Origin: Membranipora membranacea
Lineage: Eukaryota > Bryozoa > Gymnolaemata > Cheilostomatida > Membraniporidae
DNA: 60,000 nt
Assembly: GCA_914767715.1 (NCBI GenBank)
Contig: OU612069.1
Location: forward strand, 11,903,387-11,963,386
Direction: 5' to 3'
Within the stretch, counting starts at the first letter, position 1; each line of letters opens with the position of its first letter. Of this stretch, positions 1-60,000 are shown one piece after another. Both the position numbers and the translations under genes were made by a program. The notes below the pieces were generated by a model that was given only the letters and a program-made list of their open reading frames with translations, did not search any database and was not told where the DNA came from.

Positions 1-40
1 CTTCTGAACTATCCATCAGAGATACCCATGCAACATTCCC

Positions 41-146
41 ATTCCCACAATGCAGTTTAATTTTGGAATTCTCAGAGAGAGCAGTTTCAAATTTGATGTG
101 ATGTGATATTCATGGGAATTCCAGAATAATGTTGCATTGTGGGAAT
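41..146. mobile_element. MITE family A (CCCACAATGCA ends)
   Basis: Inverted ends of about 30 bp: ATTCCCACAATGCAG at left, GCATTGTGGGAAT at right, with matching inner parts. Other copies are at 34942-35036, 43379-43476 and 57205-57465, with single ends elsewhere. It lies in the intron downstream of exon 329-430. Confidence 0.65.
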
Positions 147-328
147 CAAGGTGGACCAAAAACACTATGACAAAGCTAATTGATTATATCACTGTTTAAG
201 TTATCCCTGTGATCACCATGCTGCGTTCTATGTTACATCGCTGAGTTGTATTAATACTGCTTCAATGATGACAAAACTTTCCTTATCTAGATTAATTGAA
301 TTTATTGGTAGCCAATATTGATCTCTAC

Positions 329-3300
329 CTTTTTCCTATGTTCTTTCTCTTCCACATTGGGTAGCTTCTGAGTTGTAAGAGCCTCAAAGTAATCCCACTC
401 AAACTTCTTGGTGAGTGTGTTCACTCGTTTCTACATAAAAAGAAAAAAAATTACTGTCACCTTTCCAGCTATATGACATGATAAAACAGTTTGTTAAATT
501 GATTGAGTTCTACTGTTCTTTGTTTGCAAAGTTTAAATGAAAAACTAGATTCGCATTTTGAGGGAAACATAATTGCGACTCTACAATCAATTTTCACGCT
601 GATCCAAAATTATCTGAACATTTTTGTCTAACAATTCAATGTTAACAAAAACTTTCGGTGGTGTACAACTAAAATATAAAAGTGGGGTTTATCCTCCTTA
701 TTGTAAGTTGTCTTCTCCTACTCTGCATAAGTCTATGCGAACTGCAGCGTCTTACTGACATCTAGCAGCGCATATCTTCACTAAAGCTCAAGTGTAAAAC
801 AGAAAAATAATCCTACCATAATCTTATCGAGTTTCACTGTAGCGATGTCATTGAGAAGCTTTTCATTTTCTTCTCCATTTGGAGTTATTGGAATCCTCAT
901 GTTGTCATGCACATGGCAATACAGTGTTTGCTGAAATGAAATAGAAAACAAGATTGAAAAAAGTATATCATCCAGCGATGATTTCAAATTTTGTTGGTCG
1001 TAATCTGTGATAGTTGGGTATTTGGGTTAGTTGGGAGGAAGGGGCTTGTCAAAACAGGCTAGTATTTGGAAATACTAATCAGGCATGATAAAATTCACGT
1101 TGTCATGTAATTAAACGCAGAGTCCCCTCAAATATCAGGTCAGACACAACAACAAGATGCTGATAGTGATTAATTCGGCCGTCCTAGGACATCTATTTTG
1201 ACAATGCATTATGGGAATGATCTTTATTGTTATATATTGCTTTGGTCATTCCTTACACACTAAGGGTATACTCTAAAATGGGCCCAGCTGGCAGTCAACG
1301 TTCACACATAGAGGTGCATTGTGGGAACGTTCAGAACTATGAATTTTTTGGAAATGAGAAGTTATTTCTTCCTGCTCACACCTAAAGATGTGAAATTCTT
1401 GGTCTAAATAGCTTGATATAAATCATATCTCAGGACACTAACCTGGCACTCCTCAAAGTTATAGTAAATGAAGAAGATTTTAAGTTTTCCGGAACAGATC
1501 CAGAATCCTTTCCTAACATGAAGTACTAAGTTAGTCTCTCTGAATCTCTTATTGAATTCTTCAATTTTCAGCCTGTACTTCAGATATTTCTATAAAAAAT
1601 ATGCGATACAACAATTAGGACAGGAATCAGCAAGCCGATAACTTTGTTAACTAAGTTTAAACGCACCATGACCTAAAAACAGACCTGCTCTTAGGAACCA
1701 GGCTGGCGATTACTTCCAATTCTAATCAACTATTTGACTATTTGACATAAGCCATTTATCCTGAAGACTGGAAAGTGAGGCCTCTCTCTCTCTCTTTAAC
1801 TCTGTCATTCTTGTCTAGACTAATGCAACTTTGAGGGTCAAAGGAAATGATGCATCTGAGGGAGAAGAGGATTACAGAAATCCACAAACATTGCTTGCCT
1901 CGCAGTGAATATGGAGCTCAAGATGGGTTATCATGACTCATAGTCATCCTTCCACTACCACCTCATCTGAAAACCTACATAAGCGTACTAGGGTTATTGG
2001 AGCAAACAATGCCCACTCTCATGGGACTCCTGAGTAATGCAGAGGTCTTGGGTATATAAAATAAAGTTCTATTGATAGTACTTACATAATTCACTAGATG
2101 TAGCACGACCATGAGCATGATAAGGGCTGCTCCTCCAGGAATGAAGAACACAAATGTCATAAAACTCCAGAATGTTGGTGTTGATATGGTTGTTTCTGCT
2201 TTGTAGTGATTTAGAGCTCCGATAACAAGGAACCATGTACAGCAGCTGATGAAACTCACAATCTGTCAAATAAAATAATATAACCTTTAGCTATTTTCGA
2301 GCTAAGCCTATGATTGCGGCTTTGATCCCATAGTGCAGCAGTGTTTTGGAACTCCCAATTGTATTAGACCGCAGACATCCACATTAAAGGGATTGAACTT
2401 ACCGTCATCAATAATAATGGGTGTTTACTACCTTTTGGTATGTTATCGAACTATAAAATTATACAACTAGTATTTGCTATATACAATGGGATCTCAATTT
2501 TTCAATGATCTTATTTATATGACAGCCACTAAAGACAGTATATCAACCAGCTGTTCTATTGTATAAATGTTACATTGCGCAGTCATGGAGTTTGAGACAA
2601 ATTAATTAAACTCTCTAAATAATTCTTTCAGGAGTTTTCAGGAGTTATCTCCTATTGGTAAAAAGTGGGATAACTCAAAATTTAAAAAAAACTAATCCTT
2701 ACCACAACGGCTGATATATATAGACATGGCAGTGAGCAGTCTACAGCCTTCTGGAAGAATGTCACATTTGATGCCTCTGTAAGTGAGTGTAATATCTCTT
2801 TGAATTCTCCTTCAGTTACCTAGAAAATGGACAAAACCAAAATTTAGGGATGTTACTGGACGCATTGAAATCGAAGAGCATTGCTGCAACATGTTTTTGA
2901 CAGGTTCGAAACTTTCATGGAAATGCAATAGCTTTGCAGAATGACTGGGCCTTGTTTACAGTTCAAAACCACCTACTTCTATGGGGGTGGGGGGTTCTCG
3001 AGCGTCTAAACTGAAATTAAAAACCCTATTGCTGGCTGAGGTTATGATGGTTGTGATATTATAACACAATATGGCTGCTGATCTTGATCAACTTCCTGGA
3101 AGACAGATCAACCCAAATCTCTGACTTCACGAAAGATTCCCTCTCACTTAGATATCATAGTTTTGACATGTCAGTCTAAGAATGGTACGGTCAACTCTCA
3201 ATCATAGCAATGCATTTTAGGATGACGGTCATATTGTATCCAAATTTGAGATACATTGATCAACTCATGCTCCATCTATCACAGCTACATATGCTTTTTG

Positions 3301-4166
3301 CGTATCACATGAGCTAATATTAGCCTTGGTGTTAACAAATAAAAAAATAAATTCTGACCTGCAGACCACGCTTGGTCAAGGAGGAAGGTACCGCATAGTT
3401 TGGCTCTGCTCTCGGACACAGAAGATCACTTTGAGGGCAGTAAGTCTGACAGATACCCAACTCAGCATCTCGAGATTCAAACGTGGTATAGTTACAAGCT
3501 GTCACTTTCTTTATTACCGTACCGTTTGGATAAACTACAAAGAACCAGTGTGCATGAGACGTATGATTAAATATCCCGGAAGCAGGAAACGATCATGTCA
3601 ATTTCAGCGAATAAGGGTCGGGTGTGATCTAGTGGACCAATTTGACTGCAATTGAAGTTGCTTTCCTTTTGTGGTCGGAAATACAGACAAATTTAGAGGC
3701 GTAATACCTACAAAACCCACAAACATTAAGATCATAATATTAGCTTGTGTATTAGCTTGTGTATTTCTGAATCAAATTTAGCACTCCCCATCCCCAAATT
3801 TAAGAATTTGACTTCGGGTCATCACACCAAAGGCTTTATGAAGAAGCTACGGCTACGTGAATTAATTACTGTTCAATCTAACAGATACACATATATATGG
3901 TCAGCAAGGAATGTAGCCTGTGTTGGCTCTGATATTATTGGCTGTTGGGTGGGTTTCGTATGGTTTCCCATCCACCAGCCAATCAGAGCCAACACATGGC
4001 ATCAAAGAATGTAAATCAAACTCACTTGTTGTTATTTCCTTTTGTTCTGTGGCTGCATTATTATCATCTTTTGGAGCGTTGATTGGAGACTCCTCCCCTT
4101 CCTGTGGAGGTGCTGAGGGTTCTGGGTTTGATTTGTCACCTCCTCCAAAATGCCTCCCACCAGAAG
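329..4166 (-). CDS. Gene 1, 3' membrane module (partial, C-terminus beyond window)
   Basis: Minus-strand exons: 4026-4166 (linker rich in Pro, Glu, Asn; phase 1 in and out), 3359-3534, 2703-2819, 2086-2262, 1443-1589, 817-930 and 329-430 (donor GTAGAG to the left). The last six align exon by exon with gene 2: 176, 117, 177 (gene 2: 180), 147, 114 and 102 nt. The 3359-3534 exon encodes a Cys-rich segment with NGT and NYT sequons and five Cys, followed by NVT in the next exon. Two membrane spans follow (FISCCTWFLVIGAL; FWSFMTFVFFIPGGAALIML). The tail exon 1443-1589 differs from gene 2 at only 8 of 49 residues. The terminal exon, homologous to 54977-55159, must lie left of base 1. The family is not recognised. 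Topology is uncertain: the sequons suggest a lumenal or outside face, but no signal peptide or earlier span is visible. Confidence 0.8.
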
Positions 4167-4658
4167 CTGTCAAATACAAGAACAGCTATGTGAGAAATGG
4201 AGGTAGGTAAAAATATACATTTTTTTGGGCAGAAAGTTGTAATCAATTACGAAAACAACTTCTTAGGTGGAGAGGTGTAGGAAAACTTTGTAGAAAACTT
4301 TAGAGCAAGCTCTGTAAGAAGACTTAGTAGATTTTTCGGACAAAAATTTGCATAAAACAGTTTTACAAGCTGATGTATGAGGGACAGGAAAAACAGAGAA
4401 AGCCGTTGTGAAAGATGTGAAGATGTGAGACTTTTTTGGGAATAAAGAAACACGCAATCAAACATTCCTATTATTAAGTGTTGAATTTGCGTTCATGGGA
4501 AGGCTTCTATTTTTTTAATAACATAACCCAGTTGATTCACTTCAGAAGTAGCAAAATTGAATCTTTTGACGGTAACTAGGAATGAGATGAGATTCTTCTT
4601 TCCCTGATGACTTGCAGTTACCACTTTTGACAGAAACTCTAAATCATCATGATCTTAC

Positions 4659-4908
4659 ATGATGGCTTTTGTTTTCCTTTGCTTTGATGCGTTGCAGCCT
4701 TTAGAACATTCTGCTCTTTTCTTGGCGAGTCCAGTATTACCATAGCAGGAGCAGATGTTATCCCCACTTGGATTAGGATGCTATCCTGACTCATCTCTGA
4801 ACCTGAGTCCTCACCTGGCATACCCATCTGGTTATGCTCATGTCTCTGCTGTCGGCGCCGCTTCATGCGTCGCTTGTTTGCTGCCTTCTTTTTGTTTCCA
4901 CCACCCAT
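4659..4908 (-). CDS. Alternative first exon B (basic N-terminus, phase 1)
   Basis: ATG at 4908 opens 83 codons beginning MGGGNKKKAANKRRMKRRRQ, then an acidic Ser-rich part (GEDSGSEMSQDS) and a second basic part (SKGKQKPS). It ends at donor GTAAGATC in phase 1, which joins in frame to exon 4026-4166. The frame also stays open upstream to a possible acceptor near 4968, so it could instead be internal (phase 2 in). I chose the ATG because other exons of this locus start with the same kind of basic peptide. Confidence 0.65.
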
Positions 4909-5089
4909 TTTTCGGAGGCTGCTTTCTAGGTTCTGAATTCGACTCGATCCCTTGCTTATCCTGAATGTAGGATTTTTATTTCAACCCTGATATTTTTCCT
5001 GCCTAGTTTGCAAAAAAACAGGTGAACACTCTGTCACAAGCTCGTTTGTAGCACAAGTAGTTTTGACTGATTGCAAAAAAATCACTTAC

Positions 5090-5117
5090 AGTAAAATTCG
5101 ATGTCGTCTGTGATCAT
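5090..5117 (-). CDS. Possible short first exon (acidic, phase 1)
   Basis: ATG at 5117 followed by ITDDIEFY and a strong donor GTAAGTG; phase 1 joins in frame to exon 4026-4166. A good acceptor lies just upstream (after 5128), giving another reading as a 38-nt internal exon (5090-5127, phase 0 in, phase 2 out, His/Arg-rich) that would continue into the long form of exon B. The sequence alone does not decide between them. Confidence 0.35.
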
Positions 5118-5885
5118 GATGCGCTGTCTGTTTATCCAGAGATAATACAATCAGCTATGTAAACGTTGTAATCTGCTGCCAATTGCTGCCGATCTTACAA
5201 AACATATCACTGTGTCATTTAGAAAATTTCCCCCATGTTTAGTGCAACTCAAAAAATGACAGGAACAAATTAACACAGCAATATTGCAAACAGATGTAGC
5301 CTTATCTTTGTCGCAACTTATTGAAAATCCATATCATAGTTTATAAATCATGGCAATCAGCAAAAGGTCAAGTTTGAAATCATATAAACTAAAAAGGTCT
5401 GTATATCGCATTCTTGACTCATAAACAATTAGAGTGGGCCTGTACTCAAATATTAGCACTTCGAAATTGAGTTTATCCTGTATAACACACAAATTAATAC
5501 GTTACTGCATGTGGGCGTCAGAAGCCTTGTCACAAGCTTCAAAGGCTAGCACTGTGACAAGGCTAGGCGTCAGTGTTAGAGCATTGATGATTCCAGCCAG
5601 CTTGATGCCTCGAGTGTAATTTTGATCTCAACATGAATTTCCCTATTAAGTTTGAAAAGATACAGCGCATCAAGGGTAATCTGACAAAGATGCAGATGAT
5701 AAAATTTATCCAAACATTTTAATGTGTGAGAAAAGAACTTAATAGAAATATTTACAGATAAAGATAAGTGCCTCTAACATGTGAAGACAGGTGGCTTTGA
5801 AACGAGCGACGCAACGACATGGGCAACCTGCATAAGCAGACGGACAGGACCAGACTTGACAAGCTACAAATTCAAGATTGCAAAC

Positions 5886-5930
5886 CTGCAGTTTTCTTCT
5901 CTTTAATACCAGAGCTCAAGATCAAATTAA
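5886..5930 (-). CDS. Linker exon between TIR and membrane modules
   Basis: 45 nt with a good polypyrimidine acceptor (CTTTACCTTTCAG) and donor GTTTGC, phase 1 in and phase 1 out. Joined to the last TIR exon it reads MSHLNLILSSGIKEKKTA, and it joins in frame to 4026-4166. It is the only exon found between the two modules that keeps the frame open, so it is the key support for a TIR-membrane fusion. Confidence 0.5.
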
Positions 5931-7487
5931 CTGAAAGGTAAAGAGGTCTCTAGGAATGAGTGTGGAGTTATCTCATTACAGATCTATAAGACTGCAACAG
6001 GAAGTAGAATTAAGAGGCCCTGGCCAATGGTATCCAATGTGTTGGCTCTGATTGGTGGGTGGGAGAAGAAGAGCCAATGCCAGTGGTTGTGACATCAGCC
6101 CTTGTTTGTATTGATGGTAATGGTGAGCTTTGTGTTTCAAGAAACTCATGCTGATTTTGATTCCTTTGTTGTCCTGATGGTACAGCTTAACATGACAATG
6201 AGCTCTTAATCCAACTATTGACCAGCTCATTGTATGGGTTGAGCTAGACCATCGACCGCAGTGATTGGCGATGAAGTTATCTATGTCGTGCGCAAAGTAC
6301 CAATACCATAGTTTTGCGTTGGAATACAAGATTTGTAGCAGCTTTAAGGCAATCTTTTTTGATGAGCTAGAACTTATTTGTAAAAAGAAAAAGGATCACA
6401 TAACTTCAACAGCCTAACACTAAGCGTGAGGAGTAATATCCGGTTGAGCCATTCGATTACAATGATCAAAATTCTGTTCCCATAGGCTTTTAGCCCTCTG
6501 ATCGACCTCTTTCTTTCCTTTTTTGGAGTTTAAATTAGAATTTTAGGCCCCTGATCCACTACTCACAATTTATTGCCATAGATCTACATTGGAAAAGAAG
6601 AGCAAGCTTTAGTTAGTCATCTCAGTGCACACTATGGGGCCAAGCTGATAAATTGATTATTGTAGACTGACTCTGACCAAATTCAATGAAAAAGTATTGA
6701 TTGTCTCCAGCATCAATTCCAGTTATTCTATACAATGCAAATCATATAAATAATAAATAATATTAAATTCCTACTGCGGCGATGATGACAGATTAAAAGT
6801 GTTATTAAATTATCTGAAAACCAATGTGTGCAAACTTCACTCCTGCTATAGTTCTCACTATAGCAATTTACAATAGTAGTTGTTGGGGATAATTGAAGAA
6901 TTCTAGTTTCCTTACTTGACTTTTAATTTATTGATTTTTCTGACAGTTGCTCTTTTGTAAAATTGCTACTCTAGTGATTGTGGCCTGAGTTGGAGTTGGA
7001 GATAAAAAACCATGTCACTGTATACTATAGTGTGAAAGTTTTTTCTCCAACTAACTACCCTAAGTTGGTGGCGTTAATTACTGGCTCCTTTCAAACCGTA
7101 CCGGACCCTAACCAGAGAAACTAAAGAAAGTAATCATTCCATTGGCCATAAATAAAGTTTTTAATGATTTTGTTGACAAAGAAATCAGGCCATCAGAAAA
7201 CCAAATATCCGATAATGCAATTTAACTTTAGAAAAAAATAAATAGCCAAGGAGAATCTTTATGATATCACCCTATATCAGGTTTCAAAATCAAGTGGTCC
7301 AACCTGTCTGCAAACAGAGAGCAACTTGGTGCAGAAATTGCAGCATCGCCATTAAAGCAATTACTGTTTCGCCACCCATGCTTCGGGATGTGGCGTGTGA
7401 TAAGACATCTGACTTTTTTTTACTAATGAACTAATCAACCTCCCTGCAATGAGTGCTTTCGAGTGAATAAACAATGATGACACATAC

Positions 7488-7545
7488 CTCCCGCGCCACC
7501 AATCTTGGAGCGCTTCATGTGTTTCTGTGCATTATTCCTCGGCAT
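7488..7545 (-). CDS. Alternative first exon (MPRNNAQKHMKRSK..., phase 1)
   Basis: ATG at 7545 begins MPRNNAQKHMKRSKIGGAG, then donor GTATGTG in phase 1. It joins in frame to 5886-5930 or 4026-4166 and would bypass the TIR domain. Its Gly-rich end resembles the end of the shared exon 22716-22803. It lies next to a local tandem duplication (7541-7686 and 7689-7829). Confidence 0.5.
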
Positions 7546-7829
7546 GCTGACTTGTTGATGGTGATGACTAAATAGGAAAATAACTCTAGCGACAGAGCCC
7601 TGCTTGCTTCTCGAGTGATTTCTTCTCTAAATGCTGTCCCAATCTCTCTCAGATGATTGATGATCAATTCAGGACAATAGCAATCCTCGGCATGTTGGCT
7701 TGTTGATGGCTGTGCTGGTTCGATAATATATATGTATATCTCTAGCGACAATGCTATTCTTGTTTCTAGAGCGAGTTATTTCTTTGAATGCTGTGAAGGC
7801 TCCTGTGACTGGCGGTCAATTCGGAACAG
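7541..7829. repeat. Local tandem duplication, two diverged copies of about 145 bp
   Basis: Copies 7541-7686 and 7689-7829 share CGGCATG..GACTTGTTGATGG, CTCTAGCGACA and a GGTCAATTC-like end. The first copy contains the ATG of exon 7488-7545; the matching ATG in the second copy is not followed by a donor. Confidence 0.6.
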
Positions 7830-8060
7830 GATAGAGACAAGGGTTAATGCCCTAGACGTTGTGCAGTATCACCAGAGGTAGGATGAGGTATCTTTTGATG
7901 CATTATATCCTTTTTTAGTATTTTTAATTGATCACCAATGAGGGATTCGTTAACCGAAATACCAGTTTTCCCCGTGGAATTCTTTTACTGACGAGCAATA
8001 GAGTGCATGTGGACTGCGACGATGGCTGACTGTATTCTTTGCCAGTGACAAGTCAAGCTT

Positions 8061-8127
8061 GTAAGCCCTGTGAAGATCTGTCAGCCCTGTGAAGCTATGT
8101 CAGCCCTGCGAAGCTATGTCAGCCCTG
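8061..8127. repeat. 19-bp tandem repeat, about 3.5 units
   Basis: Unit GTCAGCCCTGTGAAGCTAT repeated with few changes. Confidence 0.8.
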
Positions 8128-10247
8128 GGTGTTTTGTAGAGCAAGCACTATACTACTCCACCTTAGAAGACATATCCATCGCTTCCTTTTAATTTATTCT
8201 GCAGAACTAAGTTTGCCAACTCTGTGATTATTTATTGATTCGTGGAAATTAGATGTTTGCTATTGTATATTTTAACACCATTAGACGTTGACGATGTCTC
8301 TCGCACCTAGCTCAAGGCACTACACTGTACTAAGCATTAGAAATTCCCGCCCACTTTCTTCTTGGACGTAAACGAGAGTTTAATATGTTATATCAGTGTT
8401 GCTCCTTCGCTGAAATGAACAGTATCAATCAGGAAATACAGAAGTCCTCTTTTCTCCTTTGTTGCAATAAGGAGCATGCAATATCTGTGTTATCCTGTTA
8501 TCCTGCTTCGCTAGTAGTTTTGCTGTAGATCTTCTGTTGATGTTGCGACTTTGTTGGAATGTACATTTGTAGTTAGGAAAAACAGAAGTCGTCTATTCTC
8601 CTTTGTCTTTGATTTATTGATGAAAACTCTTTTGTTGTTGCAAATAAGAAGCTTACAATGTTTTGCTATGTACTATCCTGTCATCCTGTTCCGCTAGAAT
8701 TGTTGATTATTGAATGTTTACTTCTTTGTCAGTGAGTTAGATATTATTTTTCAGTAGCAATTATATGGATGATGCTTTTTCCATTATTTCTCTATTTGCT
8801 CAATATATTGATGGGCAGCTATTCGCCAATCTGACACAATTTGTTTTAACTGACATGCATTACTTTTGTTTGAAAAGATCATTCAACTCAATGCTTTGGG
8901 AATAATGGCTACTTCTGTTATTGATCTTAAAAAAGAAGCAGAAGAAAACATGCCATTTAAGATTCTGTTTGATACCATTGCACTGCAGTTTGAGTTCTGA
9001 TTGACTAGCTTTTAAATTTGTATAAGCCTAAATGTCGAATCAATTAGCTGCCAACAAGCTAAGAGCTAATAATGCAGGGTCGTAGGTTAGAGAAAATATT
9101 AGGGGAGGCGAGAATCCACGAGGGTGCGAAGCAACATAAGAATGGATGGTGTAAGCTCCTACCATGCATTCTCGGACGAAGCCCCAACCTCTCATTAGAA
9201 AATGGAAATCCTAAAGGTTTGATTCTTACACCGATTATTCAATTATGTTTTTTTAAGCCACTTTATTTAGCTTTCTAGGGGAGGCAATGCGTCTCTGCTG
9301 CCCCTATAACTACTGGCCTTTGGTGGCTATTTATAATACTGGTAAAAATCAGAGACAGCAGTGATAATTAGTTGTTGTGTATATCTTGTCTTGATAATAT
9401 TACTGTCTAAAGGCCAAAGTTTTGCATGATGGAGCTAGGATCTTTTTATGATATCCAATTTTATTTTTACCAGAGCTCACCAACTGTTTTATAAATTACC
9501 CCAGGGTATTTCAACAGTGGAACACAAATAAATCTGTATCTATAAAGGCAAGACTCAATAGGCTGAAAGATTCCATGATAGATGACATAGATTCATAGTA
9601 GACTTAAAAGACGAAAGGCAAGCAGGTGAAAATACTTGTAAGATTGCCAGACATGAAAAGCAGAAACTATCTTCATGTAAGAAAAGAGAGGATAATAAGC
9701 AATTGTATAATGGGATGTCGTTGAATTGTTGTTCTCATCGGACTACGCCATTGGAAGCATTCTCATTTTAACATAATATGTTTAGAAAAATGTGGCCTAT
9801 TTCAGTCTTAAAACGTTGTTAATTTTTTAACCCTATGAATAGATTTTACGATAGGCTATGAAATCCAGAATGCTGGTCATCTACGTGGTCCAACATTTTT
9901 CTCCGCAACAAACAAGGTACAGCAGACCGAGAATTGCAGTTCTAATTTGTTCACACATTTTGACGGATATTGGATAATTTACTGGAGCTGTTATTGATAC
10001 TGAATGATTTTTTGACAAATCAATATGTTGGACCTTAGTCTAAATACAAGAGCATATTATAGAATTATCCCAATCCAAGACATATACCAATGAAATACCT
10101 GTTTTTTTATGTATAATGTTACCAATACTACAGAGGATTTCAATATGGAGGGTTGTGCCACAACTCCGTTTAACCTCAGACTTCACTCTTAAACACGCCT
10201 TTTCGAATCTTGAATACGCCCTGATTTCAAAAAGCTAAAAAACTTAC

Positions 10248-13071
10248 GGTGTGACATGAGCATCTTTGTGAGGTCCTCGAAGCAATTCTGGTCTGTAAGA
10301 CTGAGCGTCTTTGTGTACCCGTGAAGTGAAGGTGGGAGGGGTACGTCAGGCCCCAACAGAATGATCACCTTCTGTTTTCTTTCCTCCTGCAAAGATTAAG
10401 GAGAAGAAGCTTTGAGAGCTCTGCTGAGAGCTTTGCTGAGAGCTTTTGAGAGCTGAGAGAGAAAGCTGTGTTGAGACTATGGCCTATGCCAACTGTCCTC
10501 ACATATTATTGCCAGCTATAACACTATCAATTGCCAAGACTATGACTGACCATACGTAAGAAGTCTGCTGTTACTAGGAAGTTTTGCTTGTCTAATGTCT
10601 GTCGATAATAAAATATTTATCAGCAATGCAATAGTACAGCATAAGTTTGTGACTTTGTGACTACATCAAATAGCCATGTAATTCGTCTCAAAGCACATGC
10701 CTTATTTATGATAATCACAAACTTTGCAACTCCTATGATTGTATTAAACGTGGAAAATACTAAGCATTTCTAAAAATAATCAAACTGAGTATCAATCCCC
10801 TTTTTCTAGGCATGGTACGGGTGAGGGTATGATATGAGTCCCCCCCCCCCCCCCTACTAGTCCTAAGAGATGTTATATTACACCCTTGCCTTGTGAGTGT
10901 CTCATAGTAAGCAGGAAGTTGATTGACAAGTCAAGCTTAATTCGCTCACTTTCTTCTGATAATCCGCAGGCAAAAAGGCCTGCAGCCTGGCTGAATGGTT
11001 GGGGAAGCAATTCCGAATGTAGGCAATCTTGATCAAACTTAATCCAATAATTGTATTATATAATTTTGTTGTCAAACTACGATCTTCTTTATGAATGTTT
11101 TCCATTCAGCGACAGAACAAATCAGGAAAAGCGGAGCGACAAAGAAAATATAAAGTAGTAGTAAAATTAACATGATTTTAAATTAATATTCACTGACCTC
11201 TTGTAGAACATGAGGGACAGCGGTGATGAAATTCTTCAGATCGTTGTCTACAAACTCCTGAGTGCAATGAAGCACCGTCCTCTGACTAAGTCCCATACAG
11301 AGCATCAGATTCTGTGTAGCGTTCAGCTCAGATTTAAAGTCCTTCTCTGAAGTCATAACCTTCAGGTCATGTGGGCTGTGTAAACGAAAGCAAACATCAA
11401 GATGTAACAAGCTAGACAACATAGAGGTGCACAAACTTGAGATAGTTATCTCCTATACTGTGGTCTACACTTGCTGAGCCGACTGCGGAAATTCTAAATC
11501 ATCAACAGTTATTCTGAGGTAACAACCAATTTGTCTGCGATGAAAGTTTTTGCAGTGATAGATGTTGCAAAGCAAAGCTATGAAGAAATATCATAATCAC
11601 GTGACTCTATGTTGAGAGCAAACAGTAAGTTTACATGCTATCAAAGGACAAAATATGCAAACACTAAGCGCTACCACAGCACATTACATATAACCAGTCT
11701 ATTGTAAACTTGATTGGCATATTTGGAGTTATCTTCTGCGAAATGTTGGTAAGACAACTTGAAGACAGCTACATAAAACTACCGTATTTTTACATTTGAC
11801 CATCGTTCACATTCCTATTCTCAATCTTGAGGCTGATTAAAGTTTCACTGCACCTCATTACATGCGTCTTTATTCAAACATATCCCATAAACAACCTCAT
11901 ATGCTAGGAATGAATTCTAGTCATGCGCATTCAGTTTGCTTTTCAACGCTTTCACTCGCAAGCAACTTATAATAGTGCAATACCATCACATTTCCATTTC
12001 AATGCATGTTCACTGCAATGCATTTATCTATAACTATATGTGCATGATCCAACATCACAAACATACATGTAATAATGTATAAAATATAACAGATTTCAAA
12101 CTTTACTTCTTAATCTTTTCATTTGCTTTCTTCGCCCTGAAATGCGGAAATGAGGAAAGAGGTTTTACTACATTGCAATAATCAATGATGAGATTGAAAG
12201 TAGAAATATATTCATAGCAGGGCATGTTAATGAAACCAGGTCAATGACAACACAACTCCCTAATAAATCCAGTTTTAAATTGCATTGTGGGAAAAGTGTT
12301 TACATGCCCTATTATTCAATATTGATGTTAAGAATAGATAATTATACAGTGATATCGATCTGATGGTATGATTTGAAAGATAAATAGCTAAGTTGATGAA
12401 ATATCCTTTAAAGCGGAGAAAAAAATAGAGTTTATAATGAATTGTGACTATTGTGTGATTTGAAACCAGAGAACTATTGGCTAGTAAGTTTGTTACCTTT
12501 TGCTGCATGTCAAAATTAAAACACAATGTAGGATAACATTAGGAACCACAACAATAATGAAACTATCAGCATCTAAGGGTTTTAGATTAGTATTGAAAGG
12601 CTAGAAGTTTGATTTGATTAGTCAGAGGCACTGCGTTTTAGGCACCCTTAGCAAATGTTTGTGTACCAAAAATTATATGTATTAACATTATATCATATCG
12701 GTCAATTTCTAAATACTTGGATGGCGACAGAGTTGAGCCTGCAGTTATGGGTAGACTGCAAGGGGAGACAATTTGTGAAATAATACCATCCCCAGATCTC
12801 AGTGACCATCCTAGTAACTTTGGATTTCAGCGAGTGCCATCGCAATGTTAATCAGAGGTAAAGGACAACTCAAATGTTTTCAAACTTGATAGGACATTTT
12901 ACCTGTTCTCAATGATGGTGACATAATGTTCAACCTGTTCCTGATCCTCTACAGCTGAGGAATGGTAGAAGAAGACATGGAAGTGATCATCAGTCTCCAG
13001 AGGAGACGGCCCATCCATAATCTCCTCCTGGGGTTCTCCAGGCTCCGAGGCATTGTCCTCAGACTCTGAGC
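10248..13071 (-). CDS. TIR domain, four exons
   Basis: Minus-strand exons 12903-13071 (phase 1 in, 2 out), 12107-12136 (30-nt microexon, 2 to 2), 11198-11375 (2 to 0) and 10248-10386 (0 to 1). The first begins acidic (SESEDNASEPGEPQEE), then DDHFHVFFYHS, a TIR box-1-like strand. The microexon supplies a Lys-rich helix (AKKANEKIK). Next come LKVMTSEKDF (box-2-like), LSQRTVLHCTQEFVDND (the typical Ser-Arg-Thr-Val strand and following helix), KVIILLGPDVPLPPSL (strand E and the Pro segment) and CFEDLTKML at the box-3 position. About 140 residues is normal for a TIR domain. The usual W-C-x-x-E that carries the catalytic Glu of SARM1-type NADases is not visible (FVDNDLKNF instead), so an adaptor or signalling role is more likely than NAD cleavage. 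The gene is otherwise unidentified. Confidence 0.75.
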
Positions 13072-13115
13072 CTATAAATACAGGGTAATGAGTATAGAAA
13101 AATGGTTATCGAGAG

Positions 13116-13328
13116 CACACTGACAAGGTGTCTACACTATTATCATGTGTATCTCTGATTTTTAGGCCCAATCTAGTGTGAGTACCTAACTTGTACCCGC
13201 CCTAATTAGTAAAATAGAACTCGGGGTCGTCACACTGGATCTTTTGTGATGGTACTCATGCTTAATGAATTAGTTCACTCTCTATTAATCAGAGATAAAC
13301 ATGCGATAATATATCAGGTCATCAGTGC
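13116..13328. mobile_element. MITE family B copy 1
   Basis: Inverted ends of type CACACTGACA...TATCATGTGTATCTCTGAT with the mirrored CAGAGATAAACATG at the right, about 210 bp. It lies in the intron just upstream of the first TIR exon. Related copies at 20295-20485 and 21683-21885. Confidence 0.65.
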
Positions 13329-13956
13329 ATATCAATGTCAAGGTCAATGTCCGATGAAGGCTGCTCCAGAATCTTCACCTGACTATTGACACTCAGATGC
13401 ATTAAAGGAAAAGCTGGCATGCTTTCTTTTTGATAATTTACAATTAAGTTTAGAGTTAACCGAAAATAAGTTTTTGCAAAACTATTCACTAGTTATACTG
13501 ATGAGGGTTAATATTGGGATTAGTAGCTACCAGAGCTGAGAACTAGACACATATCTAAACCACTCTCAACCAATCAATATACAGCTGACTAGGGTGTGAT
13601 CTACATAACAACATATCATTAATTACTTTTAGTTTTAGTAGTATTTATAAGAAGTTTTCCCTCCTTGCTTCACAGGGAGACAACTCCTCAAAAAATTAAA
13701 TTTTAGCAGACCCTGGGAGCTGCTGGGAGTTGTGGAAAACTTGCTGTTGTTAGTATTACGTACTCTAAAACTACACGTATACAATTCCACGGTTATCAAT
13801 AATAATCAAATCTATTTAATTAATTATTTAGCACTGATCAAGGGGTAAAGCGGCAATAATCAGCTGACGATAGACAGATGGTTGGATGACAAACAGTGGA
13901 ATCTTTGCAAAACAAAAAACACAAGAAAAACAGTGATAGAGGGAATTTGGATAAAC

Positions 13957-13992
13957 CTTGGTCACTCTCAGACTCAGTCTCAGTCTCTTCAT
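13957..13992 (-). CDS. Acidic cassette exon (EETETESESDQ)
   Basis: 36-nt exon with acceptor ATGTTTATAG and donor GTTTAT, phase 1 to 1, encoding D-EETETESESDQ-G. It would precede the acidic start of the TIR exon 12903-13071. The Ser and Thr residues followed by Glu resemble casein kinase 2 sites (inference). Confidence 0.6.
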
Positions 13993-14406
13993 CTATAAAC
14001 ATATACAATTCACGAAGGCATATACAATCGAGTGAATCATGCACTACGGTAGTTATATACCTCGGAGTAGAAGGGTTAACTATATGTCAGAGTTATAAAA
14101 CCGCTCCAAAATAATGCTTTGATCATGTCAATAGGTCAGGTTGTAAAAATTTCAGAGGGAAATGTTCACTCATTCATTCTTTTGGCACACTATATTCAAA
14201 TACTCTTCCTTTATCAAAGACCTTCACAAAAACCCTACTGAAACTAATTGTTGAGGTCTGAGGATGTTTAGGTCAAGGTATTATTTTGGAGTTGCTTTGA
14301 CAGTTTCAGGTTATAGAAAACATCTACTTATCGATATACTACCAACTCTCAATATGACAAGGATGTTACCATAATAAACCATGTGAGTGAAACAGGACAA
14401 GATACA

Positions 14407-14475
14407 TAGCCTGGGCAGGCTCTCTAGGTGGGTGGGGAGACCCGCCCACCCAACCTGATAACCTGCCCAGTCTAC
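14407..14475. repeat. Palindromic repeat family D copy 1
   Basis: TAGCCTGGGCAGGCT...AACCTGCCCAG with an inner GGTGGGTGGGGAGACCCGCC palindrome. It shares sequence and structure with 17016-17080. Confidence 0.55.
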
Positions 14476-15460
14476 AAGACACACATGCTGTGAATATTGA
14501 AATAGAGTGTTAACAAACATGCAAAGTGTGAATGAACAGAACAATAATGTCTAGATACACATGTAACAATATTCTACTCTAAACGTTCACAAGTTTATTC
14601 TCTGTTGTAAAGTGAATACACAGTGTTTTTGTTGCCGGACAGTAAAATCATCCATTTCCTTTTCTGAGAGCTGAAGGCGATTACAAAAGCAGGAACAGGA
14701 CAACTCTTCGACCCATGAATATTTAACTTGAACAACAACCTATGAAAGTGGGAGAACCGAAATGTCACTGCAGAAACCACTCATATGTACTAAAAAGCCG
14801 AGATGAAAGCAAAAATTGTAAAGCTCAACAGGTCTTATGGTGCTCCAGACATCCAAGTATTGATATATTGCAAACCTGGATTGGGTTTAGGTAAGAAAAT
14901 AGTACCAAGGAACAAACCAACAACAGAGTGATGCTAACCTTTATAGCATCAATCACTGCCAGCTGAAATGCCAATCAGGCCATAAAATAACTTCCGGGCT
15001 TCAATATACAACGGTAACACGGCAATAAAACCAATAGAAAAATTGAGTGAGGAATATAAGAACATGATCCTGTTTTGCAGGTTCCAAGGCAGCATTAGGA
15101 TAAACATCATTCTGTTTAACACTGCATCAGCTGATTAAACAAGACATGTACTAATACTGGGTACAATAACCATAACTAAGCTCTATACTATTCAATAATC
15201 CCCCCTTGCCCTATGCTCCTCCAAATGCAAAGTGCCTAAGATGAAGTTCACTGACTGGGTAATTTCACAGGGCATGTAACGTTTGCCTAGCCTGACGTGT
15301 GGCCGCTTTGTTGTATCTGTGACAAGAAAGTGGTTGACTGACAAGGCTAGGTCAATGGTACACCCCCTGTGGCATGGCTATAGTTGAACAAGTAGTTAGT
15401 CGGACTCCCTACATTGATGATGTACACAGGTGACAGCAGGTTCGTTAAAGCTTAACTTAC

Positions 15461-15662
15461 TTATGGCATTTTCATCACTCGTCCAATCATATCTAGGATT
15501 GTTGCTCTGAAATAATCCTCTCTGATAATGTTGAGCTGCGGTCGGATTTCGCTTGACCAAAATTTGAGATTTTGCAGGGCGCCTATTTGCCAAGCCGGAA
15601 ATATTTTTAGGAGTTTTGTGTTTTAAGTGTTGTCTAGGACTCACTCTGACCCTTCTAGGCAT
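15461..15662 (-). CDS. Alternative first exon (MPRRVRVSPRQH..., phase 1)
   Basis: ATG at 15662 opens 67 codons, start MPRRVRVSPRQHLKHK, strongly Arg/Lys/Asn-rich, ending YDWTSDENAI at donor GTAAGTTA in phase 1. It joins in frame to 13957-13992 or 12903-13071, so it would give an isoform without the cassette exons but with TIR. It resembles the first exons of the upstream array but has switched to phase 1. Confidence 0.6.
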
Positions 15663-16485
15663 GTTTGGCTAAAAGTTCGCGTCCTCCAAATTCAATAAGC
15701 AAAAATGAAATTTGGCACAGCACAGACTCAGCGCAGGTAACAACGCTAGTTGTGTCAACCAGATATAGCGCATTACTGCATTCTGAGTTGCTCAATATTT
15801 ATAGCCAGCATATTCCAGATGGATCACGACAATGATACCCCATCCCCAATAAATCATGACTATTTTTATGTTATTTTTACATTAGTCTTAGCAAGTCAAA
15901 CAATGAAATCAATCATTGTCTCTATTGGTGGACCAGCAAATTCCTTTCTTTAGCAGAAAATATTATATACTTTCCGCATGACACAAGAATAAATTATTCA
16001 GATACAGGTGCTTGTGACAGCCTTCGATCAATCAGTCTGAACAGGTGTCTGGTGTGACGCAACGAAAACTGTCTCAAATAATCAGTGACAGCCAACTAGA
16101 CTTTGACACACAACCTGTGCACTATAAACCGATACTTTCATTATGTATGTATGTTATGCGCTTCATGTAGTATTTTTCTAAGTTGAGAAATCTTTCACAG
16201 AAGTAGAACAGAACAACCTAAGAACTACAAAACAGCCTAAAAAACCCATATAGCATCTAAACATGAAAGCAAGAGAAACTCTTCTAAGTACATGCACTTT
16301 GCAGCATCGATGAGATGTTCTGCACAGACCGATCAAGAACAGAACTATCTCAAATAAGATTTATTTTTTTGTCTCTTAAAGATTTAAACTCCAGACTTAC
16401 TAGAGAAGAACGACACAGATCAAGAACAGAACGGTCTCGAATAGATTTTATTTTTTCATTTAAAAGTTTTGAACTCCAAACTTAC

Positions 16486-16636
16486 TAGAGAAGTCCCACA
16501 CAGAGTTGATATATCCGCCTCCTGTGTAGTTAGAGTTGTACTGTATGTTGTGTAGAGTCTTGTTAGGGTTCTTACCCCCTTGTGCGTTCCCGCCCGCTGT
16601 ATTCGCCCCACCACCACTCCCCTTATTCCCTCCCAT
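16486..16636 (-). CDS. Alternative first exon (MGGNKGSGGGAN..., phase 1)
   Basis: ATG at 16636 opens 50 codons rich in Gly and Asn, ending YINSVWDFS at a strong donor (GTAAGTTTGG, phase 1). An earlier possible donor (GTAAGA) follows residue Q19-G20. The 3' end and donor of this exon are partly duplicated about 90 bp downstream, near 16400-16425. It joins in frame to 13957-13992 or 12903-13071. Confidence 0.6.
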
Positions 16637-17015
16637 ACCTCACTTCAGCAACACCAAACCAGTATAAACCAAGTGAGTTGATATTTTCAAGTGTGGTAGC
16701 ATGGCAGTATGAACCAAAACACAACCAAGTGAGTTGGTTTTTTTTGGTGTTGTGGCAGATTTTAGGCTGAGTTATATTACGGCAGCTATTTTGTCGGAAG
16801 CAAGAACTCTGAATAATGGATTTTGTTTGGCTCCTATACTTGAATAATTAGAATAAATAGTGTCAGAAGTAATGGCAGCATGTAATACATCTTAGTTTAG
16901 TGCTAATCTAGACGTTTAATGTACTTGTAATCAATCAATATCAACAAATCAAACCCATGCAGGTAATTTGTTTACAAAGGCGTCCAGTTTGACGAGAGTT
17001 AGCATACCCACAATA

Positions 17016-17080
17016 TAGCCTGAGCAGGCTGTCGGGGGTGTCCAAACCACCCGCCCATCCCCGACAGCATGCCCAGGCTA
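17016..17080. repeat. Palindromic repeat family D copy 2
   Basis: TAGCCTGAGCAGGCTGTCGG is inverted as CCGACAGCATGCCCAGGCTA, about 20-bp arms around a G/C-rich loop. Confidence 0.6.
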
Positions 17081-17524
17081 TCCATCTGAGTCTATGTGCT
17101 AATTTACATTTCAGTTAGACAAGACTTTAGGTACCTGCAATACAGTTACGTCAAATTATCTACCAAAATATTGGCTTAAATAGAAGCTCCGTTCTCTTTA
17201 AATAAAGAGACTAATTACAATGTAACTTAGTAGCTTCATAATTGTAACTAAGTTTAAATGGAGGTTTTTTCTAGCGCATCGTAAAAGTGTGGCATAGAGA
17301 ATTTCCCCATTTTCTACTTTCCAGTTAGCAGAACCCAAAACTGCAATCCTAATATTGAATTTATTTCATTTTTAGATGTAACATACCATGGTAGTTCATT
17401 TCTAAAATCTGAAATCATGCCGTATATAAGCAGTAAAAAATTGTTGTTCTCTTCATCAGACTGGAGAGTCAAAGTCTTAACTTTTACCAAACATAGACTG
17501 CCAATATTTTCCAAAAGTACTTAC

Positions 17525-17566
17525 TGCTGTAATACTGTCCCATAGCTCAAATCCTTCACTGCAGCG
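17525..17566 (-). CDS. Possible cassette exon (RCSEGFELWDSITA)
   Basis: 42 nt between acceptor CCCACAG and a strong donor GTAAGTAC, open only as phase 0 to 0. The peptide (acidic with a Trp-Asp) resembles its neighbours, but the phase does not fit the phase 1 series around it. It may be a false call. Confidence 0.25.
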
Positions 17567-18635
17567 CTGTGGGCTTGCTAGCCAGAAGCCACTGACCGGC
17601 CCACTAATAGCCGGACGGATTCGAGCAAATCTGAACCCTTCAACCTATTGCTCAGTATTAGTAGCCTGCCTAAATGTTTGAGATATTTTTATAGGGTAGG
17701 CTATTACTAAAACAAAAGGTTAATACTAGAACTAATCCCGGTTCTCTGGGAAAATGATAAGTTTTATGTCGGTATCTTGAATATGGATAATTATTTCTAT
17801 ATCAATATTGCCCTTTAGTAAAGAAAACTCTGTCTATATGTGGCAGGTGTTCGTCTCTAATCCTCGCTGATGTGAAAATATTTTTTCTAGTACCGTCAAT
17901 ACGTCTCCAACATAGGAAGGTAGGGTTGCGCTGAATGTCACCCCTAATACCGTAAGTTGTCTTTTGCTGTTGGATCTAGTGCTAAGACAAGTGGTACTTC
18001 AGTAAAAAGTGATCTATTCTGTCAATGATAATCCAATTAGGTAAGGACTGGAAGCTGTCCGATCAACAAGGCGGGGAAAATGCTGTCTCAAAGACTAATG
18101 TCTCCAAACAGCTATTTGTTGACCTTTAAAGGCTCTTTGTTGAAACGCTGGTTGTATTATTACAACTTTTCTGATTTTAAGAATGTCTGTGTTGTTTTGG
18201 TTAGAGGTGGTACTGGTATCATTCACCCTCACCGATAAAAAAACAGACCAGGTAATAAGGCTAACACCTATCACAACAAACTGCAGACAACCCAAAACAA
18301 AAAAACCATTTCCTGTGACCTATCTAACAAACACCTTACTCAAAAGATATCAGATAATCGGTGGAATTTGTTTTAGCAATCTGAATGACAGCAAACAACA
18401 GTGCCAACCTCCCACTGATTGACTTGTTTTTCTTGACTAAATCATGTACTTTTTACCAACAAGAATAGGAAAAAATCCTTAAAATAGAGACACTGCAGCA
18501 AATTTTCGATCTAGAACAGTCATGACGAAGAACGTCTGAGATTTGCAACAAGGTGTTCATACTACCGATAACACTGACAAACTTTGAACATTTTCGTTAT
18601 GTTAACAGCAACCTTCTTGGCCATTGGATAGCTGT

Positions 18636-18745
18636 AAGGCAAATATGGTCAATTTGCCTGCATTCGGAGTTGCTCCCCTTCAATGGGGCGTGACCAGTGG
18701 AAGGGGGGGGGGCAACTGGAATGCAGATTAATTGGATCATACTTG
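18636..18745. mobile_element. MITE family C, diverged copy
   Basis: Contains TTTGCCTGCATTCGGAGTTG and the mirrored CAACTGGAATGCAGATTAAT around a G-run. Less palindromic than 42908-43010. Lies about 100 bp left of exon 18841-18948. Confidence 0.55.
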
Positions 18746-18840
18746 TTCTACAGGATAGCTGAACAGATCCATAGAATGTAGATTAATGTATATATAATAT
18801 AAGTGAAAAAACTTGGATAAATAAAGCCAATTTTTCCTAC

Positions 18841-18948
18841 CTTCTTCGTCAAAGTCTTCTAATAGTCCATCTTGGTCAAAATAATCGTCGTCTAAGAAGG
18901 GGTTTTCCTCCATCTCATCATCACCGTACATTCCAGCTCCAAGAACAC
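18841..18948 (-). CDS. Large acidic cassette exon
   Basis: 108 nt, acceptor AATTAATTTAG, donor GTAGGAAA, phase 1 to 1. It encodes 35 residues, VLGAGMYGDDEMEENPFLDD then DYFDQDGLLEDFDEE: very acidic and almost without basic residues. It contains NPF, DYF and a DxxxLL pattern (DQDGLL), which resemble endocytic sorting motifs. Confidence 0.7.
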
Positions 18949-19515
18949 CTAAATTAATTAATAAAGATAAAATAATCTTCCGAAGATTTATAAGGGAAAT
19001 ACAACACCCTTAATCCATTTTATGCTTTTTATTTTATTTAATGCAACGTGAAGTAGAAAAACTTAGTCCTGTTTTTAAGAGGAGAGCAGAGGATGGGGGG
19101 GGGGGCGGCAAGATTCTAGGGGGCTCAGACTAAATCACTCATGATGACCTGAATTAATATTTAATGTCTTCAATGATTGTAGGAATTGAATAATTTAGAG
19201 TTGATGGGTTTTTTAAATTGAAAAGAAATTTTATTGATAATATCACTCAGTCTTGTAAATTATATCCATTCTCAAATCATATTCATAGCCAAAGGGGAAA
19301 GTTCACAACAAAATCAAGATAATTTATCATCCCAGAATTCAAATCAGATAACTTTCGGAAGCAGTCACATCACCAGAATCACAAATATTCTCACAAGTAC
19401 AATAAAATAAATTGGAAACTCAAATGTGCGGAAAGTTGGGAAAATACAAAGATAACAATTCTCAAAGAACGTGGTATCAGGTAAAGGAAGGATAGTGAGT
19501 TGCGGATGTGCCTAC

Positions 19516-19524
19516 CAAATGGAT
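19516..19524 (-). CDS. 9-nt microexon (D-P-F-G)
   Basis: Acceptor TTTTTCATTCAG, nine bases, donor GTAGGCAC; phase 1 to 1, giving (D)PF(G). It resembles the last nine bases of the 51-nt exons at 20556, 20990 and 21517. Splice sites are good, but microexons this small need RNA proof. Confidence 0.4.
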
Positions 19525-19906
19525 CTGAATGAAAAATGTAATTAAATATTATGTATCAAATGCAGTTTTTATTCTGATTACGGAATTCAAGTATGGGAGG
19601 GTTTAGTCTAGGTGCTCAGACAGCCTGTTTGTGGCATGGCATCATCAAATGTCTGATTATACAGTGCCATGAACACGCGCTCACAATTGTCTGAGTACTA
19701 AGACTAAGAAGGGCTGTATTTCAGACACACAGTTGTCTGCTCTTTTAACGGATGAAGATAACTCCAAATTAATTTCGTTATTTCTATAAATCAATATTCT
19801 ATTTAATTGATTCTAAAAGACAGAAAGTACATTAACGAACAGGATTTGAATAACAGATTTAATACTGCAGCGATCACATAACAACAGAGACTATACTTTG
19901 ACCTAC

Positions 19907-19915
19907 CGAATTCAT
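19907..19915 (-). CDS. 9-nt microexon (D-E-F-G)
   Basis: Acceptor ACATTTTAG, nine bases, donor GTAGGTC; phase 1 to 1, giving (D)EF(G). It matches the 19516 microexon and the 3' end of the 51-nt exons in layout. Confidence 0.4.
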
Positions 19916-20294
19916 CTAAAATGTGTGAGGCAAAACAAAGTTGAGCTATGCATAATGAAATGTGTAGAGGTTGTACCGCAAAACATAAAACAAATAAGTT
20001 TCATAGTTGATGCTATTTCTGTTAAAAGAAATGTCTGTCTGTAAAGGATCGATTCCATTTTCCCACAATGCAACTTTGCTCTCAAGGCTGTATAGGGAGG
20101 TCAGGTATGGCCTCCTGAGGAGAAACAGAAGCCTGATGTGTTTGTAGAAATGGTGATGTTTAGTTGAGGGCTAATAGATTATAATGCTGAAAGATAAAAT
20201 TTGAGCGTGTGAGATTTTACTGAAACTGTGCGCACTCGATAAACTGATTTGAAAGAAGAATTTATTATGGTGGATATATGTAGAGGGAGAAAAA

Positions 20295-20485
20295 ACACTG
20301 ATCACGTGATATACTATTGTATGCATATCTCTGATCAATAGAGAGTGAATTAATTCACTTAGTATGAGTACCATCACAAGGAATTTGGTGTGACGACCCG
20401 TGGGTACATGTTAGGATCTGCTACTAAGTTGACTGTAACGATCAGAGATAAACATGTTGATAGTGTAATCTCGATATCAGTGTGG
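20295..20485. mobile_element. MITE family B copy 2
   Basis: Same ends (CACTGATCACGTGATATACT and ATCAGTGTG) and the same interior (GAGAGTGAATTAATTCACT, TTTGGTGTGACGAC). It lies 70 bp from the 51-nt exon at 20556. Confidence 0.65.
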
Positions 20486-20555
20486 GTAGAAAATTCATCT
20501 TCAAAGTATGATAAGCTAGAAATTATTCCCTGCGGATAGAAAGTTGAGACCTTAC

Positions 20556-20606
20556 CAAAGTTGTCTGGGTTGTCAAACCAGCATACATCCATGTCATATA
20601 TTTCGG
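20556..20606 (-). CDS. 51-nt acidic exon, copy 1 of 3
   Basis: Acceptor CAAAACTTAG, donor GTAAGG, phase 1 to 1, encoding EIYDMDVCWFDNPDNF. It is one of three tandem copies with the same length and phase. Flanking intron sequence is also duplicated, so whole exon-plus-intron units were copied. Confidence 0.65.
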
Positions 20607-20989
20607 CTAAGTTTTGGGAACAATGTTACGGAATTACAGATGGATGAAAGATGATTTGTTAGCAGCAAATAGCAAAACTGAACTTTTTTCTATTTGTGTC
20701 ACTCTTCTAGCAACTATTTTGTAACAATGTTTTCGATGGACAACTTTATAATTCAAGTTTCCTAAACTCAAACGCCAGTCAATTTTTCAATGCTCTTACA
20801 ACCAAGTTATAATGCCTGGGTTGGTTTTTTTACAAGAGGAATTGGTTTTAGTGATGGGGAGAAGCTGTGCGCACTGGATAAACTGATTTATAAGAAGATA
20901 TGGGGGAGACATTCGAATGACAGAATTCATCTTCAAAGTGTGACAAGCCAAAATTATTATTTTCTGCAGAGCGAAAGTTGTGAACTTAC

Positions 20990-21040
20990 GGAAGTTGTCT
21001 GGGTTTTCAAACCAGCATACATCCATGTCGTATATTTCGG
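20990..21040 (-). CDS. 51-nt acidic exon, copy 2 of 3
   Basis: Acceptor CAAAATTTAG, donor GTAAGTTC, phase 1 to 1, encoding EIYDMDVCWFENPDNF; one conservative change (D to E) from copy 1. Both splice sites are intact, so it is probably used. Confidence 0.65.
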
Positions 21041-21516
21041 CTAAATTTTGGGAACAATGTTACGGAATTACAGATGGATGTAAAAATGATTGTCTTCTTA
21101 AGAGTGTCACGCTAGAAGTATCTTGTTTTTACATTTGTGTTGTTGAGAAAAAAACATGTATCACAATGGCAGACTGCATTCTCAAATCTGACGCAATGTT
21201 TTCAATTGACAAATTTTTAATTTCAAGTTTCCGAAATCCCAAAAGGCAGCTACACTCTTCAAGTATTTTGCTTTATCTCCAAGGCCAGTAGATTTTTTAT
21301 GTCTTACAACAAAGTTTGAATAGCTTGAGTTTATTAAAAATTAAAGATTGGTTCTAGTTATGTTGAGATTTTGTAAAGTGACATTACTGAAATTGTGCGC
21401 ACTCGATGAACTGAATTAAAGAAGATATGGTGGAGAGGTGTAGTAAAGGACAGAATTCATTTTCAAAGTATGACAAGCCAAAATCATTTCCTGCAGAGCG
21501 AAAGTTGTGAACTTAC

Positions 21517-21567
21517 GGAAGTTGTTCGGGTTTTCAAACCAGCATATATCTTGGTCGACATGACTGT
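21517..21567 (-). CDS. 51-nt acidic exon, copy 3 of 3
   Basis: Acceptor CAAAATTTAG, donor GTAAGTTC, phase 1 to 1, encoding SHVDQDICWFENPNNF. The N-terminal half differs most from the other copies while the core WFENP is kept, as expected for alternative exons under selection for the core. Confidence 0.6.
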
Positions 21568-21682
21568 CTAAATTTTGGGAACAATGCTGTTATGGAATTA
21601 CAGATAACTGGTTGCTGGAGGACTATCGGCAGTCAATATGGATGAAAAGATTTTATTATCGATTTGAATTGGCATCATGTTG

Positions 21683-21885
21683 CACACTGATGGGTGATAT
21701 ACAACTGCATGTATATATCTGATCGATAGAGAGTGAAATAATTCACTAATTCACAAGAAATTTGGTGTGACGACTCGAGTTCAATTTTACTAAACAGGGC
21801 TGTGTTACATGTTAGTTACTCGCACTAAATTGATCCTAATGATCAGAGATACACATGAAAATAGTGTAGTATTGTTGTCGGTGTG
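21683..21885. mobile_element. MITE family B copy 3
   Basis: Same interior (TTTGGTGTGACGACTCGAGT, GATCAGAGATACACATG) and CACACTGAT...GTCGGTGTG ends. It lies about 115 bp upstream of the 51-nt exon at 21517. Confidence 0.65.
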
Positions 21886-22218
21886 ACCATGTCGGGGTTA
21901 GAAGAGCAACTAGCTTTAAAAAAAAAAGAATATAGCCTTGGTATCTAAGTTTGTATTGTGATGTTGGGGTGAGGGTGGGGGGAGGGCTCTAAACATAACT
22001 TAGGCGTCACTGGCTGTGATACCTGCTGCCTTGTCTTCAGTCTCAACACATTTATCATCTAGTAACACCATGAAATCAGGTCAGAGATAGGTACAAGCCA
22101 TGCACAGTGTGAGGGTGGGAGGATAGCCTACCCTTCCTAGTACAAGCCTTGCACAGTGTGAGCACATGCTATTCTGTCCAAGCTATCGCTTCAAGCAGCA
22201 CTTTGGGCGGTGCTTCCT

Positions 22219-22328
22219 GGACCAAGTTTGACCCGGTTTGTCTACATTTGGAATTGCTTCCCCACTGAGTACTTATCAGTGAAAGAGGAACAAATCTGAA
22301 GGCGGATAACCTGGGTCAAACTTGATCT
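22219..22328. mobile_element. MITE family C, diverged copy
   Basis: Ends ACCAAGTTTGACCCGGTTTG and AACCTGGGTCAAACTTGAT are inverted; interior as in the other copies but degraded. Confidence 0.55.
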
Positions 22329-22423
22329 AGAGCCAGCCCAATAACCTTATGCAATATGCACCCTAAATTAGTCAGTATTAGCTAAAGATTTGTTTAGTTT
22401 CATAGGGCTTTATGTGAGCTTAC

Positions 22424-22438
22424 TCCAATCTTCGCTAG
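22424..22438 (-). CDS. 15-nt microexon (S-E-D-W)
   Basis: Acceptor TTTACATCAG, 15 bases, donor GTAAGC; phase 1 to 1, encoding SEDW. It fits the acidic phase 1 series but is short enough to be a chance match. Confidence 0.35.
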
Positions 22439-22715
22439 CTGATGTAAATTTATGAGATTTATTAAATCAAAGCTAGTCATAATTTCTCGTTATTCAAATC
22501 TGTGCGAAATTTTCCTCCTACAAAGTCTTTACTCTTACAAAAAAATATGTTGAGTTGTAAAAACATAATTATTTTCTGCTATCAAACCTCCTGAAATTGC
22601 ATCAAAGCGCAGATCTATATATTAGAACACATGGTACATTAGCATTGTGGTGAAGCCTTTAGTAATCATGCACATGCTTTTTATAAAGGGTTGAATAAAG
22701 CCTTATTATCCCTAC

Positions 22716-22803
22716 CTCCAGCGACTCCACCATGCATGAATCTCCGTCGCATATGGTACGAGTCCATCCTCCGTCCAGGCTTGGCACCCCCGGCTCGCCC
22801 TCC
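22716..22803 (-). CDS. Shared acceptor exon for the first-exon array
   Basis: 88 nt, strong acceptor (CTCTTCTCTTTGTAG), donor GTAGGG. It is phase 0 in and phase 1 out, the only exon found that converts the phase-0 array to the phase 1 cassette series. It encodes 29 basic residues, GGRAGGAKPGRRMDSYHMRR then RFMHGGVAG. It lies directly downstream of all the phase-0 first exons, as expected for the common splice target. Confidence 0.7.
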
Positions 22804-23347
22804 CTACAAAGAGAAGAGTATATTAAAAAAGTTATCCAAACGGGACGAACAGCAACCATTGCATTTCCTGTTCACTGAGGTTGACAGAGTTTTAGTGTCA
22901 GGTATGTTTAGGTTGGGATCAGTGGCAGACACGCATTGGCAGAAACTATTACTATTTATAAAAATTTGCAGAGCAACATCGTTATGAAAAATATTAAGAT
23001 TACTCATTGCCGCTTGTTGAAAAGCTCGGTTCAGAACAGGGAAGCATCCTATCAAGCTAACTATTACAAATCACATGGAAAGTACTAATCAATTGTTAAA
23101 TATTAGTATAATTGATATCACATACAACACGATAGCTGCGTAAAAATGGTGAGTGAAGCCCTAAGAATGACATTGTCATGGATGGCAAGGGAGCATGTAG
23201 CCATAACCCGAGATTTCACATAAGATTCACACTTGAGGAAACTGAGCCTAAGTTATGTAACTGGGCTAAAAAAAAAAGCAGACAACAAGAAAGAAGCTGA
23301 GTGATGACAGCGAGGAAAGAAGAATGTCAGAAAAGATCATCACTTAC

Positions 23348-23401
23348 CTTTCCAAATTTGATATAATAATAGTTTCGAGTCGGAGGGCGCCTGCTATGCA
23401 T
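23348..23401 (-). CDS. Array first exon (MHSRRPPTRNYYYIKFGK)
   Basis: ATG at 23401, 18 codons, strong donor GTAAGTGA in phase 0. It is the array exon nearest the shared acceptor at 22803. The peptide is Arg/Lys/Tyr-rich. Confidence 0.6.
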
Positions 23402-25475
23402 AGCTATATTATACTTCATGATGGTATGATAAACCTAGAGATTTCCAGAGATTTTGACGCAACGCAACAATGAAACTCAACCACACAATGTAATGCCGCA
23501 ACGCAATGATGACAGAGAAATATGTGACAGTGCTATATTTGGTAAATATGTCGTTATGGCGGCTTTAGATAGGCTATAACAATGTAGCACACTTTAAAAG
23601 TAAAGCTATGATGGTCAGCGCTTGCTGTGATTGTCCTCAGAACCACAGTGAGTGATAGCTTGCTAAGTTGCGGCAGCAATAAAGCGGAGAAGAGTGAATA
23701 GAAGAAGTGTTGTGAAGGATTTTTACAATGACGTTATTACAAATTTTGAGTATGATTGCCCCATAATTGAATTCAGAGATAATTTGTGTTTATCACAATG
23801 TCAGATGGGGGATCTGCATACTCCCTAGGGAGAAGTGTAGGGGCCAATTTATTAAAGAGGATACACATGAGGGCCGCAACTACGCGTTGGGGTGACTGCT
23901 ATTTTGGTTCTTAGTGTCAAGTAGAAAGATAGCCATCCGATTGGAGGAGCTAATTTGCTATAGACTAACTACCCTTGAATAGTAATTTTTGTAGTGTTGT
24001 ATGAAGTCACAGAGCAGAAAAAAAAGGGGTACTGACAGTAGCAAATTTCGTCACTCTCTCATTAATCTGACTAGCAAGCAAAAATAAAGTAGATATTTCA
24101 ACACCCCCAGACAGTTCTGCATTTATAAAACCTAGTGACCCACACTCAAATCTTCAACACTGACCAGTGAAGCATTGCTGACCAGACTTATCGCTAAAGA
24201 CGTAGACACTGGTCGCCCATCAATTTGACATCATGGCCTGTTGGCTGTCGGAAAGTAATTTACCAATACTGGCTATTCAGAGTGGGTAATTCCAAATCAA
24301 ACCAACTTTATTGGCACAAAATGTAGTGGGCTGATATATAATGTTGGTTCATTAAATCCAAACCTGGCCCTCACAAGAGCTAACATCTTCAACTCTCAAA
24401 TGTGAGTGCTTTCAATTGAGTATTTTATTGGATTGCATGTTTTACATATTGCAAACTCTTGATGACAACAAACACAGTTTCCGCTGCCCATTATACCTCT
24501 TCTATTGTGTATGACATGAGTCCGATGTAAGTGTAGCTAGTGGAATTGTATGACTGTTTTCCTGGTTGAACAGGCCGATAAAATAAACTTCTGACAGAGC
24601 GCTGAACAAATTTGATTCACTTGATCTCGATAATATACAGTATCACAGGGCGCTGATAAATTTGAATCATTTGATCTCGATTAAATGCGGTTTCATGGAC
24701 TCTGTTGAGTCAGGGACCCTGAGGACAGGATTCCACTCGGTACAGAAAGCTAAAACAATAACTCCCTAAATACAGCACTTTCCATCATGCATAACTTAAG
24801 TAATAAATTGCAAAAAGTTAAAGCTGAAAATTAACTTGATTTAGTAGTGTGCGTAATATTTCCATGGATGGATGGACACAGACAATAAGTCCCGTGACGC
24901 AAAATGATTCTGTTAATTATTTAAGCCCAGTGAAAGGATAACTAGGGCCTGTACATGTAGAGTGCCTAGAAAAGAGGACAGTGAAAGCTAAATGATAATG
25001 ATTTGCCTAGAAAATACTTGTACCAACCCGGACGGCTTTGCTCTGAAATATTCATGAGCACAGTTGTTATTTGATTTGTTAGCAGCAAATACAAAAATGA
25101 ACTTTGGTATTATGTCTGTCGCTTTACTTTCAACTTGTTTTCAAACTTTTGCTGTAGGCGTAAGGCATCTATCACATAGGAAAGATAAATTCACATATGT
25201 AAAGCTCCTTCTTTTATAATCAAAATCTATATGACTCAATATTTTCAATGGACCATTTTTTAGTGTCAAGCTTCGAATATGCAAAAAAATCAGCTATCCT
25301 ACCACTTGATATTGGGGAATCGCAGTGCATTCTCAATTGTGTTTTTACTTGTGTAGATATAACTGTCTTCCGACCCAAATCTAAGGAAAACTGCATGCTA
25401 GAAAGGCTCCAATTATGTATGGAACGGATAACATTTTGAGTTCAATTATTTAAGTTATTTATTTTTTAAGCCTAC

Positions 25476-25643
25476 CGATTGCCCCTGACGTCGCGCATTC
25501 TTATACTTATTTTCCATCTGCCTCCTCCTCTGCAGACCTTTCTTATCCGGACCCCTTCTAGTCACATTCCTAGTGTGGTTCATTCGGTAGAGTTTGGCTG
25601 TCCCACCCCGTCGGTGGGACCCTCCCGACCTCCTCATAGGCAT
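25476..25643 (-). CDS. Array first exon (MPMRRSGGSHRRGG...)
   Basis: ATG at 25643, 56 codons beginning MPMRRSGGSHRRGGTAKLYR and ending NARRQGQS at donor GTAGGC, phase 0. About a third of residues are Arg or Lys. Its presumed leader carries a minisatellite (25658-25785). Confidence 0.65.
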
Positions 25644-25657
25644 TTTGGCTACAGAAG

Positions 25658-25785
25658 TTCTATCGTTGAGTTTTATTTCCACTCACAATTCTGTCGTTCT
25701 ATTCCTGCTTACAACTCTATCGTTGAGTTTTATTCCCGCATACAACTCTGTCGAAATTTATTCCCGCTTACAACTCTGTCGAACC
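25658..25785 (-). repeat. Minisatellite in the presumed leader of exon 25476-25643
   Basis: Four units of 26-31 bp, each read on the minus strand as TTGTAAGCGGGAATAAA followed by a GACAGAG or GATAGAG segment. It lies directly upstream of the ATG at 25643. Several units carry GTAAGC, a donor-like sequence. Confidence 0.7.
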
Positions 25786-26071
25786 TTGTGACCATGTAAT
25801 GTGGTTGCTGTAGGTGTAAGTTAAATAGGTGTATGTGTAGTGTTAATAAGCTGCTGTAGGTTTCAATAATACTCTTTCTATAGTGTTTAAAAATGTTTAG
25901 TCCTTTGGTCATTTGCCAGCAAAACGGCTGCTTTCCTGAGGTCCAGCAATGCCCCTAACTTTTCTCGGACAGCGATTCTTCAATGCAGTTTGACTTCTAT
26001 CCGACAGCGTTTCTGTAGGCGGGACAACCAAACGTTTTCTCTGTTATTTCCTTTCCGCTGCCGAGCTCCCG

Positions 26072-26292
26072 TATAAAAGCAGCTTCCTGTCAGCGGGTGG
26101 TTGTTATATACTGGGAAGGATGATTATGCTTTGCTAAAGGCTTGACAATGTTTGAGTTTTCAAGTTTAAACAAATATGATGTGTGCCTTGCAGCGTCTCC
26201 AAAGATATGTGTGTGCTTAGAGGTGACCTGTTATTGGTGCGCGATGTTATCTGACGGTAGCGCCTCGTCAAATGTCATTATTACGAGTCCAG
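26072..26292 (+). CDS. Possible plus-strand promoter and first exon
   Basis: A TATAAAA box sits at about 26074 in a GC-richer segment. Downstream an ATG at 26148 opens 48 codons (MFEFSSLNKYDVCLAASPKI, then Cys-rich CVCLEVTCYWCAM) ending at a strong donor (CCAG/GTGAGT, phase 1, exon end 26292). No following plus-strand exon was found. It lies back to back with the minus first exon at 25476-25643, so the GC-rich segment could serve both strands. Confidence 0.3.
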
Positions 26293-28322
26293 GTGAGTTA
26301 ATATGCTGTCCATAGGGAATACCTTTGATGCCTTTTAAATCCAGATATGCGAGAGAAGAAACCTAGTAATTTAATATCCACACCCTTTGAACTGTTAAAA
26401 TCCTGTCTTATGTCATTTTCTTTCCATTTTATTCTCACTAATGAGCATTATGAGTAATATTTCCAGCCGCCGTGTAGAACGGTTTGATCTCTCACAGGTT
26501 TTTCACCAGGGTCGTTTGTTTGTTGAGGTCATTCTAAGTTATTCTAGCTGTATATGATCTGAGAGGAAACTGGAATTTATGCTTGTAATATAGATTTTGA
26601 GATGATGTTAGATGATGTAGATTTCTATTTACTCAATGTAAACTTATGCCCAGGTCGCTGTTGGTGTATAATAATTGTAATGAATAATGATTTTGTTTAC
26701 AATGTCGCTGGATATAATATACATTGCTCTGAAAGCAAATGGCAGAAATAAAATTCACAAACGCTAAAGCAAAATTTGCACAGCGCGAATAGCTTAGAAA
26801 CCAAATAAACGTATTCAAAGTCACACCATAACAGTAATGAAAAGCCTGAGTTCCTGGTCAGTGCCGAGGTGTATTTTACTAAAATCCGTGAGATTATTTG
26901 AGTAAATCGAGAACTCGACAATATTGATTACAAATATTAAACTATCTCAGTGATTCAAATCGAGGTAATTTCACTTATAATTCCACTTGTTCGTGGCGTG
27001 ATGATGGTTAACGAGGTCTTCGACATCTTTTCTACATCTTTTTATTATTATCTAACTAATAATTATTGGCATGGCATGATTTCAAGTCAGCTATTGTATC
27101 GGAGGCTGCACTTTCTAGGTGCAAAATTGGCTGAAAAGAATTTTAAAAGTTGGTTAGATAGCAATATTCAACTTTGGCCTCTGCAATATTGCACTGGCCA
27201 AGGTGCCATGTGCCACTTTTTCATATCAATGCATTTATACGGAACAATGCACCTATACAGATTTTTTATTTCAGACCATTAGTTTTGAATAAGTGAGACT
27301 CGTTGTTGGAAGGATTACAATTGAAGATGATGTTGCCTCAAAATTCAGTGTGTGATGCAACTTTCTGTAAAATTTTGAAAACATGTGGGGAATTATAAAC
27401 ACGATGGCAGGGATGTAACAAGTTATATTTCAATCTACAACTGCATGACGCAATGACGTCAAAGAAATGGAGTTTTCTCAATCCACCCATCGGCCTAAAT
27501 CACAGTAAGCTGACGACAGCGCTGACTTGACACAGATCTAATGTAGAAGAAGCCTTACAGGAAAACGACGGCATGTTCATCGTGTTAATCCAATATCAAG
27601 TCCAATAAATTTCTCATATGAGAGGCTCGCTGAGTATAAACCAATATTCATATACTTGATAATCAAGTGGGTACTAATTATAAATCATTACTGCTGAGAG
27701 CAGAGTACTCCTGCATAAACAATAACACTGAATAACGATATAGCACTCAAAACGATGACTGTATTTGAGCATGAACTCAGACTACGCTTGACTGTATAGA
27801 GCATGAGCACTCTGTCTAAGTTTGGGGGCTTTTGTGCAGGGAAGATGGAGAAAGAGTTTGGGGGGGGGAGTGCTCAGTATAGGCTATGACAAACTTGAAA
27901 GATGACGGTATTGACTAGGTTTGAATGTTTATAGCATAAACTCAGACTATAGGTTAGCGCCGTCACGTGGGGGGGGGGGGGGGGCTGAAGAGGGTCCGGG
28001 GGGCTCAGACTAGACTAGGGCACAGTCGCATTTGATTAAGTTTGGTGCATATGAAGTTGCTTACCCTCTACTGATCCTCAGCAGGAGAGCTTGATCAAAC
28101 TTCTGCAAACTCAAATTTTCTTTTCTCTTTTCTTGAATCACTTTAACATATACAACCAAGTGCTTCAACAATTCCCATTCATACCACGACTTCCTGTGCA
28201 CTAGAAAAGTGCGTGTAAATATCACTGTACTATCGCACGCGTTGTAACTGTCACTGATGTTATCAGAAATTCCAGAACCAGCCTCTAGTTCATAAATATT
28301 GTTTGGGGCTTGAAAGAATTAC
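26293..28322. other. No convincing gene
   Basis: Contains a plus-strand open frame at 26950-27282 (no ATG at its start; an internal MMVNEVFDIF) that I cannot assign, and G-runs near 27861 and 27969. No array-type exon was found on the minus strand. Confidence 0.4.
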
Positions 28323-28364
28323 TCTGTTAGCAAAGGCATAATGAGCTCTCAGCAAGGCATTCAT
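28323..28364 (-). CDS. Weak candidate array first exon (MNALLRAHYAFANR)
   Basis: ATG at 28364, 14 codons, donor GTAATT in phase 0, the same donor type used at 29042 and 48731. The peptide is not clearly basic, so this could be chance. Confidence 0.25.
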
Positions 28365-29041
28365 AGTTGTCATACCACAGCATCTAAGATTTGGTCAAAT
28401 TCAGGTTCTACTAGCAACACATGTGAGGGCCGCTGTACATGATCAATGTAGTCTTATTCTGCAAACATTTTAGTCATCATTTGAATATGTGATTGTCTAA
28501 CACTGTAGTTGACAACGCAGACTTAAATTTGTTTGGATTTTGGAAATCATATATGTGACAAAAATTTCAGTCTGGAAATATCTGTACCATAGGCTTAATG
28601 ATATTATCAAGTGTATAGTATCTACTGAAAAAGACTACAGTTGGGTAAATGATTTGTTGAATTTCAAGTTTGAAAGCCTAGGAGTTTTGCTCTCTTTTTC
28701 GATGGGGAGACAATATTGAATATCCAACATTGCAAAATGTAGAGTTGGAATATTCAAATATTCCAACTTTTCTTTGTATAACTCGCCTCAACAAAAAACT
28801 GGAACAGAGGGGAGGTGTGAAATCCAGACAGAAACCTCCCACAGAACAACAATAGATAATCACTCCTGGAAACTGTATGCTCGGATAAGGTATTCTTATC
28901 TAAACAGAAGGATGGCAGGGTGTCAATGAAAAAAAATGAGATGACTCGCAGTTCTGCTTTTTCTGGTCAAGCCGAATCCGCTTGTCTGGTGCAAATGGAA
29001 ATCAACTGAATCAACGAATCAGATCGGATGTTATGAATTAC

Positions 29042-29314
29042 CTCCTCATCACCAGAACCGCCAAAGTCCTCGTCTTCCTCCTCTTCTCCGAACATATCGT
29101 CTTCATCGTCACCGCCTCCTCCCATAGCGAGGCGGCCCTCCCGATTCTTACGTCTCTTATTATTCCTGCGATTCCTCCGTATCACTTTAACCTGCCTCCG
29201 TTTGGCGGTGAAGCTTCGTTCCCCCATGCCTCCGCTGTAGGTTTTCTTCTGTCCGGCAGTTGAGCTTTTGGCTTTTACGGAACAACTGACAGATCCACCA
29301 CCTCTGCGACCCAT
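29042..29314 (-). CDS. Array first exon (MGRRGGGSVSCS..., basic then acidic)
   Basis: ATG at 29314, 91 codons, donor GTAATT, phase 0. The first two thirds are basic (MGRRGGGS; KRRQVKVIRRNRRNNKRRKN); the rest is a long acidic run (DDEDDMFGEEEEDEDFGGSG). One exon thus holds both the basic and acidic character found elsewhere in separate exons. It is GC-richer than its surroundings. Confidence 0.7.
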
Positions 29315-30256
29315 ACTATGTACAAACTCATCCGATACCCCAGGTCGATACCTGGGCTAATTAATCAGATTATTTTTGGGGAATGTCACAGTAGATTGTA
29401 AGTAAAGGTTATAGAGTCCCATATGTACTTCGCAGGTAATTAATTTCTCAACTTTTCGACGCTCTAGACATAGCTCAAATATTTAGTACTCGAGCCATGG
29501 CTATATCTTTTTTACGAACTATTTGTTGTAAGAGAATTTAAATAGACGTCCGATTATCCTGGGTGCTGCCAGGAAACTGGTCACGTTGCATAACTTAGAC
29601 AAGACGATAATCACTAGGTAGAGGTAGAAGAGGGTTATTGGTGGTCACCAATCTAGCCTACGATCTGACAACAGGTTGGTTTAATGCCCATATAAAATGA
29701 TTCCCAATATCATCTCAACACAGCAGAGGTGCAGAGGCTTAATATTGTCTCACTGTTGTGTAGGATCATTATAGAAGAGCATTGATTTTTTGGTGGTTTC
29801 CAGCTGTGCACAAAAATGTCACCATGCCTCTTTCCCATTTACACATACACCTCTGGCATGTGATGACATTTGCTAACAATTATCGGAAACCAGCATGTTA
29901 ATGTAAACATTTATATCAGGGCTTCGGTGATAATGCGCTATTATCAATATACATATTTTTTGGTGCCACACAATCAAATATCATATAAATTTTCTTTTTG
30001 TGCTAAGATTGGTTTTTTTTAAAATGCCCGATTTGCGTCAGACAATGTGATACTGTTGCACATCATTTTGTTTAGTAAAAACAGACTTTTATGAACGGCA
30101 TCATAAGAAACTCTACACTAAGCCATCCATATGCCATTTTAGTGCTTCAAAGACTGGGTGACAATTTGCTTGTAAAGCCCAAGAAAAGAAAATTTTCATC
30201 CTAGTTTGGGGAAATGCAGCCATCAAGGGCTTGAGATATAAATGTTAGGTATTTAC

Positions 30257-30346
30257 CAATCTCCGAAGATGTCTGCGTACATTTCTTTTAGATAGTATTC
30301 CGCTGTTGCGCGTGCGATGCAAAACAGAATAACCCGCTCTGCTCAT
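30257..30346 (-). CDS. Array first exon (MSRAGYSVLHRTRN...)
   Basis: ATG at 30346, 30 codons (start MSRAGYSVLHRTRNSG, end KRNVRRHLRRL), donor GTAAAT in phase 0. Arg-rich with no acidic residue. Confidence 0.6.
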
Positions 30347-30975
30347 TTTAACAACTAAGATAGCTAACTTTTCCTTTACTTCATATAGCCATAATATCGA
30401 AAAGAAAAGCAGCCTTAGTTCCCATACCAAAGGGGGGAGTTAGAAGCGCAACCCCTACTACCTGTGATAATCTAAGGCTCTGACAGCGAGGGCAGTATTC
30501 TAAGGGTGGGTGTTTTATTACACATCGTACTTCCCATTAATGGCTATTCTCGCTAATAACGTGCATCTTTGATCTAAGATAGTGCAAAGCCTTCCTGGAA
30601 CAAGTCCTCATTACATGATGTATGTTGTTAATTTCCTTTTAGCAGAACAGAAATAGAATTGAGTTGACAACTCTAAATATCGATGTACGAGATCAATGAA
30701 ATAAGTTTTCTTCAAATGAAAACATTGTATTTTGGACAATATTTTGATAAAGGCATCTCATGGCAATTTTCAGTCTGATTCTTCCAATAAACCCGTAAAA
30801 TCTCCCTCTCGCGTACCAAAACATACCCTAGCTACACATAGCTTTGACATTTTACTCTCTGCACAATGTGGTACAAGCAGCTACAAGTTTCTGGATAGTA
30901 ATCATATCCAATCAGTGGTTACCCCATGTGACCTTTTCAACATTGCATTCTTTATATGACATCATCTGAACTTAC

Positions 30976-31107
30976 ATGTCTATGCTGTTGATTGCTATTA
31001 ACCCTTGACTGTACTTTTTGGTGACCTCTTGACCTTGGTTGGGTCCTCGGTCTACCAGCCGCCCCGTGTGCTGCCGTATACTTTCCTCCTGATACTCGGC
31101 GAGTCAT
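30976..31107 (-). CDS. Array first exon (MTRRVSGGKYTAAH...)
   Basis: ATG at 31107, 44 codons starting MTRRVSGGKYTAAHGAAGRP, no acidic residues, ending SNQQHRH exactly at a strong donor GTAAGTTC, phase 0. GC content is raised over the exon. A competing open frame on the same strand is Ser/Glu-rich but lacks an ATG and a fitting donor. Confidence 0.65.
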
Positions 31108-32054
31108 CCTCTCCTGACAAAGTCTCTTCCGAGCCGTTTGAAATGTTTCCCTCTCCGGACACCAAGGTGTCGGTGGTTTTAGATATCAGCTATCTGCTTT
31201 TCTGCTATTCTGAATTGTGGGGAATCCGTCCGTATTTGTATTTGATGGCTTGGATCTAGTTATGATAGCTTGTGCTTCTATAGAGCACTAACGCTACTGT
31301 AAAAGTCTACCAGTTCTTTTAACCAAAATTACAGTATTACATTGATAACTTAATCCACAGACATTTGATCTCTTAAAACCGCAGGTCGAATAAGTTGTGG
31401 CTCACTCACAATTAATGTAGACTACCTAATTGAGACGAAGTCCTGTCGCTTAGTCACTGGCAAATTATGATTACTTCATCTAGTCTACTCCGTAAGATCT
31501 TCTTGATAAGACTTTCAATAATTTATAAAATCCGTATTGACAGGAGAAATCCTTGCGGCGGTTAGTGTGACCAAGAATGCTCTGCAAAGTATAGCGTCGG
31601 TTTTACGGGGACTCCCTCGATGGCAATTAAATCGCTTGAATTATAATGATTAAGAGTTTATTTTAAAAGCACAGTTAATTGGTCCCGAGTACAATGTTTA
31701 AAGATACCAGCGGTATTGAGTAGTATCATGCTATGTTGTAAGATGAGTGTCCTCGTTTCAAATCTCCAGTCAGAGTCAGTTGGTTGCTTGATATCAAGAT
31801 TCCACAACCTTGAGAAATTTTAAAGACGACTCCGAATGTTTTAATGCAAAAGTGAAGATTCCTAACTACAAAACTGAACCGCTTAACCACTGTAGTCTGT
31901 GTCTTCTAGATAGAGAATGTTGACAATCTAAGTGAACTCTTGGACATCAAGATACAACAGGTCACATATTTTTTGCAAGAAAGCAAGAAGCCGTGATCAC
32001 TTTGGTGATTTAATGAGATCACTGGGCTGGCCATGTCACCCCCAACCCGCTTAC

Positions 32055-32102
32055 TAGTTTTCTCACGGTTTATGGCTAGTTTCCCATCATCAGAGCTTAC
32101 AC
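32055..32102 (-). CDS. Possible cassette exon inside the array
   Basis: 48 nt, acceptor GATATTTGCTTAG, donor GTAAGC, open as phase 1 to 1, encoding VSSDDGKLAINREKT. Phase and the start G-V match the 18841-18948 exon, but it lies among phase-0 first exons, so only transcripts entering from a phase 1 exon (such as 52255-52414) could use it. Confidence 0.3.
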
Positions 32103-32294
32103 CTAAGCAAATATCACACTTAATCAAAAACCAACTGATAATTAGTGATAATTAGGTGAAGGTGTTAACAAGGCTGTTGACTGCTGAGAGCTTTTTTCTT
32201 CGATTGTAAAATCGTTATGAGCCCCTGATCGGCAGAATAATTATTTGTTTTCCTGTAGTATTCAATATTCATCATGGGCTTAGCCATGCCTTAC

Positions 32295-32324
32295 CAAGTA
32301 ACCAAACCTAACACCAGTACTCAT
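32295..32324 (-). CDS. Weak candidate array first exon (MSTGVRFGYL)
   Basis: ATG at 32324, 10 codons, donor GTAAGGC in phase 0. It overlaps a local tandem duplication of about 70 bp (32273-32420). Only one basic residue. Confidence 0.25.
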
Positions 32325-33663
32325 TGAATGCTAGTGAATATCACAGATTTTTGGGCTTAGCCTGCCTTGCAAGACCAGTTTCGGTGTTCATTTTATGGTA
32401 GTGAATATCACAGATTTTTTAACCTTTTCCAGATGCGTCATGACCAAAAATTTGCAAAATACTGGCAAAATTCTTTTATTTAAGTACTCCATATTAACCC
32501 TATATACTCAGTATGTCGATATGGCATCAATAGTCTACCGTGGGGCTAAAACAATGCTTAAACAATGCTTGTGTTATTGTTTGACATATTAATTTCTGTT
32601 GTTTTACCCTATTCAGATATATTCACGAGTTTACATAACAAGCCCTATGATTGATTTATAGTCAGTCCAGCGAATTATTTAATTACGCAAATCAGTTATT
32701 ATATACAATGAATTTTGTTATTCCATCAATTAATTGATCATAGCTATGATAACATGATTCAGACTCTATATTCCACATGTAAATCCAAAGCAGTCATATG
32801 GTTTTGTCTGCTGCTTTATCAGTCTGAGCCCACAGACTCTTGCCCCCACCAGCTGCCGGCGCCCCTTCCCCCTGGCAGTGTGTATCTCTCTTATTTTTTT
32901 TCAAACATTCCCATCATTTTTTCAATCCGAAGATAGCAGTAAATTGTATAAGAAATCAGATGAAATTCCCTGGTTTTGGTTTCAAGGTCATGAAGACAAT
33001 GTTTGGTGTTGTGGGTTGTGGCACACTGAAACCTTTTGCTGTTGGCCTGCCCTGTGCATACAAATTATTCTATAAAAGTTTGATCTGATGCACAGGTTGA
33101 GAGTTAGCAGCATATAATTTCCGCCCACCACACTTCCATCAAAGGAAAGCGGTTGATAATTAGATGTTATTACCATCAACCAGAACAACGTTTGAGCCTT
33201 TTTTGTCTATTTAACCGCCCTGTTTTGAGGGCCCGTTAAGCGCAGGTGGCTTGTGTGTAGTAGATACCCTATACCCTGCCTTCCATTGCTGGCAGAGGCA
33301 GAGGAGAATCTTTAACTACCTCTAATCACGAATTTCCAGTTTTCTGGACCGCCAGCTTAAATATACCGAGCCTTTATCTGATGTGATCGCTTTGGCATGT
33401 TTGAGGCGGCAGCAAGAATTAAAACCAAGAACAGCGATATTATGAATTCATGGCCTATCTTACTTTGTTGAGTCATGCTACTTGTTAGATTTATGTAACC
33501 CCACTTCGCTGAGTAGCTGTACCAGGTTGATCGATAACGTGTGGGAGGAACTATTGGATATCCCAAGAGGGAAAGGTAACAGATTAGAAGGAGCCTCTAG
33601 GGAATAGGACAGAGCTTGATGTGATGATGGTCGATCACTAAAATAAATCCTGTCAATTCGGTA

Positions 33664-33929
33664 GCACAGCCAGCCTTTAACGGTGATCGGGAAAGCAATC
33701 CTGGCCGTAGGTGATCATTTGAAAAGTTGGGTTAAAATCGCAAGTCTGCCTCTGTCGGAAGACTGAGAAATAACAGTGCCTTAAGGGAGCGGCTGCCGTA
33801 TTCGGCACCAAGTTGCTCCCAGTTTGCAGGCAGTTTGGGGTACACCTGGGGTGTCAATTGAGCCCAGTAGTCAGTAGCAGTATGGCGGTGATCACCTTCC
33901 CGATCACCATTGAGGGCTGGCTGTGTTTG
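33664..33929. mobile_element. Inverted-repeat element containing a SINE-like body
   Basis: Ends CACAGCCAGCCTTTAACGGT and its inverted form ATTGAGGGCTGGCTGTG flank a body shared with 58930-59130 (GTTTGCAGGCAG, TCAATTGAGCCCAGTAGTC). It lies about 40 bp left of array exon 33967-34050. Confidence 0.55.
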
Positions 33930-33966
33930 GTAGGAGATAAGAGAAGTGGGATTTGGTTCAACTTAC

Positions 33967-34050
33967 GGTTTTATGACTTGACTTCTTATGTCCATGTTTG
34001 GCCGTCTTGTGTCTCGTTTTATGTGTATTCTTGTGCCGATGTCGGCTCAT
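33967..34050 (-). CDS. Array first exon (MSRHRHKNTHKTRHK..., His/Lys-rich)
   Basis: ATG at 34050, 28 codons, start MSRHRHKNTHKTRHKTAKHG, end HKKSSHKT, strong donor GTAAGTTG in phase 0. More than half of the residues are His, Lys or Arg; none are acidic. This is one of the clearest array members although too short to stand out as an ORF. Confidence 0.7.
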
Positions 34051-34941
34051 TCCCTTCTACAAGCAACAGAAATAACAAGTGATCGGAATTTGAGGTGAAA
34101 TAAGATAACAACTGACTCATTTTTCGGTAATCCAGTGAAATTTTGGTCTTTGTTTGTAAACCAGTTATTTCAGTTTGAGCACTCCGATTTAGTCTTCAGT
34201 TTAAACATATAAAAGCAAATTCAAAGTAAATAGCTACACTTTCAAGTATTTTGCACATTATGTAGCAGAAAGCAGAGGAAATTACTGCTGACAAAACAAT
34301 CTACTCATCAAGAGTAACTATAGTTCTGAAAACAATCAAGAGAAGACAATCAACCTAGTAACATTAAAAAAAATTAACATTATCAGAAGGCACTCATTTA
34401 TGAACATTCAATTTCACACCTACGCATAAACAATAAAGTTAGAAAAACTAATAAAGGAAGAAGGCTATTCAGTCAGACATTGCACACATCCAAAGCCTGG
34501 AAAGTCTGAAAAGTCAAAACAAAGCCACAAAGACAAGCATAACTGAAATTATAACAGCGCTTCATACGCAACACACAGAGCTATACACTTACTAACGTTA
34601 AGAAAATAGTAAGAAACGCTATTTTCTCAGGCCGTCAAAGATCGACTCGATATAGTGACATAACAAACGAAACGAACAATTTTAATGACCTATACAGTAT
34701 AGTTGCAACAGTATATATAGTGATGATAATTTTCAAGATTCAAAGGCAAAATGCCAAGAACTTCACTGCCTTAGCCATAGGCATCAGCCACCATTCCCAA
34801 ATTTTTTTGTATGTAGAAAATAGACAAACAGACATATCTGAGTTAAACTGTAGTGCGTAAGAATTTGATACAAGGTACCAATTGAAAGCCGAATTGTAAT
34901 ATCATCAAGAAATGGTCTATATTGTATATAAATAACGGTCA

Positions 34942-35036
34942 CACAATGCAACTCCATCCTAGCTCTCCCAGAATGATCAGGAAATGCTCTAATCGAGTTG
35001 ATCATTTTGGAAATTTCAGAAAACTGCATTGTGGGA
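34942..35036. mobile_element. MITE family A copy
   Basis: Ends CACAATGCAACTCC and ACTGCATTGTGGGA are inverted, with GATCATT motifs inverted further inside. It sits about 50 bp from the array exon 35086-35118. Confidence 0.6.
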
Positions 35037-35085
35037 TACTATTTATAGTACCCCTTAGTTTTACTATAAATCAGTAAAAGCTCAC

Positions 35086-35118
35086 CATACGGCGATGCCT
35101 ATTCCTCATCATCGGCAT
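35086..35118 (-). CDS. Array first exon (MPMMRNRHRRM)
   Basis: ATG at 35118, 11 codons, donor GTGAGC in phase 0. Ends in M before the donor like the 36-50 kb members MPGPR...YLMM and MPSGQ...RMVM. Confidence 0.5.
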
Positions 35119-36118
35119 GATTAAACTCTATGACTATTCCAGCGAGACGATTAAACTCTATGTCGGACAAAAACCGCAAACTAAGAAAACGCAGCGAGTT
35201 TTGCGTTGGTAGAAGTTTTTCAGTAGATACTGACACACCTGCACTTGCTTACTTATAATATTTCACCTTTACTGTTGTACTAAACAGTATAATAATGCCA
35301 TAAGCATAAGAAAGTAATAAATTGATATAAAGTTTACTGCAACAATAAGCAAAGGTTTGCTCAGCAAAAATATCCAATTACAGCCTGAGTTCCTTATTAA
35401 TATCCGATTGGAAATTAGACTTTTCATCAGCGCTGGCATCAGAAGTAAACATTGAAAGACTAAGGCTAGATTATTGTTTACAATCATTGAATGCGAGATG
35501 ATTGAATTTTTTTGCTCGTTGAAAGGAGATGGGCATTCAGTTAAATTATGCTTAGAACGAGAGCTCTATAGCTGTGTCATAACAATACATTCCTTGTTAT
35601 AGCTGGTGCTTTGAATGTTAGCCTTTCTATTGTGCTTAGCATGGCAGCACAACAAATACAGACTGAACATATATGCTGCCGTGAGAATGACAAATAATGA
35701 CTTGTTTGAATGAAGGCCCAGCAGCTAGAAACTCATTGCTCAACTAGTCCAATTGGAATAACATGAACAAGGTGGAATAGGAGAGTTGTGTGTGTGGAAA
35801 ACTATAAGTTTGAAGTTTAGGTTTTCTTTCTAAGCAAACATGCGTCAGGAAATAGTTAACGAACTCAGTAAGCAATTATCAAATATTAGGTAAAGATTTT
35901 ACACAAACACAGTGAAAACAAATGACTATCTTAACGACTGCTTAGGATGTAGCAATAGATAATATTGCAGTTGGCCGTGTGACAAGGTTGTATGAAACCA
36001 GTAAGGAATTGAAAATATTAATTAGAACTTATATAATTTATTTCATGAATTTTTACAGCTACAGTCCCTGGAACATTTTTGTTCCCTCTGTGGTGAGTGA
36101 TATTGCAAAAGCCTGGTA

Positions 36119-36262
36119 TCAAGACCTCGCATGGCGGCATGATATGCAGTTCTTTAGAATTTCTTTCGCATTCACAGAGGGAGTAAACTTGTCCTGTACG
36201 GACCCTGGGTGTTGGGCAGTGGTACCAGCACCGCTGTACGCTGCTCCCAGCATATCAAACAT
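36119..36262 (-). CDS. Short ORF of uncertain reality
   Basis: ATG at 36262 to TGA at 36119-36121, 47 residues, MFDMLGAAYSGAGTTAQHPG then SVQDKFTPSVNAKEILKNC. GC content is raised and composition protein-like, but no splice site fits the locus and the plus strand is also open here. Confidence 0.2.
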   Translation of the reverse strand: MFDMLGAAYSGAGTTAQHPGSVQDKFTPSVNAKEILKNCISCRHARS

Positions 36263-36927
36263 GCAAAGAAAGTCCACAGCACAATAAATAGTTTTCGGAA
36301 TTGCCTACACTGAAAACTAAAATATCACAAAATGATAGCTTCTCAAATTGCGTAGCTAGCGGAACCATCAGTGTAGCACTTAAATTTGTCTGGAGGCAAT
36401 TTCAAAGACCAACTCTGATCAATCGCTCAGTTGATTAACATGAAGCCTCGTATAAGTAATGTCAAACCAGACGCAAGATCAAGACACATACACATAGACT
36501 TGTTTTACTGCGAAATAACCAAATTCAGCCCACAAATGAAGTAAGAACCCTGGACACACTATTCTAATACCAATTTAGAAGTTTGTCTATTTTATATTAG
36601 ATCAATTTTGATCTAATTTACAAGCATCCAGATCCCCCCCTCCATATTGTCTAGCTGCAGACAAAAGAGATCCCAGAACTAATGGCCTATTTTACATAGA
36701 GATATGATGCGCTTATAACACAGATCTGGGAGCAAATATCTTCAACTGGCTTGATCGCTTTTGAAAGTCCAGAACATTGTATTTTGGGATATACTTTAAA
36801 ATAGCCCTTGGTTCTAGAATAAATCGGAATCTGACATACAGATAGGAGTCGCTAACAAAACAGATCTATGAAGAAATTAGTCTATGACCTATGATCTGTG
36901 ACCAATGACCTTTCAAACAGATCTTAC

Positions 36928-36996
36928 CTTCTTATGCCCTTTATTATGAGAGCTATGGCGTCTCACCATGCGCATCCTTCGCGCATGACCCGGCAT
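36928..36996 (-). CDS. Array first exon (MPGHARRMRMVRRH...)
   Basis: ATG at 36996, 23 codons, start MPGHARRMRMVRRHSSHNKG, end HKK, strong donor GTAAGATC in phase 0. Very Arg/His-rich, no acidic residues. Confidence 0.65.
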
Positions 36997-38022
36997 CCTG
37001 AATTCGTTATCCAATCAAAATTAAGACGGCTGACAAATACCAAAGTCTTGAGAATCTTGATACTAGCGTCTTCCAGCTAACAGTACGGAGAACCGGAGAT
37101 GAGACTAACGCTGACGAAGAGAAGCTGCTATCCGAACAGCAGTCCAAAAAGAACTAACTACAGTAACAGTCCAATTTCGCTGACGCTGCCAGAGAATAAA
37201 CAGCCTATTATAACAGGTGTGAACACCAAAAAGGACCCCATTAGATGTTTTCAGCGCTCTTGGATTAAATAACACTACACATGAATTAAGTCATTTAAAT
37301 CAAGACTAACACTTTGATTGAATTTGAAAACAAAAGCTCGTGAAAAGGAAAACTTTGAGAGAGTGCCACTAGACTAGCCTAAAACAACATGGAGTGCTTA
37401 ATTGAATATTTCCCTTTTGATCCTTTCAATGATGCTGCGGAATAGAGAGAGGGTGCCCAGGGGCACTATTCTCAATTGGTACCTGAATTAATGTTGTGGA
37501 CTTGTGAGAAACTATTAGCAGTTGAAACAATAACTCAACAAATAAAACTGCTAGAGCTACGGGGCCCTTACTGGGATATTTTTGTAATAATATCCAGCCT
37601 GATCTGAGGATCTGAAGCTATAATTTATTTTGAAAGCCAACAGTTGGTTTGTAAAACAGCATATTTTGAAGCGATCAAGACCATCTCATGATTACTTATC
37701 TCAATTCTTGCTCATCATTACATCACCACCTTCAAAACTTCAGATCTTAAATTCCTTCCCGCCCTTTGTTGATAGATTATGGTCTTAGTTGTGGATTTGT
37801 TTAGGGCCTGGAGCAAGATAAAACAAGAGAAGACAAATTCAAGGAAACCTCATTGGCAATAATCTATTATCTAATAAACAAAGGGAAACTGGCAATCAAT
37901 CATAGTAAGTAACAGCAAGCAATAGATTTTTTTGTGATTCTTAGATGGCACCAAGATAAACCAGAAACTAAAAGTAAATTTAATAATGGAACGAAATATT
38001 TGAGACAATTAACTGCACTTAC

Positions 38023-38061
38023 ATCAAACACTGCTCCAGTTCTCCTTTGTTTGGAAGACAT
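38023..38061 (-). CDS. Array first exon (MSSKQRRTGAVFD)
   Basis: ATG at 38061, 13 codons, strong donor GTAAGTGC in phase 0. It is only about 315 bp from the next member at 38376-38438, the closest pair in the array. Confidence 0.55.
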
Positions 38062-38375
38062 CAAAGAAAGATTCAATAGAATAACCGACAGATCAATGTG
38101 ACCAAACTCTTGCAAACTAACCTCACAACCTCCAATATCAAAATGTCAACTCACTCAGCTAAAATAGATCAGCTAAGAAACGAGCCTACTGAATTACATC
38201 TATACTGAAAGTGTCTCAACGTGGAACAGATTAATAAGCCCGACTGCCAACTTATAGATGGCATCAAGCTGGTCCCCTTCAAAACAAATATGATATAACA
38301 TGGTAGCACCTGCAAGCACCGACCTGCGACTGTCATGACGGTATTGTGCACAGGTGCGCGGTGTCACTTACTTAC

Positions 38376-38438
38376 CCTTTTCAAACGATCGCGATTCTTA
38401 CTTGCTGACGTCCAGTGTCGAAGTCCATGTGATGGCAT
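38376..38438 (-). CDS. Array first exon (MPSHGLRHWTSASK...)
   Basis: ATG at 38438, 21 codons, start MPSHGLRHWTSASKNRDR, end LKR, donor GTAAGTAAG in phase 0 with a second GTAAGT overlapping it. Confidence 0.65.
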
Positions 38439-39614
38439 TATTATTTATACCTAACGACACCTGCCAGATAACTTGTTCCAAATGCTGTCTTAAGATTATT
38501 GCAACAAAACAGAAATCATGGGAACCAGGGCTCAACAAATATGATGTAGGAAGCCACTACCTCTTGATAGCTAATACATACACTTGCAAAATGTATCATT
38601 GAATTCATAGCGGTTTTCTGATAACTTAACTTATACTCATCATATTTTCTATGCGTTTGACTAATCGTTCATTAAAATTGCCTACAAACAATAACAGGTA
38701 GCTAAATATTACAATGAGGGACGGCTAAAAGTGATTGACCTGAAAACTGTTTAGTGCTACAGATTTGCACTCAATGGCAGTTTGCACACTGATCATAATG
38801 AGTTAGCGTAGAATTGATTCTGTATAATATCCGTTAATACATTTTAATGTAATGTCAGCACCGTGCATTTTGAGAAGTTAATTTGCGAGTCATCAATAAT
38901 TCTATATCAACAACAGTCACCTCAACAGTTATTCACTACCGAATAAAATGATAATTGGTTATTAATGCAACACGCAATCATGCGGGACCACTTGACCCCC
39001 AAGAGAATACAACTACAAAAAACTCTGCCTTCATGACTCATACATGAAAGGGAGATGGAGGAGAAAAGTAGCTATGACAAGAGAAAAAGTTCTCTATTTC
39101 ACACAGGCTTGAAAAGTTCAAATAATTACACAACCTCAATACAAAATATAAACTCCTACCTAAGGTAGTGAATATTAGTGCTGGGTAACATAAAATAATT
39201 CCAAACAAGCCAAATACTATCTGCTAGCTAATATTTGCGTCATGAGAGAGTAAATACAAAGTTTTTACGAACGAAACTATGGCTGCGATAAGCTAAAATC
39301 CATCAAACCGCATTAAGAGTACCTATGTTAACAATTGAACCACAATGCAATGTTCTGGATTTCCCAGTGACATCAAATCTCACACTTGAATGAGATTGAA
39401 TTACAAAACAAAATAACAGTTTGCTTTGTTACAATATTGCCAACACGCCCTATTGCAAGTGACTGAACAACACAAACACCAACATAAAATTGTTATGATA
39501 TCGTGAACCTAAACTGGCCCTGAAACCAGCCCCTCTCTCCAGGCAGCGCCCAATTACCATAGGCAGAGCCTGGTCACTGCAGAAGCACAGGCCCTGCCTG
39601 ATGAGAACACCCAC

Positions 39615-39662
39615 CTTTTTAACTTGATTATCATCCTCGTCCCCTTTAGATTTGGGTCGCAT
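39615..39662 (-). CDS. Array first exon (MRPKSKGDEDDNQVKK)
   Basis: ATG at 39662, 16 codons, donor GTGGGTG in phase 0. Mixed charge: basic ends around an acidic DEDD core. Confidence 0.5.
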
Positions 39663-40239
39663 GGTGATATCAAGATTACGGGCATCAACAGAACTATTTT
39701 CTCAGATTTTGTCCAGATAACGTAACTGTAACTGCTTGCAGTGTAAAATATCAACGTGCCGTGTGGCTTCAGTAATATACCAAAATGCTGTGTAGCTTTC
39801 AATTTGGTAAAGTAATGACTAGTATGGGATAATCAACAGATGCAATACTCCCCTTCAATCAATAGAAAACTTCCAAAAATACGAAATAAAGAACTAGTAA
39901 AGCCGCTAAGTTGATACTATGTCCAAAATGTCTAATTGACCCAAATCACCATAAAACAACCGTCAGTGTTATAGCCCTATGGTCTTTTCCCAACTATCTA
40001 GCAATATAAAAGTGGGTAAACATATTTAGATGAGCCAGACACCAAAAAATAGCAGTGAGCGTTGAAGTATTGATAACTAAATTATACACCAAATTGTAAA
40101 CGCAAACAACGGACAGAGTCTACTCCTACTCCAAATACTACTATCATCAAGTGCATTCAAAAGGAAAATTCTAGAGATGGTAAACGAAAGCATCATTTTT
40201 GCCAGGAACACAACAGAAGTAATAATTAATTCATCTCAC

Positions 40240-40430
40240 CTTGTTATATCTTCTTCCAACCATTTTTGGACAGTGAGTTGATTTTCAATAATATAACCTA
40301 ATGATTCGAGATTCATCTCATGAAGGGTATCCCAAGTTGTGATCAAATCAATATGTCCAAAACATCGAAGCTTTTGGCATTGACCATTGCTGTGAGAAAT
40401 AGATATATGATATAACCTGCAAAAACTCAT
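40240..40430 (-). CDS. Orphan exon, acidic helical peptide
   Basis: A very good acceptor (TATATCTATTTCTCACAG) at 40390 and donor GTGAGATG at 40239 bound a 150-nt open exon (40240-40389, phase 2 to 2) encoding 49 residues including FGHIDLITTWDTLHEMNLES and LTVQKWLEED. The frame also continues upstream to an ATG at 40430 (MSFCRLYHISISH). Composition is protein-like and unlike the array. No partner exon of matching phase was found nearby, so the gene it belongs to is unknown. Confidence 0.4.
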
Positions 40431-41965
40431 TCATTCCTAAAATAAAAGGCTAGCCAAAAAACCGCTGCTGCTGAGCCTCATTTAGCGAAAAATCATTGTC
40501 AAACCATCACTAATATTGACCTTTTTATAGAGTGCCTGAGGCTAATAATAGGGTGTTTATACATTAATGATTCCTAAGCCCAGATAATCTTATTAAATTC
40601 TCAGCTTGTTAGATGGGGGTGTCTGGGAGAAGTGTCTAGGCTGCGGAATTTTGCGCATCCTAAGATATCATCTGCAGGAAGCTGTGCAGGGATTAAGATA
40701 AATTGGATGTTCTGTTCTATTAAAAATAATACACTGATTAAAAATAGGAATTCATATGAATATTCGGATGGCATAGAGAAGAGTGATTCACAATATAAGA
40801 GAGGCTAGCTTAAGTGTTCAAACACTGGCTGTTGCATACCATGATCATTCACATCCCAGATTCTGATCTATCGTTGATCAGAATGCAGTCTATCTAGGTG
40901 CCACAACCAGCAACCCAAATTTAAACCCCAATACTTTTGGCTTCTGCTAGAAAAAGTTTAGGTTTTTGAGTACCGTGTTTGCACAACACAGCCTTACTTT
41001 TTGTTAACATGTGAAAATGTCGAACAAGCTGATGGGGTATTATTACCAGAATACTTTTACATCAGTAAGATGATCGTTAATGATCTTAACAATCAAACCA
41101 AAACCTCATCAATACGTCAGCTAGGCAGGAGATACTGGAAAGCCGATAGCCAACCACATGCACAGATGTCCGAAATGCCACTGCTGCGACATCAAATTAC
41201 CTTGTACTAATCATCAAAGGTATAAGGATTACCAAAATTCAAAGCATAGTCACAATAATGTCTTTTTTTGTGCATTATAAAATGCCCATTTTTAGGAAAA
41301 TGAGAATCACTAACATACTGATGAACTTTGGGCTTTTGAAAGATCTTAACAACAAGGTCAACTTATAGAGTCAGAAAACCTCAACGGGCCTCCCTTCCTA
41401 TTAATATTATAGTAAAAGCTGAATTCCCATAACTCATCACAACCAAAGAATCCTAAGCGAAGCTGAGAGTTTGATAAACAAGGACAGACAACTTCAAGTT
41501 AGCAACCCAATGATTCATACACGTTTTAAGTTTTCAAATCTAGAACAGAACACAATTCCTGGCTTGGTGTGAAAATCCAATCGTGGCAGGCTCCATTAAT
41601 CATAAGATGCCAAAACAGAGCAGTGAACCTTAGTAATATTCCAATGTTCTTTTACAACACTTCAGATTGAACTATGTCGAAATCCAGTCAGTTTCTCCAA
41701 ATCAAGTCTGTATACTATTCTATATGGACAACAAACAGATAAAAAAATCTACCACAAAGATAGCATAACTCCGTGATCTACAGAGTAGTTTGCTTACAGA
41801 TGCAAAACAGAACTAATCCATTCGGTCAAACAGGAACTAAACTACTCTTCTAGGTGTTCTCTATAAGGTGTCAAACAGGAGAGTTACTATCTACCACCAC
41901 ACCACCACACTGAGTCGTGTCTGTGCGTATACCAAGATTCAGACCTTCCATACAAGTAGGGCTAC

Positions 41966-42025
41966 CTGCGGCTGGCCGTTCATACCCCCAAACATTCCTC
42001 CTCTGCTCCTCTGGTGATGAGACAT
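41966..42025 (-). CDS. Array first exon (MSHHQRSRGGMFGGMNGQPQ)
   Basis: ATG at 42025, 20 codons, donor GTAGCC in phase 0. The Arg/Gly/His composition matches the array. A longer overlapping frame (41871-42065) has no ATG-donor arrangement that fits. Confidence 0.55.
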
Positions 42026-42907
42026 GGCTATTCCAGGAGTTATCCTCTTCTGCTTTCAGTGACAAGGCTAAGAACGTCCCGTCTGCAGTCGAGATTGTTA
42101 ATAAAGATCCGGATTATGCCTTCTTAGGTTCGCAGCGGGTTGGATTCTCTCATATCAGAATTAGTTTATGTGGTCAATGTTTTTAAATATTCCTCTTTTG
42201 TGTAGTTAAAACGTTTTTTTCCGTGGATCCAAAACTCTCTGTCTCGGTCTCAGTCATTAGAAAGCACTTTGTCACAGCTTTTCCATAGAACTCCTAGAGG
42301 CAATTTTCCACAGGTTGAGAATCTTTGTGTCGAAGCTCATGAACAAACACGATATTTCAGAGAGTGTAGAAAATGAATAACTCCAACACTAAAATTTACT
42401 CATGATCAACTAAGACAGACAACAGATATAAGCTAACTGGTTCAGCTAAGACCTCGAAAGCTTCGATAATAATTATAAGCTCTTAAATCATTTCACAAAT
42501 CCAGATTCCTAGCCATATTTACATACAAATTCATATCCTAGTACTGATTTTCATTTACTCATCAAAGGAAATAAATAATCATGATATTTTGATACAATTA
42601 CAATAAGGATAACATTCGTATTAATCTATGATATTAATTATGGGAGATTGAGTTCATAGCATCAAACATTTACTAGAACAAGGCCAGAATGTGATTCAGC
42701 TCAAATTCTAGGTCCATTCATGCTAGGATTAATGAGTACAGTAATATTGTCTGCTAATTCCTAAGGTTTTGAACAAAGGGTCAATATTTAAAGCAGGAGA
42801 ATGAATTCCACGCTGAAACGAAGTTCGATAGGACACCATGTGATCGGAACCAAACACCAATACCCACTTCTACTTCTGTACAAATTCGCTGCTTCTATAT
42901 TAGAAGA

Positions 42908-43010
42908 AGTTTGGTTCATTTGCCTACATTCCTGTTGCTCCCTTCCACTGGTCATGCGATGTGACTAGTGGAAGGGAGCAACAGGAAAGCAGGCAAATGG
43001 ATTAAACTTG
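42908..43010. mobile_element. MITE family C copy (near-perfect hairpin)
   Basis: Two arms of about 50 bp are almost exact reverse complements (AAGTTTGGTTCATTTGCCTA at the left; AGCAGGCAAATGG, AAACTT at the right). Other, more diverged copies at 18636-18745 and 22219-22328. Confidence 0.75.
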
Positions 43011-43378
43011 ATCTACTTCTATATGCTTAAAACCTATAACACTTGTATTGCTACATCAAACTGTGCTGTAGCCAAGCCCCTTCAAATTATATATACATAT
43101 TTGTAACAAATTTCACTGAAATGGGCAGCTTAGGACTTCGCTGGTCGACAACTAAAATAGGATGCATTTAGCACTGAGTACTTGAAGCATTGAAAACCCG
43201 CTATATTTACTCAAAACAATGGTCAGAAAAACACAAGAGCTAATGGTGAAGTGCAGTGTAACAAAAATTTATCTAATTTGACCATGCCCGTCAGACTCTT
43301 TCAGCCAGACATGTAAAAGAAGAATCAAGGTACAGAATATCTTTTTTTGCTATGCTGATCTAAAATCCAAAAAGACCT

Positions 43379-43476
43379 CCCACAATGCATCAATAACCTG
43401 CTAATCCTGAGAAGACCAGGTCAAGCTCATATATGTTATCAATGAGCCAAGAAGTGCAGAAAATTGCATTGTGGGA
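43379..43476. mobile_element. MITE family A copy
   Basis: Ends CCCACAATGCAT and ATTGCATTGTGGGA are inverted, about 98 bp in all. It lies downstream (left) of array exon 43607-43660. Confidence 0.6.
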
Positions 43477-43606
43477 CATGTAAAACCCTGCAATACTGGA
43501 TACAGACTAGTAACTGCGCAAGGATGAATTAGCCTTTTACCAAACAGAACACACAGAAGAGACTCGAGCCAAACAATGAACTCAAAGGATCAGATCTTAA
43601 ACCTAC

Positions 43607-43660
43607 CATCATAAGATATCTTCTTCTTCTGTTGTGTCTGTTATTGCGAGGACCCGGCAT
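43607..43660 (-). CDS. Array first exon (MPGPRNNRHNRRRRYLMM)
   Basis: ATG at 43660, 18 codons, donor GTAGGT in phase 0. Six Arg in 18 residues. Confidence 0.65.
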
Positions 43661-45301
43661 TGTCGAAGACTTGCTGTAATAACTTTTAACTCGACCAACT
43701 TTGGTTGTTAGACCGAAGGGACCTCAGCAGTGTGTAGCGTATCACCTGAATATTGATATTTAAATATTCACAAAACACTGACAGCCCTTCGTAGGCAGCC
43801 CTTTCGATTTAGTTTTCGTTTTGAAGCTCTAGAATCAATGTAGAGTGCTCTGCCCTGCGCGGATATGTCACTTCGGTCAGTAGCTACAAATAGCTGCGAG
43901 ATACGCTTACGGAGTGACCTGATGAACCCAGAGATACTAAAAACTCATTGAGGAAGCTATGTGAATACTCAGGTCAAGCATTTAACGCCTCGTTACAAGT
44001 TGTTCAGCCTCTCCGATAGAGCGATACTGTCTTGCGTCACCCTAACTCTCTCTAGCGAGCAGTCAATCATCAATAAAGCTCAATGTTAGAGTAGCTATCA
44101 AATTCACCATCAGTCCTTTGTCTGACCAATTGATTCTTGGGTGAGGAAAAGAACCCAACAAAGATTCAGACTATCAGATTTTTAAACAAACAAATAACTA
44201 TTGCCTGTAGCGAAATTAGCAATAAAAACAAAGCCGCTAGGGCTGTGACAGCAACGTCTTTCGTAAGTAGACACCTCCATAATTATATCCTACGCATAAT
44301 GAAATGTTGCATGGTACAAATTTTCTACCGTAAATTCCTCTGACACTTCTTCGTCTAGAGAAATATAAATTTTTTTAAAAATGGCATTCCTCTACAAAAC
44401 ACAGAATTTTGCACAACTCTAGATTGTTTCAGCTCTAGGTATCACAAAAGCAATCGCATCAAGCTTATCTCCGTTCCAATACAAGTGACTAATATAACAA
44501 TTCTTAATCTCCTCCACTTTTAATCAGGGAATCAACAGGAAAAAGTATATTTTATCAATATTAATCAAATAGGATGTTCACCAAGGGGCAAATTAACCAG
44601 ATTTGTGGCAACACATTTGTCTGATGTCTGAGTTTGGACTAGCGCCTATATCTCAATTCTTAAAAGATGGGCTTAAGGTCAGACTGCTTTTCTCTCATCC
44701 TCTGCATTTTCCACTGTTAGGTTTTATAGATTTACACTAATTTAACCTTGGATGTCCAGTTGAAACAATAAACGTGCTCGCAGGGTGATGTGTGTTTACC
44801 AAAGCTGATACATCTTGACTAGATAGTGTGAGTTTGTGACAAACTCTCTGGAAAGACAGGTATAATATGCAATGAGCGATAAACAATCAATTTGGCACCA
44901 TACAACTTCAGGAAGAACCAATCTAGAAAACCATCTGATACACTCTGTATGTATAATGGATTGTAGAATATCTTAATGTCCGGAATATCTGTATCTAAGC
45001 AAGGAGTTTGGGATTTGTCTCAAATGCTGTGATCTAAGGAAACCAAACGCTAAAAACACAAACTAGGAGTTATCAACTCTCAGATAATCATTAAACAGGC
45101 CTCAATATCTGCAAAATGCTGGATTAATTCAGCGAACTTGATGTAGGTTTGGAGAACTGGATAGAAACCTGATGCTTTACAATAATATGTTATTATTTGT
45201 CAATATGAATAAATTATGATTTATGATGTGAATGAATTGATGATATTAATAATAACATTACTTAAACTTATTTAAATAATTGTGTAAATAGAAACACAAA
45301 C

Positions 45302-45550
45302 CTGCTGCATGTGTCTGCCTCTGACAGCATGGCGATTACTTAATCCAGATCTACCTCTCGTCCCACCACTACCACTCACTCCTGTCCTCCCCCTTGTACC
45401 TGTCCCGCCGCTACGCCCTTTGTTACCCCCTGCTCCACCTTTACCCGCTCCACCTTTTCTCCCTCCTCCACTTCCACCTCCTGATCTCATTTTACACCTG
45501 CCTGCTCTGCTCGAAGATGAGCGATTGTTCGAGCCCGACGAATGCTTCAT
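45302..45550 (-). CDS. Array first exon (MKHSSGSNNRSS..., Gly/Arg repeats)
   Basis: ATG at 45550, 83 codons: Ser/Arg start (MKHSSGSNNRSSSSRAGR), long Gly-Lys/Arg repeats (GGAGKGGAGGNKGRSGGTG), end AVRGRHMQQ at donor GTTTGTG, phase 0. It resembles RGG-type RNA-binding or nucleic-acid-associated tails in composition only. Clearly GC-richer than the flanks. Confidence 0.65.
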
Positions 45551-46111
45551 TATGATGCCCTTTTTTCTCTCTGCTGCCGAGTTTTAAGCCTAATCAAATT
45601 TGACGGAGATGTTAAAGTACCAAGTCTGGGTCAGAGCGCTGACGCAATTTTTGTACTATTTTAGTACAACGGAAGTTTTATGGTATGTCCGGGCCTAAAT
45701 GCCCATAATAACGGCTGACTCTGCTAAACCTTGTCTCTAGAATGACAGCGATGGGGGTTAACATTATTCTTGGCTAATGGTTATTAAAGATTAACATTAT
45801 GGTTTATGTGATGACCTCTTTTTGAGTGTTAATTCAATGTCATAATGAGGTTTATTGCTAATTAATCTTAGTCTTACATAATGTTACAACATGGTATTTA
45901 TCATTAAAAAGTCTATACTCGTTAGTGCTGATGAAAAGTGCTGATACCAAAGTCCTCAGAGACATTGAAAAGCACCATGCTATAAATATATATTAATACA
46001 TAGATAGAATATACAATATATATAAAAATATATTATATGATATGGTATAAGATATTTGCAATTGCTCTTATTCAAAACTTGAGGCGGCTCCTCATTCATA
46101 ATGAAATTTAC

Positions 46112-46141
46112 ACTCCGATAAATTATCAAGCTACGACCCAT
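46112..46141 (-). CDS. Weak candidate array first exon (MGRSLIIYRS)
   Basis: ATG at 46141, 10 codons, donor GTAAAT in phase 0, the donor type used at 30257. Too short for certainty. Confidence 0.25.
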
Positions 46142-46282
46142 CTCTCAGATATACCAATTACACACAACGATATTACTTTATAAATGAACATCTTACAATA
46201 ACCCACCTAGTGTGGACATTACTGTACAATCATTACAAATAAGCTTGGGGCAGAGTCAGTTTTGTGAATTAGGAAGTATGGT

Positions 46283-46411
46283 CACCCAGGGGTGCTGAGT
46301 GCTAGGACAATCAATTTAGAAAGCTCCCCCTGGTGAGACTTGAACTCATGACTCCTGTGGCACTAATCCCCTGGCAGTGAATAGCCGCAACACTATCCAC
46401 AGGGGGTTAGA
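46283..46411 (-). mobile_element. tRNA-derived SINE, copy 1
   Basis: Same layout as 48282-48432, diverged (box B region GAGTTCAAGTCTCACC). Both copies are on the minus strand in the first-exon array. Confidence 0.6.
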
Positions 46412-47717
46412 ACGAATAAATGTGTAAAATTTGATATTATTTTTAATGTTACAGGTATTTGTTTTATCATCCATCTGAAATCAAATAAAACCGTAAGAAA
46501 ACAAATAAAACTGGGTGCCTGATCACAGTGTTACCTGCTCAAACCCACCACAGAGCTCAAACTAATAATTGAGATGCACCTACTATCCATTAAGAGATGA
46601 AGAACAAGCCGGCACACAGCTAAAAATGAGAAGTCATGCCAACCACCAATAGAGTTAAATATTAATGCCCAGATAATTGCTCAACAGTGAAAATTCACTT
46701 TTCAGGTGAAAGAACCCAAAAGAAAAACAACACGAACCTGCTCAAAAAATAACTTCATAAAAGTTAAATCAAACGATGAAAATATCTTGTAATGACAAAT
46801 TTGCAACTGATTGGAGACTTAGTTATGTAATCAGTTTGCAGACAATTATAACACAGAGTAAGGATATGTCCTTACTCTGGGTGCCATAATTGAGAAGTCA
46901 ACTCGTTGCTGTAATCTCAAAGTGAAATAAACGGAGTGAGACAACTCCAAAGTATACCTTGCTTTATTTGTAACAACTATCAGCAGAGAGTTTGGTACTC
47001 CCTGAGCAAACATACTATATATAAATATATATATACACTTTACATAATATATAATATGCATGGATTTTTGTTGGTTTACTTCTTGATTATCATATACTAT
47101 AGATAATGATATGACATGGTATGTTAGCCATGCAATAATTAATGAAGGTGGAATATGTTATTATTGACAACTTGGTTGCCACAACTGCATTGCATTTCCA
47201 AACCGGTAACTAACCTGTGTTGTGATAGTATATTTTTGATTCAACTTCCAATCAGTGAAGACAAATTATTACCAATAGATAGGGAAACGATCACCCTTTT
47301 ACAAGGACACCAGTTCAAAACAGCAAATACTTCTAATGGAAGCCACCCTTTATCTGCTTGCCCGTTTTGATAACATTACCAAACCACTTGAAAAAATCAG
47401 ATCACATTATATAAAGTGGCCAACAGCTAGCGATGATAAACCATTGCATTTTAGGGCATGCCTTGCCTTGTCTTTGAGAAGGGGCTGGCCAAAGAAATTT
47501 GAACCAACCTGAGATCAGGTCTCAGGAACCCATAGAACTCAAACAATAGGTCATGCACTTGTATACACTTGAAAAGATATGACACCTAACACGCCTAGTC
47601 TGCAACCATCGCGACCTTCCAATGACACAGTAAGGCGTTAAAAAGGGGATGAATATCTGCGGTGAATTCAATGAAGAACAGGTGACAAAGATGCCTCCCA
47701 ATAAATACTTGTCTTAC

Positions 47718-47783
47718 ATTTGAAGCTCCTTGGCCACCTTGCCGTCCATGATGATTAGAACCTCCACCTTTGCGAGATCTCAT
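47718..47783 (-). CDS. Array first exon (MRSRKGGGSNHHGRQ...)
   Basis: ATG at 47783, 22 codons, start MRSRKGGGSNHHGRQGGQG, end ASN at donor GTAAGAC, phase 0. The frame is open further upstream but the ATG gives the array-type peptide. Confidence 0.6.
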
Positions 47784-48281
47784 ATTTAGATATCTATCCT
47801 CACTAACACATAAAAAGAATCGCGGCCTTATACCTGGCAACTTTACTGCAAGACTGAATGAAGTTCAAGACAATTATTAGATTGCGCTTAAACTCAAAAA
47901 CATTTTGCAAAATATGAATACAAATTAACTACAGGTGGATTCCGTTCGGTTACGGCTAGTGAAATTATAAATAATTAGGTCAACGTAGATTAGATTTTGG
48001 TAATTTGCCCAGGCTAGATAACAAAATTAACTGTTATACGTAACTAAAAAAAGTATTTGAACTAGAAATTTTTACACCTAACAGTGGTGTGATTAGCAGT
48101 TAGTGAACTAGACAATTTGTAATTGTGTTATAGGTCGCAAGTTCAAGCAACGTTTATAGGCGTCGTTAAAGTTGTTGTGTTGATCAGAACAAGCCAATGC
48201 ACTTAATTTTTCTCAGGCAACCTTGACGGACATTGCGGTCAAGAAACAAACAAATACATCATTTCAGAACTATCATCCCAA

Positions 48282-48432
48282 GGTGCAGGAGAGGTATACA
48301 CCCGAGGGTGCTAGGGGCTGGAACAATCAACCTTAAAAGCTCCCCAGTGGGACTCGAACCCACAACTCCTGGGGCACTTATCGCCTGGCCGTGAATAGCA
48401 AGCGCGCAATCCATCTCACCATCCCTACTCTC
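48282..48432 (-). mobile_element. tRNA-derived SINE, copy 2
   Basis: Read on the minus strand it has a tRNA-like head (ATGGTGAGATGGATTGCGCG, then box B GGTTCGAGTCC at about 48350-48360) and a non-tRNA body (GAGCTTTTAAGGTTGATTG). A related copy is at 46283-46411. Confidence 0.65.
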
Positions 48433-48730
48433 CATTGAACAAATGTTGCTGATGAGCATTAGCAAATCATCTTAGACATTTTAGCAGATCTCAAAAAACA
48501 TGTTGTTGCGCTTATAAAATGGTCGAGACCACTGATTGTGTCATACAATTGTTGAATATCTGACCCCAATCCTCTGTTGGTTGAATATCAATATACACAT
48601 AATACATATGATACATATTATATTACTATAATTATATAATACCATCTACAGCAGCATGAGAGACTATTGCAATGGGTAGTGAGGCTCGACATCACTAAAA
48701 CAATACACAGGGTTAATTTATTTTAATTAC

Positions 48731-48808
48731 CGAAGTCCTCGATGTTCTACGCCGAGCCTTGCTGCCTCTTTTCTTCACTTTAATGGCAGCGGATTTTCCG
48801 GCTGGCAT
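48731..48808 (-). CDS. Array first exon (MPAGKSAAIKVKKRG...)
   Basis: ATG at 48808 in good context (AAAATGC), 26 codons, start MPAGKSAAIKVKKRGSKARR, end RTSRTS, donor GTAATT in phase 0. It resembles protamine or histone-tail peptides in composition. Confidence 0.65.
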
Positions 48809-49772
48809 TTTCACTGGCTGGTGATTTTTCCAGACAAAACAAGCAGTATGTCTACTAACTAACTAACTTCTACTATACAGTGTTTGGGTTTGTATTCGGA
48901 AATACTTTTGCCCACTCAATCACAATTTCCCATAACTGACATGATCAAAGATCGTTCTCGCAGTTGTAGCCCTCTTGAGTACTGTGCAGATAATTGTGTC
49001 ACTTCATCATTTATTCATTGCCTATCACTTTTAAAGGTATTGGCACTACACGAAATTTTGCAGTAATCAGCAAATGGATGACATATGGCAACACTTGCAT
49101 ATAAGTGGCTATCCATGGCATCACAGGAATTTAACAAAATGTAATTATATGTTATATTATTGTTTATTTGTATGTGCCGTTATTGTAATGCCCTTATGAA
49201 ATATTATCTTGAATCAATTAGACTCATTAAAAGTGTTATCACGCTTTAAATTTTCAAAAGTTATCTCGGTCTTGCCTTATTAATTTACGTTTCTAGATAC
49301 TTTGATTATAAAAATATCAATATTGTAAATTTTCTTTAATCAAATAAACATATCGAATGGTTGTAAGACACACCAAACGCTTTATTAATACTAATTTTGG
49401 TCAGCACGGCTGACAGCTATCATAATCACTGTAGGGTAGATAGTGCTATAAAACAGGTCAATTTTGGATCGCAACAACTACGCACTCATATACTTCATCA
49501 CAGTAGGCACAATTCCATACCAAACATGTCAATATCTCTCAGAACTCAACGAAGCTAGAATAAGCTTGATCTTTCTGAATGACAACCAATACGTTGAGAA
49601 TCCGAAATTATCAGTTCAATGGAGTATGCTATTAATCATCCGAAAGAAGACAACTACTAAAAATAGTTACATCTACGAAATCTAACGAAGGCATGGAGTA
49701 TTTTCAGTTAGAAAGGGTGATGCTTTACTAATGCAAATTATCACTATCCCATCGCTCGAAATTATCATTCAC

Positions 49773-49870
49773 TTGGTTTTTCATTTAGACAAAATTCTTC
49801 CCAAATTGCTCACTCAGAATGTATGTAGTTCCATCAATGAGTGAGCGTGTCCAACACACTGACTGAGTGA
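49773..49870. repeat. Dispersed repeat, also at about 59645-59735
   Basis: Shared core: CAGAAT.TAT.TAGTTCCATCA, then ATG.GTGAGCG. No coding frame seen. Confidence 0.5.
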
Positions 49871-50069
49871 GCGATCTAATTGAAACTTGGGTGTTTCTAA
49901 TTGAAACCATGCCTTGTCTACCACACCGACATTAATCACGCATCTAGGATCTGATCTGATCCGAGCAGAGCATCTTCTCATACTGACAAGAAGCAGCGAA
50001 TTCGGTTTGGTTCTAGTCAACAAAAATGCGAGAAAACCGGCAAAGCAATTTGATGTACTAAATCCCTAC

Positions 50070-50186
50070 CATAACCATACGCTTAGTATGAGAAGGTCGT
50101 TTTCTTGCTGAGCTCTTAGCGCTTCTAGCAGCAGCACCAGGTCTCTTCACACCTCCTGTAGCTGACTTTTTTTGTCCTGACGGCAT
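50070..50186 (-). CDS. Array first exon (MPSGQKKSATGGVK...)
   Basis: ATG at 50186 with G at -3, 39 codons, start MPSGQKKSATGGVKRPGAAA, end SHTKRMVM at donor GTAGGG, phase 0. It is the array member furthest from the shared acceptor (about 27 kb of intron). Confidence 0.65.
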
Positions 50187-51073
50187 CTCGGACCGCGTCT
50201 ATCCCGTTCTATTACTAGATGCCAAAACAATTAGCTTAAAATCGGCTTACTTTATGGAATCTTGCCTAGGAAATGCTCAGGTGATAGAATAATGAACATG
50301 CAGACGATTACCAGAACTTATACCTTGCGCTTTTATTGATTGGTGAGGGATATTAAATCCTCCAGCTCATGTAGGTGGTTTCTTATCATGAGTAGGAAGA
50401 GGGGATTATTCCAATTAAAGGCCAGTAGTTTGAAATCCAATACTCTAAGAGAATGATGATGGTGATTTAAGCTGTAGTTGGGTTAAATACCAGAGAATTA
50501 TCACATCAATATTCATATCAGTTTACATAATGTTATGCCAATAGGGTTGGAATGCAACAAAACAAACTTATAGTCCCACTTATTACCACTCCCATTCCCC
50601 TTCACCATCTGTTGACATGATAACAAATAAAACTGTAACTACATTAAAAAAGCCTATTGAATCTATAACATAAACTCTTGACAAGGCAGAGCGCAAAAAT
50701 GAGATACAACTCAAACTTCTGCAAAGAAATGAATAATAGTAGAACTGATAAGTCGAAACATAGTTTTTAACAACATACACTCCTAGCCAAGAGGGCAAAA
50801 GTTTAGGGGGAAGGGGTATTCAGACTGAGCTAGCTGACGTCATCAGTTTGTAGCAGCAAATCTGCAGTGATCGAACTGGTTTTCCTACATTCAAGTCTAT
50901 ACGGCTTTCTTGATAAAACTATGACACGATTGACTGCGCTTTGTCAACTAAAGACTAATGGGATGCAGGAAAGGTATAGATAAACAATAAACAGCAATGG
51001 GGCAACAAAATACACCTAAGCATGAACCTAGTTCTATGAAATGATATCCACACAGAGCCTCATATTTACTCAC

Positions 51074-51123
51074 CTCCGTGTACAACTTTTAAGTTGATTA
51101 CGGCATACGAGAGTTTATAGCCA
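51074..51123 (-). CDS. Possible exon (GYKLSYAVINLKVVHG)
   Basis: 50 nt between acceptor CTGTTTCACATTCAG and donor GTGAGTAA, open only as phase 2 to 1. It would accept from 54489-54526. Unsupported beyond its splice sites. Confidence 0.25.
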
Positions 51124-51482
51124 CTGAATGTGAAACAGATTTACTTTTGTAGTCAACCTAATCTTTGAACAAGAAACGAAACTTGCTGAAAAAAAACACC
51201 AACTCCAAAAGATTGCAACTATTGACATGACTCTATTTTATTGACCTATGTTTTGGTGGCTGGAGACAGGGGTGTGAAATGATGTGTTTGGCCAGACGTT
51301 TGCTTTTTTATCCGAATGCAGCTAGCCTCAGTCTATTTCTAGCGATCCTCCAGCTATACCATACACATAAGAAGGCCTCAATGTTTTGACCATCAATCTA
51401 TCAATAACTACCGAGTAATCCATCGAAAATAAACCACATTTTTTCTTATTTCCGCGCTGTTCAGATACATTTTTGCTCTAAC

Positions 51483-51727
51483 CTTTGGTTTTCTGGCTGC
51501 AGGCTGACCGCTGTGTCTGATCCTCTTCCTGTATTCCTTCCTCTTGAGTTTTCTTTTCTTTCGCACGCTGTTATTTGATCCGCTTTGTCCCTCGTCCCCC
51601 AGGAGCGGAGGAGAGTGCCGGGGGGTTTTATACTGACCCGGATCTAGGGAGTAGAAGTTATCATCAGACTCTTCGTCACAAGAAGATAGAGGGCGGTAAT
51701 AACCGACAGCGTGTAATAACTCCTCAT
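51483..51727 (-). CDS. Upstream exon, acidic then basic
   Basis: 245 nt, acceptor ATATTATTTGTAG, donor GTTAGAG, phase 1 in and 0 out. It encodes EELLHAVGYYRPLSSCDEES, a Pro/Leu stretch, then RKKRKLKRKEYRKRIRHSGQ and PAARKPK. The basic end and phase 0 match the array first exons, so it can splice to 22716-22803. It has no ATG of its own, and 52255-52414 or 53094-53164 can precede it in frame. Confidence 0.65.
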
Positions 51728-52019
51728 CTACAAATAATATAGTCTACTTTTTGGAAAACTTTTAAATTAAATTGGTTTTTTTTCAAAGCATTGAACAGCA
51801 AGGTAAAATGGGTCCTCACCTACAAAAAACCAAGCGTTCAATTAGGTTAATCAATCAATCAACGAATCAGTTAGGTAGAAAAAGGAAAAATTGGTACTAC
51901 TCAAAGATATTTATTTATTTGTTTAAAGAGGTTTTCTAGAAAGTTTACAGATAACAGAGTAGTTAAAAAGTAACTTGTTGACCTCTATTTGTCTGCTAAC
52001 TGATGTTTCTTGGAGTTAC

Positions 52020-52053
52020 CTGCCCCTTCCCAGACTAAAAGTTTTCTTTGCAT
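52020..52053 (-). CDS. Weak candidate first exon (MQRKLLVWEGA)
   Basis: ATG at 52053, 11 codons, donor GTAACT in phase 1; joins in frame to 51483-51727. Short and with a mediocre donor. Confidence 0.3.
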
Positions 52054-52254
52054 TGCCAGTTCGTTATTTCCACGCAGAAATGTTGTTTTAAAGGCCTATA
52101 ACATCAGTATTTTTTGAAGAGATACCACTGCTCAACACGCATGTTTTCAGCTAGAACCCATAAGTCAAGCGAGTTTCGAAGCCCGATTAAGTACTACCTG
52201 CTCTTTGATTGCCCGAGCCGCATAAAGCCACCACTGATATTGTTGGAAGCTTAC

Positions 52255-52414
52255 CTATCATTCTTTCGCTGACAAAGCATCGGTTCTGTACATCGATAAT
52301 CCATCTGTCTTTCTCAGACTCCATCTTTTCTTTGCACTTCCTGTTATCTAAGGCGCGACAGAAGTTGCGTCTCCCCATGCCATTCACTCCACCGGAGGTC
52401 CTCCGTGGTCCCAT
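52255..52414 (-). CDS. First exon of the upstream route (MGPRRTSGGVNG...)
   Basis: ATG at 52414, 53 codons beginning MGPRRTSGGVNGMGRRNFCR, then a charged part (EKMESEKDRW) and FVSERMI at donor GTAAGC, phase 1. Joined to 51483-51727 it reads SERMIDEELLHAVGYY in one open frame. Confidence 0.6.
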
Positions 52415-53093
52415 CTTTGGCGCTTATTTCTACCACTGCTGCTTTCAGGAAAATATATCATAGTCTGACTGTATGACACATACCCTGCTCTAGTCTGAGT
52501 CCTCAGACTTTTCCCCCGGCCTCACCCTTCCGTGTTCCCAAAGGTTGTGAAACAGTAAACCTAGACATAGTTCTTAAATTTGAAAATCAAACCATACCCT
52601 CTCCCTCTGTCCTAAAGTTTTTTTGGGTTGACATGGAGCACTGTTTTGGTGTCTTATAACTTCGAATTATGTTAGTTGCATTTCTTGATGGCAACTTCAA
52701 AATTGCTCTGCTGCCTATCGGCTAAGATCAAAGTGTCATTGCCCTTAGCTAATTAGTTACAGTTTTTTGTAGCAGATATGCTGTAAACAAAACATTAACA
52801 GTAGCTAGCGGCTTAAAGTTCAGATGTTGTGAGTTGGGCTTTGCTGGAGGGTCTCAGTCATAAAAGTCTTGTATCCTCTTTTGTTATAGCACACATCTAA
52901 ATCAAGTTAGGTTGCTATCGGACCAACAATATGCTTCACGTACCAACATTAGAGGCAATGAAAGGCTATTTCTTCAAGCTTGTACTCAAAATGAATGTGA
53001 TACATCTGACCATTTACACCTATTTTACAGCAGACCAATTAAAAAAACAAAATAAAGAAATTGAGAAGGATAGTCAAATCAGACCAGACTCAC
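52415..53093. other. Intron or promoter DNA, nothing recognised
   Basis: No open frame with splice sites. It would contain the promoter of the 52414 first exon. Confidence 0.4.
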
Positions 53094-53164
53094 CGCTAAC
53101 AAGATGATGATGATATTGACCAGACAGGCGATAGACGCTCTCTAAGGTCCATGTTGTCGAATAC
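53094..53164 (-). CDS. Upstream exon (YSTTWTLESVYRLSGQYHHH)
   Basis: 71 nt, good acceptor (TCTTTCACCCCTAG), strong donor GTGAGT, only one of three frames open (phase 2 in, 1 out). It joins in frame to 51483-51727 (HHHLVSDEELLHAV). With 54489-54526 it forms an alternative start of gene 1. Confidence 0.5.
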
Positions 53165-53884
53165 CTAGGGGTGAAAGATTTCTTTGAAGACTAGAGAGTG
53201 CACTCTTACTATTTTTAATTACTGAACACATTTCAATCTTAGGTCTTTCTTTCTAAGGGGTGTATTAAAAATTCTAGTTTGGGCATCATTCTGGGGATGA
53301 AGAGTGAAATCTGGGGCTATATGAGGTTGAGATCAGATACTTAAATAAATTGTTCTATTCAATTTTTAGTTTCGAAACATGTAATTTACATATTAAAAGC
53401 ACAGGCACCACAAGGGAAATCGCTAAGGGGGTCACAGCTAATACAATAACACCCCTGTACTTCTTTCACCTACTCTATTCCCTAAGTGATAAGCCTTTAT
53501 ATCAAAAATACACAATTCATCAACGAAAATAAATAAACCACAATACAAAATATTTGTACACACTTTTGGTACAGCTATTCCATTCATGAAAAGTGAATAG
53601 AATATTTATGGCTACGTATTTACACATAAAGCTCATGAGGGTTCAGCTGCTCGATGCTAAATCACCCCTCAATGTATAATGATGTAATTGTAGGGCCGAC
53701 TATGTATGTATAATAATAAATTAGTTTCATACAAAAGCATGAGATGAGAATATATTCCATTTCTTACTCGGAATCGAATTGCGCATGAAGCCTTAACTGT
53801 TGTTTCCATAAAACGCTTCTCAGTGTCTATGATGTCATTAAATATGAGTGCAACTAAGAATATTAATTAAATAGTCTTTAGATA

Positions 53885-54030
53885 TGATTGCTCACAGTTC
53901 ACTAAAGCAAAACTAGAACCGATTCGACATCTAGTAGTTGGTAGTTGTGTCCACTTGGCCTGTTGAATGAATGTGACTCGGTGAATTTCATTTTGATATC
54001 CAACTTACCGTAATTGACCTTTCATGTTCA
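53885..54030. repeat. Duplicate of part of the last gene 2 intron
   Basis: Matches about 55197-55345 (shared: TTGTGT.CACTTGGCCTGTTG and AATGAATGT.ACTC). The 55.2-kb copy is in the gene 2 intron between 55159 and 55632; this copy is downstream of the gene. Confidence 0.6.
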
Positions 54031-54488
54031 GGATATAGTATACAGGTTCACAAAGCAATTTGAGAGATCAGAATACTTGACTATGAGTTTCGGACACAAA
54101 CAACAGATCGGAATGAGTTTGAACCGAGTTTTTCTATGAAAATATTGAATAGTAAAGAATAATTATAAATGTCAATAATTTGAACTCAAAGAATCTTACA
54201 CAAATCTTCATATTCGATATGATATAATCATTTGAGCTTGGTCGCTCTTCAGAATGTAGGTAAATTGAAAAAAAATCCTCAAATCAATCTCTGTAATCTT
54301 TAAAATGTAAATCTATAAACTTTACATAAAATATTTTCTTTATTTGTTTTTCCAGTATAAAAAAATACATCATTAACATCGAGCAGGTTTTGAAACCAAA
54401 ATTCATCTGATACGTTAAAAAACTGAGATTGAATTTAAAAGTTTCCTCTGAGTCCTGTAAAAAAGAGAGTAGCTGGCATCAAACAAAC

Positions 54489-54526
54489 CAACTCTGTGCC
54501 TGGTTCCTATAGGCCTCCTGCGACAT
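54489..54526 (-). CDS. Possible first exon (MSQEAYRNQAQSW)
   Basis: ATG at 54526, 12 codons plus two bases, donor GTTTGT in phase 2, matching 53094-53164 (QAQSWYSTTWTLES). The frame is open upstream to about 54676 without another ATG and reaches into the hairpin at 54666-54745. It lies only about 450 bp from the gene 2 stop codon, so the two genes would be head to tail. Confidence 0.4.
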
Positions 54527-54665
54527 AGGATGTCTTGTGTAGGGCGATGGTGGTATACCCACACTTTTAACGGAAAACAGATGGAGATCTTTGTATTCTT
54601 CCGATCTATTTGATATGGCAATCGCGCCGGTGTATGTTCTCTTATTATCATGAATGCCAAGCAAT

Positions 54666-54745
54666 GCAGAGGTAAGCTGATTACCCTATAGCCCTATAGC
54701 AGAAATGAACTGATCAGGGCTATAGGGTAATCAGCTTACCTCTGC
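54666..54745. repeat. Perfect 30-bp inverted repeat (hairpin, 20-nt loop)
   Basis: Arms 54666-54695 and 54716-54745 are exact reverse complements (left arm begins GCAGAGGTAAGCTGATTACC), separated by 20 bases. It could be a small palindromic transposon or a small-RNA precursor hairpin. It lies between gene 2 and the upstream start of gene 1. Confidence 0.85.
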
Positions 54746-54976
54746 TATCTTTGCGCCGTAGAGTTTGGATTATTTCAAATGTGCTTGAGTTCCCAAACTG
54801 AAAAGTCTACCAACCCTCATTGGGAAAAAAACCAAGTTTCTATGGGCAAAATGAAGGTAGGTGAAGTGGGCTAGTTTGTGGCACTGTCGCTACAGTGCAG
54901 AGAGACTAGTATCTCAGAGTTGCTATTGCAAGCAGTGTAGTCCTGATCTTAGAACAGATCAAATTTTTTCAAGATA

Positions 54977-57900
54977 TTACACAACAGCGACTTTTTCCAG
55001 TTCTGTATCTGTTTCCGAGTATGAAGTTTCCAGTATCAGGTCAGTTTTCCTGAGGTGTGTTATAGTTGGTGTATCAGAAGAGTCTGTCCTGTCTCTATCA
55101 GCTTGCTGAGCGACGCTTTGCTGTTCTCTGTGAAGAACGTACTGACAGAAACACATTCCCTAAAACATACAAGCTGGCAAGTTAGGCCAGTCCCTTAAAC
55201 TATGATTACTCACAGCTCACCAAAGTAGAATAATAACCAATGTAGCATCCCATGTGTAAGAACTTGTAGTTGTGTTCACTTGGCCTGTTGAATGAATGTT
55301 ACTCTTTAATGCCATTTTGTTATTTAACTTAGCTCAAGTGACCTCTTTTTCAGCTAAAGCACCACATCAAGTACTATTCAGTCAGTGTGGACTAGCAGAT
55401 TGCTGTTCAGATCTGAGATACAACATCTTGGCTCTCAGTCTCAGAGAGCTCAAATGTAATCGATACTTGCAGCCTTTATATCACATTGTATTTTTATTAT
55501 TATTTTTGGAGAAAAGACATCCCAAAGACCACAGAATTAGCAAGGATTATTTCGCTGAGTGTTTTACCAATTTGAACAAAATTAACTTTTCCTGGACAAA
55601 GAAGTCACTTCTATCTCCTAACTAGGCTTACTTTGTTTCGATGTAATCTTGCTGCTGTATGAGGTAGTCTTTCTTTGGTCAGAGCTTCAAAATAATCCCA
55701 CTCGAATTTTTTCGTCAATGTGTTCACACGCTTCTGAAACAGAAGACAGAGACATGATTATTGCATGCTTACAGATGACCATTTGGCGATATGATATCAT
55801 ATCTTACCAACGTCTTTTACCAAAATCATCCAACATGGCAAGTAATCAACTTATAGATTGAACCTGAAAAGACTGCCAACTGATAATGACATGGTATTTA
55901 TGTGTGAGTCAGTAAGTGTCTGTTGTTTGCTCCGGTAGTCAATGGGCCAGTGCTAATAGTAGAAGAGTTTGGTTCAAGGTATCTGTCAAGGCCAAAAACT
56001 TAGTCTAGTAAAGCTTTTTCAAAAGGCAATTTGACAATTTTAAACTTTTCATACCATGACTTTATCAAGCTTCAGAGTAGATTTGTTGCTCACTAGAATC
56101 CCTTTTTCTCCCCCATTTCTCCTGCTTGATAGCTTCACATTGTCGTATACAAACTGGTATAGGTTTTGCTGTTTAAAAAGCGCAAACAACAAAGTGATGA
56201 CAATGGGCCCAGTTCTGAGGGTAGGCAAAATTTGACATTGATTGAGTGATGATAAGAAGTTATCCTGACACGGACAATAAGGAGATAACTCCTAATATTT
56301 ACAACCAGAAATGCAACATATTGGGTGACTGGGTCAGGTAACTTCAAACAACATTAATACACATACATTTTGTTAGACATAAGGGTCCAGGGGCAATGTC
56401 TCAACGGGATAAGATGGGCTGGATAAGAGCGCCAGACTATGGGAAGCAAATAACAGTTACAGCAAAGATTTTTTTGTATTATAGTATATTGAAATACCTG
56501 ACATCGTCCAAAGTTAAAATATATGAAGTAAAGTTTAAGTTTCCCAGAACAGCTCCAAAATCCCCTGATTACATGAAGCACTAGGTTTGTCTCCCTGAAT
56601 CTCTTATTGAATTCTTCAATCTTTAGTCTGTACTTCAGATATTTCTGTAAAATGGAAAGTGTTCATGATAGTCTAGTAGTTGTCAAGTCCGGTTTATGAC
56701 AGAACAGAGGGTGGGCTGCCCCCCCCCCCTAAAGAGGGACACAAGTTCCCGGAGTCCTCGTACTGAGAGTGTGATACATCCTAGTAAATTAGAATGCATC
56801 CTAGAGGTGAGGCCATGGTAGACATACTAATCATAAGTGTGCAGCGAGCTGCCAGAAACTGAAACAGGCACTAATCAGCCATTGGCAGTGACACTTTGGT
56901 CTTAGCCAATAGGCCGAGAATAGTTCTCATGTCTGTTGCACGGATAGTGGATGGTTTGTCTTAGAGGAGAGCTGTTAGCGGCCTTCATCTCATGAACCAG
57001 TATTCAGGATAGTGCTTAGTGCCTGAATTTAGTGATGTTAGACTAAATCTCCCTGGGGTTAGTGTTGTTCTGACTAAGTCAACTGTAGTGACAACTCTAT
57101 TCTCTGAATTGGGTAAAGGTGCATTGAGAGAACACGCCACCTCAATTGAGATATCAGAGTATGCTACAGTAGCACATAATCCCAAAAGGGTTTGTAAATG
57201 AAAGTCCCACAATGCAACTTTTATCCTAAATGCCCAACAAGGGTTTGTCATTCTCACATAATAGGCAAAAGCGCGACCTGTAACCTTGTAATAAAATTGA
57301 TTATTGATAATCAATGTAAAATCCCATACCAGTTGAGAGCTACTGCGTATGGAATGTTACACTGATTATCGATAATCAATTTTACTACAGTGGAACAGGT
57401 CGCGGTTTTGCCTATTATCATAGACCTGATATCACTGGGAATTCCAGACAATTGCATTGTGGATACTAATCAAAATTCCCCTCAAAAGCCGTTTGATCCA
57501 TTGAATTAGTTACATGGGTTTGTTAAGGTTGGGAAATTCAGGCTTAATTCAAATCACCACGCAGCTCTCTGTTTTTTGGAAACCACAAAGAATGGTGTCT
57601 ATAGGGGAGTCATAGGATGAACATGCCTGCCCTAGGGGATAACTATCGGAGTTGAGCTGCCACCACAACATGTGTCAGTCAATGAGAGAGTTTTCCGAGT
57701 GCGTGAGTCTTACATGTCATTTTCTAGTTTGATGACAATTAACTATAAGAAAGTGGAAGAATAGGATCTAGGGCCTTACCCCTGGGGAGTTGTTCTGACT
57801 GTCTCCTCAGAGACTGATTGACTACTTACATAATTTGCCAGATGTATTACTATAGCCAGCATGATGAGGGCGGCTGCACCGGGCATTACAAACACCAGTG

Positions 57901-59987
57901 AGATAAAACTCCAGAATGTGGGACCTGCTATGCTGTTGGCTCCTGTCTTGTAATGTAGCAAGCCACCGACCACCAGGAACCAGAAGCAGAAACTGACAAA
58001 GCTTACTATCTATAGAATTAGAAAATCTTAATAAGCACAGTAAAATACCAGTAAGAGCTATTATATTGATTTTATCCTCTCTGGAGTCATTTGATGTTCA
58101 CTGAAATTAAAATTTCATTTATTCTTTCATTTAAAAGTGAGAGAGACAATTTGATTTGAAGAGACTTGCCAGAAACAGAGACTGATAAAGCTTACTATCT
58201 AATGCTTAGAAAATGCTTAATAATCACACCAAAAGACAGGCAAGAGTTGATGACAATGACAGCACCCTAACTAAGGTATGTGACGCTTAATAGAGCTAAA
58301 ACTTTAGGATTTAAAAAAAATCTTCATTTCCAAAAGTGGGAGGGGTGATGAAATACAGACAAACTCACCAAAACACCTGATAGGTAGAAGCATGTTATAG
58401 AACAATCGACTGTCTTGTGGAAGAATGTCACATTGGCAGCTTCACTCAGGGATTTAAGTATCTCTCTAAACTCTGTTTCTGTCATCTGTGGGTGAAGTAA
58501 ACAAAAGTTCAAGATTTTACATAATGATAATGGCGTCTATTTAGATGATAAAGGCACCGGGATGAGTGCTATGAAGAAGTTGCATAGTGACGACTAGGTT
58601 TACAGGTCATTAGTGCCACTCTTCAACCACTGACAGCCTTAACCCAGCGTGAAGCATATCGCTACAAGGCTGGTGCTGCAGTGGTTGGTGACAGCATCCT
58701 CTTGTAATGAGCTATACCATACAGGAGGGTTCTTTTATTTGCATGCACAAAATTGTTGTGCATACATGATTTTACATAATATCAACATGATTAACAATAA
58801 GTTGTTTGGAGCAGCCTAGGCCTAGTTGCAGGCAGTGTTGGTGTCACAAGTTAAATTAAATCTGCTGCTAGGTATTGGGGATACAAGCCTTACCCAATGA
58901 AATCACAACGACAGCTATTTAGGTCTTATATGAAATCTATGCAATAAAATGGGTTAAAATTGCAAGACTGTCTCTCTGTCCGTAGACAAAAGAAATGGAG
59001 CCGTCTTAAGGGCGCGGCCGCCATATTCATGGCCAAGTCACTCTCAGTTTGCAGGCAGGTCTGAGTGGGGCATCAATTTAGCCCAGTAGTCGGTGGTCTG
59101 CAGCGGGATTAGAACCCAACTACTCCTATCTAATACCAATCTAATACTATGGGTTAATAGTATTTCAAGAACAGGGCAACCTGGAATTCCCGAATAGGTA
59201 CCAGACGCAGTTGACCAGTCAGATTGCTTCGAATTTTGAAACTAAATTTTGCAGAGATTATCTCACTTCTCAGCTGGGCATGTGCAGAATGATGATTGGG
59301 AATTTCAAAACATTGCATTGTGGGATACTATATTTAGAATAAAAGCTCTCACCTGAAGTCCTCTAGATGTGAGAGATGGTGGAACTTTGTATCCTGGGTT
59401 TCGTCTCAGACATAGAGTATCCCAAGGGCTACCATACTTATGAAATAATCCTGACTCAACGTTGTAAGACTCAAACTTCGAGTAGTCATACGCTGTGACT
59501 TTCTTTATAACAGTTCCATTTGGATAAACTTAAAAGTAAAGAAAGTGTTAGCGAGTTAATTGGGCACATTTTGGGGTCTTTCGATTAGAATGAATGATGA
59601 TTTTTAAAGCAAATATCAGAAAGACTTTGCTAAAAATCATCGTCTGGTCTTTCGATTGGACAGAATCGTTCCCAAGTTGTTTGCCCAGAATATATATAGT
59701 TCCATCAATGTGTGAGCGATTTTGGAACGAGATCCTAGGAGGTAGGGATAGGGAGAGATAGAGTTTATTAGAGTCTCTGAAAAGAGAAATATTGTGTTTT
59801 GACAGAGCTAAATATGAGTCAATGTAAAATTGCTGATGTTACATCTCTCACTCAGCCAGGAGAGAGGAGAAAGACCACCTTGGATATTCCTCAGATGATG
59901 ATTAGTAATGAAGATGAAGATTTCTTTTGCTTTGACCAATGATCGCAAACTTCCCTTCCCGTCATCTTCAAACAAGAACTCAGCCAT
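54977..59987 (-). CDS. Gene 2: two-pass membrane protein, family not recognised
   Basis: Minus-strand exons: 59879-59987 (possible first exon, ATG at 59987, starts MAEFLFEDDGKG, weakest part), 59353-59528, 58369-58485, 57830-58009, 56498-56644, 56055-56168, 55632-55733 and 54977-55159 with stop TAA at 54977-54979. All have GT-AG borders and compatible phases (1 into 59353-59528, then 0 throughout). The protein is about 375 residues: a segment starting YPNGTVIKKV, a helix-like segment ending in a membrane span that crosses the exon border (ITCFYLSGVL into IVSFVSFCFWFLVV), a short loop, a second span (FWSFISLVFVMPGAAALIML), then a basic cytoplasmic tail (KYLKYRLKIEEFNKRF, later KRVNTLTKKFEWDYFEAL) and an acidic Ser/Thr-rich end (ETSYSETDTELEKVAVV). 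It is paralogous to the exons at 329-3534, with the same exon lengths apart from one codon. No signal peptide is visible. I do not recognise the family. Confidence 0.8.
57205..57465. mobile_element. MITE family A copy interrupted by another MITE
   Basis: Outer ends TCCCACAATGCAAC and GAATTCCAGACAATTGCATT are family A. A separate element at 57258-57418 fills its middle. It lies in the gene 2 intron between exons 56498-56644 and 57830-58009. Confidence 0.65.
57258..57418. mobile_element. Nested MITE, 24-bp terminal inverted repeats
   Basis: Ends ATAATAGGCAAAAGCGCGAC and GTCGCGGTTTTGCCTATTAT are inverted over 24 bp with one mismatch. A second inverted pair around TGATTATTGATAATCAA lies inside. 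161 bp in total, inserted into a family A element. Confidence 0.75.
58930..59130 (-). mobile_element. Second SINE-like family, copy in gene 2 intron
   Basis: On the minus strand it begins with a box-B-like segment (GTTGGGTTCTAATCCCGC) and continues with GACTACTGGGCTAAATTGAT and a body shared with 33725-33880. Inserted between gene 2 exons 58369-58485 and 59353-59528. Confidence 0.5.
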
Positions 59988-60000
59988 GTTGAGAGTTCAT

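Follow-up and report, generated by a model that had tools for sequence, protein, structure and literature searches.

The first exons of the clustered protocadherins and of UGT1A code for large paralogous domains. These genes share with the locus described here an arrangement of tandem variable first exons ahead of common downstream exons (excerpts of PMC1885805), whereas the first exons of our locus encode tails of 11–91 aa. Plectin (PLEC), with about a dozen alternative first exons that give short N-termini with a targeting role to a common body (excerpts of PMC8468861), is the closer analogy; it differs in being an unrelated protein, in that our peptides are nearly all basic, and in that some of our entries would drop a whole domain. 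The CaV beta genes (CACNB), in which several exons provide alternative N-termini and the 5' introns are long (excerpts of PMC3972191 and PMC2365960), were suggested by the phase pattern. Text patterns for their common GSAD exon had no match on either strand of the window (the whole 60,000-nucleotide stretch of Membranipora membranacea DNA analysed here), and we dropped this candidate because exon 4166 and the exons following it gave DUF4481.

In mammals, TMEM268 binds integrin beta4 or CD11b (excerpts of PMC6748091 and PMC11169502), and in mice it helps to keep CD11b stable and to sustain immunity against infection (excerpts of PMC11169502). The gene in the window resembles TMEM268 (Pfam DUF4481, PF14800) in a domain match above cut-off and in two adjacent transmembrane segments (human layout in excerpts of PMC6748091), and differs in having a TIR domain, N-terminal exons of acidic and basic character, and several first exons. 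With the TIR adaptors MyD88, MAL and TRAM it has in common the TIR fold, which was found in the Watersipora relative; unlike them, the window TIR is fused to a TMEM268 membrane body. No paper treating TMEM268 together with 'TIR domain' was found in the literature searched.

By its sequence, the minus strand of the window carries a TIR–TMEM268 gene. In the direction of that strand, a basic first-exon array (52.4–23.3 kb) is followed by exon 22803-22716, exon 18948-18841, three TIR exons and the TMEM268/DUF4481 exons, seven of them in the window (4166 to 329) and the eighth just beyond its edge. This layout is also seen in annotated proteins of Bugula and Watersipora. The chain from 22803 via the acidic, TIR and TMEM268 exons is consistent in phase and matches annotated bryozoan proteins, supporting the single transcription unit that an earlier note on this DNA had proposed. 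The product is quite probably a two-span membrane protein of the TMEM268 family with a cytosolic TIR domain and an N-terminus set by alternative first exons. Exon identity, phase logic and the coding conservation of several exons are known from sequence; we infer the exon-to-exon junctions and a separate promoter for each array exon. Pfam searches with stop-masked 15-kb frames gave no hit (minus strand 1-15 kb and 45-60 kb, three frames; minus strand 14-29 kb and plus strand 1-15 kb, one frame) because the exons are short. A PDB search with one stop-masked frame, a protein search with an X-padded 52414+51727+22803 chain, and Rfam and tRNA scans gave no match.

The exons of the TMEM268 body, and two first exons (one of them a candidate) that lie downstream of the TIR exons and are absent from the earlier note, were as follows.

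7488..7545, minus strand, first exon with a phase-1 donor compatible with acceptor 4166 (predicted TIR-less form); homologues in paralogues
4815..4908, minus strand, candidate first exon with a phase-1 donor scoring 8.4; no homologue found
4026..4166, minus strand, common exon c1, a PSAPP-containing linker, phase 1 at both ends
3359..3534, minus strand, c2
2703..2819, minus strand, c3
2086..2262, minus strand, c4, which with the end of c3 gives the two transmembrane segments
1443..1589, minus strand, c5, 100% spliced match to P0002
817..930, minus strand, c6, P0002
329..430, minus strand, c7, P0002
-113 to -355, minus strand, last exon (c8), outside the window, in flanking sequence

Against a curated cut-off of 25 bits, PF14800 matched the full chain at 25.2 bits, the chain without TIR at 26.4 and paralogue P1 at 28.9. 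Two adjacent hydrophobic stretches (chain 358-391 and 402-431) were found by hydropathy window only. The earlier note had all donors pointing to 22803; not all do, and the downstream entries fit 4166 instead. Exons of the 7545 type were 75% identical in copy B and 84% in P2, with a phase-1 donor in both, and partial in P1. The scan between the TIR exons and 4166 gave equal strand counts (two hits on the gene strand and two on the opposite strand), so the case for 4908 is its donor and phase.

Upstream of 4166 lie the TIR, acidic and shared exons.

22716..22803, minus strand, shared basic exon, acceptor phase 0, donor phase 1; homologues in P0004, P0005, P0007 and copy B
18841..18948, minus strand, acidic exon bearing an NPF motif, phase 1 at both ends; P0005 homologue (E 4e-12) and copy B match
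12903..13071, minus strand, TIR exon 1, phase 1 to 2
11198..11375, minus strand, TIR exon 2, phase 2 to 0
10248..10386, minus strand, TIR exon 3, phase 0 to 1

The acceptor at 22803 does open a basic exon in phase 0, as claimed earlier. Exon 22803-22716 scored 11.7, the highest of three minus-strand candidates above cut-offs, while an overlapping plus-strand candidate scored 12.8; the minus reading is fixed because the homologues match that strand. The Pfam TIR_2 cut-off of 28 bits was not reached: the window chain had no TIR hit, and P0004, P0001 and P0007 gave 26.7, 19.6 and 18.1 bits. P0004 carries a precomputed TIR_2 annotation. The structure model had a mean pLDDT of 44.9 overall and low confidence outside the TIR. 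At the WCxxE-like position the window has Ile, P0001, P0004, P0005 and P0007 have Glu, and P0006 has Cys. The Glu of this position is linked to NADase activity in SARM1.

To the array we applied a strict scan of 23-53 kb for non-overlapping hits with a purine at -3, a donor score of at least 1, a net charge of at least 0.2 and phase 0. Results showed 11 hits on the minus strand and none on the plus strand, compared with a mean of 0.67 and a maximum of 4 over 300 dinucleotide-shuffled sequences. Hit 29106, counted among the 11, was an out-of-frame overlap within exon 29314. Phase-1 hits were likewise above chance (7 vs 0.54), several sharing ATGs with phase-0 hits.

52255..52414, minus strand, first exon MGPRRTSGGVNGMGRRNFC..., phase-1 donor, absent from the earlier note; copy B exon 68% identical, E 4e-22
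51483..51727, minus strand, second exon of the 52414 N-terminus, acceptor phase 1, donor phase 0; homologous to a copy B exon (68%, E 3e-32)
50070..50186, minus strand, first exon, phase 0; strict scan, no homologue found
48731..48808, minus strand, candidate first exon, weak donor; ATG and basic/polar peptide, fails strict scan
47718..47783, minus strand, candidate first exon; ATG and basic/polar peptide, fails strict scan
45302..45550, minus strand, G/S/R-rich candidate first exon with its donor at 45302 or 45380; strict scan
43607..43660, minus strand, first exon MPGPRNNRHNRRRRYLMM, phase 0; strict scan, copy B homologue MPNLRNMRYCRRRRNLTM
41966..42025, minus strand, candidate first exon; ATG and basic/polar peptide, fails strict scan
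39615..39662, minus strand, candidate first exon, strong donor (6.4); not in strict scan
38376..38438, minus strand, first exon, phase 0; strict scan
38023..38061, minus strand, candidate first exon, 13 aa; ATG and basic/polar peptide, fails strict scan
36928..36996, minus strand, first exon MPGHARRMRMVRRHSSHNKGHKK, phase 0; 70% identity to Watersipora P0005 N-terminus
35086..35118, minus strand, first exon, 11 aa, phase 0; strict scan
33967..34056, minus strand, internal exon KGMSRHRHKNTHKT..., phase 0 at both ends (34050 of the earlier note); acceptor score 4.4
30976..31107, minus strand, first exon, phase 0; strict scan
30257..30346, minus strand, candidate first exon whose donor (30257 or 30281) is weak; fails strict scan
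29042..29314, minus strand, first exon, basic then acidic, phase 0; Bugula P0007 homologue
25476..25643, minus strand, first exon, 56 aa, phase 0; strict scan
23348..23419, minus strand, first exon, ATG 23419 or 23401, donor 7.8; strict scan

The earlier note had listed 17 alternative first exons. All 17 ATGs are in place with basic or polar peptides, 11 of them beginning M-P (7) or M-S (4) and not eight as stated, and the excess over chance that it claimed holds: the opposite-strand null that it proposed (0 plus vs 11 minus) favours its view. Alternative first exons leading into one shared body are the best reading, but one of the 17, 34050, belongs to the internal exon starting at 34056. Taken singly, four have coding homologues (including 34050), seven more pass the strict scan, and six (48808, 47783, 42025, 39662, 38061 and 30346) fail it, with no homologue found. 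The earlier note is thus largely right, but the array starts further upstream, at 52414, and the gene has another entry beyond the TIR exons, on their downstream side. The likeness to protocadherin and UGT1A is weak, the first exons not being detectable duplicates of each other: pairwise similarity among the 16 regions was no higher than among random regions, and the single high-similarity pair (38438/38061) compares overlapping stretches. Several ATG-bearing first exons with one common acceptor and one phase were found, as judged by sequence and conservation.

Three features outside the selection criteria fit real starts at the array ATGs. In the 16 exons (34050 excluded), a purine stood at -3 in 15 (background 0.53), the 60 nt upstream held 6 ATGs compared with 17.6 expected, and proline was the second residue in 7 (background 5%). 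The best donor was phase 1 in 3 of the 16. Nothing convincing emerged as a promoter motif shared among the first exons. Homologues were not found for 14 candidates (13 in the array plus 4908), although a significant match is hardly attainable with peptides of 11-26 aa; the search with 45302..45550, which is of low complexity, matched collagen-like repeats only. The match of 36996 to P0005 reached 41 bits (shuffle maximum 21), with P0007 also matching, and that of 29314 to P0007 reached 45.8 bits (shuffle maximum 23.5). P0001 begins at the end of an intron and is uninformative on the array.

Copy B is a convergent paralogue lying 3 kb beyond the edge of the window. It retains exons 52414, 51727, 43660, 34056, 22803 and 7545, and synonymous change per site was far above amino-acid change. 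For 52255..52414, pS was 0.94 and pN 0.17, with donor phase kept; for 51483..51727, dN/dS was about 0.14, with splice sites kept. The 43660 homologue had an E of only 0.013, but its order matches, and across 18 codons pS was 0.85 and pN 0.24. The KGM start of exon 34056 is common to P0005, P0007 and copy B. Scanned in this way, the gene strand of copy B gave only three array hits, all homologous to window exons; thus, the long array is not general. Part of another paralogue lies inside the window.

54977..59528, minus strand, exons c2 to c8, the 3' part of P1, a tandem paralogue

TIR exons were not detected in P1 or P2, and a 7545-type exon lies upstream of both. Some scan hits arise by chance: the stretches ahead of P1 and P2 gave three on the gene strand (one homologous, two unmatched in phase 2) and one on the opposite strand.

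The array could be read in other ways, whose probabilities overlap with that of the best explanation and do not sum to one. It is unlikely that the real exons are a small set (52414/51727, 43660, 36996/34056, 29314 and 7545) and that the remainder are chance or decayed ORFs gathered by composition. Homologues exist for these exons only, the copy B hits are all homologous to window exons, and six listed exons fail the strict scan; yet 11 strict hits against 0.67 expected imply that most of the seven unmatched ones should be real. Moreover, a strong set of ten exons, three with homologues, had a purine at -3 in 10/10 and 2 upstream ATGs vs 11.0 expected, while the weak six had 5/6 and 4 vs 6.6. 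We think it improbable that the basic exons are mostly internal cassettes, lengthening a single tail from one or two promoters (52414, 36996), with most others not first exons. Part of the array is serial, because the Watersipora (P0005) and Bugula (P0007) gene models run a 36996-type into a 34056-type exon within one protein, and 34056 has a good acceptor in the window and in copy B. Against the cassette reading, 13 of the 16 lack a phase-0 acceptor above -3 (42025, 31107 and 23401 have one, best 1.0), each of the 16 follows an in-frame stop at a distance of 6-93 nt, and the copy B counterpart of 43660 retains the start codon, the stop ahead of it and the donor in phase 0; alternative first exons are therefore the best reading. 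The purines at -3 and the depletion of upstream ATGs likewise mark the ATGs as starts. There is hardly any chance that these short basic ORFs with stops are independent single-exon genes for protamine-like peptides, upstream of the TIR gene by coincidence, as some of the peptides are fused to the TIR protein in annotated proteins of other bryozoans and the phase-0 donor of 43660 is conserved.

Under the reading as alternative first exons, the gene appears to possess about ten alternative starts or more, most adding a different short basic tail and some omitting the TIR. The pair 52414+51727, or phase-0 array exons (sometimes with internal 34056), would splice into shared exon 22803, and the product of these upstream entries would comprise a basic tail, an acidic segment with the NPF motif, the TIR and TMEM268. 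Exon 7545, perhaps also 4908, would splice in phase 1 directly to 4166, yielding a TIR-less TMEM268 form. The basic tail may serve as an interchangeable targeting or interaction module for acidic lipids, cytoskeleton or nucleic acid. The protein may be a membrane adaptor handling surface receptors such as integrins, as mammalian TMEM268 does, with TIR recruitment switched by start choice. A fuller version, in which the locus would be a single-gene diversity system for an immune-type adaptor, with some fifteen or more independently used starts, many different basic cytosolic tails, a TIR-less switch and different isoforms per cell type or per zooid of a colony, we consider rather doubtful.

Little was found in the literature searched on TIR proteins of Bryozoa. 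TMEM268 is itself little studied, and a TIR-bearing form would tie its family directly to TIR signalling. The paralogue 3 kb away provides an evolutionary control for the array gene, in which many interchangeable, apparently unrelated basic N-termini would be carried on one body and the choice of start would decide whether a signalling domain is present.

The earlier note had listed 17 ATGs, from 50186 to 23401, as alternative first exons joined to one acceptor at 22803. All 17 were found on the minus strand, and their peptides were basic or polar, with an M-P or M-S start in 11. We scanned 23–53 kb for ATGs with a purine at −3, at least 10 residues, net charge of at least 0.2, a donor score of at least 1, and phase 0. 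The scan gave 11 non-overlapping matches on the minus strand and 0 on the plus strand (dinucleotide-shuffle mean 0.67, maximum 4, n = 300); this opposite-strand null, which the note had proposed, favours its reading. One match (29106) was an out-of-frame overlap within the 29314 exon; the other ten were 50186, 45550, 43660, 38438, 36996, 35118, 34050, 31107, 25643, and 23419/23401. Phase 1 was also in excess in the same scan (7 matches, shuffle mean 0.54), several of them at the same ATGs as phase 0. Phase 2 showed no clear excess (2 matches, shuffle mean 0.58, with 39 of 300 shuffles reaching 2).

The array survived in part. Four of the 17 exons have coding homologues (43660, 36996, 29314, and 34050) and seven more pass the strict scan (50186, 45550, 38438, 35118, 31107, 25643, and 23401, with the low-complexity 45550 to be read cautiously), leaving six that are weaker (48808, 47783, 42025, 39662, 38061, and 30346). 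As a first exon 34050 had to be given up: it belongs to an internal exon starting at 34056 (KGM...), which has a good acceptor both in the window and in copy B, a nearby paralogue. In all 16 other exons an in-frame stop lies 6–93 nt upstream of the ATG, and only 42025, 31107, and 23401 have a phase-0 acceptor scoring above −3 (best 1.0); most of the 16, as phase-0 coding exons, must therefore begin at the ATG. Three features that played no part in choosing these 16 exons are consistent with real translation starts: a purine at −3 in 15, depletion of upstream ATGs within 60 nt (6 observed, 17.6 expected), and proline as second residue in 7 (background 5%). The ten strong exons had the purine in 10/10, with 2 upstream ATGs for 11.0 expected; the six weak exons had it in 5/6, with 4 for 6.6 expected. 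The best donor was phase 0 in 13 of the 16 and phase 1 in three, a count that leans on the note's own selection by phase. Inside the array we also observed an inverted repeat (42901–43015; two 54-nt arms, 85% complementary, 7-nt spacer).

Downstream of the array, the TIR–TMEM268 gene comprises the following exons.

22803–22716, minus strand: shared exon, phase 0 in, phase 1 out
18948–18841, minus strand: acidic exon
13071–12903, 11375–11198, and 10386–10248, minus strand: three TIR exons
4166 to 329, minus strand: seven body exons
−113 to −355, just beyond the window: last exon, found in flanking sequence

Acceptors and donors chain in phase from 22803 through the acidic and TIR exons to 329. 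Three minus-strand candidates for internal exons passed the cut-offs applied, and 22803–22716 had the top score among them; an overlapping plus-strand candidate scores slightly higher, and relatives carry the minus reading. The assembled protein has two hydrophobic stretches and matched Pfam DUF4481 (TMEM268) above the cut-off of 25 bits, scoring 25.2 bits with the TIR included and 26.4 bits when it was left out. P0002, which derives from a 1049-base JGI contig, matched 132 residues, spanning the end of body exon c4 to c7, at 100% identity; because these exons span 1.8 kb of genome, P0002 is a spliced transcript. Transcript and genome differ at one residue of the last exon, where the transcript has Ala and the genome Thr; this may be allelic variation. 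In the intron that follows exon 22803, a 128-nt unit occurs three times as diverged direct repeats (20484–21610; spacing about 430–530 nt). By eye, a TCCCACAATGCA-like sequence recurs in many introns (e.g., near 35000, 43500, 59330, 1240, and 60), and perhaps represents the termini of a short mobile element with inverted repeats.

Profile searches matched proteins of two cheilostome bryozoans, Bugula neritina (P0004, 660 aa; P0007, 389 aa) and Watersipora subatra (P0005, 698 aa), and the more distant P0006; these relatives point to a bryozoan source for the window. P0004 and P0005 share a layout of basic N-terminus, acidic [N/D]PF segment, TIR, and TMEM268, of which P0007 has the N-terminal half only. 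The P0005 N-terminus comprises a 36996-type, then a 34056-type, then a 22803-type exon; P0007, a gene model with apparent intron read-through, has an additional 29314-type exon. Six P0005/P0007 segments matched the window at 38–54 bits, and the first P0004 segment matched 34056 at 26.6 bits, against maxima of 20–24 bits in 40 window shuffles. The Watersipora genome annotation was, by its authors' description, based mainly on transcript alignments (PMC12902671); the P0005 model may stem from another annotation.

Copy B is convergent (plus strand, −20246 to −3069) and has TIR exons and the entire body. Its exon order is that of the window, and splice phases were identical where checked.

Copy B homologues of window exons, with synonymous (pS) and amino-acid (pN) change per site
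52414 (first exon of a two-exon start): 68%, E 4e-22; pS 0.94, pN 0.17
51727 (second exon of that start): 68%, E 3e-32; pS 0.64, pN 0.18
43660: 61%, E 0.013; pS 0.85, pN 0.24 (18 codons)
34056: E 7e-6, first part only; pS 0.91, pN 0.07 (19 codons)
22803: homologue present; pS 0.82, pN 0.14
Acidic exon: homologue present
7545: 75%, E 3e-6; pS 0.44, pN 0.12 (19 codons)

Synonymous change far exceeds amino-acid change, and the six exons compared, some very short, jointly show that the protein is under selection. The same scan of copy B's 7.4-kb array interval gave three gene-strand matches, all with window homologues, and one on the other strand. Body exons c2–c7 of copy B are 85–94% identical in protein to the main gene, in sharp contrast to c1, c8, and the 5' exons (about 45–75%), a pattern that gene conversion of the body could produce. 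Next to the cluster, from about −59500 to −22900, stretches coding for collagen-like Gly-X-Y sequence occur several times, on both strands.

Two further TMEM268-like copies, in tandem on the minus strand, P1 (59528–54977) and P2 (77487–71840), yielded no TIR, 22803-type, or acidic exons in a search reaching up to 140 kb. Three cysteines of exon c2 have been lost in P1, whose rate of evolution exceeds that of the main gene (tree branch 1.41 vs. about 0). A 7545-type exon lies upstream of P2 (84%) and, partially, of P1, which makes exons of this type probable starts of TIR-less proteins. The scan upstream of P1/P2 gave three gene-strand matches (the P2 7545-type exon plus two in phase 2 without a counterpart) and a single match on the opposite strand; chance matches thus occur. 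In the main gene, 7545 and 4908 both follow the last TIR exon and precede exon 4166, and their phase 1 fits the 4166 acceptor; they were the only gene-strand matches in this interval. The other strand had two weaker matches, so the candidacy of 4908 rests on its phase and strong donor (8.4).

Alternative first-exon arrays are already described for plectin (PMC8468861) and for UGT1 and the protocadherins (PMC1885805). In contrast to these, the present array belongs to a new host gene, its tails share one chemistry and no detectable ancestry, and some entries would remove a domain. Our search of literature available without subscription found no paper mentioning both TMEM268 and 'TIR domain', and one mentioning DUF4481.

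An NPF or DPF occurs in the acidic exon of all five covering sequences (window, P0004, P0005, P0006, and P0007), and P[S/T]APP in the linker of four of the five that cover it (exception P0004); copy B carries both motif types. Both resemble motifs bound by EH-domain or AP-2 proteins and by TSG101. Because the TIR must act in the cytosol, the basic tail would be cytosolic. Mammalian TMEM268 binds ITGB4 and CD11b and slows degradation of both (PMC6748091; PMC11169502), for CD11b by the endosome–lysosome route (PMC11169502). The likeliest mechanism, of which only the anatomy and coding conservation are established and whose chances we put at about even, is that the protein would serve receptor trafficking as an adaptor at the membrane, where its tail would position it, and that the choice of start would determine both the tail and the presence of the TIR.
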